Assembly: GCF_963576615.1 (NCBI RefSeq)
Contig: NC_088711.1
Location: 16,415,869-16,479,868 of the forward strand
From: Watersipora subatra
Taxonomy: Eukaryota > Bryozoa > Gymnolaemata > Cheilostomatida > Watersiporidae
Direction of reading: 5' to 3'
Length of the DNA stretch: 64,000 bases
Below are positions 1 to 64,000 of this stretch, one piece after another. A program made the translations under genes and the position numbers. The notes below the pieces were generated by a model that saw only the letters and a program-made list of their open reading frames with translations, was not told the DNA's origin and did no database searches. How positions within the stretch are numbered: the first letter of the stretch is position 1; the number at the start of each line of letters is the position of its first letter.

Positions 1-3000
1 TCTCTGATGCATCTACCAGTGTAGTCGACAGGTTCTGTAACAACAAGAGTTTGCAATGTCATTTAAAAATGGTGCCCCAGTTCTGCCTTTTAACTTGATT
101 AACGAGACGGCAAAGAATCTCACTAATAAAGCAGTGTCTCGGTTCTGTCTTTTAACTTGATTAGAAAGATGACAAAGAATCCCACTAATAAAATGGTGTC
201 TCAGTTCTGTCTTTTAATTTGATTAGAAAGACGGCAAAGAATCCCACTAATGAAACAGTGTCTCAGTTCTGTCTTTTAACTTGATTAGAAAGACGGCAAA
301 GAATCCCACTAATAAAATGGCGTCCCAGTTCTGTCTTTTAACTTGATTAGAGAGACAGCAAAAAATCCCACTAATAAAGCAGTGTCTCGGTTCTGTCTTT
401 TAACTTGATTAGAAAGATGACAAAGAATCCCACTAATAAAATAGTGTCTCAGCTCTGTCTTTTAACTGGAGTAGAAAGATGGCAAAGAATCCCACTAATA
501 AAATAGTGCCTCAGTTCTGTCTTTTAACTTGATTAGAAAGACGGCAAAGAATCCCACTAATAAAATAGTGTCTCAGTTCTGTCTTTTAACTTGATTAAAA
601 AGACGGCAAAGAATCCCACTAATAAAATGATGTTGCAGTTCTGTCTTTTAATTTGATTAAAAAGACGGCAAAAAATTCCACTAATAAAATAGTGTCTCAG
701 TTATGTCTTTTAACTTGATTAGAAAGACGGCAAAGAATTCCACTAATAAAATGGTGTCTCAGTTCTGTCTTTTAACTTGAGTAGAAAGATGGCAAAGAAT
801 CCCACTAATGAAATGGTGTCTCAGTTCTGTTTTATAACTTGATTAGAAAGACGGCAAAGAATCCCACTAATAAAATGGTGTCCCAGTTCTGTCTTTTAAT
901 TTGATTGGAAAGACGGCAAGGAATCCCACTCATAAAATGGTGTCGCAGTTCTGTCTTTTAACTTGATTAGAAAGACGGCGAAGAATCCCACTAATAAAAT
1001 GGTGTCCCAGTTCTGTCTTTTAACTTGATTATAAAAACAGCAAAAAATCCCAATAATAAATCAGTGTCTCAGTTCTGTCTTTTAACTTGATTGAAAAGAC
1101 AGCAAAGAATTCCACTAATAAAATAGCGTATCAGTTCTGTCTTTTAACTTGATTAAAGAGACGGCAAAGAATCCCACTAATAAAATGGTGTCCCAGTTCT
1201 GTCTTTTAACTTGATTAAAAAGACGGCAAAGAATCCCACTAATAAAATGATGTCGCAGTTCTGTCTTTTAATTTGATTAAAAAGACAGCAAAAAATTCCA
1301 CTAATAAAATAGTGTCTCAGTTATGTCTTTTAACTTGATTAGAAAGACGGCAAAGAATTCCACTAATAAAATGGTGTCTCAGTTCTGTCTTTTAACTTGA
1401 GTAGAAAGATGGCAAAGAATCCCACTAATGAAATGGTGTCTCAGTTCTGTTTTATAACTTGATTAGAAAGACGGCAAAGAATCCCACTAATAAAATGGTG
1501 TCCCAGTTCTGTCTTTTAATTTGATTGGAAAGACGGCAAGGAATCCCACTCATAAAATGGTGTCGCAGTTCTGTCTTTTAACTTGATTAGAAAGACGGCG
1601 AAGAATCCCACTAATAAAATAGTGTCTCAGTTCTGTCTTTTAACTTGATTAAAGAGACGGCAAAGAATCCCACTAATAAAATGGTGTCCCAGTTCTGTCT
1701 TTTAACTTGAGTAGAAAGACGGCAAAGAATCCCACTAATAAAACAGTGTCTCAGTTCTGTCTTTTAACTTGATTAGAAAGACGGCAAAGAATCCGACTAA
1801 TAAAATAGTGTCTCAGTTCTGTCTTTTAACTTGAGTAGAAAGATGGCAAAGAATCCCACTAATAAAACAGTGTCTCAGTTCTGTCTTTTAACTTGATTAG
1901 AAAGACGGCAAAGAATCCGACTAATAAAATACTGTCTCAGTTCTGTCTTTTAACTTGAGTAAAAAGACGGCAAAGAATTCCACTAAGAAAATAGTGTCTC
2001 AGTTCTGTTTTTTAACTTGAGTAGAAGGACGGCAAAGAATCCCACTAATAAAACAGTGTCTCAGTTCTGTCTTTTAACTTGATTAGAAAGACGGCAAAGA
2101 ATCCCACTAATAAAATGGCAACAATACAAAGTGGCAGTTATGTCCTCTTTAACATCTATAAGATACTAAAATCTATAAATTAACTCCATCGTTCACTTTT
2201 CTCTCTTTAAAACATCAAAAATGTCTGATTTGACAATGTGATGAGATGTTAGATCACAGCACCATGGCAAAAACATTGTTAACCACCTCAGGATCAATCG
2301 GCCCAGATTCGGATTCTAGTCTATGCATTCCTTTCCTTCTCATCTGCGCGTTTGCCTAAAATACAAAAACTTATATATATTTCTGAACGTATGTAATAAT
2401 ATTAATAAACAGACTTATGATACGGCACAAATAGGCATGGTGACATTTTGCAAATTTGTTTAGCAGGGTACAAAAAGTTTTTAACCTAATGCATATTCAG
2501 AAAATTGAGTGCTCGGACTTGTTACCTTCTGTAATATTACGATACTACTTGATTGGTATGCGACACATAATATTTTATACCTTACCATACTATACCATAC
2601 TTCACAAGATAAAATCAGAGTACAAGCGCACGTATCACACTACATTTATTCTATGCTGTACATATAAATTTCAGTGCCTGTCCTTTTGTTGGTTATTGAC
2701 GATATTGCGTCATGCGTAACGATTATCGATTGGTCTCACTAGGTGAATGTCCAGCGTTGCATGCGTAATAACAGTTTATAAACAGTTGCAGGTAATGTAG
2801 TGTAAAGGTAATGCAGTAGATAAGGTAATGTAATGTTTATAAGTTGTTTTTATTAGCCGTGTAATGCAGGCATTCAGTTAGTTAAACAATAAAATTCTCA
2901 GAGATTTTCATTTTTAATTGATGAACATAATCAGCAGATGCTACCCTTGAAGTGGGTAGACACAAACGTATCTGCTGTCGTTTCATATCATTATTTCAAA

Positions 3001-3164
3001 AGTTTATACCTTCTCAACCTTAGCCCAATACTCAGGGTCTGCATCTATTTTCTGTTTCAACAGCTTGTAGAGACGGTTGAGTGTGTCCACGTAGCAGGTT
3101 ATGTCCTTGCAACTCATCAGCTGCCTCAATAAACTCTCCAACAAACCATCTTCAGGATCTCGTC
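1..3164 (-). CDS. Gene 1: 3' half of a receptor-family gene (partial, runs off left edge)
   Basis: Three exons are visible on the minus strand: 3010-3164, 2287-2355 and 1-34. The first follows a clean acceptor (ttctgtgttcacag) in phase 1 and encodes about 52 residues of predicted helix ending in ADPEYWAKVEK, then a GTATAA donor. The second (23 codons, starting ANAQMRRKG) is phase 0. The third starts after gttacag and leaves the window. All three match gene C exons 4-6 in length and phase. The donor after exon 2287-2355 is weak (GTGGTT); reading through gives a stop within about 11 codons, so an alternative short ending is possible. No signal-peptide or membrane exon was found between 3165 and 16800, so this copy may lack an ectodomain or may use distant exons. 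Function is inferred only from gene C: the cytoplasmic tail of a membrane receptor. Confidence 0.6.
60..2116. repeat. 62-bp minisatellite, 33 copies, in a gene 1 intron
   Basis: The unit runs from cagttctgtcttttaactt to aatcccactaataaaatgg. The first and last copies are exactly 32 periods apart, so there is almost no length drift. Part of the array (about 570-1630) is a 620-bp, ten-unit higher-order duplication. The paralogous intron of gene C holds one copy at about 31310-31371. The array lies between the exons ending at 34 and starting at 2287. Confidence 0.95.
2738..2770 (-). mobile_element. Relic Helitron-type 3' end
   Basis: CTAG plus a degenerate CAACGC hairpin (ctaggtgaatgtccagcgtt on the plus strand). 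The same relic is at about 31993 in the duplicate, so it predates the duplication. A further relic end in plus orientation finishes with CTAG at 12913-12916, and another lies near 25472-25500. Confidence 0.45.
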
Positions 3165-4011
3165 CTGTGAACACAGAAAACACTTATACTTGGAATAATA
3201 ACAGCGTATAGACATGGGAGAGTAACTGGGCAGATTGATGGACTAGAAATTCAGTGAACATGATTAAAAACAATGCTTGTTTAAGAGATGATGAGACATC
3301 AAGGATCGCTGATGATTTAATCGGAAATATTGTTAAGTGCCAAAAAGTTCTGTAGTTGATGGAAATTTGCAGCTGCTATTGTGTAGTCAATACGCAAGTG
3401 CCTACCATAGACACTAATCTACCCTTATTTGCATTTTGTCCTTTCTAATGAACTTTGCTTAATTTTAATCAGGTATGCAACATACTGACTGATAGGTTGT
3501 TATACCTGCCAGTTCTACTGTTTGAACAAGAGTATAGAGGTATCACAAGAATTTGGAGAGTTTATGACTCATCAGGAAAATTGGTTGGCAATTTGAGTTT
3601 CTGTCAAAGTTGGTAATTTGAATTTCCCAAAAAAGTTGGTAATTTGAGTTTCCAACAGGTTGGTAAATTTAGTTTCCAATCAGTTATGAGACTTTATATA
3701 GCTGTCTAGACAAAAACAGCAAAAGTGATATCATAAGTTGCTCTAGAAACTTCTGCAAATTCCAGAATGTTTTTCAAATCTAAAAAAACAAATTGCCAAT
3801 GAAACGGCTGTTTAGTTCTGATGAATATATCCATTGTGAAATTGACCGATAAAGTGTGTTTTTTTTAATGAAAAGTAAAGATTAATGACTAATTCAAAAG
3901 GCTAGTTTCCCTCAACTGATCATGTTTATATATACTAAAGAAATAATAATGAAATGTTCTAAGGTAATCATATTTTATTGAGAAAAAAGGAGTTTGAAGC
4001 AAATTGTGCCT

Positions 4012-4425
4012 AGAGTTTTATTTATACACTGTGGATGTACACTATGATTGTGGGAGTTTTATTTATACACTATGGATGTACACTATGATTGTGTGAGTTT
4101 TATTTATACACTATGGATGTACACTATGATTGTGTGAGTTTTATTTATACACTATGGATATACACTATGATTGGGTAAGTTTTATTTATACACTATGGAT
4201 GTGCAGTATGATTGTGTGAGTTTTATTTATACACTATGAATGTACACTATGATTGTGTGAGTTTTATTTATACACTATGGATGTACACTATGATTGTGTG
4301 AGTTTTATTTCTACACTATGGATGTACACTATGATTGGGTGAGTTTTATTTATACAATGTGGATGTACACTATGATTGTGTGAGTTTTTTTTATACACCA
4401 TTGATGTACACTATGATTGTGTAAT
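4012..4425. repeat. 41-bp minisatellite, about 10 copies
   Basis: Unit begins gagttttatttatacactat and continues with ggatgtacactatgattgtgt. It sits upstream of the first visible gene 1 exon. The paralogous array at 33708-34490 has about 19 copies. Confidence 0.95.
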
Positions 4426-4560
4426 TGATACCATTTACATTGGTGTTTGTTGGATTACTTTGGTTCCCATTCGCTAATTCTTGTAAAAATGAGCACATTT
4501 TTCCATCGATAAAAAAGATTTTGATGACTTGGGTGTTTAATGCTAACAAAAAATTAGTTT

Positions 4561-4705
4561 AAAGTGACATTGAGTATGCACCGTCAGTTAAAGTGACATT
4601 GAGTATGCACCGTCAGTTAAAGTGATATCGAGTATGCACCATCAGTTAAAGTGACATTGAGTATGCACCGTCAGTTAAAGTGATATCGAGTATGCACCGT
4701 CATCG
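4561..4705. repeat. 29-bp minisatellite, 5 copies
   Basis: Unit starts agtgacattgagtatgcacc. The paralogous position near 34621 has one copy, so the expansion followed the duplication, or was lost there. Confidence 0.9.
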
Positions 4706-5230
4706 ACGAATAAACAAACAGCTGGATTGGTCAAGCGTATTTTCATATGAGGTGGTCAACAGATTTACCTGCTATTTCAGGCTGGTTTATATTATATTTT
4801 GCAAGTCCATGTTTGTATTAAAATCTCTTACTGTTTGCATCGTCTTCATTATGTTCTATAGACTCATGTAACCATAAATGCTAGAAAATGTAGCTTTTTT
4901 AAAGAAACGTTCGTTTGTACCATTGTTGTTTTTGGAGCTTTTGAAGGAAACCTTATGTAGGCCTACATTGTTTATTCTTTCACCGTTTTATGTAGCCCTG
5001 TAAAGGGTGAGCCAAAACTTGGGCCATCTAATGAGCGTACCATTCGAGAAAAGTTTTCTAGTTTGATTTTGCACACAGCACAAGTGGATGTTCCATGTGA
5101 ACTAAATGGTGCAATGTTACTCTTCATCTAGTAAGGTAGTTTATTTATGACCAAGCGCGGTGTTCTAGTAATCATAATCAGAGTTTAGACATTCAAAATT
5201 GGTAATGTTTTCAGCATTATATACTGAAGA

Positions 5231-7600
5231 ATAGCTGCATTACCCGTGTTCGGGAACAGATTTACGTAAAGCAATAGTTTTATTGAGAGTTGTCTTTCAT
5301 ACTGTAAAACAACTCCAAATATGCAATCTACTGAAATTTTTGTGCTGATCTGACTGCATACACATATGCAGTTGTACATGTCAATAATGTTGGAAAGCCC
5401 ATTGAAGATATGCAATGTGTTTTACAGCTAGTCTACAATGCATCAGTCTCGAACTACTCAAATCGGCATTGTCCTAATTTTGTACACAGAACTGATAATG
5501 AAATTGACATTGCTAGGCAAACTGACGCTCTTCAAACTGGCAGTATGGAAAAGTTTTACATATTTTAAGAAATTCTAGAAAATATTTTGCTGTTGCACTG
5601 CTTAGCTATCGCCAGCTTTTATTGAATTGAGACTTCTGCATGCTTGAAACACTAATCATGACTCACCAGTTCTTCGTCTATAGCCCGTGTTTTGACATGG
5701 TATATACAAACTGTGCAGCAGTAATGCGGTTGTTGATAAAATTTATTATTAATAAAATCTACTATATCAACTACATATATGGCCTCTCGCCTTTTCAACG
5801 TAAGGCATTACATCTGGAGCATTTTTGGACATTCGTCCCATAAAAAAAATTCAACCCTATACTGTGTTGCATGACTGTAGTCAAGCGCGAAGTTTTCTGT
5901 CTATACACGGCGCCTGGTAGCAGCTGCTGTAGTTAGTGCATCTCGCTGTTGTCGCCGTTTCATCCGCTCCGAAAATTCAGCTCGGTGAGCAGCTGTTGTA
6001 GCTAGTGCATCATGTTCTTGTCGCCGCTGCATCTGCTCGGAGGTTTCTGCACGTCTGGCCGATGTAGCGGCTGCTCTGAGCCGTTTGAATTACTGCTGGG
6101 GTCGGTTTAGTAGTCTCTGCACTTCTAGCGGCTGCAGCATCTATTCTGGCCTGTTCTCGATGTACCCGTGTTTGTTCGACGGTTTCTGCTCTTCTAGCAG
6201 CTGCAGCAGCAGTTCCGTTGTGGGCGTAGCTGCGTTTGCTCTGCAGTTTCTGCTCGTCTTGCTGCTGCTTCGCAAATTCGATCTCTCTCTACGGGAATCA
6301 ATCTGTTTTTGCGTTTGGGCAGTAGGCTTTTTGGAAGGCATTGTACTGCTTCAAGCGTTTCTAACATTGAATGAGATGGTGTGCTTTTTGTAATATACAC
6401 TGCTCGCTTTCTTCTCACCGCTGCCTATCGCCAGGCTCGGAGTGCCCGTGCAAGTTCTGTGGTTTCTGTAGTTCTCGTAGCTGGAAAAAGAAGTAAAAGT
6501 AACTCAGCTGCGGAAGGAAATGAACATGTTTATTATCACAAACAGTGGCAAATCCAACGTTTTCAACCCTTTCACTGAAGTAGACTCCCTCATGCGTTTT
6601 CTATGGTCGACCGCCATAGACACATTTTTGTGACTTTCCCAGCAATTGCTAGTAACTGAATTTTATTATTCGTTGATAACATAACCAACGGTCTTTAAGA
6701 CTTTTATAGTAGTGACAGTGTTGTCCAAAGATTTTTCTATAAAATTAGCCTAAAATTTAATTTTAAATCTTCGTTCGAGAATTTCTAACTTAAAAACGAA
6801 GATTTTTTGTGCGAGTTCATTAAATGCATCCGAGTTAAAAAAAACAAATAACTACTTATGTTGATGACACATGACAGATAATAAAAATGCACAAAATATA
6901 GATACAACGATTTTTTGTATAGCAGTTGGCAAAATACATGTTGGCAAAATGAAATATATAACCAAAACAAACAGTATAGATGGAGTTTGAAATTGAAAAA
7001 ATATCGTACACATATTAAGCAATATCGGCAAAATGGCTGGCAGTAGGCCGATAGCTAAATTTGTACACGAATGCAAGTGAAAGGTTTATGTAGTGGAAGT
7101 GTGGCAATTCATAGACATTACAACATTGATTAAGAAATACCTACCTTTTTATGTAGAAATGTAGTAGGTGAGAACTGCGTTTTCCCGTGACCGCAAGAAA
7201 TCAACGTTCGTGTGACCTTCTCGGTACACGTTGGCAGTAAATATTAATCGCATGTAAATTACTATTCATTAATTTATTTTATTTAATGATTAGTACATTT
7301 GTATAGCTGTATATGCCGCCGAACTCAGAACGGTGCTTTTTCACACGGCCGCAATTTTACTGTTCCGAACGCACCAATGTCGTTGGGGCGCCGTAAAGAG
7401 GCGCGCTAACCGGGTATGACGTGCTCCGTGTAAAACTATGAATAGGTTATGTATAGAGGCGTGTAGTAACCGAAGACTCCCGTTAACGCGCCCTAGATAC
7501 CTAGTAGCGGCTAATAGTACGAAAAGTACGGTAGTCTATAAAGCGGACAGACAGATACACAGATAGATAGACAGACAATGATTGCCGTTTATATAGTAGA
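5231..7600 (-). mobile_element. Helitron copy 2 (head to tail with copy 1)
   Basis: Begins TCTACTATATAAACGGCAAT at 7600 directly after the CTAG of copy 1 and ends at 5231 with a mutated CTAG (CTAT) followed by T. Its 5' region matches copy 1 (6380-7590 against 8225-9290). It contains the start of the Helitron ORF (5890-6341), but the helicase core is missing. Confidence 0.75.
5890..6341 (-). pseudogene. Helitron ORF N-terminal Ala/Arg/Glu-Thr repeats, frameshifted
   Basis: ATG at 6341 starts MPSKKPTAQTQKQIDSRRER. Then, in alternating frames, blocks such as AAARRAETAEQ, RRAETVEQTR and ARRAETSEQMQRR continue to about 5890. Repeats of this kind precede the Rep domain in many invertebrate Helitrons. 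Several frameshifts show it is dead. Confidence 0.65.
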
Positions 7601-7689
7601 CTAGCTACATTACCCGCCTACTGTAACAGATTCACGTGCAGCATAAGGTTTATTGAGAGTTGGCTTTCATACTGTAAAACCACTCCAAA

Positions 7690-8080
7690 TAAGCAGTTAC
7701 ATCTCCCTCTCTCCATCTCTCCCTTTTTCCCCCTCTCTCCGTCTCTCCCCTCTCCCTCCCCCTCTTTTTCTCCCTCCCTCTCTCTCCCCCCTCTCCTCCT
7801 CGCTCTCCCTCTCTCTCCCTTTCTCTCCCTCCCTCTCTCCCTCCCTCCCTCTTCCCCCTCTCCCTCTCCCCCTCTTTCTCTCCCTCTCTCCCCTCTCTCT
7901 CCCTCTCTCTCTCCCTCTTTCCGTCTTTCCCCTCTCTCTCCCTCTCTCTCCTCTCTCTCTTCCTCTCTCTCTCCCCCCTCTCCTCCTCGCTCTCCCTCTC
8001 TCTCCCCTTCTCTCTCTCCCTCTCTCTCTCCTCCCTCTCCTCCACGCTCTCCCTCTCTCTCCCTTTCTCTCTCTCTCCCT
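7690..8080. repeat. 390-bp pyrimidine/purine tract
   Basis: Almost pure C/T on the plus strand (CTCTCC, CCTCC runs). It lies between the Helitron helicase relic and that element's 3' end. It creates spurious long ORFs on both strands and could form triplex (H-DNA). Confidence 0.9.
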
Positions 8081-8084
8081 TAGT

Positions 8085-8225
8085 TCAACGCAACACTTGC
8101 GGATAGACAACATTTTTGATTTTTCTGTCAGGCGTATGAAGAAACAGTTTTCGGTGTGTGCCTACTTTTGAGCAGGCGATGTATAGCTGGTCATGGCTGA
8201 TGCAGGGTGACAGTAAGTCGATAGC
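8085..8225 (-). pseudogene. Helitron helicase C-terminal fragment
   Basis: Minus-strand frame reads IDLLSPCISHDQLYIACSKV, then KNVVYPQVLR and a stop at 8085-8087. SHxQLYxACSxVG is the conserved final motif of the Helitron Pif1-like helicase. The rest of the Rep/helicase protein is deleted. Confidence 0.8.
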
Positions 8226-9570
8226 AGCTGCTCTCTTTCTTTTCACAATAACGTATCGCAACCCTCGGAGTACTCGTGAAAGTTCTGTAATAGTAAGTTA
8301 CAGTAGGCCTACTCGTAGCTGGAAAAAATTAGTAACTCGGCTGCTGAAGGAAATGAACATGACCCACTATCACGAACAGCGGCAAATCCAACGTTATTAA
8401 GTAGTGGAGATGTGGCAATTCATAGACAATACAACATCGTATAAGAAACACTTACCTTTTTGATGTGGAAATTTAGTAGGTGAGAAATGCGTTTTTCCAG
8501 TGGCTGCAAGAAACAAACGTTTACGTGACCTTCTCGGTACACGTTGGCAGTAAATATTAATTGCATGTAAATAACTACTCATTAATTTATTTTATTTAAC
8601 AAATAGTACATTTGTATAGCTGTATAGACACCTTTGTATAGGCCGCAGAACTCAGGAAAGGTGCTTTTTAACACGGCAGAAAATTTGCCGTTTAAAAAGC
8701 GTGCTAACCGGGGATTTCGTTTAATGCGCCCGAGCGGTGAAAGAAAAACAACAGAATCGCCACACCTTTATATAAGCCGTTTGGCTCAAATCGTCAGAGA
8801 AAAGTAGCCGCTAATAGTCCATAATACGAAATTACGATATTACGAAATTATGATAATTAGTACTCATATTAATTCGATTGGCTTCGTTCGACCGAATGGA
8901 AAAAGAAAGACCGCTCTATAAATTATTTACCGTTACTACACATATTAATTAAGTTTGCTTCGTACGATCGAATCGAAAAAAAAGACCGCCATATAATTTA
9001 TTTATACTGCTCATATTTGGGAGTTATCGGTGACTCAATATATCGAGAAGACAACTCATACTATTAGCATATCAGTATTTATCGTCCATCCCTACGATGA
9101 ATAGCAGGTTACGTATTATAATAGAGGCGTGTACTAACCGGAGATTCCCGTTAATGCGCCCTAGCGGTGAAAAAACCACAGAATAGTCACGCCCTTATAT
9201 AAAAGTAGCGGCTAATAGTCCGAAAAGTACGGTACTCTATAAAGCGGACAGACAGATACACAGATAGATAGACAACGATTGTCGTTTATATAGTAGATAA
9301 AAACAAAGAAGGTTTATAGGTCTGTCATGAGTAATATCTCTATGACATTCACACCGCATGCTAAAATACCCTAGTGACAATGGCACTTGAGATGTTTTTA
9401 GATTAACTGATCGGCAAGCGACCCTTTCAGCAGTGCTAACTGACTCATTGCGTGACCTTGGCTTTGTCTGCTCGATTTACTGGCATGTGGCTATTGACAA
9501 TTACAGCTTTTCAAGCAGCCGGCTACCGAAATATATTTAGATTTCTGCCCCTTTACTTTAAACAGAGCAC

Positions 9571-11780
9571 GGAAGACACAACTTTCTTGTCGCTCCTATT
9601 TATTTCAAAATTTAATTTCATATATTTTTGGATGTTAGCACATTTGATGTCATTTAGAACAACTGAAAGAATGTCCAAAATTATTGTCTTGAAGTAATGA
9701 AGGATCCCCATGGTCATACATCCACTAAAACCTGCACACAATAAATCTAATAAGACCAACTTCAGAAGCCAGCTCCTCACTTACTGGTTACTAAAATTTA
9801 AGCATCAACTGAAATAGTTTGTAAGAAAAACATGAAAACCAAAATGTTAATTAATCATTAGCCAGTTTAGTCCTAGTAGACTCAGTATTCAATTTTCAAT
9901 CATGATCGTGCACCTCTCCAGGAGAGTAGATATCCAAAAATATTGAGACGGCTATAGAGCTGATTGACTATAAATATACTTTATAAATGATGAAAAAAGA
10001 TGGAAATATTCACAGACGAGGGTGAAGGCTGCTAAGAACTAAAATTTCACATTGCTAAGAAAAATAGTGACAAACATGGTTTTCCATTCAATCTATCACT
10101 ATCAAAACTATCCGCGCTAATGTGGTAATTGTGTAAGAATTCATTTCTGCATTTTTAGACAAAATGCTAGCTTATGATAAAGGCAATCCAAACAAGAATA
10201 TGTGATAATTTGGAGGAATAAGCTTGTAATTACAAATGTCAGATATGATAGCAATTCTGAAACAAACTCCTCCACCATCTACCACTGAATTCAGCGGTAA
10301 ACATTGCTGAAATGAATGAAGGTGTGCAAGTAGTTAATACAGTCAACATTCATTTCAAAATATCTAAGGTACCAACTAATGACCCTTTAAATGATTACTA
10401 TAATGGTTTAACTCAAATTACAGTGTACTGGCATAATAAGGGATCTACTCTCATGTTAATAGAGCTGCAAGTTATAAGTACATTGAATATAGAGATGAGA
10501 CAACAACAGTACATAGTAGTCTTTGTGGTTTAGATAGAATGAGTACGTAATGCTAGCTTCTTTTGTTCTATATTTTCAGCTATGTGTATTTATTTGTGAG
10601 TCTTTAGCAAACAAGTTGTAAGGCAAACCCTGTAATGCTATGCCCAACCTCCTTTGGGGCTCTCATATCATGAGTAAATTACATGTACTTTTATGTGTGT
10701 TACGCCATCATATCATGACTTTTTGTTTCATAATAGTGGGTAATGTTATCCCATGTCATAACATGATGCCTTTGTTTTCACATCTGTTTTAAAATTAAAA
10801 AGAAGTTGTCATTGATAGTGAGCTTAGTTCTCATTTTGATTTACTAATAATTTGATTCCTCACACAATAATAAAAGCAATTTTATTGCCCCGAAGTAGCT
10901 AATGGTAGAAAGTTGACCTGCAACCGTTTATGGCTTACAAAGAGACGTTAGTAATGGCACGTTTTGTCACTGGGCTGACAATGCCGGAAAATCGCTTCAG
11001 ATCAGCCGTAGTCTTACCATATATGTAAGAAATATAGTCTTCATTTAAAATATTTAGTTCATTGTGTTGCTTGACATAAAAGAAACCCTAAACTGGTATG
11101 CTGGTCTGTCTTAAAATAAAAACGCAACGATTCGGTCGCCCACCTTAACCAAACAAGTTTAAATACACTAAAATCGTTTAGTACAGTTTGTTTTGTTATG
11201 GCTGTGTTGTTGAACAGGTTCAGGAATTGCTATAGTTGAAACAGTATAGTTCTAGCTATAGCAATATAAGTATAGCAATGGTTCGAGTTACGGCCGTTAA
11301 ACCATCATGGTGTTTATGGCTCAATCTCTCTCTAATTGCAAATTTGGTTTCGAATATAAATCAGCTCCAAAAAGTTTAACTGAAGTTTACTTACATCCCA
11401 AACTCTCTCAAACATTTAAGGTTCATTCTAGAGTGAAAAAACAACTTTTTTTCCCTGCATTGGTATATCATGTCTTGTGAATGTTGGTTATTCGATAAGA
11501 TGATTTGCATGGTCTGCTGTTGATCAGAGCCACCTGTCTTTTACTCTACTTCAATAAACTGCTCCAGCTTCGGTTTCAATACTGCCACAGATGTGTGTAA
11601 ACATAACCAAACACATTGTAATTATAATCGCAAGCCTATCCTCTCAATGACTTTACTGGCATTCCAAACGACTGGTTCAGCGCACTAGCCACTGCGCAAG
11701 CTTGCATGAGCTTTGCTTTGGGCATGCGATTTCTCACGTCACATTTTAATTTGCAACCACAATGAATCAACAACAATCTT
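9571..11780. other. No recognisable gene
   Basis: AT-rich unique sequence between gene 1 upstream DNA and the palindromes. ORFs are short, lack splice context and match nothing I recognise. The stretches 11844-12130 and 14057-16690 are similar apart from the repeats listed; a 121-aa ORF at 14550-14915 is unsupported. Confidence 0.5.
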
Positions 11781-11843
11781 CTCATATCAGACTTACATAG
11801 GTATACCTATGTAAGTCTGATATGAGGAAAGTATACTTTCCTC
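11781..11843. repeat. 46-bp perfect palindrome followed by a 20-bp palindrome
   Basis: 11781-11826 starts ctcatatcagacttacatag and is its own reverse complement around GTATAC. 11824-11843 (GAGGAAAGTATACTTTCCTC) is a second palindrome overlapping it by three bases, also centred on GTATAC. Confidence 0.95.
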
Positions 11844-12129
11844 TGTGAAAACAAATAATATTTTTGTCTTTGCGGTCTATTTACCATAAAATAGCTTCAA
11901 ATACTGCCTCAAAAGATTTTATTTAAGAGATTGCAGTATTATGGGAGAATTGTGTTCTATCGTATTGGATATGGCTTCAAGAGTTGCTATGTGTATTGCT
12001 ATTGCACGACAAATCCTAGGTAAAGATACTTTTTAGCTTTTTTCATTGAGTTCTACATCTCACCTTTTGTACTAATTTGTACTGCTATATGTGCATAAAG
12101 GGTAAAAATCTTTCACTTGATGGTAAACA

Positions 12130-12620
12130 TCCATACCGTAAGCGATTGTTCAAAAATATGTTTTATAGGGCCTATATATTTTCATATATATATAAAATAT
12201 ATATATTTTCATATATATATAAAATATATATACCGTAAGCAATTGTTTGAAAACATATTTTATGTATACACTGTATAATATATATATAAAATACATATAT
12301 TTTCATGTACATATTTTCATATATATATAAAATATACATATATACTGTAAGCAAATGTTTGAAAATATATTTTATATATATAAAATATATATATAAAATA
12401 TATATTTTTATATATATAACATATATACATATGTACCGTAAGCAATTGTTTGGAAATATATTTTATATATAAAAAATATGTATATAAAGTATATATTTTT
12501 TCATATATATATAAAATATATATATTTTTATATACGAATATATGTTTGTATATATATATAGATTACATATATAACCTATAAAATATATATGTACCTATAC
12601 ATATATATCATATATATGTA
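12130..12620. repeat. AT-rich repeat with a diverged ~100-bp period
   Basis: TA-rich runs are broken by four related blocks like ccgtaagcaattgtttgaaa at about 12137, 12232, 12344 and 12435. No coding potential. Confidence 0.8.
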
Positions 12621-12724
12621 TCTACCCTTCCAATTCGCCAGTCCAATCCATTACCAATTAAGCCACGCGAGGAGCTTGATGGATTCATTAGGCGATATAT
12701 GTCGTTATAAGGGTGCAAATTCGT

Positions 12725-12768
12725 TACTGCTCTCCATGATGTTGTGCCATAACGTCATGGAGAGCAGT
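12725..12768. repeat. Hairpin, ~18-bp arms
   Basis: actgctctccatgatgtt pairs with aacgtcatggagagcagt with one G:T pair and a short loop. Confidence 0.9.
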
Positions 12769-12934
12769 TAGTTAAGTAGTTAGCTCTTATTATTAAGCTG
12801 ACTCAAATTAGCCATTGGCAATGTGCCAGGCTAATAGCAAGTGGCAGGCAACTACATAACCTCTCATTGTTTATAAGCTAATTTTTAATACCCTGCAATG
12901 CCGGACATTTCGCTAGTATATATATATATATATA

Positions 12935-14056
12935 CAGTGAAACATGGATAACTCGCCCTCGGATATAGCGAACACATGGTTAACTCGACTGGATTTGCTT
13001 GGTCCGTTCCCACGTAATGATAAATGGCTCTATGTAACTCGAATTCAACACTGTTATAACGAACTGTTTTTTGCCCAACGGCTACCGAAACGGTTGCTAT
13101 CGCTTTAGAAAATCACTTTATTCCAAGCCATAGAGGTAAACCTCAACTTTTCGTAATTCATAAGCGTCGTTATTACCTCCATCGGCAAAATATTTTTGTC
13201 AACGACTGTTCTAAAGGTTTAGTGAAATTTGATTTATACTGCTATACGATGAATAGCGCGGACTGACCCGGCCACGGGCGCAAGGATTTTCGCCACGCAC
13301 ATACAAAACAAAAATCGCAAGTTGTTTTGTATGTGCGTGGCGAAAATCCTTGAGTGCGTGACCCGGCTAGCCTCTGACGAATAGTTTTCCGAAGTTGATT
13401 CCGTGTTGAATCAACGTCGGAATGTTGAATGTTTAAAACGTCTTAAAATTTGTTTTTATTAAACGTATACGTTTTCTTAGCTAAAAAACTATTCATCGTT
13501 TAACCTAAACACAGAATACGTGTGTACATTCAATAAGTATCCATTCAAAAAGCGTGAGTGATATACAATGTACTGTTAAACCTCGTAAAACTTTTAATTG
13601 AACTGCCTCGGAGTGTTGCTCTTAACGAATCCCAGGTAAAGTAAGGTAATCTTTCCATAAACTTCAAGAAAGATCGGCAAAATTGATCGTGGGTAAAACG
13701 CTCAAAAGAAAAAAGATGTCTTTTCTTTGAGCATTTCAACAACGATCAAGTTTTGCCAATGTCAATCTAAAAAACGTCCTGGCAATAACATCACCTCAAA
13801 CAACAAACCAATCTCAAGTGATAGAAAAATCTCTATACTTTTTGATAAAAACGTTTTAAACTTTACATTAGAAGCATTTAATTTGAAACAAGCCATTTGT
13901 GCTTTTGATTTATATTATAGTTTGTATATGTTCATGTATCTACTAATAAATAAGTGAATACATGGACTTGTGACAGTGTTCTGATAACTTGAACACTCTG
14001 ATAATTCGAACACTTTTGCTCGGTCCCTTGAAGGTTGAGTTATCCGAGTTTCACTG
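12935..14056. mobile_element. Pogo/Tigger-type element, 1.1 kb, TA target
   Basis: Left end CAGTGAAACATGGATAACTC and inverted right end CAGTGAAACTCGGATAACTC, each flanked by TA. No intact transposase. It contains a 30-bp-arm hairpin and half a foldback element. Confidence 0.65.
13281..13352. repeat. Hairpin with perfect 30-bp arms and 12-nt loop
   Basis: Left arm starts caaggattttcgccacgcac, right arm ends gtggcgaaaatccttg; no mismatch. ACCCGGC flanks both sides as a direct repeat. Confidence 0.95.
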
Positions 14057-14235
14057 TATATATATCTAAGCTTTAAGCCAGATAGATAAGGATCTGAGTT
14101 CTGACACACTTTTAATATTATCTCTAAAAATGGATTTGGTTGGAATTACTTTATTAAAAATGATCAAATTCTGAGTTTGAAAGATTTTAGAATTTATTTG
14201 GTAAATCTCTGCTCTATGGCAAGTTTTAACCAAAA

Positions 14236-15440
14236 GTAGAGGAAGTAATGAGCCTCTTCAATGTCATTTGTACGGTAAAACTTAGGGTTTATCAAGTTTT
14301 TGTACTCGGAGAGCGTTAGTTACTTTTCAGCATTATATCATCTGTTATTCGGCTGAGGAGCTTTGCCGAAAGCCGAAATATAGTAATACAAACACATACA
14401 TTCTGATAATATATAAGAATGTGCACTATTTACGTTATACACAAATATTGGGTACAGCATGTCAATGGATGTAAATTGTACACTATTTCTATGATACAAA
14501 GCAACATGCACATCAGGTACTTTTAGATACATTAGGTGTATTATTTACAGTGTATGCAAACATTGTGCACTACATGGGCAATACATGCAATATGTACAAA
14601 TCCTATAGTATATGCAATAATGATGCGTGCCACATTAATAGAATGTACAATGCTCTAATGTTTGCTTGTGTATCTTCCAGTTATTTTATCAAAGAGTATG
14701 TTAGTAGAAATGCCATATTTTACTATTTTAACATTACAATATGTAACATATTTCACACACTTGAACATCAGCTAGTGTTTTATAGGTCGCACTTTAGACC
14801 ACATCCAGACCGTGAGAGACAGCATTCGACATTACTATTAATGAAGTTGCTTTTTCCTAGTAATATAGAGCCCTCCCTTAGACTGTGCCCCAAAGATTTA
14901 CAACTACTAAAATAAGGAACATTAAATATCTAATAATCGGATGCAGTTTCAAGCATAATAAAATTCTACCGGAAGTTACTAATGCTAGTATATAACAGGA
15001 TTATAGAATGAATGATGCAATCATACTTGGAAACTTTGGGAAAATTTTAACCATTACTATGACCTAATTGGAAATCTCCAAGTACCTGATTACAAAATAT
15101 GGTATTTGAAATCACGCTTGCCTTCCGGAACCTTTGATGCTTATCTCATGTTCACTAGCTTCTTGCATCCCGTGTTATCTCATTGAGTCATCATGCTTAC
15201 ATTTCATGTTTAGAAAGAGGGTTTAAAGTGTGTTCTAAGGTTTTTTGTATTGATTCGTTATACCTATGGGTGCTTGCAAGGCTGTTGGCTGTTTATGAGA
15301 GTAGTGGAAGTACATAAACTTCTTTGACACCATTTTACGGTAAATCTTCGGATATATCAAGTTTTTGTACTCAGAGAGTGTTGGTTACTTTCCAGTATTA
15401 TATCATCTGTTATTTGGCTGAGGAGCTTTGCCGAGAGCCT
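14236..15440. repeat. Two direct copies of a ~140-bp segment
   Basis: About 14236-14375 and 15300-15440 share tatcaagtttttgtactc and gctgaggagctttgccga in the same order. Origin unknown. Confidence 0.7.
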
Positions 15441-16693
15441 TACTGCCACTTCCTGCAGTCCTTTTCACTCTTATTTAGACTGAAGTACTCGCTAAGCACA
15501 TCAACACACTGACAAAACCTGTTGGAGTGAGGTGAAAACAAATCTCACTTTTGGCGTATATATGACACGCTTCTGGGAAAAACTCACTTGTGCTCTGCTG
15601 AAACTAACAGAGTGCACTGAAACAAACACTTCTTAAAATACAACTTGTTGAAACCAAGGAGCTCAACTGTAAAAACAATAGCTCTTTAGTTATCTACCGT
15701 GGTAAGTATTGTTGCAGTCCTGTCCGAGTTTGGTGCTAGTCATTTAATAATGAACAGAAGTAACATTTCTCTAAAAAATAAATAATTTTGCTATAGTATT
15801 ATAATATACAATTTTCATTATTATAATAACAATAATATTGTATGTTTCAAGAGCCATACACGAGCTGCCTGGCCTAACAAATTGCAACAGCACAAATTTA
15901 TATTGCATAAGTAGGCAGGCTAGAGCTCAACAGTTATTGGTCAAACTGATCAATTACATCACTTTGCTGAAGATCGACTTTGTAAGTTTTTCACATTCGC
16001 ACCAATAAAAAATTATTGACTGACAATTATCAATTATGGTACAACTAATTAGATACCAACAGGAAGCTCATAAAAAATTGCATATAATAGGTCGGAAGCA
16101 GTATTCACAAAAAATAGTAAGACAGGCTGAGAGCATAAATTAATAAATTCAAAACACTATTATAAAGATATGATATTCTGAGTTTATAAACACAAGCCAA
16201 AAAATATGGCTTGAAATAACTTCAACAGCTGGTAAATAATTGAAAAAATTTACCTAGAATTTTTCGACAGACAGTCATGAGCATAAAGAGACTTTACTAA
16301 CATGCTAACGGAAGAAATAAATTTGTTAATGACTGCCAAACGCATTAAAGTTTTTAGAAATCTCTGTAAAAGGCATCTGCTATATATTCTAAGTTAATAC
16401 TTTCAAGTGTGGTCACTTAGGTACAATCCTCCACCCAGTGACTGGCCGATTTTGAGGTTTTTCATTTATATAATGTGTCTACTGTAATGCTAGTAAAGCT
16501 GTGTATGAGCACATTATCGTGAAACTGAAAACACAAGCTTTCATATTATACTAAACATGAGTTTATTTTGCTGAATCTAATCTATGCAACTTCAGGGGAA
16601 AAAATGCCTTTTCACACCAAAAATGATAATTTTCGTAAACAGAGCACAAAGTATGCTTATTGCAGTAAATACTTTGATTGCTTGTTATTTACT

Positions 16694-16699
16694 TTTATT
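16694..16699 (-). terminator. Poly(A) signal of gene A
   Basis: AATAAA on the minus strand about 105 nt beyond the gene A stop at 16805. Confidence 0.4.
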
Positions 16700-16804
16700 T
16701 ATGTCTGATATGGCATATTATTATTGTTATGTTCCGTTGGGCCTATGATAAGGCAAATCAGTCAACACATAATGACCCGTTTTAGAATCGCTTTCGCTAA
16801 TTTC

Positions 16805-19800
16805 TCATATGTGGTCACCATCATCATCCATATCCATAGCCATTTCACTATCTGAATTGGATCTACCACCAACTCTCTTCTCGGCTTCATCATTGTAATC
16901 TAATACAATTATAATTGTTTCGTAGCTATTCTTTATTAATGTATGAGTAGCCTACAGCCTGCTTCGGAAATTGATCGGTTGGGGCAGGGATGGATTGGAA
17001 GAGGAGGAATATTTCCCACACCCCACCCCTTCAGTCCTCCACACCCCTCCCTCCTATCTCTTCACCCCCCCCTTCTATCTCTTCACACCCTATTCCTCTT
17101 CTCCCTAACAGAGAGGAAGGGTGCAAAATATTTGCATGTAAAATGTAAAATATCCTACATTGCAGCAGAATACTACTTAGAAGCAGTTTTAGAACTAGTC
17201 TAGTAAACTACTACTATTAGCCAGTAGTCACTCACATATCCAATAATAGTTTGGCCGAAGCAACTAATCATATAAGATATGAGTGTGACCAAAGATTGGA
17301 CTAACAAGATGAGTTACAACCATCAGGGATCTATCGATGAGTCTAAATCATCCATTCATCAAGCAATTTCTTGACAAACTAAATAAAGTGAAACTGCACT
17401 GACATATTTTACTCAATCATGCTGTGGTTTCCATGTACTGCGCCTAATTTTGTGAGTATTTCCAATTTTACTCACCTTCCTCATCATCAGAGTCATCCAC
17501 ACCTACTTCACCATTACTGTCATTTACCAACTCATCAATATTTGAAGCTATTTCTTTATTAATTGAGTGTCTTGATGCGTGGACAACTTCCTAGCCATAT
17601 TCTCAAACTTTAAAAAAACTTAACCAAGTTACTATTCTGACATAGTTTGAGGTTTTTGCAAATATTTCTAGTTCTATTGAACATATTTGCAAGATATTTT
17701 TTGGTATACAAAGCTGAAACTTAGGGCTATCAGAATATTGGCAATATTAGCCAATCAAAAATTAAGAACTAGTCCCATGAACTAACACGACTCGGGACGA
17801 ATTATTTCGATGTCAGCCACCTGGAGAGGATAACTCCTATCGAAATAATTCGATGTCAGTCTTGAACGTGTTAATCTATGTCCTAGAAGTCTTCTGGTCG
17901 TATATAACAGTTCAGTTGCCTCGTCTTTGTATCAGTCCATTAGAAATAATGCCTTGCTCCAGTCTGGCAAGCTCTGCGGAGTTGCTCCTCATGGCCTCTT
18001 TCATTTTTCTTGTTATTTAAGTTTACGACTATGACTGTTTACGTTTATGACTGTTACAGCAATAAGTGCTAAACCAAGGAGTTCTAGCGTGCAATGCTTT
18101 AAGGCATCCATGAACCGTACATTCGTTGATGGGCGTAAAGAGATGTTTATCATCGAATTGTGTGAGAGGTTAAGTTGAAGAAATTATTTTTTTATTGGAC
18201 TTGGTTATTAAAAAACCGATAAATAAAATACTTTATCAAAGAACGACTATTTTGTGAAGAGACTGTCCGGAGAGTGATCTAGTAGTAGGATGAATAGTCC
18301 CAGCAATTCTTTGTACGGTTGCCCATTTTGTTTCTCTCTGTAAAAAACACGAAAAACATTTGAAAATGTTTATGGTATAAAATGAATACACCACTTGCAC
18401 AATTTGTTGGAGTTGAAAAGTGTAAAGATTTGGTGTTAAAGAAGATATGTGACTACTGTGCTTTGATTAACAGAGAAACCAGCACAAGCCATTTGTGTTG
18501 CATTACTGTAATCACGAAAGGGTGCACGTTTGCGTGAGTGTTTCGTATACTTGTGTAAAAAATACAACAAATGAATGTATTATTTAGGTGTGGTACAATA
18601 CATAAAATCTTTCGAAATGTATTGCATTGATTACTTTGTAAATTCATTAAGATTTACAAATTGATCACTGCGTGCAAAGGTGAAATTTGGTAAAAGCGAT
18701 TTGTTGCACTTCACCATACTCTGACGTAACTCTGATATAACTCCTAGAACTTATCCTGCAAAGGTATATTCCAAAATTCAATTGCATACTATACTAATAT
18801 ACTTGTATACTATTATAATACTTTATAATAAATTTTGCATAACTCTGGCTATATGTTCGAGAAGATATTATGATATTCTAAATTAAAATATTAGAATATT
18901 ATAGTATTCTGATGGCCTGCAGCATATCTACAGGCATTTAATGCAACATCCTACCATATTTTTTTGAACATATAGCCACAAGTATGCTGCCAAAATTGCC
19001 AAGATTTTAATGCTGCCAAGTAAGTAGAATAGAATGACAGCATTGTATAGAATAGTGTATAAAAGATATGCAGGCCTTGCAGCCCTTTTATGGGTTGCCA
19101 TTACTGGCTTTTTATAAAGATTTTAATGGTGCTATGAATCCCCTGAGAAGAGTGCCATTACAGAGGGCATAACTTCACCGCAAAATCATTGAAAGTGTGC
19201 AGAACGTATCACAGTTTCACTGCCAGTATCAACATGTTGTTCAAGCACTTCAGCATAATAAAACTGCATAAACTTACAACAAATCAGACGCATCAGGCTA
19301 CTCCTTCCTGGGAGTTCACATATATTAAGGCTGCATTTGTTGTATCTGAGTTCTGATCCGTGGGTGTTACGAGATTTACTACAAGTATGAGCAATAATAG
19401 AGCCATGTTAACTTATATCTGCAGGTGGTAATACTTTTAAAGCTAGATCCTATGACCCTACCTCATACAACAAGTGTACATGTACCAATGATCCTATGAC
19501 CCAACCTCATACAACAAATGTACATGTGCCAATGATCCTATGACCCTACCTCATACAACAAGTGTACATGTGCCAATGATCCTATGACCCTACCTCATAC
19601 AACAAGTGTACATGCGCCAATGATCCTATGACCCTACCCCATACAACAAGTGTACATGTGCCAATGATCCTATGATCCTACCTCATACAACAAGTGTACA
19701 TGTGCCAATGATCCTATGATCCTACCTCATACAACAAGTATGCATGTGCCAATGATCCTATGACCCTACCTCATACAACAAGTGTACATGCGCCAATGAT

Positions 19801-22800
19801 CCTATGACCCTACCTCATACAACAAGTGTACATGCGCCAATGATCATATGACCCTACCTCATACAACAAGTGTACACGTGTCAATGATCCTATGACCCTA
19901 CCTCACACAACAAGTGTACACATGTCAATGATCCTATAACCCTACCTCATACAACAAGTGTACACGTGTCAATGATCCTATAACCCTACCTCATACAACA
20001 AGTGTACATGCGCCAATGATCATATGACCCTACCTCATACAACAAGTGTACATGCGCCAATGATCCTATGACCCTACCTCATACAACAAGTGTACATGCG
20101 CCAATGATCATATGACCCTACCTCATACAACAAGTGTACACGTGTCAATGATCCTATAACCCTACCTCATACAACAAGTGTACATGTGCCAATGATCCTA
20201 TGATCCTACCTCATACAACAAGTATGCATGTGCCAATGATCCTATGACCCTACCTCATACAACAAGTGTACATGCGCCAATGATCCTATGACCCTACCTC
20301 ATACAACAAGTGTACATGCGCCAATGATCATATGACCCTACCTCATACAACAAGTGTACACGTGTCAATGATCCTATGACCCTACCTCATACAACAAGTG
20401 TACACATGTCAATGATCCTATAACCCTACCTCATACAACAAGTGTACACGTGTCAATGATCCTATAACCCTACCTCATACAACAAGTGTACATGTGCCAA
20501 TGATCCTATGATCCTACCTCATACAACAAGTATGCATGTGCCAATGATCCTATGACCCTACCTCATACAACAAGTGTACATGCGCCAATGATCCTATGAC
20601 CCTACCTCATACAACAAGTGTACATGCGCCAATGATCATATGACCCTACCTCATACAACAAGTGTACACGTGTCAATGATCCTATGACCCTACCTCACAC
20701 AACAAGTGTACACATGTCAATGATCCTATAACCCTACCTCATACAACAAGTGTACACGTGTCAATGATCCTATAACCCTACCTCATACAACAAGTGTACA
20801 TGCGCCAATGATCATATGACCCTACCTCATACAACAAGTGTACATGCGCCAATGATCCTATGACCCTACCTCATACAACAAGTGTACATGCGCCAATGAT
20901 CATATGACCCTACCTCATACAACAAGTGTACACGTGTCAATGATCCTATGACCCTACCTCACACAACAAGTGTACACATGTCAATGATCCTATAACCCTA
21001 CCTCATACAACAAGTGTACACGTGTCAATGATCCTATAACCCTACCTCATACAACAAGTGTACATGCGCCAATGATCATATGACCCTACCTCATACAACA
21101 AGTGTACATGCGCCAATGATCCTATGACCCTACCTCATACAACAAGTGTACATGCGCCAATGATCATATGACCCTACCTCATACAACAAGTGTACACGTG
21201 TCAATGATCCTATGACCCTACCTCATACAACAAGTGTACACATGTCAATGATCCTATAACCCTACCTCATACAACAAGTGTACACGTGTCAATGATCCTA
21301 TAACCCTACCTCATACGACAAGTGTACATGTGCCAACATATTTATTGATTTTGAATGTAAAAGTAAATGCTGATGCTTAAAGACTAACTGACACAAAACT
21401 TTAGTAGATTTTATCAGAAAGTATCGATATTTTTTTATCATTTGTGATTGTTTTAGATATTTGAGGTGATCTGACTGCGAGGATGTTTCAAGATTAAAAT
21501 TGACTAGACTTTATCACTGTCCAAAGCTCAGATCCAGCGAAAGTGCAATTATGACCTTAATAGTTGCAAAGAGACAGAATAAAGACGTGAAATACTGCAA
21601 CTTGAATGCAATAGCCGATATCAACTATAGCAACAGTAGCCACTAGTCACCATTTTGCAACAATTTTTCTTCTGTGCGTTTTAACTGTGATCGAGTTTTA
21701 TTGATTTTAATGTAAAAAAATCCTGGCAATCAGATGACCTTAAACATCAACTACAATCGGAAAATATAAAACAATACCGATATTTTCTGATTAAATCTCC
21801 AAAAAATTTCTGTAAATTAATCTTTAAAAAGTGTATTTAACACAAAATTATTAAGTAATTCACATTCTCATCAACAGTGCGATTTTAAGAAAAATGCTAG
21901 AAAGTTGAGATTGATTACATAGAGTAAGATACATTAGAACAGTAATTTAATGCCATATAATTTAAGGTTGAAGACTCCCAACTATGGGTTAGCACAGACT
22001 TGAGACAGCATGTGTCTGCTGTTTGTTATATTAATATGTAAATCAATTGTTCTCAACTCTATTTGCTTGTGAAAATAGTTTAGTGAGAATATAATACCTT
22101 GTTCTGAAGATTGATTGTAGGAGGCATTGTTCAAATTTTGATGCTCCCTTCCTGCAGACTCTGTAACAAAACCAAAGCCTCAATTTTTATCAACAAAAAG
22201 TGTTTAGGTGTTTATAGAAAGTCTGCTTTGGAATTTGGAAGCTTCGCTTCAAATATTCATCCACAAACATGTTTTATTTCTGTAGTTAGTTTAATGTCCA
22301 CTAAGGCTTTTTTGTTAGTTTCCGCTACCAAATGGTGAAGACAATTGGTGATTTGACGAAGTTTTTGAAACCTTGATTAGCGACGATTGTTTAGTTACGG
22401 TCAAGGTCATAAGCCTACATTCATAAAGCTATTACGAGTCATAGAAATGCTAACGGCCTCCAGCGATTTTATTGGATTTTAGTAAGCATGCTTACTAGAT
22501 TTAAAGCACCTCCTTTGTAAGATTTGGGGATGTTTTTTACTTCATTAATAGAATTATAAAAAGCTATCATTTTTGTGATTAGGCATGACTACATACTACA
22601 TATGACTGTTGGGTATAATGCTGTTCATACTGGCAACAGCTATCCACATGATAGCATCCATCGCTTTGTATTGACATTTGTGATGTACGGTAAATTCATC
22701 AGCAAGCTGTAATCATGAATATACCGGCGACAGCACCACAGGCTATTAGCGATGAAATGGGAACGTATGCGCCGGGTGCCGCCGAGGACCGCCGGTAGAT

Positions 22801-24260
22801 GCCGGCGGCGTCGCAATAGTTTATTGTTGATAGAATATTACTTGAGAACTCGATTGTTTACACAAGCTCGGCATTGTGAGTGATCAAAAGTAGGAATCTG
22901 AATGACTCAACAAAAATGGAAAATCCCGTTTCCAATTTATTCCATCGCAAAGCTGTTATTAACCGGTACCAAATAGTTTAACAGCTCGTACATAATCATA
23001 CATAACTGTAAATAACCTAGGAACCTCACTGCTGCTAGTATCACAGTTCTTACCGTTCTCTTTGGTCCTCCCTAGCTTTACCCATACTCCTACAACAATA
23101 TAAAACTATTATGCTAATAGTCCAGATAATCTATTGCTTATTATACTGCTCCTTTATATTAATGATTAATTACAAGCCCAAATCAAAATCATAATGCAAA
23201 AAACTAGAGGAGCCACTTCCTCAACTTCTTTACATCAACTAGTAAGAAGTGAGCTCTATGTTTCTGCTCAGTATATCAACACACTGGCCTGCTTTTAAAA
23301 CTTTTCAATATTATGACCCTTTTTATACTTTCCTACCAATCTTCTATTATGCCTGCTACATGAATCACAAATGAAAAAGGCAAAAAAGTGATACTTACTA
23401 CAGATGACAGCTGCACATCCAATGATGATCACACTTCCGAATACTATCAATAATAGCTCAGCAATGTTCATAGGTTCCCCTCTAGCCGATTCGGTATTCT
23501 TTTGTATACTATTTTTCCTTTTCGAGTTCCTTTTTTTTATTAATACATTTTGTTTTTTTTTGTTTGTAGATTGAATATGCCGTGGATTGCTAGTGCTGAA
23601 AAAACTTGATCCAAGGCCTTCGTTAGCATTACTTCTGGGTGTACTACTCGTATGTCCAACAGATGATGTAACACCTTTTTTAGTGGGGGTGTTGGAGGCT
23701 TTACTGACTAGACTCATAGATGTGGTAGTCCCAGCTGCATCAGGGGGAAGGTAAGGAGGAACAGCAAGAGATGATAATGTGGAACTCTGGTCAACTGTAC
23801 CAGAATGGGAAAGGCAGATGTCAATATATTCTGAAATAAAAAATCATTTAATTTTACGACGAACTACTGCCAGGCTACCTAGATATCTCCAAATCTTCAG
23901 AACTGTCTAATAATCTAAACATAAAAAGCGTGTGGAGCCAATGGTTGTTGAGCACAACATCAAGTTATTTCATTCTTCACCTACTACTACTCTGTTTCCT
24001 GTAACCTTTCAGGTTATCATACCTGGACAGTAGCCTTCACACTGAGCAGAAAATGGCGGGGAGGTTTCGGGGCAATATCTTGTACATGGTCCTGGCTCGT
24101 TTCCAATGCCCAAGAAGCAGTTGATGGGAAAGTTTTTGTCTGTTCTGAAGCGGTAGCAGTCCTTGTAAGTCCAGTTACAGTTTGATGGAGGAATAAGATT
24201 TGAAGCCACACCTAATGCCTCCATAGTTATTAGAAGTCTGTATAGAGTTTTGCTACTCAT
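16805..24260 (-). CDS. Gene A: type I membrane receptor, BCMA/TACI-like Cys-rich ectodomain, acidic tail
   Basis: Exons seen: 24023-24260 (ATG at 24260; signal peptide and Cys-rich domain, 79 codons plus 1 base), 23399-23830 (stalk and membrane helix, about residues 202-223), 23054-23089 (12 codons), 22098-22160 (21 codons, ESAGREHQNLNN start), 17476-17590 (38 codons, acidic) and 16805-16899 (stop at 16805-16807). The first four join in phase 1 with good GT-AG signals. The last two join in phase 1, and 17476-17590 enters in phase 0. The 17590 exon resembles exon 8 of gene D, including the flanking acceptor. Homologues of D exons 4 and 6 were not found; a weak match to D exon 7 is at 18250-18337. 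The stalk carries a dense Lys/Arg stretch just outside the membrane. The C-terminus is Asp/Glu-rich. The tail could be incomplete or decayed, so whether the gene is fully functional is open. Confidence 0.6.
17920..18000 (-). CDS. Weak candidate exon in the gene A 3' region
   Basis: A minus-strand open stretch reads MKEAMRSNSAELARLEQG and ends at a TGA. Its start resembles gene D exon 8 (EAAKDNSKEMATVEE), sharing E, A, N-S, E, A and E. The splice sites are not convincing, and 17476-17590 is a better exon 8 counterpart. It could be a duplicated or abandoned exon. Confidence 0.2.
18250..18337 (-). CDS. Candidate gene A exon equivalent to gene D exon 7
   Basis: After the acceptor gttttttacag the frame reads ETKWATVQR, then RSLSGQSLHK. 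Aligned on the Trp, it shares W, R, R, L and S at identical spacing with gene D exon 7 (HWMELKR, RQLS). It runs to a stop near 18230 with no good donor, so it may be a relic or an alternative end of gene A. Confidence 0.3.
19453..21337. repeat. 44-bp satellite array, 43 copies with higher-order structure, in gene A
   Basis: Unit starts gatcctatgaccctacctca and ends gtacatgcgccaat. Variant endings (cgcgccaat-like, cacgtgtcaat, cacatgtcaat) recur in the same order every six to seven units; for example units 28-33 match 34-39. Many units carry CACGTG. The array lies in the intron before the last two gene A exons. Confidence 0.95.
21395..21815. mobile_element. Foldback element, full copy
   Basis: About 130-bp inverted ends: tagattttatcagaaagtat and its complement attttctgattaaatct. 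The middle shares atgcaatagccgatatcaac with the copy at 35568-36000. Confidence 0.7.
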
Positions 24261-24403
24261 CTTTGTTGCTTGGTTACCTATTTCTTAGCAAAAGAGGCTG
24301 TCTCTGTCGACTGTCGACTGTTGTTCAACTTCTTAGCAATTAGTAAACTACAATAAACCAGTTTTCGCGAATGGAGATTCATTGGTATGCGTTAGTTGAT
24401 AAA

Positions 24404-24410
24404 TTTTATA
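24404..24410 (-). promoter_or_regulatory. TATA box of gene A
   Basis: TATAAAA on the minus strand, 144 nt before the gene A ATG, inside a block conserved with gene B (GAACAGTTTRTATAAAA). Position and conservation suggest a core promoter; no transcript evidence is available. Confidence 0.45.
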
Positions 24411-26121
24411 CAAACTGTTCAAATAACATGAACTTTACGCCAAAACCAGTTGACACCTACTTGAGTTGATGGCTGTGAGTTACAGCCACTGTTGAGTATC
24501 AACATTATTATGAAAAGAAAATCTATGGTAATTATTATGGCTATGGAACTACTTACTGAGAGCGATAGGCGCGGTCATTCAACACGATCAGCTGGTTGTG
24601 AATGGCTTCTCAATAGAGTTCGCACTTACGTGAGCAAACACTTAGGAATATTCCAATGACATCATAGGATTTTTAAAACGCAATTGCTATTCTGTGTTTT
24701 CCGTATTCACCATTTATCACGCAATAGAATAACCTATCCGACCATATCAATGGCAGTGTCTATCAGAAAGAGTACTTATTTTATAGCACCACTTTTATTC
24801 TATTACATACAGTGGACCTCCGTCATACAACATTTATTTGTTCTGGTATTAGGATCGTAAGGCAAAAATGTTGTATGGAAGGCATAGGAAAACTGTGTAT
24901 TAGCTGAAACTGCATCCTACTAGCATTTGCCTAACTTAACCCCCCTCCGTGTAACAGTCATAGCAAGGGTGAAAGGTGCAAGCACGTGAAAGGTTCAATT
25001 GCTGATCTTATTTCTTACATGTATTGGAAAACTTCAATTTACATTAGGTTCTTCTTATAGTATAGAATTCATCCAACCCTTTGGGTTTAGGCTATGGTCG
25101 TACAGCACTGTCGTTATAAAGTTGAAGATGAGGAACTGTTGCTTCTACTGTCGATATTATAGTACCCGACTGTTTCATATGTAGGCTTATGTATGTAACA
25201 CTCGTTTTGGTTTGGCAAATCTTTATAACTACTGTCCAGAATTTTAGTTAGTCATATACTTTAATGTTTAGCTGGGCTACCTATTGGTTAACTAATGTTT
25301 AGTGAGTGCTGTGACTCATCTTCTGGAATCCTTAATATCTGCTGAATAAGCGGTATCAGTCGGCATCGGCCGGCATCTTCCGTTTGTATCACATATAAGA
25401 AAGCCCCAATTTTAGAGGAGATCAAGATTGGTAGAAAGGTCAGTCAGAAATGGCGAATTGTTACATATACAATTACTAATAGAATGCCAGGCGTTGCCCT
25501 AGTAATAAATGTTAGTTATTTTGTTTTAATAATAATAATAATAGATTTTAGTTAGTCATATATTTTAGTGTTTAACTGGGCTTCCTATTTCTTAATCAAT
25601 GTTCAATTAGGGCTATAACTCATATTTAGAAATCTCTAATATCTGCTGAATCAACTGTTTCATTTGGCTTCTGCCAACATCGGTCGGTAGCTGGCGTTTT
25701 TATCAAATTATAAGGAAACCCCAATTTTAGAAGAGAACAAGATTGGTAGTAGAGTCAGTGAGAAATGGAGATCTGATATACATGTATATACACTCATACT
25801 TCAGGGTTTGGAGGCTATTTTATCAACAATAAATAAACTTGTGTAAGTGCACAGTTGAATAGAAGAAGTCAAGCATTGTTGTCTTCAATATAGATATAAA
25901 CACGCATTAGTACAGTTTCACTACGATACCATACAATGTTCTCATATGACAGCTTTAGGTGGAAAGCTTGACGACACACCCAGTGTTCATTTAATCATTC
26001 ATCTGATATGAGACTGATTTTTACTGAGTCATTCAAAGTCAAACGAACATAGTACTGACTAGCCTCATTTTTCACTCACTCTAAAATGTATTACAAACAA
26101 ACAGTTTCTTGAATACATTTG

Positions 26122-26127
26122 TTTATT
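26122..26127 (-). terminator. Poly(A) signal downstream of gene B
   Basis: AATAAA on the minus strand in the duplicated gene C 3' flank now lying behind truncated gene B. The surrounding sequence is conserved at 29716 and near 62270. Confidence 0.35.
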
Positions 26128-27356
26128 TCAAAGGAAAGCAAAATTTGTAGTTCCAGCAAATCCCACAGCATTAGAATACAAAGCGAATGTATATTTCTAC
26201 TAGCAATGACAAAGAATCTCAATGAACCAGCAAATGAACAAATAAACCCAATGAAAAAATGAATGAAATTCAATGAAACTCAATAAGCAAAAAAACTCTA
26301 ACAACAATTTAATTGTCATCTTCAGAGTATCGCAATCACATCGTCTATAAATATGTTCGACAGTCAACGTGAAATCTGTAGAGAGCAGCAAATAGAGAGA
26401 AGATTTGAATATGTTTTGGTGGTGAACAGCTGTAGTAGCAAATATAGGACATCTGAATAAGTTGTGTTTATCCAACTTGAGTGATAGCAGCAGCGTCAAG
26501 TCATCATTGTCTCCCTAGATAAGCAGCACCAGAACAAATATGTTATAATTTACATACAGTATCAAGTTTACACTACCCACTGCTAGTCTGTAGCATGTGG
26601 TGAGGATATTGAGGGAAAACACTGTTAGTCTACTGCTGAAACATGGCTTTCCTTGTTGTCATATAGGGTTATCAAGTGTATATACTGTACACTCACATGG
26701 TACATAAAGGTATAGCTTGTGGATTTGGTAAATGCTTTTTATAGGATTCACACATAACTAAGCACTCTAACTTGATTAGCTATGGTACTTCAAATGAAAT
26801 TTCAAATTACGCAACCAAAACATTTCATAATCCTGATAGTGGCAGCAAGTCAGCCTTGTCTCCGTAAATATTTCACAACTCAGAGGTAAGATCTTTGGAC
26901 ATTTTTAGTTGATTACTGAGTCCAACTTGCACAACATTTTAGTCAATTTTATCAGAAAGAAATGGTGTTTTTCTATCAGTTATGATTGTTTTTGATGTGT
27001 GAAGTGTGACCGAACTTTATCGTGATTAAAATGTTCAGGTTGTTATGATTGTGTCGAAAGGTAATGCTCACCACATCCTTCCATGTACCTAATGACTAAA
27101 CCAAATGGTATGAACATAGAATTTAAAAAAATGTAGGGATATATTCAACAGCTCTAGCTGTATAAATTATTTCCTTCACACCATTATGTATAAAACTTGT
27201 ATTTACACACAAATCTTCAAATTACTTGATACAACTTACATAACTTTAGTTTCAAACTAGTCTTTTGTTGATATTAAGTCAGCAAGCCTATAACCTGCCT
27301 ACTATTCATTTCACAAAAACAAAATTGTCGAACAGTCGAACAAAATTGGAATAATA

Positions 27357-28010
27357 TTAGCCACTGAGTGTCTTACTCGTATGTACAACAGATAATGTAA
27401 CACCTTTTTCAACACCAGTTGTAGTGTTAGTGGGGGTGTTGGAGGCTCTACTGACTAGACTCGTTGATATGGTGGAATCAACTGCATCAGGGGGAAGGTG
27501 AGGAGGATCAGCAAGAGATGTTGATGCGGAACTCTGAACTACTGAACCAGAATGTGAAAGGCAGACGCCAATATACTCTAAAATAAAAGAAGCATTTCAT
27601 TTTACAATGAACTACTGCTAGGCTACCTGAAGACCTCTAAATCTTCAGAACTGTCTAATTATATAAATATAAAAAGCTTGTAGAGCCAGCGGTTGTTGAG
27701 CATCAACATCAAGTTATTTCAATCTCTACCTACTACTATCCTGTTTCCTGTAACTTTTCAGGTTAATCATACCTGGGCAGTAGCCTTTACACTGAGCAGA
27801 AAATGGTGGGGAAGATTCGGGGCAGTATCCTGCACATAGTCCTGGTTCATCTCCTATTCCCAAGAAGCAGTTGATGAAAAAGCTTTTGTCTGTTCTGAAG
27901 CGGTAGCAATCCTCCTTAGTCCAGTTACAGTTTGATGGAGGGATAAGATTTGAAGCCACACCTAGCCCCGTCATAGTTATTAGAAGTCCGTATAGGATTT
28001 TGCTACTCAT
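27357..28010 (-). CDS. Gene B: truncated, apparently secreted paralogue of gene A (decoy-like)
   Basis: Two exons, 27773-28010 and 27357-27577, join in phase 1 to give a 152-aa protein with signal peptide, the same Cys-rich domain as gene A (SAQCKGYCP against SAQCEGYCP) and a shortened Ser/Thr stalk ending in a stop at 27357-27359. The membrane helix of gene A exon 2 is missing. The sequence left of about 27371 is not gene A sequence but a copy of the 3' flank of gene C (compare 29650-30965), so the truncation is a duplication junction inside exon 2. A created donor (GTAAGA at about 27377) could instead splice in phase 1 to something downstream, but no exon was found there. TATA box at 28168-28174 and poly(A) signal at 26122-26127 fit a small transcription unit. 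Predicted role, by inference: soluble ligand-binding protein, or a pseudogene. Confidence 0.62.
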
Positions 28011-28167
28011 CTTTGTTGTTTAGTTACCTATTTCTTAGGAAAAGAGGATATCTCTGTCGACTGTGGACTGTTTTTCAACTTCTTAGCAAATAAGGATCTC
28101 GAATGAGTAAACTACAATGAACCAGATGGCACGAATGGTGAATCATTGGTATGAGTTGGTTAATAAC

Positions 28168-28174
28168 TTTTATA
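28168..28174 (-). promoter_or_regulatory. TATA box of gene B
   Basis: TATAAAA on the minus strand about 158 nt before the gene B ATG, in the block shared with gene A. The truncated gene therefore keeps its promoter region. Confidence 0.45.
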
Positions 28175-28641
28175 TAAACTGTTCGAATAACATCTTAATG
28201 CCAAAACCAGTTGATACCTACTTGAGTTGGTGGCTGTGAGTTATAGCCATTTGTTTATATCTACATTAATATGAAAAGAAAATCTATGGTAATTATTATG
28301 GCTATGGAACTAAGCACTTACGGATAGTGATGGTCGTAATTGGTCTAACAACACGATCAGTTCAGTTGTGAATAGCCTCAATACGCTCACACCTATGTGA
28401 GCAAACACTTAGAAATATTCCAATGGCGTCATAGGATTTTTAAAACGCAATTCTGTGTTTTCCATTTGTACCATTCATCACGCAATAGAATAACCTATCC
28501 GAGCATATCAACGGCAGTGTCTATCAAAGAGATCACTCACCACTTTTATTTTATTACAGCACAGCCGTTACAAAGCTGAGAATGAGGAACTGCTGATCCT
28601 ATTGCAGATATTATAGTATTCGACTATGTTATATTTATTTA

Positions 28642-29088
28642 CTAGCTGTGTCACCCGGCGTTGCCCGTGTAATAGAAGAGTGTTTGGACAGAAAATTGAT
28701 TTGTATTTAACATATAACAAAATTTGCCATTCTAACTTTCAAACTACATATCATGAGAAAAGTTTTTTGTCTTATAAACAATGAGAAGTAGTGAGAGTTT
28801 TGCTATTAGCAAGTTTAATAATGTGAGCGAACAGCTTCTCGTGACGTTATGCTATGACCCGCGTCACACGCAAAGCAGTTAGGTTTTGCTCTGATATAAT
28901 GACTTATATTGGCAGGCTAAGAACCCGACTTCTTCGTAGTTTTGTGGGCTAGGCGTAATACTGATAAATGGCTTAGTCCGAGATCAAAACCTCCTCGGTA
29001 CGGAATATTTATTCCAAGATTCTAAGATCTATAGCCGTATTTCCGATGAACACACGTACACACGGACTTTAAGAAATATATATATAGA
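28642..29088 (-). mobile_element. Non-autonomous Helitron-like element, 447 bp
   Basis: Minus-strand 5' end TCTATATATATATTTC at 29088. The 3' end is a GC hairpin (GGGCAACGCCGGGT) just before CTAG at 28642-28645. It is flanked by A and T. The gene A paralogue lacks it (near 25189), which fixes both ends. Confidence 0.75.
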
Positions 29089-29715
29089 TGTACGTAACAT
29101 TCGTTTTGGTTTGGCAAATCTTTATAACTACTGTCCAGGATTATAGTTAGTCATGTATTTTAGTGTTTAACTGGGCCTCCTATTGGTTAATTAATGTTCA
29201 GTAAATGCTGTGACTCCTATTTTGGAATCCCTAATATCTGCTGAATCAGTGGTATCAGTCTGCATCTGCTGACATCGGCCGGCATCTTCCATTTGTATCG
29301 CATATAAGGAAGCACCAATTTTAGAGGTGATAAAGATTGGTAGTAGAGCCAGTCAGAAATATAGATCTGATACACATGTATGTACGCTTGTACTTAAGGG
29401 TGCGAAGACTATTTTATCAACAATAAATGAACTTGTGTAAGTACACAGTTGAAAAGTAGTAGTCAAGCAACTTTGTCTTCAATGTAGATAACAATATTGC
29501 ACAGTACCCTTTCACTACGATACCATACAATTTTCTGATGTGACAGCTTTAGGAAGAAAGCTTGACGACACCACCCAGTGTTCATTCAATCACCCATTTA
29601 ATATTAAACTGATCTTTACTGAGTCATTCAAAGTCAAACCATCACTGTACTGACTAATCTCACTTTTCACTCACTCTAAAATGTGTTGCAAACAAATAGT
29701 TTCTTGAGCGCATTG

Positions 29716-29721
29716 TTTATT
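29716..29721 (-). terminator. Candidate poly(A) signal of gene C
   Basis: AATAAA on the minus strand, about 1.25 kb beyond the last recognised gene C exon, in a context conserved in three duplicated copies. Confidence 0.35.
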
Positions 29722-30969
29722 TCAAAGGAAAGCAAAATTTGTAGTTCCAGCAAATCCCACAGCATTAGAATACAAAGCAAATGTATGTTTCTACTAGCAA
29801 TGACAAAGAATCTCAACGAACAAACAAATGAACAAATAAACCCAATGAAAAAATGACTGGAATTCAATGAAACTCAATGAGCAAAAAAACTCTAACAACA
29901 ATTTAATTGTCATCTTCAGAGTATCGCAATCGCATCGTCTATAAATATGTTCGACAGTCAATGTGAAATCTGTAGACAGCAGCAAATAGAAAGATGATTT
30001 GAATATAAGAGTGTTGGCGGTGAACAGCTGTAGTAGTAAATATAGAACATCTAAATGAATTGTGCTTATCCATCTTGAGTGATAGCGGCAGCGGCAAGTC
30101 AGCCTTGTCTCCCTAAATAAGCAGCACCAGAACAAATATAGTATAATTTACATACAGTATCAAGTTTACACTACCCGCTGCTAGTCTGTAGCATGTGGTG
30201 AGGATATTGAGGGGAAACACAGCTGGTCTATAATTGCTGAAACATGGCTTTCCTTGTTATTATCATATAGGGTTAGCAAGTGTATATACTGTACACTCAC
30301 ATGGTACATAAAGGTATAGCTTGTGGATTTGACACATGCTTTCATAGAGTTCACAAATAACTAAGTGCTTTAACACGATTAGCTACTTCAAATGAAATTT
30401 CAAATTATTCCAGAAAAACATTTCGTTATCCTGTTAGCGGCAACATCAAGTCAGCTTCGTCTCCCTAAACATTTCATAATCTAGAGTAAAGAGCTTTGGA
30501 CCTTTTAAGTAGATTTCTGAGTCCAACTTGCACAACATTTTAGTCAATTTTATCAGAAAGAATTGGTGTTTTTCTATCAGTTATGATTGTTTTTGCTGTG
30601 TGAGGTGTGACTGAACTTCATCGTGGTTAAATTGTTCAGGTTGTTTTGATTGCGTCGAAAGGTAATGTTCACCACATCCTTCCATGTACCTAATGACTAA
30701 ACCAAACGGTATGAACATAGAATATTAAAAAATGTAGTGATATATTCAACGGCTTCAGTTGGACAAATGCTTGCCTTCACACCACTATGTATAAAACTTG
30801 TCTTTACACACAAATCTTCAAGTTACTTGATACAACTTAAATAACTTTAGTTTCAAACTAGTCTTTTGTTGATATTGAGTCAGCAAGCCTATGACCTCCC
30901 TATTATTCATTTCACAAAAACAGTGGAACAAAATTGGCATAATACTAGCCACTGTATTGTAGGTCTCAC

Positions 30970-33900
30970 CTTGTGGGTCCTCGCCTTGCCTCCAATGCGA
31001 TTGAATCATATGATATATGTCACAAAGCTTAAAGTCAGCGAAATTCACTTCACCTAAAATGAAACTATTTAGTTACAAGACATCAGACATAAGATACATA
31101 ACTGTCTATAAAGCTCATAATTGTAGATTGCTCAAAGATCATGGTTGTAACACACCACCAAGTAGATGCCTTATATATTATTGATCGCTTTCAACTTACT
31201 AGATATCGCATCATTTGAGGCATTTAGAAGTCTCCTACTCTCTGAAGCACCTCCATCTGCAGTTGACAGGTTCTGTAACAACAAGAGTCTGCTATGTCAT
31301 TTAAAAATAGTGTCCCAGTTCTGTCTTTTAACTTGATTAGAGAGACGGCAAAGAATCCCACTAATAAAATGGCAACAAGACAAAGTGGCAGTTATGTCCT
31401 CTTTAAAATCTATAAGATAATAAAATCTATAAATTAATTCACTCGTTCACTTTTCTCTTTTTAAAACATCAAAAATATCTTATATGACAATGTGATGAGA
31501 TGTTAGATCACAGCATAACTGTAAAAACATTGTTAACCACCTCAGGATCAATTGGCCCTGATTCGGATTCTAGTCTCTGCATTCCTTTCCTTCTCATCTG
31601 CGCGTTTGCCTAAAATACAAAAACTTATATATACATATATATATATCTGAAAGTATATAATAATATTAATAAACAGACTTATGATATAGCACAAATAGGA
31701 GTGGTGACATATATTCAGCGAACTTGTTTAGCAGGTTACAAAAAGTTTTTAACCTAATGTATATTCAGAAAATTGAGTGATCGGCCATATTACCTTCTGT
31801 AATATTACGATACTACTTGATTAGTATGCAACACATACTATATTATACTTTACCATACTATACTATACTGCACAAGATAAAATGTAATTACATTACATTT
31901 ATTCTATGCTGTGTATATAAATCTCAGTGCTTGTCATTTTGTTGGTTATTCACAACATTGCATCATTCGTAACGATTATCGATTGGTCTCACTAGGTGAA
32001 TGCCCAGCGTTGCACAAGTAATAAAAACAGCTTATAAACAGTTGCAGGTAATGTAGTGTAAAGGTAATGCAGTAGGTAAGGTAATTCCATGTTTATAAGC
32101 TGTTTTTATTAGCCGTGTGATGCAGGAACTTTGTTAAATAATAAAATTCACAGAGATTTTCATTTTTAATTGATGAACCTAATCAGCAGATGCTACCCTT
32201 GAAGTGGGTAGACACAAACGTATCTGCTGTCGTTTCATATCATTATTTCAGAAGTTTATACCTTCTCAACCTTAGCCCAATACTCAGGGTCTGCATCTAT
32301 TTTCTGTTTCAACAGCTTGTAGAGACGGTTGAGTGTGCCCACGTAGCAGGTTATGTCCTTGCAACTCATCAGCTGTCTCAATAAACTCTCCAACAAACCA
32401 TCTTCAGGCTCTCCTCCTGTGAACACAGAAAACACTTATACTTGGAATAATAATAGCGTACAGACATGGGAGAGTAACCGGGCATATTGATTGACTAGAA
32501 ATTCAGTAACCATGATTAAAAACCATGTTTGTTTAAGAGATGATGAGACATCAAGGATCGCTGATGCAACACAAAGGCTCTGGTAATTGTTTACAAGAGA
32601 CGGCTAACTGGGCCAGCACCTGTCAGCATTGTATCATCTAAAGTCATGGGCCAGTAATACTCGAGTTGGCTCTGAGCTGACTAATTTCTTTTCCATAAAT
32701 CACGCTCAATGTGATGGCAACACTGCTTCACGATGTAGTCACCCGTCCAAGCTATATGAGCAATTGATTTTACTCATAACTTAGTATTGAAAATTGTGGG
32801 TGGCAAAGCTGACAAAATACAACATTTCAGCATCAATAGTAGCTTTTTATCTGAATAAGAAAACTATTTTTCATGTTCAAGCTTTTTTCATGTTTTGCAT
32901 GTTCAAGTAGGAAATTTTGGAAATACAACGAAGGAGCCAGCTGTAACAGGAAGGAGCCAGCTGTAACAGGAAGGAGCCAGCTGTAACATTTACTTATTTT
33001 CTTTGAAAATTTAGCCAGATGATTTAATCGGAATATTGTTATGTGCCAAAAAGTTTTGTAGTTGATTGAAACTTGCAGCTGCTATTGTGTAGTCAATGCA
33101 CAAGTGCCTACCATAGACACTAATCTAACCTTATTTTCATTTTCTCCTTTCAAATGAACTTTGCTTAATTTTAATCAGATATGCAACATATTGACTGATA
33201 GGTTGTTATTCATGCCAGTTCTACTGTTTGAACAAGAGTATAGAGGTAGCACAAGAATTTGGAGAGTTTATGACTCATCAGGAAAATTGGTTGGTAATTT
33301 GAGTTTCCTTCAAAGTCGGTAATTTGAATTTCCCAAAAAGTTGGTAATTTGAGTTTCCAACAGGTTGGTAATTTTATTTTCCAATCAGTTATGAGACTTT
33401 ATATGGCTGTCTAGACGAAAACAGCAATCATGAAATCATAAGTTGCTCTAGAAACTTCTGCAAAATCCAGAATGTTTTTGAAATCTAAAAAGAAATTGCC
33501 AATAAAACGGCTGTTTAGTTCTGATGAATATATCCATTGTGAAATTTGCGATAAAGTGTGCTTTTTAATGAAAACTAAAGATTAATGACTAATTTAAAAG
33601 ACTAGTTTCCCTCAACTGATCATGTTGATATATACTAAAGAAATAATAATGAAATATTCTAAGGTAATCATATTTTATTGAGCAAAATGAGTTTGAAGCA
33701 AATTGTGCCTAGAGTTTTATTTGTACACTATGGATGTACACTATGATTGTGTGAGTTTTATTTATACACTATGGATGTACACTATGATTATGTGAGTTTT
33801 ATGTATACACTATGGATGTACACTATGATTGTGTGAGTTTTATTTATACACTATGGATGTACACTATGATTATGTGAGTTTTATGTATACACTATGGATG

Positions 33901-36900
33901 TACACTATGATTGTGTGAGTTTTATTTATACACTTTGGATGTACACTGTGATTGTGTAAGTTTTATTTATACACTATGCATATACACTATGATTGTGTGA
34001 GTTTTATTTATACACTATAGATGTACAATATGATTGTGGGAGTTTTATTTATACACTCTGGATGTACACTATGATTGTTGGAGTTTTATTTATACACTAT
34101 GGATGTACACTATAATTGTGTGAGTTTTATTTATACACTATGGATGTTCACTATGATTGTGTGAGTTTTATTTATACACTATGGATGTTCACTATGATTG
34201 TGGGAGTTTTATTTATACACTATAGATGTACACTATGATTGTGTGAGTTTTATTTATACACTATGGATGTACACTATGATTGTGGGAGTTTTATTTATAC
34301 ACTATGGATGTACACTATGATTGTGTGAGTTTTATTTATACACTATGGATGTACACTATGATTGTGGGAGTTTTATTTATACACTATGGATGTACACTAT
34401 GATTGTGTGAGTTTTATTTATACACTTTGGATGTACACTATGATTGTGTGAGTTTTATTTATACACTATGTATGTACAATATGATCGTGTTCCATTTACA
34501 TTGGTGTTTGTTGGAATACTTTTGCTCCCATTAGCTAATTCTTGTAAAAATGAGCACCCTTTTCCATTAAAAAAAAGATTTTGATGACTTGGGTGTTTAA
34601 TGCTAACAAAAAATTAGTTTAAAGTGACATTGAGTATGCATCGTCATCGACGAATAAACAAACAGCTGGATTGGTCAAGCGTATTTTCTTATGAGGTGGT
34701 CAACAGATTTACCTGCTATTTCAGGCTGGTTTATATTATATTTTTCAAGTCCATGTTTGTGTTAAAATCTCTCTTTGTTTGCATCATCTTCATTATGTTC
34801 TATAGACTCGTGTAACCATAAACGCTAGAAATGTAACTTTTCTAAAGAAACGTTCGTTTGTACCATTGTTGTTTTTGGAGCTTCTGAAGGAAACTTTATG
34901 TAGGCCTACATTGTTTACTGATTCACCATTTTATGTAGCCCTGTAAAGGGTGAGCCAAAACTGGGGCCATCTTATGAGCGTAAGATTCGAGAAAAGTTTT
35001 TTAGATTGATTTTGCACACAGCACAAGTGGATGTTCCATGTGAAAAAAATGGTACATTATTGCTCTTTAGCTTGTAAGGTAGTTTGTTCAAGACCAAGCG
35101 TTTTTAGTAATCATAATCAGAATTTAGACATCCAAAAAGTGGTCATGCTTGCGACATTACATACTCGAGATGAAAACAAACTACAGTGTATCAGTCTGTC
35201 ATGAGTAACATCTCAATGACACTCACACCGCATGCTAAAATACCCTAGTGACAATGGCACTTGAGAATTTCTAGATTAACAGACCGGCAACCGACCTTTT
35301 GAGCAGCGCTAACTGAGTCATTGCATGACCTTGACCTTGTCTGATCGATTTACTGGAATGTGTCTATTGACAATTATAGCTTTTCAAGCAGCCGGCTACC
35401 GAAACATATTTAGATTTCCGGCCCTTTGCTTTCATCTTTTTCAATACAAGTTACGCTCAAGTATGCGAACAATGTATTGTTCGAATATTGCAACACATCA
35501 TTTCAATTCCGTGACTCATTTCCAAATTCCCATCCTGAGTTAACAAGTCTTAGAGGTCAACTTGAACAAGCTATAGTAGACTTTATCAGAGAGTAACGGC
35601 ACTTTGCTATCACTTGCAGTTGTTCTTGATGTTTGAGGCGATCTGACTGCCAGAATCTTTCAAGATTAAAATCAACAGTACTCGATCGTGGTTTAAATGC
35701 TCAGATCAAGGGAAAGTGTGATTATGACGTCTATAGTTGTAAGAGACCAACAGCATAGAGAAGCGAAACCCTGCAACTTGAATGCAATAGCCGATATCAA
35801 CTGTAGCAACGCTAGCTACTAGTGATGTCATTTTGCAATGTATTTTTCTTCTGAGCGTTTTAACAGCTGTTAAGTTTAGTCAATTTTTATCTTGTAACAT
35901 CCTGCCAGTCAGACTACCTCAAACATTGAAAATAATTGCAAATGTTAAAAAAATACTGATACGTTTTGATAAAATCTACAGAAATTTTGTCCAAGTTCAT
36001 CTTTAGCCGTGATTATAATTTGTAATATAATAATAATAATTGTTATTGTAATATTCTTGTTGAAGTTATTCTGTAACAAACCTTCGTAAAAGATAATCTA
36101 ACACAGCTGATAATATAGTACTAAAATATAGATGTTTCCTACTTATGAATGAAGTGTGAGTAATGGATGTGAAATAATTAGAAAAAAAATTATTTCTTCT
36201 TTCTCGATACCGAAGGTTTTATGCGTTCCCTTGCATTCCTCAAAGAGGACAGACACTGTCTTAGAGTGTCTCAGAGCTAAATAGCAAGAAAACTTTGATC
36301 ACCAGACAAAAACACAGGAGCTTGCTTAATGTTTGAAAGACACTAAGGTTTGAATCAGAAGCTTTTTGGAATACTAGCAAAATTTTGAAACCAGAGTTTT
36401 ACACTAGCCACATGTTTAATGAGCTATTGAAGGATCTGATCTGAAAATACAGAGTAAATGGAGAGTAGATAGTGTTAAAAGTTTGTTGAAGGTAATTTAT
36501 CAAGATTAGCATAGCTGAGGTTCAGGACTAATACTGAAAACCATGTCAGCTAATACCTGCCCCCCTTAAACCAGTATGTCATATGCTAAACTTTGACTAA
36601 GGACAAAGGTATGAAGCTATCTCTAGGTTCTTTGTTAAACAATACACCGCCAGACAACATGGTTTAAAATATCTGTCAGCATTGAAGACTAACCTTAAAG
36701 ATGTACTCATAATATAATTTTGGGATTCTACATATGGCTTTGAAAGAGCAATGTGATTCCCATTACAGTATTCAAGTGTGGATAGTATCTCATTTCGTAT
36801 ACAGACATGAATTCACCTCTTGGACGGCTCTCGGATAACACAAGGTTCTCAGAAGTTTGTGTGTTCATCTGGTTGTTTCCTTGTAGTTTGGCCTTTATTC

Positions 36901-39900
36901 GTCCCCATCCTTTAACAATAATGTTCTGTTAACAATCAGTAGTCATATCCTCATAACTTCATTAAGTATGTACATATAAGCGCATGCCAATAATATAACT
37001 GTATTTGTGAAAGCAGTACTTTTACATATTATTAAGGATGCTTTAGGATAAGAGTACGTGATTGCGTACACACGAGGTGGTCGGATTCCCATTGTACACT
37101 TTTCACAATTTTAGAGAAGTTCAGTTTTTACCTTGTTTGTGGTCCACTGACAGTAGATAACTGCATCCATAGCAGTGTAACATTAAAAATAGTGGTCAAG
37201 GATATTTATAAACATTTTAATGTTTTTAGAATGATAACTGAACCCTTGCTTTACAACAAACTTTGCAAGTGTTTGTTGTAAAGCAACAAACACCTATGGA
37301 GTTTGTTGTTGCTACAAATGTTTTGTTGGATTCACTCTTAGGTATTCAATAGAGTTAATACCATGTTGGTCACAAATCACTGAGAGTGGAATGAAGAAAA
37401 CAATTCAAACTTTAAGGATATGCATAGCACAAAATGAATGCTTTTTGAAGACCCCGTCACACGATAAATATTCCCTGACATTTGCTTCACGCAAGGATCT
37501 CTAGGGTATATGTAAACATCTGAATATACCATAAAAACAAACTGCTTCTGTAATATCACTTCTATATGGAGACACTCCAAGAGAGAAAACAGTTTAATAC
37601 GGGAACTTACGATCACAGAAGGTTTTCTTTTTGAATCCGATCATAGGGAAGATTGCGATCAACCAAGATAAACTGAGAATAACGATGAGCACAATTTCCA
37701 AAGTACTCATTTTGATTGGTCGACATTTAGTCAGCTCTGAAGCTTTTGGAGTTATTTCCTGTTGAGAGGGTGCTTCAGTTGTGTTTGGTTGCTTCATTGT
37801 TATACTGGAACGTAAAGCTGAAGGAAATGATGGAGGAGGCGTAGAAGTGAGTGCAGTGGAAGATTTAGATCTTAAACACCAGCTACGGTAACCTGCAAAA
37901 CAGACAGACATCGTGCAAGTACAGATTCAGCAAACATGGAATTCTCTCCTACCACCGTGAATGCAATTGACTATATAGATATCACATCAAAATTGGCCTG
38001 AAAGATTGGAAATTTTGAAACACAGTTTAAGTAGCTGGTAGAAATTATAAATAAGAAGTATAAATTATACAAAACATATAAATGAAATTAATTTAAATGG
38101 TATAAAGTGTAAATTAGAGTAAGTTACAATACTTGTTTTTATTTTAAATTAGAGTAAGCTTCATCACTTGTTTTTATCTCTCACTCTATCATGAAATGTG
38201 CACACCGTGTCTCTAATGTGTACACCTTGTCTCTAATGTGTACACCGTGTCTATAATGTGTACACTGTGTCTCTAATGTGCACACCGTGTCTCTAATGTG
38301 TACACTATGTCTCTAATGTGTACACCGTGTCTCTAATGTGCACACCGTGTCTCTAATGTGCACACCGTGTCTCTAATGTGCACACTGTGTCTCTAATGTG
38401 TACACCGTGTCTCTAATGTGCACACTGTGTCTCTAATGTGTACACCTTGTCTCTAATGTGCACACCGTGTCTATAATGTGTACACCGTGTCTCTAATGTG
38501 CACACCGTGTCTCTAATGTGTACACTGTGTCTCTAATGTGTACACCTTGTCTCTAATGTGCACACCGTGTCTATAATGTGTACACCGTGTCTCTAATGTG
38601 CACACCGTGTCTCTAATGTGTACACTGTGTCTCTAATGTGTACACCGTGTCTCTAATGTACACACTGTGTCTCTAATGAACACCGTGTCTCTAATGTGCA
38701 CACTGTGTCTCTAATGAACACCGTGTCTCTAATGTGCACACTGTGTCTCTAATGTGCACACCGTGTCAATAATGTGTACACCGTGTCTCTAATGTGCACA
38801 CCCTGTCTCTAATGTGCACACTGTGTCTCTAATGTGTACGCCGTGTCTCTAATGTGCACACCGTGTCTCTAATGTGCACACTGTGTCTCTAATGTGTACA
38901 CCGTGTCTCTAATGTGCACACCATGTCTCTAATGTGCACACTGTGTCTCTAATGTGCACACCGTGTCTATAATGTGTACACCGTGTCTCTAATGTGCACA
39001 CCGTGTCTCACACTGTGTCTCTAATGTGTACACCGTGTCTCTAATGTGCCCACCGTGTCTCTAATGTGTACACCGTGTCTCTAATGTGCCCACTGTGTCT
39101 CTAATGTGCACACTGTGTCTCTAATGTACACACCGTGTCTCTAATGTGCACACCGTGTCTCTAATGTAAAGTAACAATATAAACATTTTTACTAGTTATT
39201 ATGTTATTATTTTATTTCTATGTATTGTTTAGGTTTTTACATGTAAGTTTTCACATAGTTTTATATGATGTATTTTTGTATATTTATATTATATTTGTGT
39301 TTATATTTGTATGTTATAACTTAAAGTATACCATTATTCTTTTTTAGGGCTCTAAAATAAAATACCCAAAATAGATTACATTCTGATCATCTAAAAGCTA
39401 TGAAGCATCTAAAAGCTCCAACCGTTTTGACAGACAAAAGATTTAGTGCAACCGATTTTTCTCAACAAATATTTTCATTTTGTATTTTATTTGTGCTTTT
39501 GTATTTTTTTGCCAAAAACCGTACATGGATTGAAAAAGGAGCTTTTGGAGGGCTCGATGTGAACCTGTGAAAGCTTATCATGGCTAAGTTTAAAAATCTA
39601 CCATAAAACCTGTATCTGAATACAACCTTTATTTGAACACCACCTTTATTTGAACGCCGCCTTTATTTGACCGCCACTATATGAGAAGAGTTAAAAAATA
39701 AAACTTTACCCTTTAATTGAATGCCACCTCTATTTGATCGCCACATTGAAATTCGTTGATCTTTATAAATAAATAATAGCAAGTTATCAGTAGAAAAGTG
39801 TCTAAAAAATCGTACTAATAATTTGTTCTTGTACATCAAAATCAATTAATTTTTTTGTGGTTGCTGTTTGTATTAAAGTCTGTTTTCTAATGGTTTTTTC

Positions 39901-40611
39901 TTTGAAAGTTCTTTTTTTCAAAATACCGACAAACTAATTGACACACTTCTAACAAAAGGCAGCTATAGAAGGGTTGAAAAATAAATCATCATGGAGTTCA
40001 AATAGAGGTTTTATAGTAAGCTAATAGTGCGAAAGTTTTGGGCTTCGAAAGAGCGTAGCAACAAGTATCACTCAAAACTAGATTTATCGCTGTACCACAA
40101 AAGCACCAGGTTTGAACGACATTAAAATAAACCTCTACTCCATTGGCTTTTAAATTTGGAAAGATTATTACTTGGAGTTGTGCGCTCTCACAACCAATGA
40201 GAACAATGGATAGAGCAATACTTGTGATGTATACTGTATACTGTAATGCTATATTGTGAGGTACTATGCACACATACTTGGATGTTCAACATAGCTAAGC
40301 AAGGTCTAGTGAACTTTACCAGAGCCTGTTTGATAATCAGAGGACTCAGTATATGGTATGTAACTGCTATATACATTACCTATGCAGTAGTCGTAGCTAC
40401 ACAAGAAGTTGTCTGGGCTGGAACATGCCTCCTTACAGCTGTAGACTGTGCCACCATTGTTGTTGTGTCTTTTGTCACAGTTTATGGGAAAATCTCTGGA
40501 TGTTTGTAACTCCTCGCAGTCATTCTCTGACCAGGTACATTTCTCAGGAATAGTTTGACTGTTTGCACTCACCAATATGGCCGCAAGTATTAACAGCTCT
40601 CTGATTACCAT
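30970..40611 (-). CDS. Gene C: type I membrane receptor with death-fold-like tail (last exon not found)
   Basis: Exons: 40380-40611 (ATG 40611; signal peptide, Cys-rich domain), 37611-37892 (stalk; membrane helix about residues 142-164), 36817-36909, 32262-32416, 31541-31609, 31200-31272 and 30970-31053. Phases agree at every join (1,1,1,0,0,1), giving about 329 residues. The ectodomain has cysteines spaced like a single TNFR repeat of BCMA/TACI type. Tail exon 4 encodes a helical module ending DADPEYWAKVEK; exon 7 encodes FADFKLCDIYHMIQSHW, which could be a late death-domain helix. A possible extra phase 1-1 exon lies at 36211-36276. The terminal exon was not identified; a conserved AATAAA on the minus strand at 29716-29721 may end the gene. 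A noncoding first exon ends at 40977. The 5' half is paralogous to gene D and the 3' half to gene 1. Confidence 0.7.
32569..33013. other. ~440-bp presence/absence segment
   Basis: Present in the gene C copy and absent at 3315 in the gene 1 copy. Flanked by GATG on both sides. No terminal repeats, so insertion and deletion are both possible. Confidence 0.6.
32936..32990. repeat. 20-bp triplet repeat
   Basis: Three copies of aaggagccagctgtaacagg in a roughly 440-bp segment present in gene C but absent from the gene 1 paralogue. Confidence 0.85.
33708..34490. repeat. 41-bp minisatellite, about 19 copies, in a gene C intron
   Basis: Same unit as 4012-4425, about twice as many copies. It lies in the intron between gene C exons 3 and 4. 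Confidence 0.95.
35568..36000. mobile_element. Foldback element, second full copy
   Basis: Same architecture as 21395-21815. Single arms also occur at about 13730-13880, 26925-27060, 30525-30665 and 47735-47880. Confidence 0.7.
36211..36276 (-). CDS. Candidate extra exon of gene C
   Basis: A 66-nt phase 1-1 open segment lies between exons 3 and 4 of gene C, after a strong acceptor (ttgctatttag). It reads ALRHSKTVSVLFEECKG onwards and would keep the frame if included. The donor (GTATCG) is weak, so it may be optional, or chance. Confidence 0.3.
38191..39170. repeat. 20-bp minisatellite, about 48 copies, in gene C intron 1
   Basis: Unit is close to cacaccgtgtctctaatgtg. The gene D intron has only about one copy (near 50908-50930), so this expansion is specific to gene C. 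Confidence 0.95.
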
Positions 40612-40627
40612 TCTGATTTCTCACCTA

Positions 40628-40976
40628 CTGAAAATAAAACCACCGATTACCAGATTCTTCTTTAACCACTGCATATGCTGCTAGCAATAGGTTTTAACTT
40701 AATGCAAAAACCACAAGTAAAATTTCTGTACTTTAGGGTAGAGAACATTGAAAATTATTTTGCTCTAATTCCCTTCTCTAATCATTTGATCAGCTGGTAT
40801 ATATGTCAAATTTTGGTATGTTTATGAAAGAGGAAACACTTGGATTGAACCAAGCGTATAATGACTGAACATAAACACTAACGAAATAAGACAAAGTATA
40901 CATAATACAAGTGAGTAACAACTCCTTCACACAAGGTCATGACAGCAAATGGGTGACAGATAACAGACACTCTTAC
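40628..40976 (-). other. 5' UTR intron of gene C
   Basis: Same donor and acceptor as in gene D: donor GTAAGAG just below 40977, acceptor ending just above 40627. The ATG is at 40611. Conservation between the two paralogues supports a real noncoding first exon. Confidence 0.6.
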
Positions 40977-41512
40977 CTGCTTAGTAGCTCTCCCCACTGT
41001 TTGTCTTGCAACACAGAGTGATATGGTAGAAATGCAATGATCTACAAGCCAGCATGGTCTGTAAATATACGCGTGTATATGGAATGGGTCACATAAGCCT
41101 ATAATAGGTTAACTCTTCACCTTTGTTGACCAATCAAATGAAACTATTTACTCAAGTCATGATATGCTCTAAGCTCGTACATGTAGTTTAGTTCACAAAC
41201 TCTAGTTGACTTATCAGGCAAGGATATACACCCCCCTCCCTGTAGTAAATGATATATGATCTAGAATGAGCTGAATAACGTTGTTATATAAATTACCTGT
41301 AGTGGTTTGCCAGTTAGCTGTAAAATATTCCAGCCTTTTTAATTGACTTTGTTTGTTGACTGATCTGTCACCCTGCTGTTGCTCTATTCATGCATTTGAA
41401 CACAGAGTGCCATTAAACCTGTTCCCAGACAAATGTGGTAATTGTATAGCACCTTCAAACTCCTACTGCTTATGTGTTGTCACTGCCAAGGCAGGGTGTT
41501 TATCATATAGCT

Positions 41513-43721
41513 TTACCTAGATGTTTAGCAACTGCCTTCTTTTTGGTTCATTCTAACAAATCTCCTCAGACTGCGAAGCTGTGTATCTTATTAATGTTAT
41601 TTAGCAGTATCATAGCTTAACAACTTTGCATTACTACCAACTCTCTCGTAGAAAAAGTGAAAGAGGTATGTTACTTGCTGACTATTATATTTTATATAGC
41701 TTGCTTGTATTTCTAACTTGATTTCTGTTAAAGTACAGTATTTTAAATTCTGAATAGCAGTGTTATGCCTTTACTGCTTAAAATTCTACTGTTTACAATT
41801 TAAATAATTTGAAAAAATTGTTTTTAAAGTTTTAAAATTTACTGCTAAAATTTCCTACACATTATTTGTATAAAATTCTGTTTTGTCAGTATTTTAAATT
41901 CTGAATAGCAAAGTGTTGTCTCTACTGTTTTTATTATAATTTTTTGCTGCTATCAGCACTTCATATTGGTGATTGTGCGACATTGTGAAGGATTTTGCAT
42001 GCCTTCCATTTTTGTGGGTGTTACCCTAAAGAATTGATTATTGTTAGACTGTGATGAACAATTTAAAATTAATAGTTACAACTAACATGTTGACTTTTAT
42101 TTGCCTACCAACTGGGTGATTTGGTGATATAGCTATGATGAATAGCTAGTTCCTATTATACAGAAATATGATTTCCATATTACGCTCTTTTTATAGAATT
42201 AATTACCTATAGATGTAACTGGCATAGAGATGACCCACTCTAGGTAATCTTACAAGAAGGTTAAGACGACTAACCTCTCTTATCTATTTGCATGTACTAT
42301 TTAACCAAATAATTTCACTACTAGATTTGCAGTGCCAGAGACAATCTGACAACAACAAAGCAACCACAGAACACAATACGCTAGTAATGAACTAGACTAG
42401 GCTAATATAGCATAACTACAAAGTCAGCAATGAATCATGTTGTGCTCCGCAGCCTATCATGGGTAATAGTAAGAATGTCAGCTAAAACTCACTACACATT
42501 TTACTTGTATAGAATTATGTTTTGTCAATTGTTAATCATTCATTTATATGCGAGTCTAGCCTTGTACTAGTTCTATGTAGTATTACAGTGTTTATGAGGA
42601 CGATGCCTACAGGAATAAATAAACTTATATATAAAATCATTAAAAGCCCCTGTATGAGACTTTTACTATCAATCTGGGAGAGCAGTTACATTGTGCTTTG
42701 CACCAATCTTAGTTGAAGATATTACCGATGTTACAAAGCCATGCCGACAATAGAAACACTAAACCAAGCATAGATGTAACCAAGCATAGAGCATCGTTGC
42801 TTTGTTAAAACACTCTGAGAAAAGTTTTAGTCTGCTTGGTTCCACTAACAGGAACGTGCTACGCTAACAACTCTATCAGCGGATTATCATTGGCCCTTTT
42901 GAGGGCTACCCATTTCAAAGCAGCTGTGTGTCATTTCATGACCCCACTGACCTTTTATTATTGCTAATTGGCTGAAAATAACAACACTATCCTAATTTCT
43001 GATCACACACGACGTTCCTATCCAAACAGAGGAACTATACATTTCAATACTAAACAGTACAATAATGAAGACTCGATAGCTATTCATATGTCTGTTTGCA
43101 TGTTCTTCTGTTCCTTTTTGAATGATTTCTATCCGTAATGGTGAGTTCTATCTTGCAGGCTCTCTCTTAGCATCTTCATATGAGAATGGTTGAACGGTTG
43201 TTTGAGGTGAATCGTCACCTATCTATTAACTGGTAAAACACTGTCTCAAGGTAAGTGTAGGTAGGGCATTTCAAAGGCGTGGATATCTACAAAATAGAAT
43301 TGTTAAGATACTACCTAACATGAGAATAAACACAAGATCAAAGTATGGAATACAAGAACTTCTTTGGTAGAGATACAGAAACATTCCATACTTTGATAAG
43401 TAAAGTGGCTACACAAACTGGTGTCATAGGTCAAGGACGTTGGATAAGCAACTTGTTGATTGGTTAGTGGCTATGAAAGACGTGGAAGCAAGTCTGTTCT
43501 TCTAAATACTCCAAGAGTTTTTTATTTTTAGCAGCTAATATCATGTACTGGTTGTATGTTGGTCAATGGTCCATTAGTAATGGTAAGTTACCATTACTAA
43601 TTACTATCAAAAAGTTGAACTGTGTGCTCATTGCTCACAGAATTAACTAATTCAGACACAAACATGCTGTCAACAAATGGCAGCATCCTAGATCTAGAGT
43701 CAATACATATTTTGGTCTGTA
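41513..43721. other. Intergenic between genes D and C, nothing recognised
   Basis: Unique AT-rich sequence after the end of the gene C/D duplicated block. No exon, RNA gene or transposon end was found. Confidence 0.5.
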
Positions 43722-43905
43722 CCACTCTTTGTGTACGTTCTTGTGTGTACCCGTACTACTTGTGTACACTCTTGTGTGTACCCGTACTACTTGTGTACAC
43801 TCTTGTGTGTACCCGTACTACTTGTGTACGCTCTTGTGTGTACCCGTACTACTTGTGTACACTCTTGTGTGTACCCGTACTACTTGTGTACGCTCTTTGT
43901 GTATT
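43722..43905. repeat. 31-bp minisatellite, about 6 copies
   Basis: Unit starts actcttgtgtgtacccgtac. The unit length is not a multiple of 3, so all three plus frames stay open and give false ORFs. Confidence 0.9.
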
Positions 43906-44169
43906 CACCCTACTATATTGTATGAACAAAGACGTTAATGCTGCTAGTAGTAGATTAAATATATTACCGAACTATATTGTAATTATATTTGCAATATATA
44001 CAAAACGTTGTCAAGGTTACGAGATGAGACAGCGCCATTCTGATAGTTTTACATGTCCTTACATACCTGTGTGATGAGTAGACCATTGCACCATTACTAG
44101 TATGTCAAAGAGCTTAATATCTGTAAAGTCCACAGCATCGATTCTAATAACTACAACAAAGACAAATTT

Positions 44170-44395
44170 CAACAAAAACCTTAATAATTAATTAATTTAA
44201 GAATTAGTTACTAAATTAATCAATAAATTAATTAAATGATTAATCATTATTTAATTGATTAATTTATTTATTTACTGTATTTCATAAATTGATGTAATAA
44301 TTAATTTACTTAATTCAATAATTAATTTAATTTGTTAATAAATTAACTAATATTTTAATAGCGAAATAATTAATTAATTCTTAATAAAAAATGTG
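44170..44395. repeat. AT-rich aattaatt tract
   Basis: Simple TTAATTAA-type sequence just downstream of gene D; no coding signal. Confidence 0.75.
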
Positions 44396-44705
44396 CTGAG
44401 CGAGTGCTTTTCTGTTCTAGATGCTTCCATTTTACTATTTTTTGTATCACCAACTGATTAAATGAGAAGATCTATAAATAACTTTTGAGTAGTGGTCATT
44501 GAAAACCAGCTCATACGCTCATATCTCAAGGATATCTCAAGGAAAAGACTTATTAGAAATTCAGCACGTGTCTCGAGTTTTTCGCATGTTGGGGCACTCA
44601 TTTGTAGAGGTGTGACCATATACATTTTCATCTCAAATCTGATGAAAAAGAAAACAGAGTACAGAAAAAATGACAGCTGTCAACATGTATCGACTTGACT
44701 TTAGT

Positions 44706-44711
44706 TTTAAT
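44706..44711 (-). terminator. Poly(A) signal variant of gene D
   Basis: ATTAAA on the minus strand, about 28 nt beyond the gene D stop codon. It is the common variant of AATAAA and would give a short 3' UTR. Confidence 0.4.
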
Positions 44712-44738
44712 AAATGGTACCATCTACGCTCGCAGTCC

Positions 44739-47700
44739 CTATGACAGTGCTTGACAGGTACCTGCATGCTGGTTATCAATGATTCCAGTTTCCTCTGGCT
44801 CTCCAGCCAGTAACTGTGTTTTTTCTTCTACAGTTGCCATCTCTTTGGAGTTATCCTTAGCAGCTTCCTACCAAATAGCACAAGCATAGCCTTACTTCCA
44901 GCTTGCTGTTTCATCTGATGGATACATTTTTATAGATGAAACAACTGAAGAGATTAATGCTAGAGAATAATGTAACTGCAAGGAAGATAGTCTAATCACA
45001 TCTATTTATTTTAAAGTGACAGCACAAAGGAAATCTATAGGCACTGTATGTAGTGGGAAAGTGCACTTGAATGAGATATCAATGTGACTTTTTAGTTTTT
45101 CAATGTTTGCAAAGTTCTATTCATTATAAGACTAGTGTAGCAAGTTATTTCTTGCAAGCTAGAGTGTGGTCCAGCGAATTGAGTTTATTTACAACTCAGG
45201 CAATGTTATCTGCGAGTTCCACAAATGCCACAGTATAGATTACAATCAAAGTGGCCTCCATGTTCACCTGCTTACTTTATTCCATGGCTGACATATCCTA
45301 ACATGATTAAGTAGCGCAATACAATGGTGAACAGTCGCTGGTCCGATTTTGCACTGTTAGAACGGCTAGGTTCATGTAAAGTAAATGCGTCAGTGACTAT
45401 ATTGTTAAGTTTCGAATGGCATGAAAGCGATTGAATCATCACAAAAACAAACACGGATTGCCGGTCATGTATACGGCTGATTATAACAAGCACGTTGCTA
45501 AACAGTGGAATAACTTTCGTGTGCACAGCCATACACTAGACACAACAGCTGATTTTTTTATTCCTCAAATGGATAAATCCATTTCACACAACTTGAGCTT
45601 TGAGATGCTCTCAAGGAAGTGAGCCATAGTCATTCATGCAGAGGAGTACAGAATGTAAAACTAGTACAGCTTCATTCTCCTAAATATCCTGTAAAAACAT
45701 ACCCGAGGAGTCTGCTGTGAAGCAGATGGGATGTTCGCTGGCTCTTCAATAGACAGCTGCCTGTGCATACTCGGTCTGCTGTCTACTGACCGTTTTAACT
45801 CCATCCAATGCTAGAATACAGATATTCAGCTCAGTGACTGTGTCAGAATGATAAGAGGTGCAGAGCATCTAGTTTTATAGTGTAAAGAGTTTGCTCTCCT
45901 TTTGGGTTGAAGTTAGATACAAATAATTCATTGGAGCAATAATAATTCAATTCATTATTAATTGTGACTGCTAAAGTAGTTTGATTTAATTGATAAATTA
46001 ATTAATAAATGAAATATATTATTGAATTAAACTCTTTTATCGGTTGTATTCAATCAATGGAATATTTGCTGCAGGCATAACCTTGAGCACTAGAGGACTG
46101 GGAGATCAAAGCTTAAAGGTTGACTTGCAAGTTGCAACAAAATTCATATTACAGTTGTTTGGTATTAAAAGATTCACCGTGTTTTACTCTGCTGTGTTGT
46201 AGGTACAAAATATGTGGAAAGGTGATTACAAGCTCTTAAAAGCTAAAAAACGAACAGTTAATCACAACCATCACGAAACGCCATAGTTTGGAAACTTAGA
46301 GAAACACTTGGAGGAACACTACAAGGAACACTTTGAGGGTACATGCAAATGTCATTTATTAGCTGCCATGCTTCTGTAAAGCCATTTTCTGAAAGACCAT
46401 TTTTTGTAAAGCCATTTTCCTACTACTCGATCTCCTCCTTTCTGTGAGTGTGACCGGAAGCTATTACAAACCACTCCAAGTTTATAACAATACATGTACT
46501 AATTACTGATGTAGGTGTACTATAAGCGTATAATCACCTTGTAAACAGTAAGCCAATATGCAGGTTCAGCCTTCAATTTTCCATCCATGACCTTCAAAAA
46601 CTCATCAAGAGTTTGTTTATAATCTCTTTTGGATCCGTCTCGGCTGATCTTTCCTATTAGCCTAGCTATATCATTCTGTTTGTCAGCAGAGTGAGCTGAC
46701 TGTTGTGCCATCGCTGCCAAGTATATGTTATGTAATAATAATGTTTTTGACTTCTAGTGTGGCGATTATTTGTTTAGTAGCTAATTGTAAGGCAGATGAT
46801 TTGAAAATCACCACTATTTAAAAACATACCACTAATCATATAAACAATATAATTGTGTCATGGCAATTTATCTCACACCTAATGATTTTGCAAGCTATAC
46901 AGGAGCTAAATCATCCTGCCTCATTTCGAGGCCTTCCGTACTTATGGGCGTTCATGAAATAAACGTTTCGAGCGCATAGCAGTTTCTTTTCAAGTTGAAA
47001 TAGGCAAAAAGCATTAACAAAAAATTACAACTTTTTTACATAATAATATCACGAAATATCGTGAATCGTCTCTTTGCAATATCAAATCGTTTAATGATTT
47101 TTAAAAATTTAAAGCTGTAATTGCAGCTGTTGTTTTTAAAATCTAGATATTTTAGACTTGTATAAGGACTTCCTATTTTTAGCTGCTTCTAATGAATAAC
47201 CACTCAATGCAAGTTATCAATTAGCCCTTGTACATGTAGTATGGTGTAGTAAATAAATGATCTGAGGCTAGCATGGTATTGTTAAAGATAAACAGTACAG
47301 CCAATACATGCGAGAATAATGCTTCGTAGATTACGTGACATAATAGCTCAAGATAACATGCTGTTACTCTCATGGAAAACCATTACTCAATTGGGACTAC
47401 CACGGCTCTATGACTAGTAGGAATATCACGGCTCTGACTAGTGGGAATACCACTTTTCAAGTATTTGGGAATGTTACGTGACGTGATGTAATGCTCAAGA
47501 TAACCATACTGTGTGGTGAGTAGGCTAAGCAAACACAACTTCCGACTCTCATTTGATGTCAATTGTTTGCTCCTGATTTCGTTGGCTGCTTGTGTCATGA
47601 GTACAATAGGCTTATGCCTGATTAGTCTCGCTGACTTGTGAATGATTCTATGTACTATATGAATTGCTGCCAACTGTTTCGGCATCATACTCAGCTGCCT

Positions 47701-50700
47701 AACACAATTATAGTTTGGTTAATAAGGAACTTGCTCAGAAACCTAGTGGATTTTATCATAAAGTATTGGTATTTTTCTGTGATTAGCGGTTTGTTTTGAA
47801 TGGTTGAGGTGATCTGACTGCCAGGATGTTTCAAGATTAAAATCGACAAAACTTGATCGTGGTTATTAGGCAAAGCTATGACTAGGCTGTCTCACTTTAG
47901 GTTCTTGAACAACAAGTATCATCGTTATGTTATTATTGTAATAGAAACTTTGGCATTACTGTTAGTCATTACCTGTTATTAAAACAAGGAAAGCTTACCA
48001 AAAGAGTCTCCAGTCTCCATACCCCGTTCTGCTGCCTCGTTGTCACTGCCTTGATTTCTTTCTATATCACTATTCTCTGCTGAGGCAGCTTGGTCTAAAT
48101 AATGTAGAAAACAGATATAAAGATTAGTTAGATATTTTATGGACTTACATGTACTTACATATACAGATTTAGACATGTAGACAACAAACTGGAGTTGGAA
48201 CTATCGTTCTTTGACTAAATTAAGCTACTAGCATAAGTTCCTCAAATTTAGTGGGTAATTATTTTCATTACCAGTGCATTGCTGAGCATTCACCTAGTAT
48301 ATATACTTGTATATCAGTCGACATACAAGTATGTACATGTAAATACTTGTATGTTGACTGATATACACTGCTGATTTATATTACACGTGCAAGTATGCAA
48401 ATTATTCTTATTGTCTATTACCGCAGTCTAACTTGTTCTGCATGAAAAGGAGAACTGCAGTCAATCTGCTTTGATTGATTATTGCAACCAAATGATCCCT
48501 TACGAATTGAGCTAGTTCACGCTGCAAATCATTTAATTTTTTAAAATTTTTTAAAAATTTCTGAAACTTTTCACTCCATAAAAGGTTTGCCAAACTCTGT
48601 CCAACTTTTGGTAAATGTACATTCAGCATAACTCTTGAATGATTGTTGAATGCTTGGGTATAAATCTTTAGAATTTTGAAAAAGATACATCGGCTTGCAA
48701 ATAATTTTTAAAGAAGTGATGCTTTTGTGTTCTGACCTCGTCTACTATATCACAAAATAAACAAATATGTACATGTTGTAAAAATATAATAGTTACCATT
48801 ATATTTACTTGGAGACCAGAGACAGCGTAGGCATCTGCTTATTCCTACAAAACATGAGTACAACATGGAGCTATCTTCAAACTAGCTAATCCAAAATATA
48901 GTTTATCATATCTCCTTGTTACACTATGATCAGTGGTTCTCCTTTCGCTAGCGCTCTTTTATCACTGTGAAAATACTAATATTATACAGGGTTAATTTGA
49001 GTTGTTAACTCAACTATATCTTTAAAATAAACAGTGTTTGAAAAAAAAGCTTACAATTTTCCATAATCCAACACACGGGTCTACTGCATGCATATACAGC
49101 AAGATAAAGAAATACTAAAGCCTAGGGTAACTCACACAGAGAGAAATCTCTAAATCTTTAACGAAACCTATAACAAAACCTTGTAACAAAATTATTTCGG
49201 CCAAAATAGTAGATCTGTTCAAACCAAAAGTAATTATGTTCAGGCTCGCTCAGAATATAACTTGCTTTATTATTGGCTGGGTGAGCGAGTTGAACAAATG
49301 TTGATATGGTGTGACCACCCAAGCAAAACTAGTGTTTCTCCTCAGTAATGTTAGAGATTCACCCTTGTGTAAACCAGGCATATGGAATAAAAAAACAGTT
49401 CCAACAGTTCAATCAATGACTACTTTTTCATGTGCTGTCTTTTAAGAACTGCAAATCCTATGACCATCTCATTCAGGTTTTTATGTATATGTAAGTACAT
49501 GCCAACAATATAACTGTATGTGTGAAACCAGTACTTTTACATAATATGTAAAAGCACTGGTTTCCTGAACTTCTCTAAAATTGTGAAAAGTGTTCAATTG
49601 GAATCCAACCACCTCGTGCGTATGCAATCACGCACTCTATCCTAAAGCATCCTTAATAATATTATTATTAAGGATGCTTTAGGATAGAGTGCGTGATTGT
49701 GTACACACGAGGTGGTTGGATTCCAATTGTACACTTTTCACAATTTTAGAGAAGTTCAGGTTTTACCTTGTTTGAGGTCCACTGACAGTAAATTACTGTA
49801 TCCATAGTAATATGACATTAAAAACACTGGTCAAAAATATTTAAAAATATTTATAAATATTTTAATGTTTTAGACCAATAACTGAACTCTTGATTTACAA
49901 CAAACTCCATAAGTGCTTGCGATAAATGTTCTGTTGGATTCATTCGTAGGTATTCAATGGAGTAATTACCATGTTATTCATAAATCACTGAAAGCAGCAT
50001 GGAGAAAGCAACTCTAACTTTATGGATATGTATAGAACTAAACGAATGCTTGTTGTATATAGACCCAATCGCACAATAAATATTCTTTGATATCTTTTCA
50101 CGATAGCATCTCTAGGGTATATGTGAAGATCTAAAAGTACCACAAAAAAGACAAACTGCTTTTATATTATTCATTTTATATATAAATACATCCCAAGCAA
50201 AACATTAGTTTAATATAGGAACTTACGTCTACTGAATTTGTCCTTGTCGAATCCGATCATAAGGAAGATTGCGATCAAGCAAAATAAACTGAGCAGAACG
50301 ATTAGCACAATTTCCAAAGTAAACTTTTTGATTGAAAGACTTTCAGTCGGCCCTGAAGATTTTGAGGTTATTTCTTGAGGAGAGGGTGTTTCGATTGTGT
50401 TTGGTCGCTCAGTTGTTATACTGGAACGTAAAGCTGTAAAGATTTTGATTGATAGACTTTCAGTCGGCCCTGAAGATTTTGAGGTTATTTCTTGAGGAGA
50501 GGGTGTTTCGATTGTGTTGGGTCGCTCAGTTGTTATACTGGAATGTAAAGCTGAAGGAAATGATGGAGGAGGCGTAGAAGTGAGCATTGGAGTGGAAGAT
50601 TTAGATGTTAAACACCAGCTACGATAGCCTACAAAACATACAGACACGATGAAAGTACAGATACACCAACTTGAATGCATTCTACTCTATAAACATGACA

Positions 50701-51499
50701 TTTAAATGGTCTCGAAACAAGTCTGGAAACACAGTTTAAGTAGCTGGTAGAAATTATAAATAAGACATATAAATAGCACATATTATGTGAATGAAGTTAA
50801 TTTAAATGGTATAAAGTATAAATTAGAGTAAGTTACAATACTTGTCTTTATTTTAAATTAGAGTAAGCTTCATCACTCGTTTTTATTTCTCACTCTATCA
50901 TGAAATGTGTACATTGTGTCTCTAATGTAAAGTAACAATAAAAAACCTCAATATTTCAATGTGACACCAAGCCCACTACCACTGCACCACTCAATAACCT
51001 TTCTGGATGTAAGAATAACTGTGCACATACCTATTACATATGTTGATATTTCACAACACACAGTACTACCAGCACTAGTACATATAATCAATATTACTAT
51101 ATCATCTACACGTATGTAATATTCTCTTCTGTAATGCTATACTGTGATGCACTATACTCACATACTCTGATGTTCAACATAGCTAAGCAAGGTCTTGGGA
51201 ACTCTACCAGATCCTGTTTGATAATCAGAGGACTCAATATATGGTATGTAACTGCTATATACATTACCTATGCAGTAGTCGTAGCTACAAAAGAAGTTGT
51301 CTGGGATGGAACAAGCCTCCTTACAACTGTAGACCGTGCCACCATTGTTGTCGTGTCTCTTGTCACAGTTGATTGGAAAATCTTTAGATGTTTGTAACTC
51401 CTCGCAGTCATTCTCTGACCAGGTACAATTCTCAGGAATAGTTTGACTGTTTACACTCACCAATATGGCGGCGAGTATTAATAGCTCCCTGATTAACAT
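44739..51499 (-). CDS. Gene D: complete 466-aa type I membrane receptor with CARD-like tail
   Basis: Eight coding exons join with consistent phases and one open frame: 51268-51499, 50227-50628, 48797-48844, 48422-48631, 47999-48094, 46538-46713, 45703-45810, 44739-44867. Total 1401 nt. Residues 1-19 are a signal peptide. Residues 25-77 are a Cys-rich domain (NCTWSENDC, then CKEACS and CSYDYC), similar to BCMA/TACI-type TNFR repeats. Residues 79-180 are a Ser/Thr/Pro stalk holding a 39-residue duplication absent from gene C. The membrane helix is residues 182-204. Tail: exon 4 (228-297) has LQRELAQFVRDHLVAIINQ, like the first CARD helices; exon 6 (330-388) has SKRDYKQTLDEFLKVM and AEPAYWLTVYK, like later CARD helices, with an acidic linker exon between. 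The acceptor of exon 4 has a poor pyrimidine tract. A 5' noncoding exon ends at 51868. TNFR and CARD assignments are inferred. Confidence 0.78.
47735..47880. mobile_element. Foldback element, single arm in gene D
   Basis: Carries ggttgaggtgatctgactgc and tttcaagattaaaatcgac, the arm consensus, in the intron between gene D exons 5 and 6. Confidence 0.6.
48309..48366. repeat. Hairpin, 24-bp arms
   Basis: gtatatcagtcgacatacaa and its inverted copy at 48343-48366 differ at one position; 10-nt spacer. It lies in the intron between gene D exons 4 and 5. Confidence 0.9.
49524..49760. repeat. Two consecutive large palindromes in gene D intron
   Basis: 49524-49563 is a hairpin of about 20-bp arms (GAAACCAGT, CTTTTACATA and complement). 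49564-49760 has arms of about 95 bp centred at 49662. Gene C has each arm once (37010-37128). Confidence 0.9.
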
Positions 51500-51515
51500 T
51501 CTGATTTCTCACCTA

Positions 51516-51867
51516 CTGAAAATAAAACCATCGATTATCAGATTCTTCTTTAAACGCTGCATATGCTGCAAGCAACAGGTTTTAACTCAATGAAAAAGCA
51601 CAAATAAGTAAAATTTCTGTACTTTAAGGTAGAAAACATTGAAAATTATTTTGCTCTAACTCCTTTCTCTAATCATTTGATCAGCGGATATATTTGTCAA
51701 ATTTTGGTATGTTTATAAAAGATTATACACTTAGATTGGACCAAGTGTATAATGACTGAACATAAACACCAACGAAATAAGACAAAGTACACATAATACA
51801 ATTGAATAACAACTCCTTCACACAAGGTCGTGACAACAAATGGGTGACAGATAACAGACACTCTTAC
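51516..51867 (-). other. 5' UTR intron of gene D
   Basis: A donor (cag then GTAAGAG) at 51867 and an acceptor (ttttattttcag) ending at 51516 remove an intron upstream of the ATG at 51499. Gene C keeps the same arrangement, so the first exon is noncoding in both. Confidence 0.6.
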
Positions 51868-53088
51868 CTGCTAAGTAGCTCTCCCTACTGTTTGTCTTGC
51901 AACACCGAGTGATATAGTAGAAATGCAATGATTTACATGCCAGCATGGTCAGTAAATAAACGCATGCATATGGAATGCGGCTAGTAAGCCTATAATAGGT
52001 TAATTCTTTACCTTGGTTGACCAATCAAATGAAACTATTTACTCAAGTCATGATATGCTCTAAGCCACATGTGTCAAACTCATGGCCCGCGGGCCACATC
52101 CGGCCCTCCTTGTAATCTTATCTGGGCTGCAAAGTCCTTTCACATCATTGCTATCCAAGGCCCATTGATATGAAGCGCTGACAGGCCCATACTCCCTGGA
52201 ACGGATGGGCGCCCCAACTTTTTAATGGCTTTCGGAGACTAAGTACTAAGAATTGCAGTCTAAGCGCATTCACTTGGAATTTCCAGCAACTAGCAACTAA
52301 CGCTACAGCGCTAGCTGCTAGTAAATTAGCCTAAATCAGTTCATTGCTCGCTTCTTCGCTCTGAGCTCTGAGCTCCACTTCATCGATGAAGTGGAAAAGC
52401 TCACTAATCTAGTATTAGTTTCGCCTGCGACTAATGCAATGAGTGAGTGATCTTACTCTGCATTGAAGCGAATCAAAACATTGACGAGGAGCACCATGGG
52501 GCAGGCTGTCTAAATAATCTTCTAATGTTATACATATATAAAGATGTTGAAATAGATACAAAATCAGTTGTGAAAGATTTCTGCCATGGACGTATTGACA
52601 GAACAAAAGCTATTGCAATAAAGAAGTAATAGCTCTTGTTCTTTCAATGTTTTTTTACAGACATCTGTACTGTCATGAGTTTTATATCGTTCGTTGAATA
52701 AAGAAAAGGTTTTGCTTACCATGAACCATAAACAATATATTTATGTAGATTTTGATGCTTACAATTGATTGCATTTATGCATACTTTGAAGGTTGTTGAT
52801 GCTTGAAAGGTCTATAGCAGTTAGCTTGATGAGCGGTGCTGTCTATTCTGAGAATCTCCATAACACAGGACATTACACTGAACATAAATGAATTTGTTGC
52901 TCTGGTCAGATCATATAATCAGATCAAAGTCATAAGAGCAAAGAGAACTGAATGATTTGAACTGTTATTGCTGAACAGCACACATTTTATGTATATTTCC
53001 ACGTTTTTTAGCGTGTTCATATTTCTAACTTGTATAATTTTGATAGGAAATATTTTTAGGAGTCAAATCTTTTTGGGATATTCACATA

Positions 53089-53259
53089 CCTGCCAATTCT
53101 CATGCATTGGGCGTGAGACTCACGCAATCACCCCAAAGAAAAAAAAGAAAATGCGTGAGATTTTTGCCCCAGTTTCCACAATTTTATATATACTATCATT
53201 GGTACATCAATTGCCCCAGAACCAAATCTCACGCAGTGCCCCACTTTTGGGTTGGCAGG
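53089..53259. mobile_element. MITE nested in the hAT element
   Basis: 171 bp with inverted ends CCTGCCAA and TTGGCAGG and internal GCGTGAGACTCACGC. No coding capacity. Confidence 0.6.
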
Positions 53260-53365
53260 CCTAGACATTCACGTTTATTTTTTATATAAATTGACATAGG
53301 AGCAGAGAAATTTGATTTTTTTTAATAAGAGATTTTTATGAAGAGCAAAAGATAAATAGAAGTAG

Positions 53366-54290
53366 TTTAAAGGTTGACTAGCAATGAAATTCACATTACA
53401 GTTATTTGGTATCAAAAGATTCACCTTTTCTCAGTTAGCTGTGTCGTAGGTCCAAACTCTGTGGAAATGTGATTACAAGCTCTCAAAAGCTCTTAAAAGC
53501 TCAAAAATGAAAAGCTGATTGCTGCCATCATGAAAACGGCCATTGGTTGGAATCCCTCTCAAAACGGCTCAAATGTGACGTAGTTGAACACGACGTGCTT
53601 CTGTTTACACTTTTATGCAACCTCATTCGTCGGAATATTTTCACAAATATACTTCACGTATTCAGTGAAACTCTGTTTATTAACCTTACGCGTCTATTTC
53701 ATTATCATTTTAATGCTGTCACTTTCAGCACTGATATCTCAAAACCTAGCCTAAAAATCAGTTTAATTTTTTAACCTTAGCTTAAGGGGGTGCATATCAT
53801 CCTCTGATAAACATGAGGAGCCTGTTGGTCACCTGTGATAGTCGACAAATGCTGCAGAAATTGTTCGCACTATATAGCGGGAAATATCGTCACATGATCA
53901 AATTACGACTAGATGATTAGATCGAGCTGAAACGAAACTTTTAAGTAGTGAGCATCTATATTTGATAGGGGCTTTCTGGTAGAGCCCGAAGTGTTTGTTA
54001 TAAACTATTGATACAAGATGTTTTATATTGAACCTTTAATTGGCATTTGATTTCAAATGATAACATTACGTGTCTAAACAATAACCCTGTCGAGTTGAAT
54101 ACGTTTTCAAAATATGGGATTCCAGCCTACAACCACTTTTTTTACCTGTTCATATTTGAGTTTTTAAGAGGTTGCGATCACATTTCCACATATTTTGAAC
54201 CTGCAAAATGGCAGAGTAAGACAAGGTGAATCTTAAGATACCAAATAACTGTAATATAGATTTTGTTGCAAGTCAACCTTTACGGTTTAA
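53366..54290. mobile_element. Inverted-repeat element nested in the hAT element
   Basis: The left end aaaggttgactagcaatgaa and the inverted right end aaaggttgacttgcaacaaa continue to match for about 60 bp (acagttatttggtatc). A single copy of the same end is at about 46107-46265 in the gene D intron between exons 6 and 7. Confidence 0.65.
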
Positions 54291-54785
54291 GTTTGTTTCA
54301 AAATAACATTCCTGTCTGTTTTTATTCGTATTTATGTTCCAAAAACATTTAGTTTTAGTGTGTTAAATAAATTTTTATCCTGTTCGGCCCGCGACCTAAA
54401 TTATGTTTTGAATTTTGGCCCCTTTTACAAGTGAGTTTGACACCCCTGCTCTAAGCTCATACATGTAGTGTAGTTCACAAACTCTAGCTGACTTATCAGG
54501 CAGGATATACACCCCCCTCCCAGTAGTAAATTATATGATCTAGAATGAGTTGAATAACATTGTTATATAAATTACCTGTAATGGTTTGCCAGTTAGCTGT
54601 AAAATATTCCAGCCTTTTTAATTGACTTTGTTTGTTGACTGAGCCGGCACCCTGCTGCTGGTCTATTCATGCATCTAAACACAGAGTTTCAATAAACCTG
54701 TTCCAGGACAGATGTAGTAATCGTATAGCACCTTCGAACTCCCACTGCTTATGCGTTGTCACTGCCAAGGCAGGGTGTTTATCAT

Positions 54786-57000
54786 ATATAGTAGAGCAGG
54801 AACATAAACTTATCTTTCGGCTTTTTCCTTCAGAGGGTGGGCTATTCATACAAAGATGTTTCATAGTCAGAAATTTATGCTGAATTCAATTATAATGTTT
54901 TTACACCTATGTATTTGCACATTTCTGAGCTAGAGAGCACTTTGAAATAGGAGGGGGCAACTCCAAGTTTGTTTGGAAAACCTTACATATCAGACAAAGA
55001 AAACTATTTTATAATCTCGAAAATTAATAAATGCCTTTATTCAAGATTTTTTGAGTCAACTCTCAGCATTTTTTAATCCCTGCCAATAATGCAGCAAGAC
55101 TGCTTGTTTCACCATCTTGATCAGCCTGTGAATGAAACCCTAGTTAGAGTGACTAAACTTCAATATGCGACAGCCAAACATTATTCAAGCAGATGGTTGA
55201 TATTGGAAGAAAAAAGCATTTCATGTGAAATTGCTCAAAAAGTGCTAAACATTGAGAACTTTGATGAGAGTTCAGACTTGTTATATCATTATGCCTGTTA
55301 TAAAAGCCCTAGTGAAATCTTTGAAAGATACGTGCAGCAAGTCAACTGTGGAACAGAAGCTAGATCTTGTAACAGCTTTTCTCAAGAATGCCACATGATC
55401 AGATATGACCTTGATGGATCAATAGCTGTAAGCCAAATAGATAGTTTGGCATCAGACCACGAAGAGGCAGATACACGCATGTTATCACATATCGCAAAGA
55501 TAATGGAAGACAAACCCAGCTCAAAAGTTCTAGTCAAGTGCCAGGACACAGATGTTTTCCTAAGCTGTCTATCTCTAGTGGATGAGCTGCCATCACAAAA
55601 ACTCATTTACTGCTGTGGTAAGGAGTGGTTGAGATATGTAAACATAGGCTGTCTGTCTACCGTCCTCACACCCGATCGATGTAAAGCACTGCTCGGGCTC
55701 CATGCTCTAAGTGGATGCGACAGTGTAAGCGCATTCTATTCCAGAGGGAAGATAACTTTCTTCAAGCTGCTAAAGAACAATCGTGAGTTCTGTAACACAC
55801 TGAAATCATTAGGAACAGATTTTGAAGTTGATGGTGCAATAAGACAATCTATTGAGACATTCATAAGCAGATTATATGGTGAAGAGACAAATTCTATCAA
55901 TGAAGCACGGTATCACATCAATAGTATCGATCACATCAATAGTAATGAGTATCACGGTATCACCGTCTCGCACATCACAATCAAACCTACCACCCACACT
56001 AGATGACTTAAATCTCCATATATTTAGGGCTGCCTATCAGGCCGCGATATGGAGAAGAGCCAAGCAAATCATCATCAATGCCCCATCCCCCAGCAACATG
56101 GATGGTTTATGGACGGTGGAGAGCTTAAAGCTTGATGGGTGACACAACAACCAGCACCTCCTGATGTGCTCATAACATGTTTTGTCGATGCAAAACTGGG
56201 TGCCAGTCTCGTCGCTGTCAGTGCAACAATACAGATCTCAAATGTACGGACATGTGCAGATGCAGCTGCTGTAGCAATAGAAATAAAGATGATGGAGATG
56301 AAAGTAGTGATGCAGAAGACTCAGATGACTGTGAATTAGAAGGTTAGTATTTGAGTGGTATTGTAATCAGAGGTGTTCTTCATGTTTGATTATAATACGT
56401 ATGTGTCATACCGTATGAAAGACTGACTAATTGCGGTTTCACATGCATAATAAAGTATACGGTTCAACATAATAAGCATTAATGATCAATATATGTATAC
56501 TAAAATATTATATACACATTGTCTTAGTCTTTAAAAATACTTTTCATTTTGTTTTGCAGATCTGTAATGATATCGGAGTTGCGGAATAACAAGGACAAAC
56601 TTTAACGCTGCCACAATATCAACCAACCAAACTGAGAACACATCACAATCGAACCTACAATATAATACAATTATAATATTATTCTAATAATTGAATAATA
56701 AATATTTTAGTGTTATCAGAACTGATTCCAACTTAGGTTATTGCTAATTATTTAGTATTTATATGCCATTTTCATTGTCACATTGTTGGTAGAAGCACAT
56801 AAAACACTACAGCCATTTATTTAATTAAAATAATATATTAATTATATTGCTCAAAAATGAACAATCTGAGAGGTGTAGAAACCAGATATTTGAAATCAGT
56901 TCAAAATTCTGATCTAGATGCCACTCTTATCACATAGCCCACCTTCAAACGAATAAATCACTTTTTTGACAGCTTTTTGATGCCCTCCTGCTCTACTACA
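54786..57000 (+). mobile_element. DNA transposon carrying a PIN-like/Cys-rich ORF
   Basis: Inverted ends TAGTAGAGCAGGA at about 54788 and the complement at about 56988-57000. CATAT flanks both sides as a possible target duplication. The duplicated gene C/D block stops exactly at the left end, and the paralogue continues uninterrupted at 41512. The ORF within is frameshifted. Confidence 0.6.
55089..56340 (+). pseudogene. Transposon-associated protein, EEADTR / GCDSVS family, frameshifted
   Basis: The 305-aa open part (55089-56006) contains DHEEADTRMLSHIAK, VKCQDTDVFLSCL and LLGLHALSGCDSVSAF, the conserved blocks of a multi-copy invertebrate family often tied to mobile DNA; the acidic residues suggest a PIN/FEN-like nuclease fold. 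The usual next block (LPPTLDDLNLHIFRAAYQA) is in another frame from about 55970, and the final Cys cluster (CRCKTGCQSRRCQCN) is in a third frame at 56183-56280. At least two frameshifts and a missing N-terminus mark it as a relic. The family is recognised from memory, so its exact name is left open. Confidence 0.65.
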
Positions 57001-57027
57001 TATGGCTCGAGAGCCATAGGTTCCCTA
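57001..57027. mobile_element. Possible hAT end split by the P-type element
   Basis: ggctcgagagccataggttc here continues after the P-type insertion as cctacctctg (to 60160). CAGAGGTAGGGAACC followed by TGGCTC resembles a common hAT terminus. No other hAT part was found. Confidence 0.35.
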
Positions 57028-57696
57028 TACTGAATTATACTACCCCTGGAATGACCAGGGTCATTTATCAGCGTAACAATTTGAGCGCCATCTTGAACCA
57101 TGCTACATGGTCACGCTCCCCTTTATAGTAACCTAGCAGCATTGTACAACATTTAATCTCAATGAGCTTGTGGGTGCTTTTATCCATTCTCATTCTTAAT
57201 TAACCTATATATCAAAGTCAAGATAAAGATCTACATATTCATTCAACCTATATCAAAGTCAAGCTAGCTAAAGATCTACAGATTCATAGGCTATAAGTTT
57301 TTGTTGTAGATGGCTATTGCCATGGTTTCAACAATAGGTAGACAACTCTATATGGGCTCTATATAATTTGCATTTCTTATCAACAGATGTTTCTACTGGA
57401 TTTAAGGATATCATTGGAATTGCTCGCCTTACCAGCCCAGTGAACTTTAGCTTTGAAACTTATTAACTATCTAATAAGAGATCACAATAATTGTTTACAT
57501 CACCATGAGCAGAAAACTGGCCAAAACTGTTGTATACATTTGACTAAAATTTTGCAACCTACGTCGCTTTGTTCGAAAAGTGGTTGGAGTGGCCTCGAGC
57601 CTAGATTAGCTTTAGCTATTGCGCCAGTAGGTCCCAACACTCAATATATTTTGATTTGTGTTATATTTATATGTGTTATTCGTTGATATAGACCAA

Positions 57697-58090
57697 AAGC
57701 AAACTATAAATCTTAACTACAGTATGCTTGACCACAAAATTTATTTGTGATTTGGAAAATAAATGATCTATGCATAGAAAATGAGCCAGATGCTCGAATG
57801 CTAATACAATGTCTAATAGCATTATATATAAAAATTATATAATAAATTAAACAACTAAATGCCTTCGAACTATACATATTGTAAACATATATAAAGCAAA
57901 CTATAAATCTTAAGTACATTATGCTTGACCATCAAATTTGTTTGTGATTCAGAAAATAAATGATCTATGCATGAAAAATTAATGAGCCAGATGCTCTGAT
58001 GATCCTAATATAACGTCTAATAGCATTATAGTATATATAAATTATATAATAAATTGAACCACTACATGCCTGTAAACTGTACAATTTGTA
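57697..58090. repeat. 198-bp tandem duplication inside the P-type transposon
   Basis: gcaaactataaatctt recurs at about 57698 and 57896, and the sequence between is repeated with changes. Confidence 0.8.
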
Positions 58091-58137
58091 TGCATATATA
58101 TAGAGAAGTCTTAAAAATAAATACTAACTTAAACTGG

Positions 58138-58905
58138 CTATAGACATTTTATGTCACAGCGACATAACAGTTCACTGTCCTCTAAATAATATGTTTTTTT
58201 TGTAGCATTATGTCTGATGTTCCCTTTATGTAAATCTAGGTTTCTTAAGTTGGCAAAGTGGTGCTGTCTTAAATAAAAGTATGTTTCAACCACTAAAGCT
58301 AGTAGCGAGAAGTGATGATTATCAATTCCTACAGAAGTGTCAGTACAATGTTGCTTTAATTCAAATATACCATAGCGTGCAATCTCTTCTTCTACACACT
58401 TCAGAATCTTGGGATATTCAATCATTGATTTGCTGACGTAGCCGCCTTCAGATACTTTTCGATGCAAAAAACAGTTTTTACAACATCATCAAAAGGAGAA
58501 ATCAAGCCACCGTTGTTCTTAACTCTTAACAGTACATGAATATCATCATATTTGCTAACTTCCTTAGAATGAATTAGGGAGAGTCTACATGGCTCACAGC
58601 GCAACTTTTTAAGCAGTTTTCTGACAAGCCAACCAGATAAATATACAGCAATGTTACCAAAAATAGGATGTGATGTAATGTTTAGCATTCCTTCGGGAAG
58701 CATAGTTTGTCTGTCAATAACATCCTCAACATAATCTTCACTACCGACAGTTGGTGGCACATAGGTAGTAGAAGCTTGTAACAATGCAGCGTATCCATAG
58801 ATCTGACATTATCAGTAGTTTCTGGTGTAACACCACATCTTGCAACCAAGCGCCTAAAGATATGCTGGAACTGTTCTACTGATGGGTTGTTGTTCTAGCC
58901 TCCTG
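58138..58905 (-). pseudogene. P-element/THAP-type transposase, C-terminal part, frameshifted
   Basis: Fragments in order: NNNPSVEQFQHIFRRL (from 58905), then NIAVYLSGWLVRKLLKKLRC and NGGLISPFDDVVKTV (58422-58784), then LLALVVETYFYLRQHHFANL (58138-58467). These are typical C-terminal blocks of P-type transposases: a YxxGxxVRKL motif, a CxxC pair, GGLxxP, and the final RxHHF region. Frame changes occur near 58790 and 58440. The N-terminal THAP zinc finger and catalytic core were not recognised. Confidence 0.7.
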
Positions 58906-59695
58906 AAATAATAACAGTTATCCTTTGTTGCAATTGGAAATAAAGTGGAAATGGTGCTAAAATCTGGACTGATTAATAATGATTTTTAAAATAAAATTGT
59001 TAGGCAGTTAAGGTACCAGCCAAAATGTCCCCATTACAATCAAACATACCAAGAAAATAGATTCATAGTCGAGCAATATCATGGTGTCCAGCAATAAATG
59101 AATTGATCATATTTAGATTTTGGCACCCATTATCTTGAAGCTTGGTGATATTATTCTTTGTATCATTTTTGATTTGGCTCACTTGATCTATTTTGCTTGA
59201 AAGCAGCGTGTGGTCTGAAAAGCTATATCCAGCAGGTGAAATCACATACTGCAAAGCATATTATGTGCGTTGTGGTCTTATAGTCAGTTATAATTAGGGG
59301 AAAACTCTTATTGACAAAGAAAAAACTGAAAGATTGACTTTCAACTTTTTAGAAAAATGTACCTTTGAGGCTCAGGATGTTTTTTGTGTTTTAAAACATT
59401 CTTGTCAACTAACAGAAGTTTACTTTATTGAACAAAACTTGCTCTAGTGATAATGATAAGGATTGCAGTTACTAACAAAGTTTTTTCCATGTAACTGGCA
59501 CTACCGATCTATCAGAACAGTGACTGTTGTTATTTGAATTTAGCGCCGCCAGTACTGACCTACTTTGTCTCCAACACCAGCCAGATGATTAACCAGCAGC
59601 ACAAATTAATTCTAGTAAAAACAGTCAACGATAGTGACGTGTAAAATAATAAAAATCAGGTACAGGTTCACTAAAGGCTGGCTGTGAGTAGTAAT

Positions 59696-59880
59696 AGAAG
59701 CAAGCTACTAACCAGCTACGAGCAAGCTTTTAACCAGCTACTAGCAAGCTTCTAACCAGCTGCTAGCAAAATACTAACCAGCTGCTAGCAAGCTACTAAC
59801 CAGCTACTACTAGCAAGCTACTACTAACCAGCTACTAGCAAGCTTCTTCTAAACAGCTACTGCTGTACTAGTGCTACTAA
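59696..59880. repeat. ~22-bp repeat inside the P-type transposon
   Basis: Repeats of ctaaccagctactagcaagc with small changes, about eight copies. Confidence 0.85.
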
Positions 59881-60564
59881 TGCAGGAATAGAATGCTAAA
59901 CTCACCTGTGAAATGATATATCATTAACCCTTCGTGTTTCAAGGTTATTGTAGTGGTAGCAATTAATGGCAAAACACTGATTTCTAGCAGATAAATGATT
60001 TTTTTTGGGGATAATAATGATCCACCATTACCCTAATTACAGCCGGAGGCCCATGTAGCATTGATCAAGATGGCGCTCAAATTGTTGCGCGGAAGTTCAT
60101 TGGTTTAGATAGCCCAATGCCATTTCAGGGGTAGTATGATTCAGTGGTTCCCTACCTCTGTTGTATATGCAGGCGTCTCTTGCTCGCCTGACTATGTTAC
60201 AGAAACTTAGGCTAAGGAAGCCAGCTAGGCTTTAAGGGGCAAAGCCTCTCACACTGTAATATTGTTGGTGGATGCTTCTGATGAAGTAAGAGTGTATTAA
60301 GTGTGATGCGATCCATGCGATAGGTGACAGGAAACTGTTTATTGGCAGGAAAACACAAAGTGGGAAGATAACTCTCAAGTGCATGATACAACATCTTTCT
60401 TTCTTTGAGAAACATGAACATTGAAAGTGTAAAATTTACATAAGGACATATTGATTGGAAAATGATTGTCACATTAATATCAACAAGAGTACACCAACCT
60501 ACAGAAGTTACAGAACCTTGATTGCTGGAGTCTGAACCAGGGGGCGGACACTACGCTGTTGGAT

Positions 60565-60915
60565 TCATAAGTCGAGCTTCACAGGCTGTCTAACCGTATG
60601 ACCAGACTCCAATATATAAGGCCCCTTAGGACTGCTCGGTGGTGGTTCAACATCGTCAGCTTTATCCTCGATCGGTAGTATGTCGATTCGGTTACGACGA
60701 ATTGAAGTTCCACTTGAGTTTCGGAGGATATAGGATCGAGGAGCATTTAGGGCAGCTGCTGCTACTTCAGCTTCACGGTTTGAATCTGGAACAAAGACCT
60801 GCTGTCCCGGGTCAAGCGGTGGCAGTTCTCTGGCGCGGTGTCAGTTGTCATAGAAGGTCTTGCTTCTCTCTTTCTCTCTCTGGTCATCCTCCCGAGCGCG
60901 AATGCTTTGGAGATT
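60565..60915 (-). pseudogene. Gypsy-type retrotransposon, integrase C-terminal fragment
   Basis: The minus-strand frame contains ARELPPLDPGQQVFVPDS, APRSYILRNSSGTSIRRNR and a stop at 60565-60567. This is the tail of a Ty3/Gypsy Pol (GPxV-like region and IRRNR block). One in-frame stop interrupts it near 60845, and nothing upstream of about 60915 is recognisable, so it is a dead 5'-truncated piece. Confidence 0.7.
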
Positions 60916-62161
60916 AGGCCTACAGAAACAATTATATACAACAAACAGCAATAATGAAAGGAAAAGATGTTTATATTTATATAGATTTTTAGAAAATTTA
61001 TTTAAAAAGTGTTTGGTCATGACAAACAGCAATAATGAAAGGAAAATATTATATGTCTATTATAATCTCTCCCCTGCAATAGGAGAAATGCAATATTGGC
61101 CAATATTAGAAGTAAAATGCACTGATATTATTAGAATAACCAATATTGTTAATATAGTAATACAGCAATAATAGAAAACCTATGAGCGTTCACGCGTCTG
61201 GAAGATTTCTGCAAACTGCAGCAAAATAAAAGCTGTTATAAAAGTGTTATAAAGCTGTAGGCCTAATCTACTGTAATGTATGTAATTCAACAACAATAAA
61301 GAAATATGTTTATTATAACTCTGAAATGCAAAATTAGAAGTAAAATGGCAAGCTACTGTGTACTATACACAGTTTGAAAGTTGGTTGCTTTGAATGTAGA
61401 ATCGGTTTTGATAGCTATCTTTAACAGAAAGCGAGTATGAGCATTCACACGTCTGAAAGTTTCATGCAAACTGCAGCAAAATAAAAAATGTTCTCGTCAT
61501 AAAGGGGCGCTGTAGTTTGGCCCTAGCTTGTACATAAGTTGTAAAGAATTTTGGCTAACGCTTTAAAAAATGAAACCTTCGGTGATTGGACCAAAAAACA
61601 TAGGCTGATAAACTGTGTACCACAATTTCGTACCTATAAATCGGTCAACGCTTCAAACAGTCTACGTTTATTACAGAAACCTTCGAATAAACTCGATTAC
61701 AAGTAAACAATGCCATAGACTGGTGAAATGTGCACGTTATTTTTTCGCGAAATGCGCACTACTTAGTCGTTCTATTCTCTGTCGCCTGCCATTTCAATTT
61801 CCGGTCTTAACTTTTATCAAACCAAGCTTTTCAAGCGTTTTGTGACGATTTTCGTCCTAATAAATCTGTCTATTTGTGTATAATCCGATCAGATGGGTAA
61901 GTTTTAAGAGATTTTCGAGAATATACGAATACTTGGTAACATATTTAAATAGGCCTATATGTGTTTTGTATCATTATTATACTTTAACCAATCTACAAAA
62001 CGATGGTTAAATTTGTTGATGAAATTTTATTACAAGGGTTCGTCTCATTGTTGATGAATAATCTTCGTAAGTTGTGTGCACATGCATTTATCATAAAAAT
62101 TCCCAAACTTCGCATCAGCTCATTTGGTCGTGGGATCAAATGAATGAAACTCAGCATGACA
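60916..62161. other. Unresolved stretch with short direct repeats
   Basis: acaaacagcaataatgaaag recurs at about 60938 and 61020, and ctgcaaactgcagcaaaata or a near copy at about 61209 and 61464. Possibly transposon-derived noncoding DNA; no ORF recognised. Confidence 0.4.
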
Positions 62162-63895
62162 TATCTTTACTGAGTCATTCAAAGTCAAACCATCATAGTA
62201 CTGAATAGCCTCACTTTTCATTCACAATAAAATGTGTTACAAACAAACAGTTACTTGAATACATTCGTTTATTTCAAAGCAGAGCAAAAGGAGAGGTTGT
62301 AGTTCCAGCAAATCCCACAGCATTAGAATACAATGCCTATTTTACTAGTGAATAAAATAGGTCAAAGACGTTACTGGCAACTGGCACAGATGTTAGCCAT
62401 CAAAATAGCAAATAAATAGCAAACGTGGATAATTTGTGATAATAGGTGATAAACTCAATAATAAACAGTAATAATGTTAAAACTAATATAATACGCAATC
62501 GTGATCACTAATTCTTTTACAACAGCTCTCGTGTGTGCAAGTCTAGAAATATTTTTTTCAGGTAAAATAACACAAGCATGGTAAGTCTATGAATATCACG
62601 GAATAACATCATATTTAGAGTACCACAATCACATCTATAAATATGTTTGACAGTCAATGTGAAATCTATAGGCAACAGCAAATAGAGAGATGATTTGAAA
62701 GTAAGAGTGTTGGTGGTGAACAGCTGCAGTAGCAAATATATGACATCTGAATTAGTTGTGTTTATCCATCTTGAGTGATAGCGGCAGCATCAAGTCATCA
62801 TTGTCTCCCTAGATAAGCAGCACCAAAACAAATATGGTATAATTTACATACAGTATTAAGTTTACACTACCCACTGCTAGTCTGTAGCATGTGGTGAGGA
62901 TATTGAGGGGAAACATTGCTGATCTATTGCTAAAACATGTCTTTCCTTGTTATCATATAGGGTTAGCATGTGTATATACTGCACACTCACATGGTACATA
63001 GAAGTATAGCTTGTGGATTTGATAAACGCTTTTATAAGATTCACACATAACTAGGCGCTCTAACTTGATTAGCTACTTTAAAAGAAATTTCAAACTTCGC
63101 AACAAAAACATTTCGTAATCCTAACCGCGGCAGCAGCAATTCAGCAGTCTCCCTAAATATTTCACTCTTTACTCTGGTATTTCACAATTTAGAGTAAAGA
63201 TCTTTGGACCTTTTAAGTAGATTACTGATTCTTAGCGATATTTTCCAGTGATTTATGAATAACTTGGCTAGCTTCATAGACAGATAGCCTTCCTGAGACA
63301 AAACTGATGCACTTGCTGATGACAGCAGTGATCTTATAGAGCCTACGTGCGCACGGTTTTTGCTTTCCAATATTTTTTTGGCATAATAGTATTAGATGCC
63401 TCAAAAGGTAATGTTTATGTATTCTTATAAATGCCTTAATGGCTAAACCAAAAGAAATGATCATGAAATATTTTTTTAAATGTAGTGATATATTCAACAG
63501 CTCTAGCTGTATAAATTATTTCCTTCACACCATTATGTATAAAACTTGTCTTTACACACAAATCTTCAAGTTACTTGATACAACTTACATAACTTTAGTT
63601 TCAAACTAGTCTTTTGTTAATTTGAAGACAGCAAGCCTATGACCTCCCTATTATTCATTTCACAAAAACAGTCAAAGAAAGCTGGAATAATACTAACCAC
63701 TGTATTATGGGGCCTCGCCTTGTGGGTCCTCGCCTTGCCTCCCATGCAATTGAATCATATAATATATTTCACAGAGTGTAAAATCGGTAAAAATCCTTTC
63801 ACCTAAAACGAAATAATTTTGTTGCAAAAGGTTATATAGCTGTTTCACAAAGCCCATAATGGTCATGAAACCCTAACAAGTGGATGCCTTGCTTA
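62162..63895. repeat. Third copy of the gene C 3' flank
   Basis: Matches 29605-31180 and 26030-27370 with an internal replaced stretch (about 62340-62610). It ends abruptly at about 63895. It contains the exon 7 pseudogene. Confidence 0.8.
63719..63802 (-). pseudogene. Pseudogene fragment of gene C exon 7
   Basis: This matches gene C exon 7 (30970-31053) in length and frame, with the shared ending RQGEDPQ. Changes: the Trp of the gene C exon is Gly here, the donor GT is GC, and the neighbouring exon 6 is missing because homology stops at about 63895. It sits in a third copy of the gene C 3' flank (62162-63895). It is most simply a decayed duplication fragment. Confidence 0.6.
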
Positions 63896-64000
63896 TTACA
63901 GTCATATCTAGCCCTAATGGGTGCTCCAACATACAAAACATTCGACATACATGCAGAATGTCGAGCAAGCTTTTGCCTTGAGATGAGAGACAGTTTTGAG

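Follow-up and report, generated by a model that had tools for sequence, protein, structure and literature searches.

Among described receptors, the closest in plan to the genes reported here are members of the TNF receptor family with a single Cys-rich repeat (BCMA/TNFRSF17 and Fn14) or with BCMA-like repeats (TACI), which likewise combine a small Cys-rich domain with a type I, single-pass architecture. In two of our units (G3 and G4), the last four Cys of the first exon are spaced C-x3-C-x9-C-x3-C, near the C-x3-C-x8-C-x3-C of BCMA. Unlike BCMA, Fn14 and TACI, the array units have eight conserved Cys, lack CxxC, have no Pfam support and spread the domain over two exons. Invertebrate TNFR proteins with cell-death modules, as described in two reports, include an amphioxus TNFR-caspase and a cnidarian TNFR with a death domain (PMC2575513, PMC4979521). 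Such a surface Cys-rich domain with a tail module is the plan that an earlier, sequence-only reading of this locus supposed here. Those proteins, however, carry recognizable TNFR, caspase or death domains, whereas none was recognized in the array units. Expanded invertebrate receptor families, such as the SRCR genes of sponges, likewise involve an expansion of surface Cys-rich proteins (PMC10855680), but the array gene models have no SRCR or other known domain (Pfam). A literature phrase search for a TNFR-CARD combination found no paper.

In the stretch of DNA analyzed here (64,000 nucleotides; the window), we describe what we consider, with an evenly balanced judgment, to be a recombining tandem array of orphan single-pass (type I) receptor-like genes with no recognized domain.

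Cys-rich fronts and stalk exons

Four units (G1 to G4), all on the minus strand, comprise a signal-peptide-like segment (by hydropathy) with one small Cys-rich exon, followed by an S/T/P-rich stalk exon.

51268..51499, minus strand: G1 exon 1, signal-peptide-like segment and Cys-rich domain with 7 Cys; ends in phase 1
50227..50628, minus strand: G1 exon 2, eighth Cys, S/T/P-rich stalk (52% STP) and membrane helix; phase 1 to 1
40380..40611, minus strand: G2 exon 1, signal-peptide-like segment and Cys-rich domain
37611..37892, minus strand: G2 exon 2, eighth Cys, stalk and membrane helix; phase 1 to 1
27773..28010, minus strand: G3 exon 1, signal-peptide-like segment and Cys-rich domain
27355..27577, minus strand: G3 exon 2, eighth Cys and stalk, closed by a stop with no membrane helix ahead of it
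24023..24260, minus strand: G4 exon 1, signal-peptide-like segment and Cys-rich domain
23399..23830, minus strand: G4 exon 2, eighth Cys, stalk and membrane helix; phase 1 to 1

The Cys domain has eight conserved Cys in all four units, seven from exon 1 and one from exon 2. In each of the four, phase 1 applies both at the end of exon 1 and at the start of the stalk exon, which bears out the matching splice phases proposed earlier. A regular expression for the seven Cys, run over the window, matched the four minus-strand first exons and one plus-strand site at 43718, which was set aside as lying inside a 31-bp minisatellite; the expression had no match in 30 Markov-1 control windows. An HMM built from the four first exons, and hence circular, matched only those four below an E value of 0.2 among 1544 ORF fragments. 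Single-sequence phmmer searches, with G1 and G4 as the only queries, linked the two pairs, G1/G2 and G3/G4 (E values of 1.4e-5 to 4.3e-4). Searches of the viral and prokaryote sequence collections gave no relatives of the ectodomain, and its profile had a single PDB match (E = 1), on the signal-peptide part. Some Cys were out of register in the underlying MAFFT alignments (A1, A3 and A5), which weakens both this search and the first of the profile tests against BCMA, TACI and Fn14 given below.

Exon 1 looks like constrained coding sequence in both pairs, with a dN/dS of 0.14 for G1/G2 (P = 8.9e-5 by Fisher's test; 2, 3 and 13 differences at the three codon positions) and of 0.36 for G3/G4 (P = 0.011; 11, 6 and 13 differences). 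The stalks, on the other hand, are near neutral (dN/dS of 0.94 and 1.38), which is a point against the receptor array, and that of G1 contains a 117-bp (39-codon) duplication (50326-50553). Hydropathy places a hydrophobic 19-mer 3' of the stalk in G1, G2 and G4 (means of 3.41, 2.79 and 2.96, respectively) and none in the open frame of G3. By this measure, G1, G2 and G4 appear to fit the plan of a single-pass surface receptor, which would be joined to a tail as discussed below. A stalk with a membrane helix, previously read in each gene, therefore holds for three of the four; similarly, from the four to five minus-strand genes proposed to have a common exon plan, there remain four Cys-rich fronts with stalk exons, whose tail exons were partly recovered.

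Tail exons

Downstream of the fronts, we delimited the following exons and candidates.

63609..63802, minus strand: terminal exon in a broken copy, presumably of a unit beginning past the right window edge
48797..48844, minus strand: G1 candidate exon 3 from the splice scan, without homology support; phase 1 to 1
47999..48094, minus strand: G1 candidate linker exon with no homologue in the window; phase 1 to 1
46538..46713, minus strand: helical tail exon (H1) downstream of G1, beginning with an ATG and preceded by a weak acceptor; phase 1 to 0
44762..44867, minus strand: G1 candidate exon with no homologue in the window; phase 0 to 1
44067..44150, minus strand: G1 candidate exon similar to the beginning of the G2 terminal exon; starts in phase 1, donor GT after 44067
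32262..32416, minus strand: G2 exon 3, helical tail exon (H2), acceptor score 7.8; phase 1 to 0
31200..31272, minus strand: G2 exon 4; phase 0 to 1
30818..31053, minus strand: G2 terminal exon, open up to a TGA stop at 30820-30818
23054..23089, minus strand: G4 candidate exon 3; phase 1 to 1
22098..22160, minus strand: G4 candidate linker exon; phase 1 to 1
3010..3164, minus strand: helical tail exon (H3), 97% identical to H2, of a further unit, perhaps G4's

The helical exon was recovered in three places, and the terminal exon is open in one, with one broken copy, one truncated copy and one partial homologue besides; recovery of the several small tail exons claimed for each gene is thus partial, and we could not reconstruct residues 228-388 of the earlier gene D exactly. 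The G2 chain of 5 exons stays open from its ATG to its stop, giving 325 amino acids, with GT/AG at all four introns and no internal stop. After both G1 and G2, a helical exon is followed by a terminal-type exon in like order. H1 resembles H2 and H3 at the protein level (E values of 0.004 to 0.009), with equal phases and no blastn match. The likeness of the G1 candidate at 44067-44150 to the G2 terminal exon had a score matched by 0 of 2000 shuffles, for a candidate picked by eye, and an E value of 0.4 in the homology search. H2 and H3 differ by one synonymous and three nonsynonymous changes, and the dN/dS between H1 and H2 is 0.67 (P = 0.33); there is therefore no sign of constraint on the helical exon.

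We infer that front and tail exons are joined in one transcript. In G1 and G4 the exons leading from front to tail are weak; in G2, scanning in phase 1 gave none that was convincing. The last G4 candidate exon (22098) and the next helical exon (3164) are 19 kb apart, a further point against the receptor array.

Comparison with TNF receptors and death-fold proteins

We compared the units with divergent TNF receptors that would combine one BCMA/TACI-like repeat with a death-fold tail, an explanation that one small Cys-rich domain, a stalk and a single helix would suit. Exon 1 of G1 and G4 and the four gene models had no TNFR-type Pfam match at E values as high as 10, in a search whose HMMER filters discard most matches above 0.1. 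None of the four units has the Cys spacing of BCMA/TACI with its CxxC, which BCMA itself shows (a general TNFR Cys pattern also misses BCMA and is hence not informative). When the last four exon-1 Cys were aligned to BCMA, 7 of 1000 Cys-keeping shuffles reached the score of G4 and 31 of 1000 that of G3, which favors kinship, but 707 and 300 of 1000 reached those of G1 and G2, where likeness was not seen. Profile comparison with BCMA, TACI and Fn14 gave a P value of 0.0039 at a probability of only 8.7%, with some Cys out of register and only one Cys paired. An in-register profile gave an E value of 0.0069 at a similarly low 5.6% over 7 columns, but 10 of 200 Cys-keeping shuffles reached its score. 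We also weighed a possible likeness of the Cys spacing to ShK-like domains; there was no such Pfam match. The extracellular Cys-rich domain of TNFRs is given as having six Cys in one report (PMC4979521), against the eight conserved in all four units with no TNFR-type Pfam match. Overall, neither the spacing nor the tests with Pfam, PDB and profiles establish the BCMA/TACI type previously assigned to the domain.

The CARD-like nature proposed for the tail found no support, with no CARD match in Pfam scans of the tail or gene models and an hhalign probability of 0.1% in both comparisons with four CARDs. An ORF at 48707-48411, considered as a CARD-like tail, was dropped, as it had no Pfam match and no splice plan was seen. 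Pfam scans of tail exons and gene models likewise gave no Death domain match, and hhalign against the Death domain gave 0.4% for the terminal exon, 0.8% for the G2 tail and 0.2% for the G1 tail. In the G2 tail, the start of the terminal exon was placed near death-domain helix 4 (P = 0.074), a hint of a death domain that stays below significance. The helical profile had 11 PDB matches (E values of 0.17 to 6.2), with no death-fold protein named among them, and the terminal exon matched three designed proteins only (E values of 0.21 to 0.39). In structure modeling, the AlphaFold2 model of G4 exon 1 with G3, which left out the eighth Cys, was uninformative (pLDDT of 42.3), and the helical exon modeled alone formed three helices (pLDDT of 69.8; best PDB match no better than E = 3.6). 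The absence of TNFR, Death and CARD matches in Pfam, the number and spacing of the Cys, the shuffles that reach the in-register score and the low CARD probabilities make divergent TNF receptors distinctly improbable.

Several other matches stayed below the cut-offs. Two came from the three minus frames of 24199-34100, scanned against Pfam (E values of 0.16 and 0.17). We took as chance a cypovirus polymerase match to the terminal exon (E values of 0.028 to 0.043), a QueG match to H1 (E = 0.044) and matches of seven Pfam models to the gene models (E values of 0.2 to 4). Rfam had no match in the window at its thresholds.

The fused unit, recombination and competing explanations

At 27364-27366, the stalk exon of G3 runs directly into a piece of a terminal exon. 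Such a fusion junction would be expected of exons from a single kind of transcription unit. The fusion truncates G3, whose product may be secreted. Secretion is uncertain because a donor-like GTAAG site in the stalk (phase 1, at 27376) could splice round the stop. Identities between fronts (92% for G1/G2, 87% for G3/G4) and between tails (97% for H2/H3) follow different pairings, and G2 looks like a mosaic, its front resembling that of G1 and its tail exon sharing 97% identity with another unit's. The fusion junction and the discordant front and tail relationships support the word "recombining" in the earlier description. The cluster, first placed at 1-51900, stands as a tandem array but extends farther, with the broken terminal exon near 63.6 to 63.8 kb.

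The same discordance could instead mean that two tandem families alternate, short receptor-like genes (Cys-rich domain, stalk, membrane helix and short tail) and separate genes of helical and terminal exons. Weak intermediate exons point the same way, and H1 could start another gene because its acceptor is weak (score of -2.8) and an ATG stands at its start. Against such alternation, the H2 and H3 acceptors score 7.8 with no ATG at the start, the G2 phases fit front to tail, and the G3 fusion unites a stalk exon with a terminal exon, though a crossover between neighboring genes could also give such a fusion. We give alternating families a minority chance. If front and tail are not joined, the locus would be an ordinary gene cluster.

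An array in decay, consisting largely of broken fragments alongside one or two copies that are still active, would account for the fused and truncated G3, the broken terminal exon, the near-neutral drift of the stalks and the minisatellites throughout the region. We regard it as unlikely, as exon 1 is constrained in both pairs and the models of G1, G2 and G4 are open.

In a recombining array of receptor-like genes, the 8-Cys domain would act at the cell surface as the binding site for a protein ligand. The stalk, varying in length, would be a glycosylated spacer, and the tail, made up of the helical and terminal exons, would recruit a cytoplasmic adaptor. Unequal crossing-over could reshuffle the units, giving G2 a front like G1's and a tail like another unit's. 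Joining a stalk exon with a piece of a terminal exon could yield the short form of G3, either a secreted decoy or a dead copy. The bolder proposal, a previously undescribed family in which recombination in the tandem array swaps 8-Cys fronts and helical signaling tails while stalk-terminal fusions make soluble decoys, we hold to be doubtful on present sequence evidence. Were front and tail joined, the locus would be a compact natural case of receptor evolution, with ligand-binding and signaling halves swapped between neighbors and a membrane form turning into a secreted one, and its genes would form a candidate family for recognition that lacks a named domain.

A transposon-like ORF with no relative in the viral and prokaryote collections lies at 55077-56003. 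Minisatellites fill the region, and the 62-bp one at 78-2116 has expanded from part of the intron preceding G2 exon 4.

Cys-rich front exons and stalks

We read the window, with about an even chance of being right, as carrying an array of recombining genes for orphan, single-pass receptor-like proteins, from which a secreted form may have derived. Four minus-strand exons share a common plan, a hydrophobic start followed by a Cys-rich segment, and each opens one receptor-like unit (G1 to G4) whose front also includes a stalk exon (exon 2).

Exon 1 of the four units (hydrophobic start and Cys-rich segment)
51499-51268, minus strand, G1 exon 1
40611-40380, minus strand, G2 exon 1
28010-27773, minus strand, G3 exon 1
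24260-24023, minus strand, G4 exon 1

A 7-Cys regular expression run over the window matched all four exons and had no match in 30 Markov-1 windows; one plus-strand match, within a 31-bp minisatellite, was set aside. A domain HMM, trained on the same four exons that it recovers, matched G1 to G4 among 1544 ORF fragments (next best, E = 0.21). In single-sequence searches with two of the four units as queries, G1 found G4 (E = 1.4e-5) and G3 (4.3e-4), and G4 found G1 (2e-5) and G2 (5e-5). These searches link the pairs G1/G2 (92% exon 1 identity) and G3/G4 (87%). The Cys-rich exons are constrained: G1/G2 show 11 synonymous and 7 nonsynonymous changes (dN/dS, 0.14; Fisher P = 8.9e-5; codon-position differences, 2, 3, and 13), and G3/G4 show 13 and 17 (dN/dS, 0.36; P = 0.011; 11, 6, and 13). 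Exon 2 encodes an eighth Cys in all four units, and the domain has the spacing C-6-C-12-C-(13 or 10)-C-3-C-(7 or 9)-C-(4 or 3)-C-6-C.

In 4/4 units, exons 1 and 2 meet in phase 1. The stalks are 36 to 52% Ser, Thr, and Pro and evolve without constraint (dN/dS, 0.94 for G1/G2 and 1.38 for the G3/G4 stalk); that of G1 carries a 117-bp, 39-codon duplication. A hydrophobic 19-mer follows the stalk in G1, G2, and G4 (hydropathy, 3.41, 2.79, and 2.96), whereas the open frame of G3 reaches a stop before any such 19-mer. The shared exon plan of the sequence-only reading thus stands for the Cys-rich exons and phases but not for the membrane helix of G3. In G3, a phase-1 GTAAG at 27376 resembles a donor site and could allow splicing past the stop; no exon to pair with it was found. 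Products of this type would be expected to lie at the surface, bind ligand, and signal.

Comparison with TNFR, CARD, and death domains

The domain had been assigned to the BCMA/TACI type of TNFR. TNFR Cys-rich domains are described in PMC4979521 as having six Cys. No TNFR-type Pfam match was obtained with exon 1 of G1 and G4 or with the four gene models, and the BCMA/TACI Cys spacing with CxxC was absent from 4/4 units. The units may still, at low odds, be very divergent TNFRs. When part of the domain was compared with BCMA, few Cys-keeping shuffles reached the score for G4 (7/1000) and G3 (31/1000), but 707/1000 and 300/1000 did for G1 and G2. Profile comparison with TNFR repeats (BCMA/TACI/Fn14) gave 8.7% (P = 0.0039) with the alignment out of Cys register and 5.6% (E = 0.0069) in register, a score reached by 10/200 shuffles. 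The ectodomain fold model was uninformative (pLDDT, 42.3).

Tail exons and their copies
46713-46538, minus strand, helical exon H1, phase 1 to 0
32416-32262, minus strand, helical exon H2, phase 1 to 0
3164-3010, minus strand, helical exon H3, phase 1 to 0
31053-30818, minus strand, terminal exon (G2), open up to its stop
near 63.6-63.8 kb, minus strand, terminal exon, broken copy
near 27.3 kb, minus strand, terminal exon, truncated copy

The H1 protein resembles H2 and H3 (E = 0.004 to 0.009), and blastn gave no match of H1 to either; H1 has a weak acceptor (-2.8) and an ATG at its start. No sign of constraint was seen in H2/H3 or H1/H2. A structure model of the helical exon has three helices (pLDDT, 69.8; pTM, 0.37), for which the PDB gave nothing better than E = 3.6. 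The proposed CARD-like tail had no CARD match in Pfam and 0.1% in both hhalign comparisons with CARDs. On present evidence, neither the TNFR nor the CARD name should be used. Death domains had no Pfam match in the tail exons or gene models searched; hhalign placed the terminal exon's first helix near death-domain helix 4 (0.8%; P = 0.074); its two remaining comparisons scored 0.4% and 0.2%. A table in PMC4979521 lists two proteins with TNFR Cys-rich domains in the sponge Amphimedon, neither with a death domain, and PMC2575513 describes TNFR-caspase hybrids in amphioxus.

Gene models and recombination

Splicing of the front exons to tail exons is inferred from the sequence. The G2 model joins exon 1, exon 2, the helical exon, exon 4, and the terminal exon into 325 aa, with GT/AG at 4/4 introns and no internal stops. 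Additional small exons in G1 and G4 are candidates only. An eye-picked G1-unit candidate (44150-44067) resembles the first part of the terminal exon (score reached by 0/2000 shuffles; E = 0.4 in an open search).

The sequence supports the proposal of a recombining array. G3 has a G4-like stalk as far as 27364 and a terminal-exon match from 27366 onward, a junction that marks a crossover between a stalk exon and a terminal exon. Front and tail pairs are discordant: H2 and H3 are 97% identical, and H1 is distant. Because front pairs and helical-exon pairs disagree, G2 is a mosaic if H2 is part of it. H3 and H2 lie in a segmental duplication (2117-5225 and 31371-35165; about 87 to 95% identity).

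Repeats and transposon-like sequence

The window is rich in minisatellites and segmental duplications; Rfam gave no match over it at its thresholds.

Large minisatellites and transposon-like ORFs
78-2116, minisatellite, 62-bp units
4013-4422, minisatellite, 41-bp units
33712-34490, minisatellite, 41-bp units
19446-21336, minisatellite, 44-bp units
38195-39167, minisatellite, 20-bp units
55077-56006, plus strand, transposon-like ORF
58138-58808, minus strand, transposon-like ORF, weak likeness to the THAP9 transposase C-terminal part

The 62-bp array at the left edge is 97 to 98% identical to G2 31370-31304 and represents an expanded piece of the G2 intron preceding exon 4; another unit therefore probably extends past that edge. 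The 41-bp unit is repeated 10 times in one copy of the segmental duplication and 19 times in its partner. The THAP9 likeness (E = 0.0069) was below the cut-off. Overlapping minus-strand ORFs at 5904-6424 contain repeated RRAET-EQ-type units, which may resemble repeats of some Helitron proteins. A short repeat between units (21386-21826, 35559-36005, and 47744-47864), with copies about 76 to 83% identical and in both orientations, is possibly a small nonautonomous transposon.
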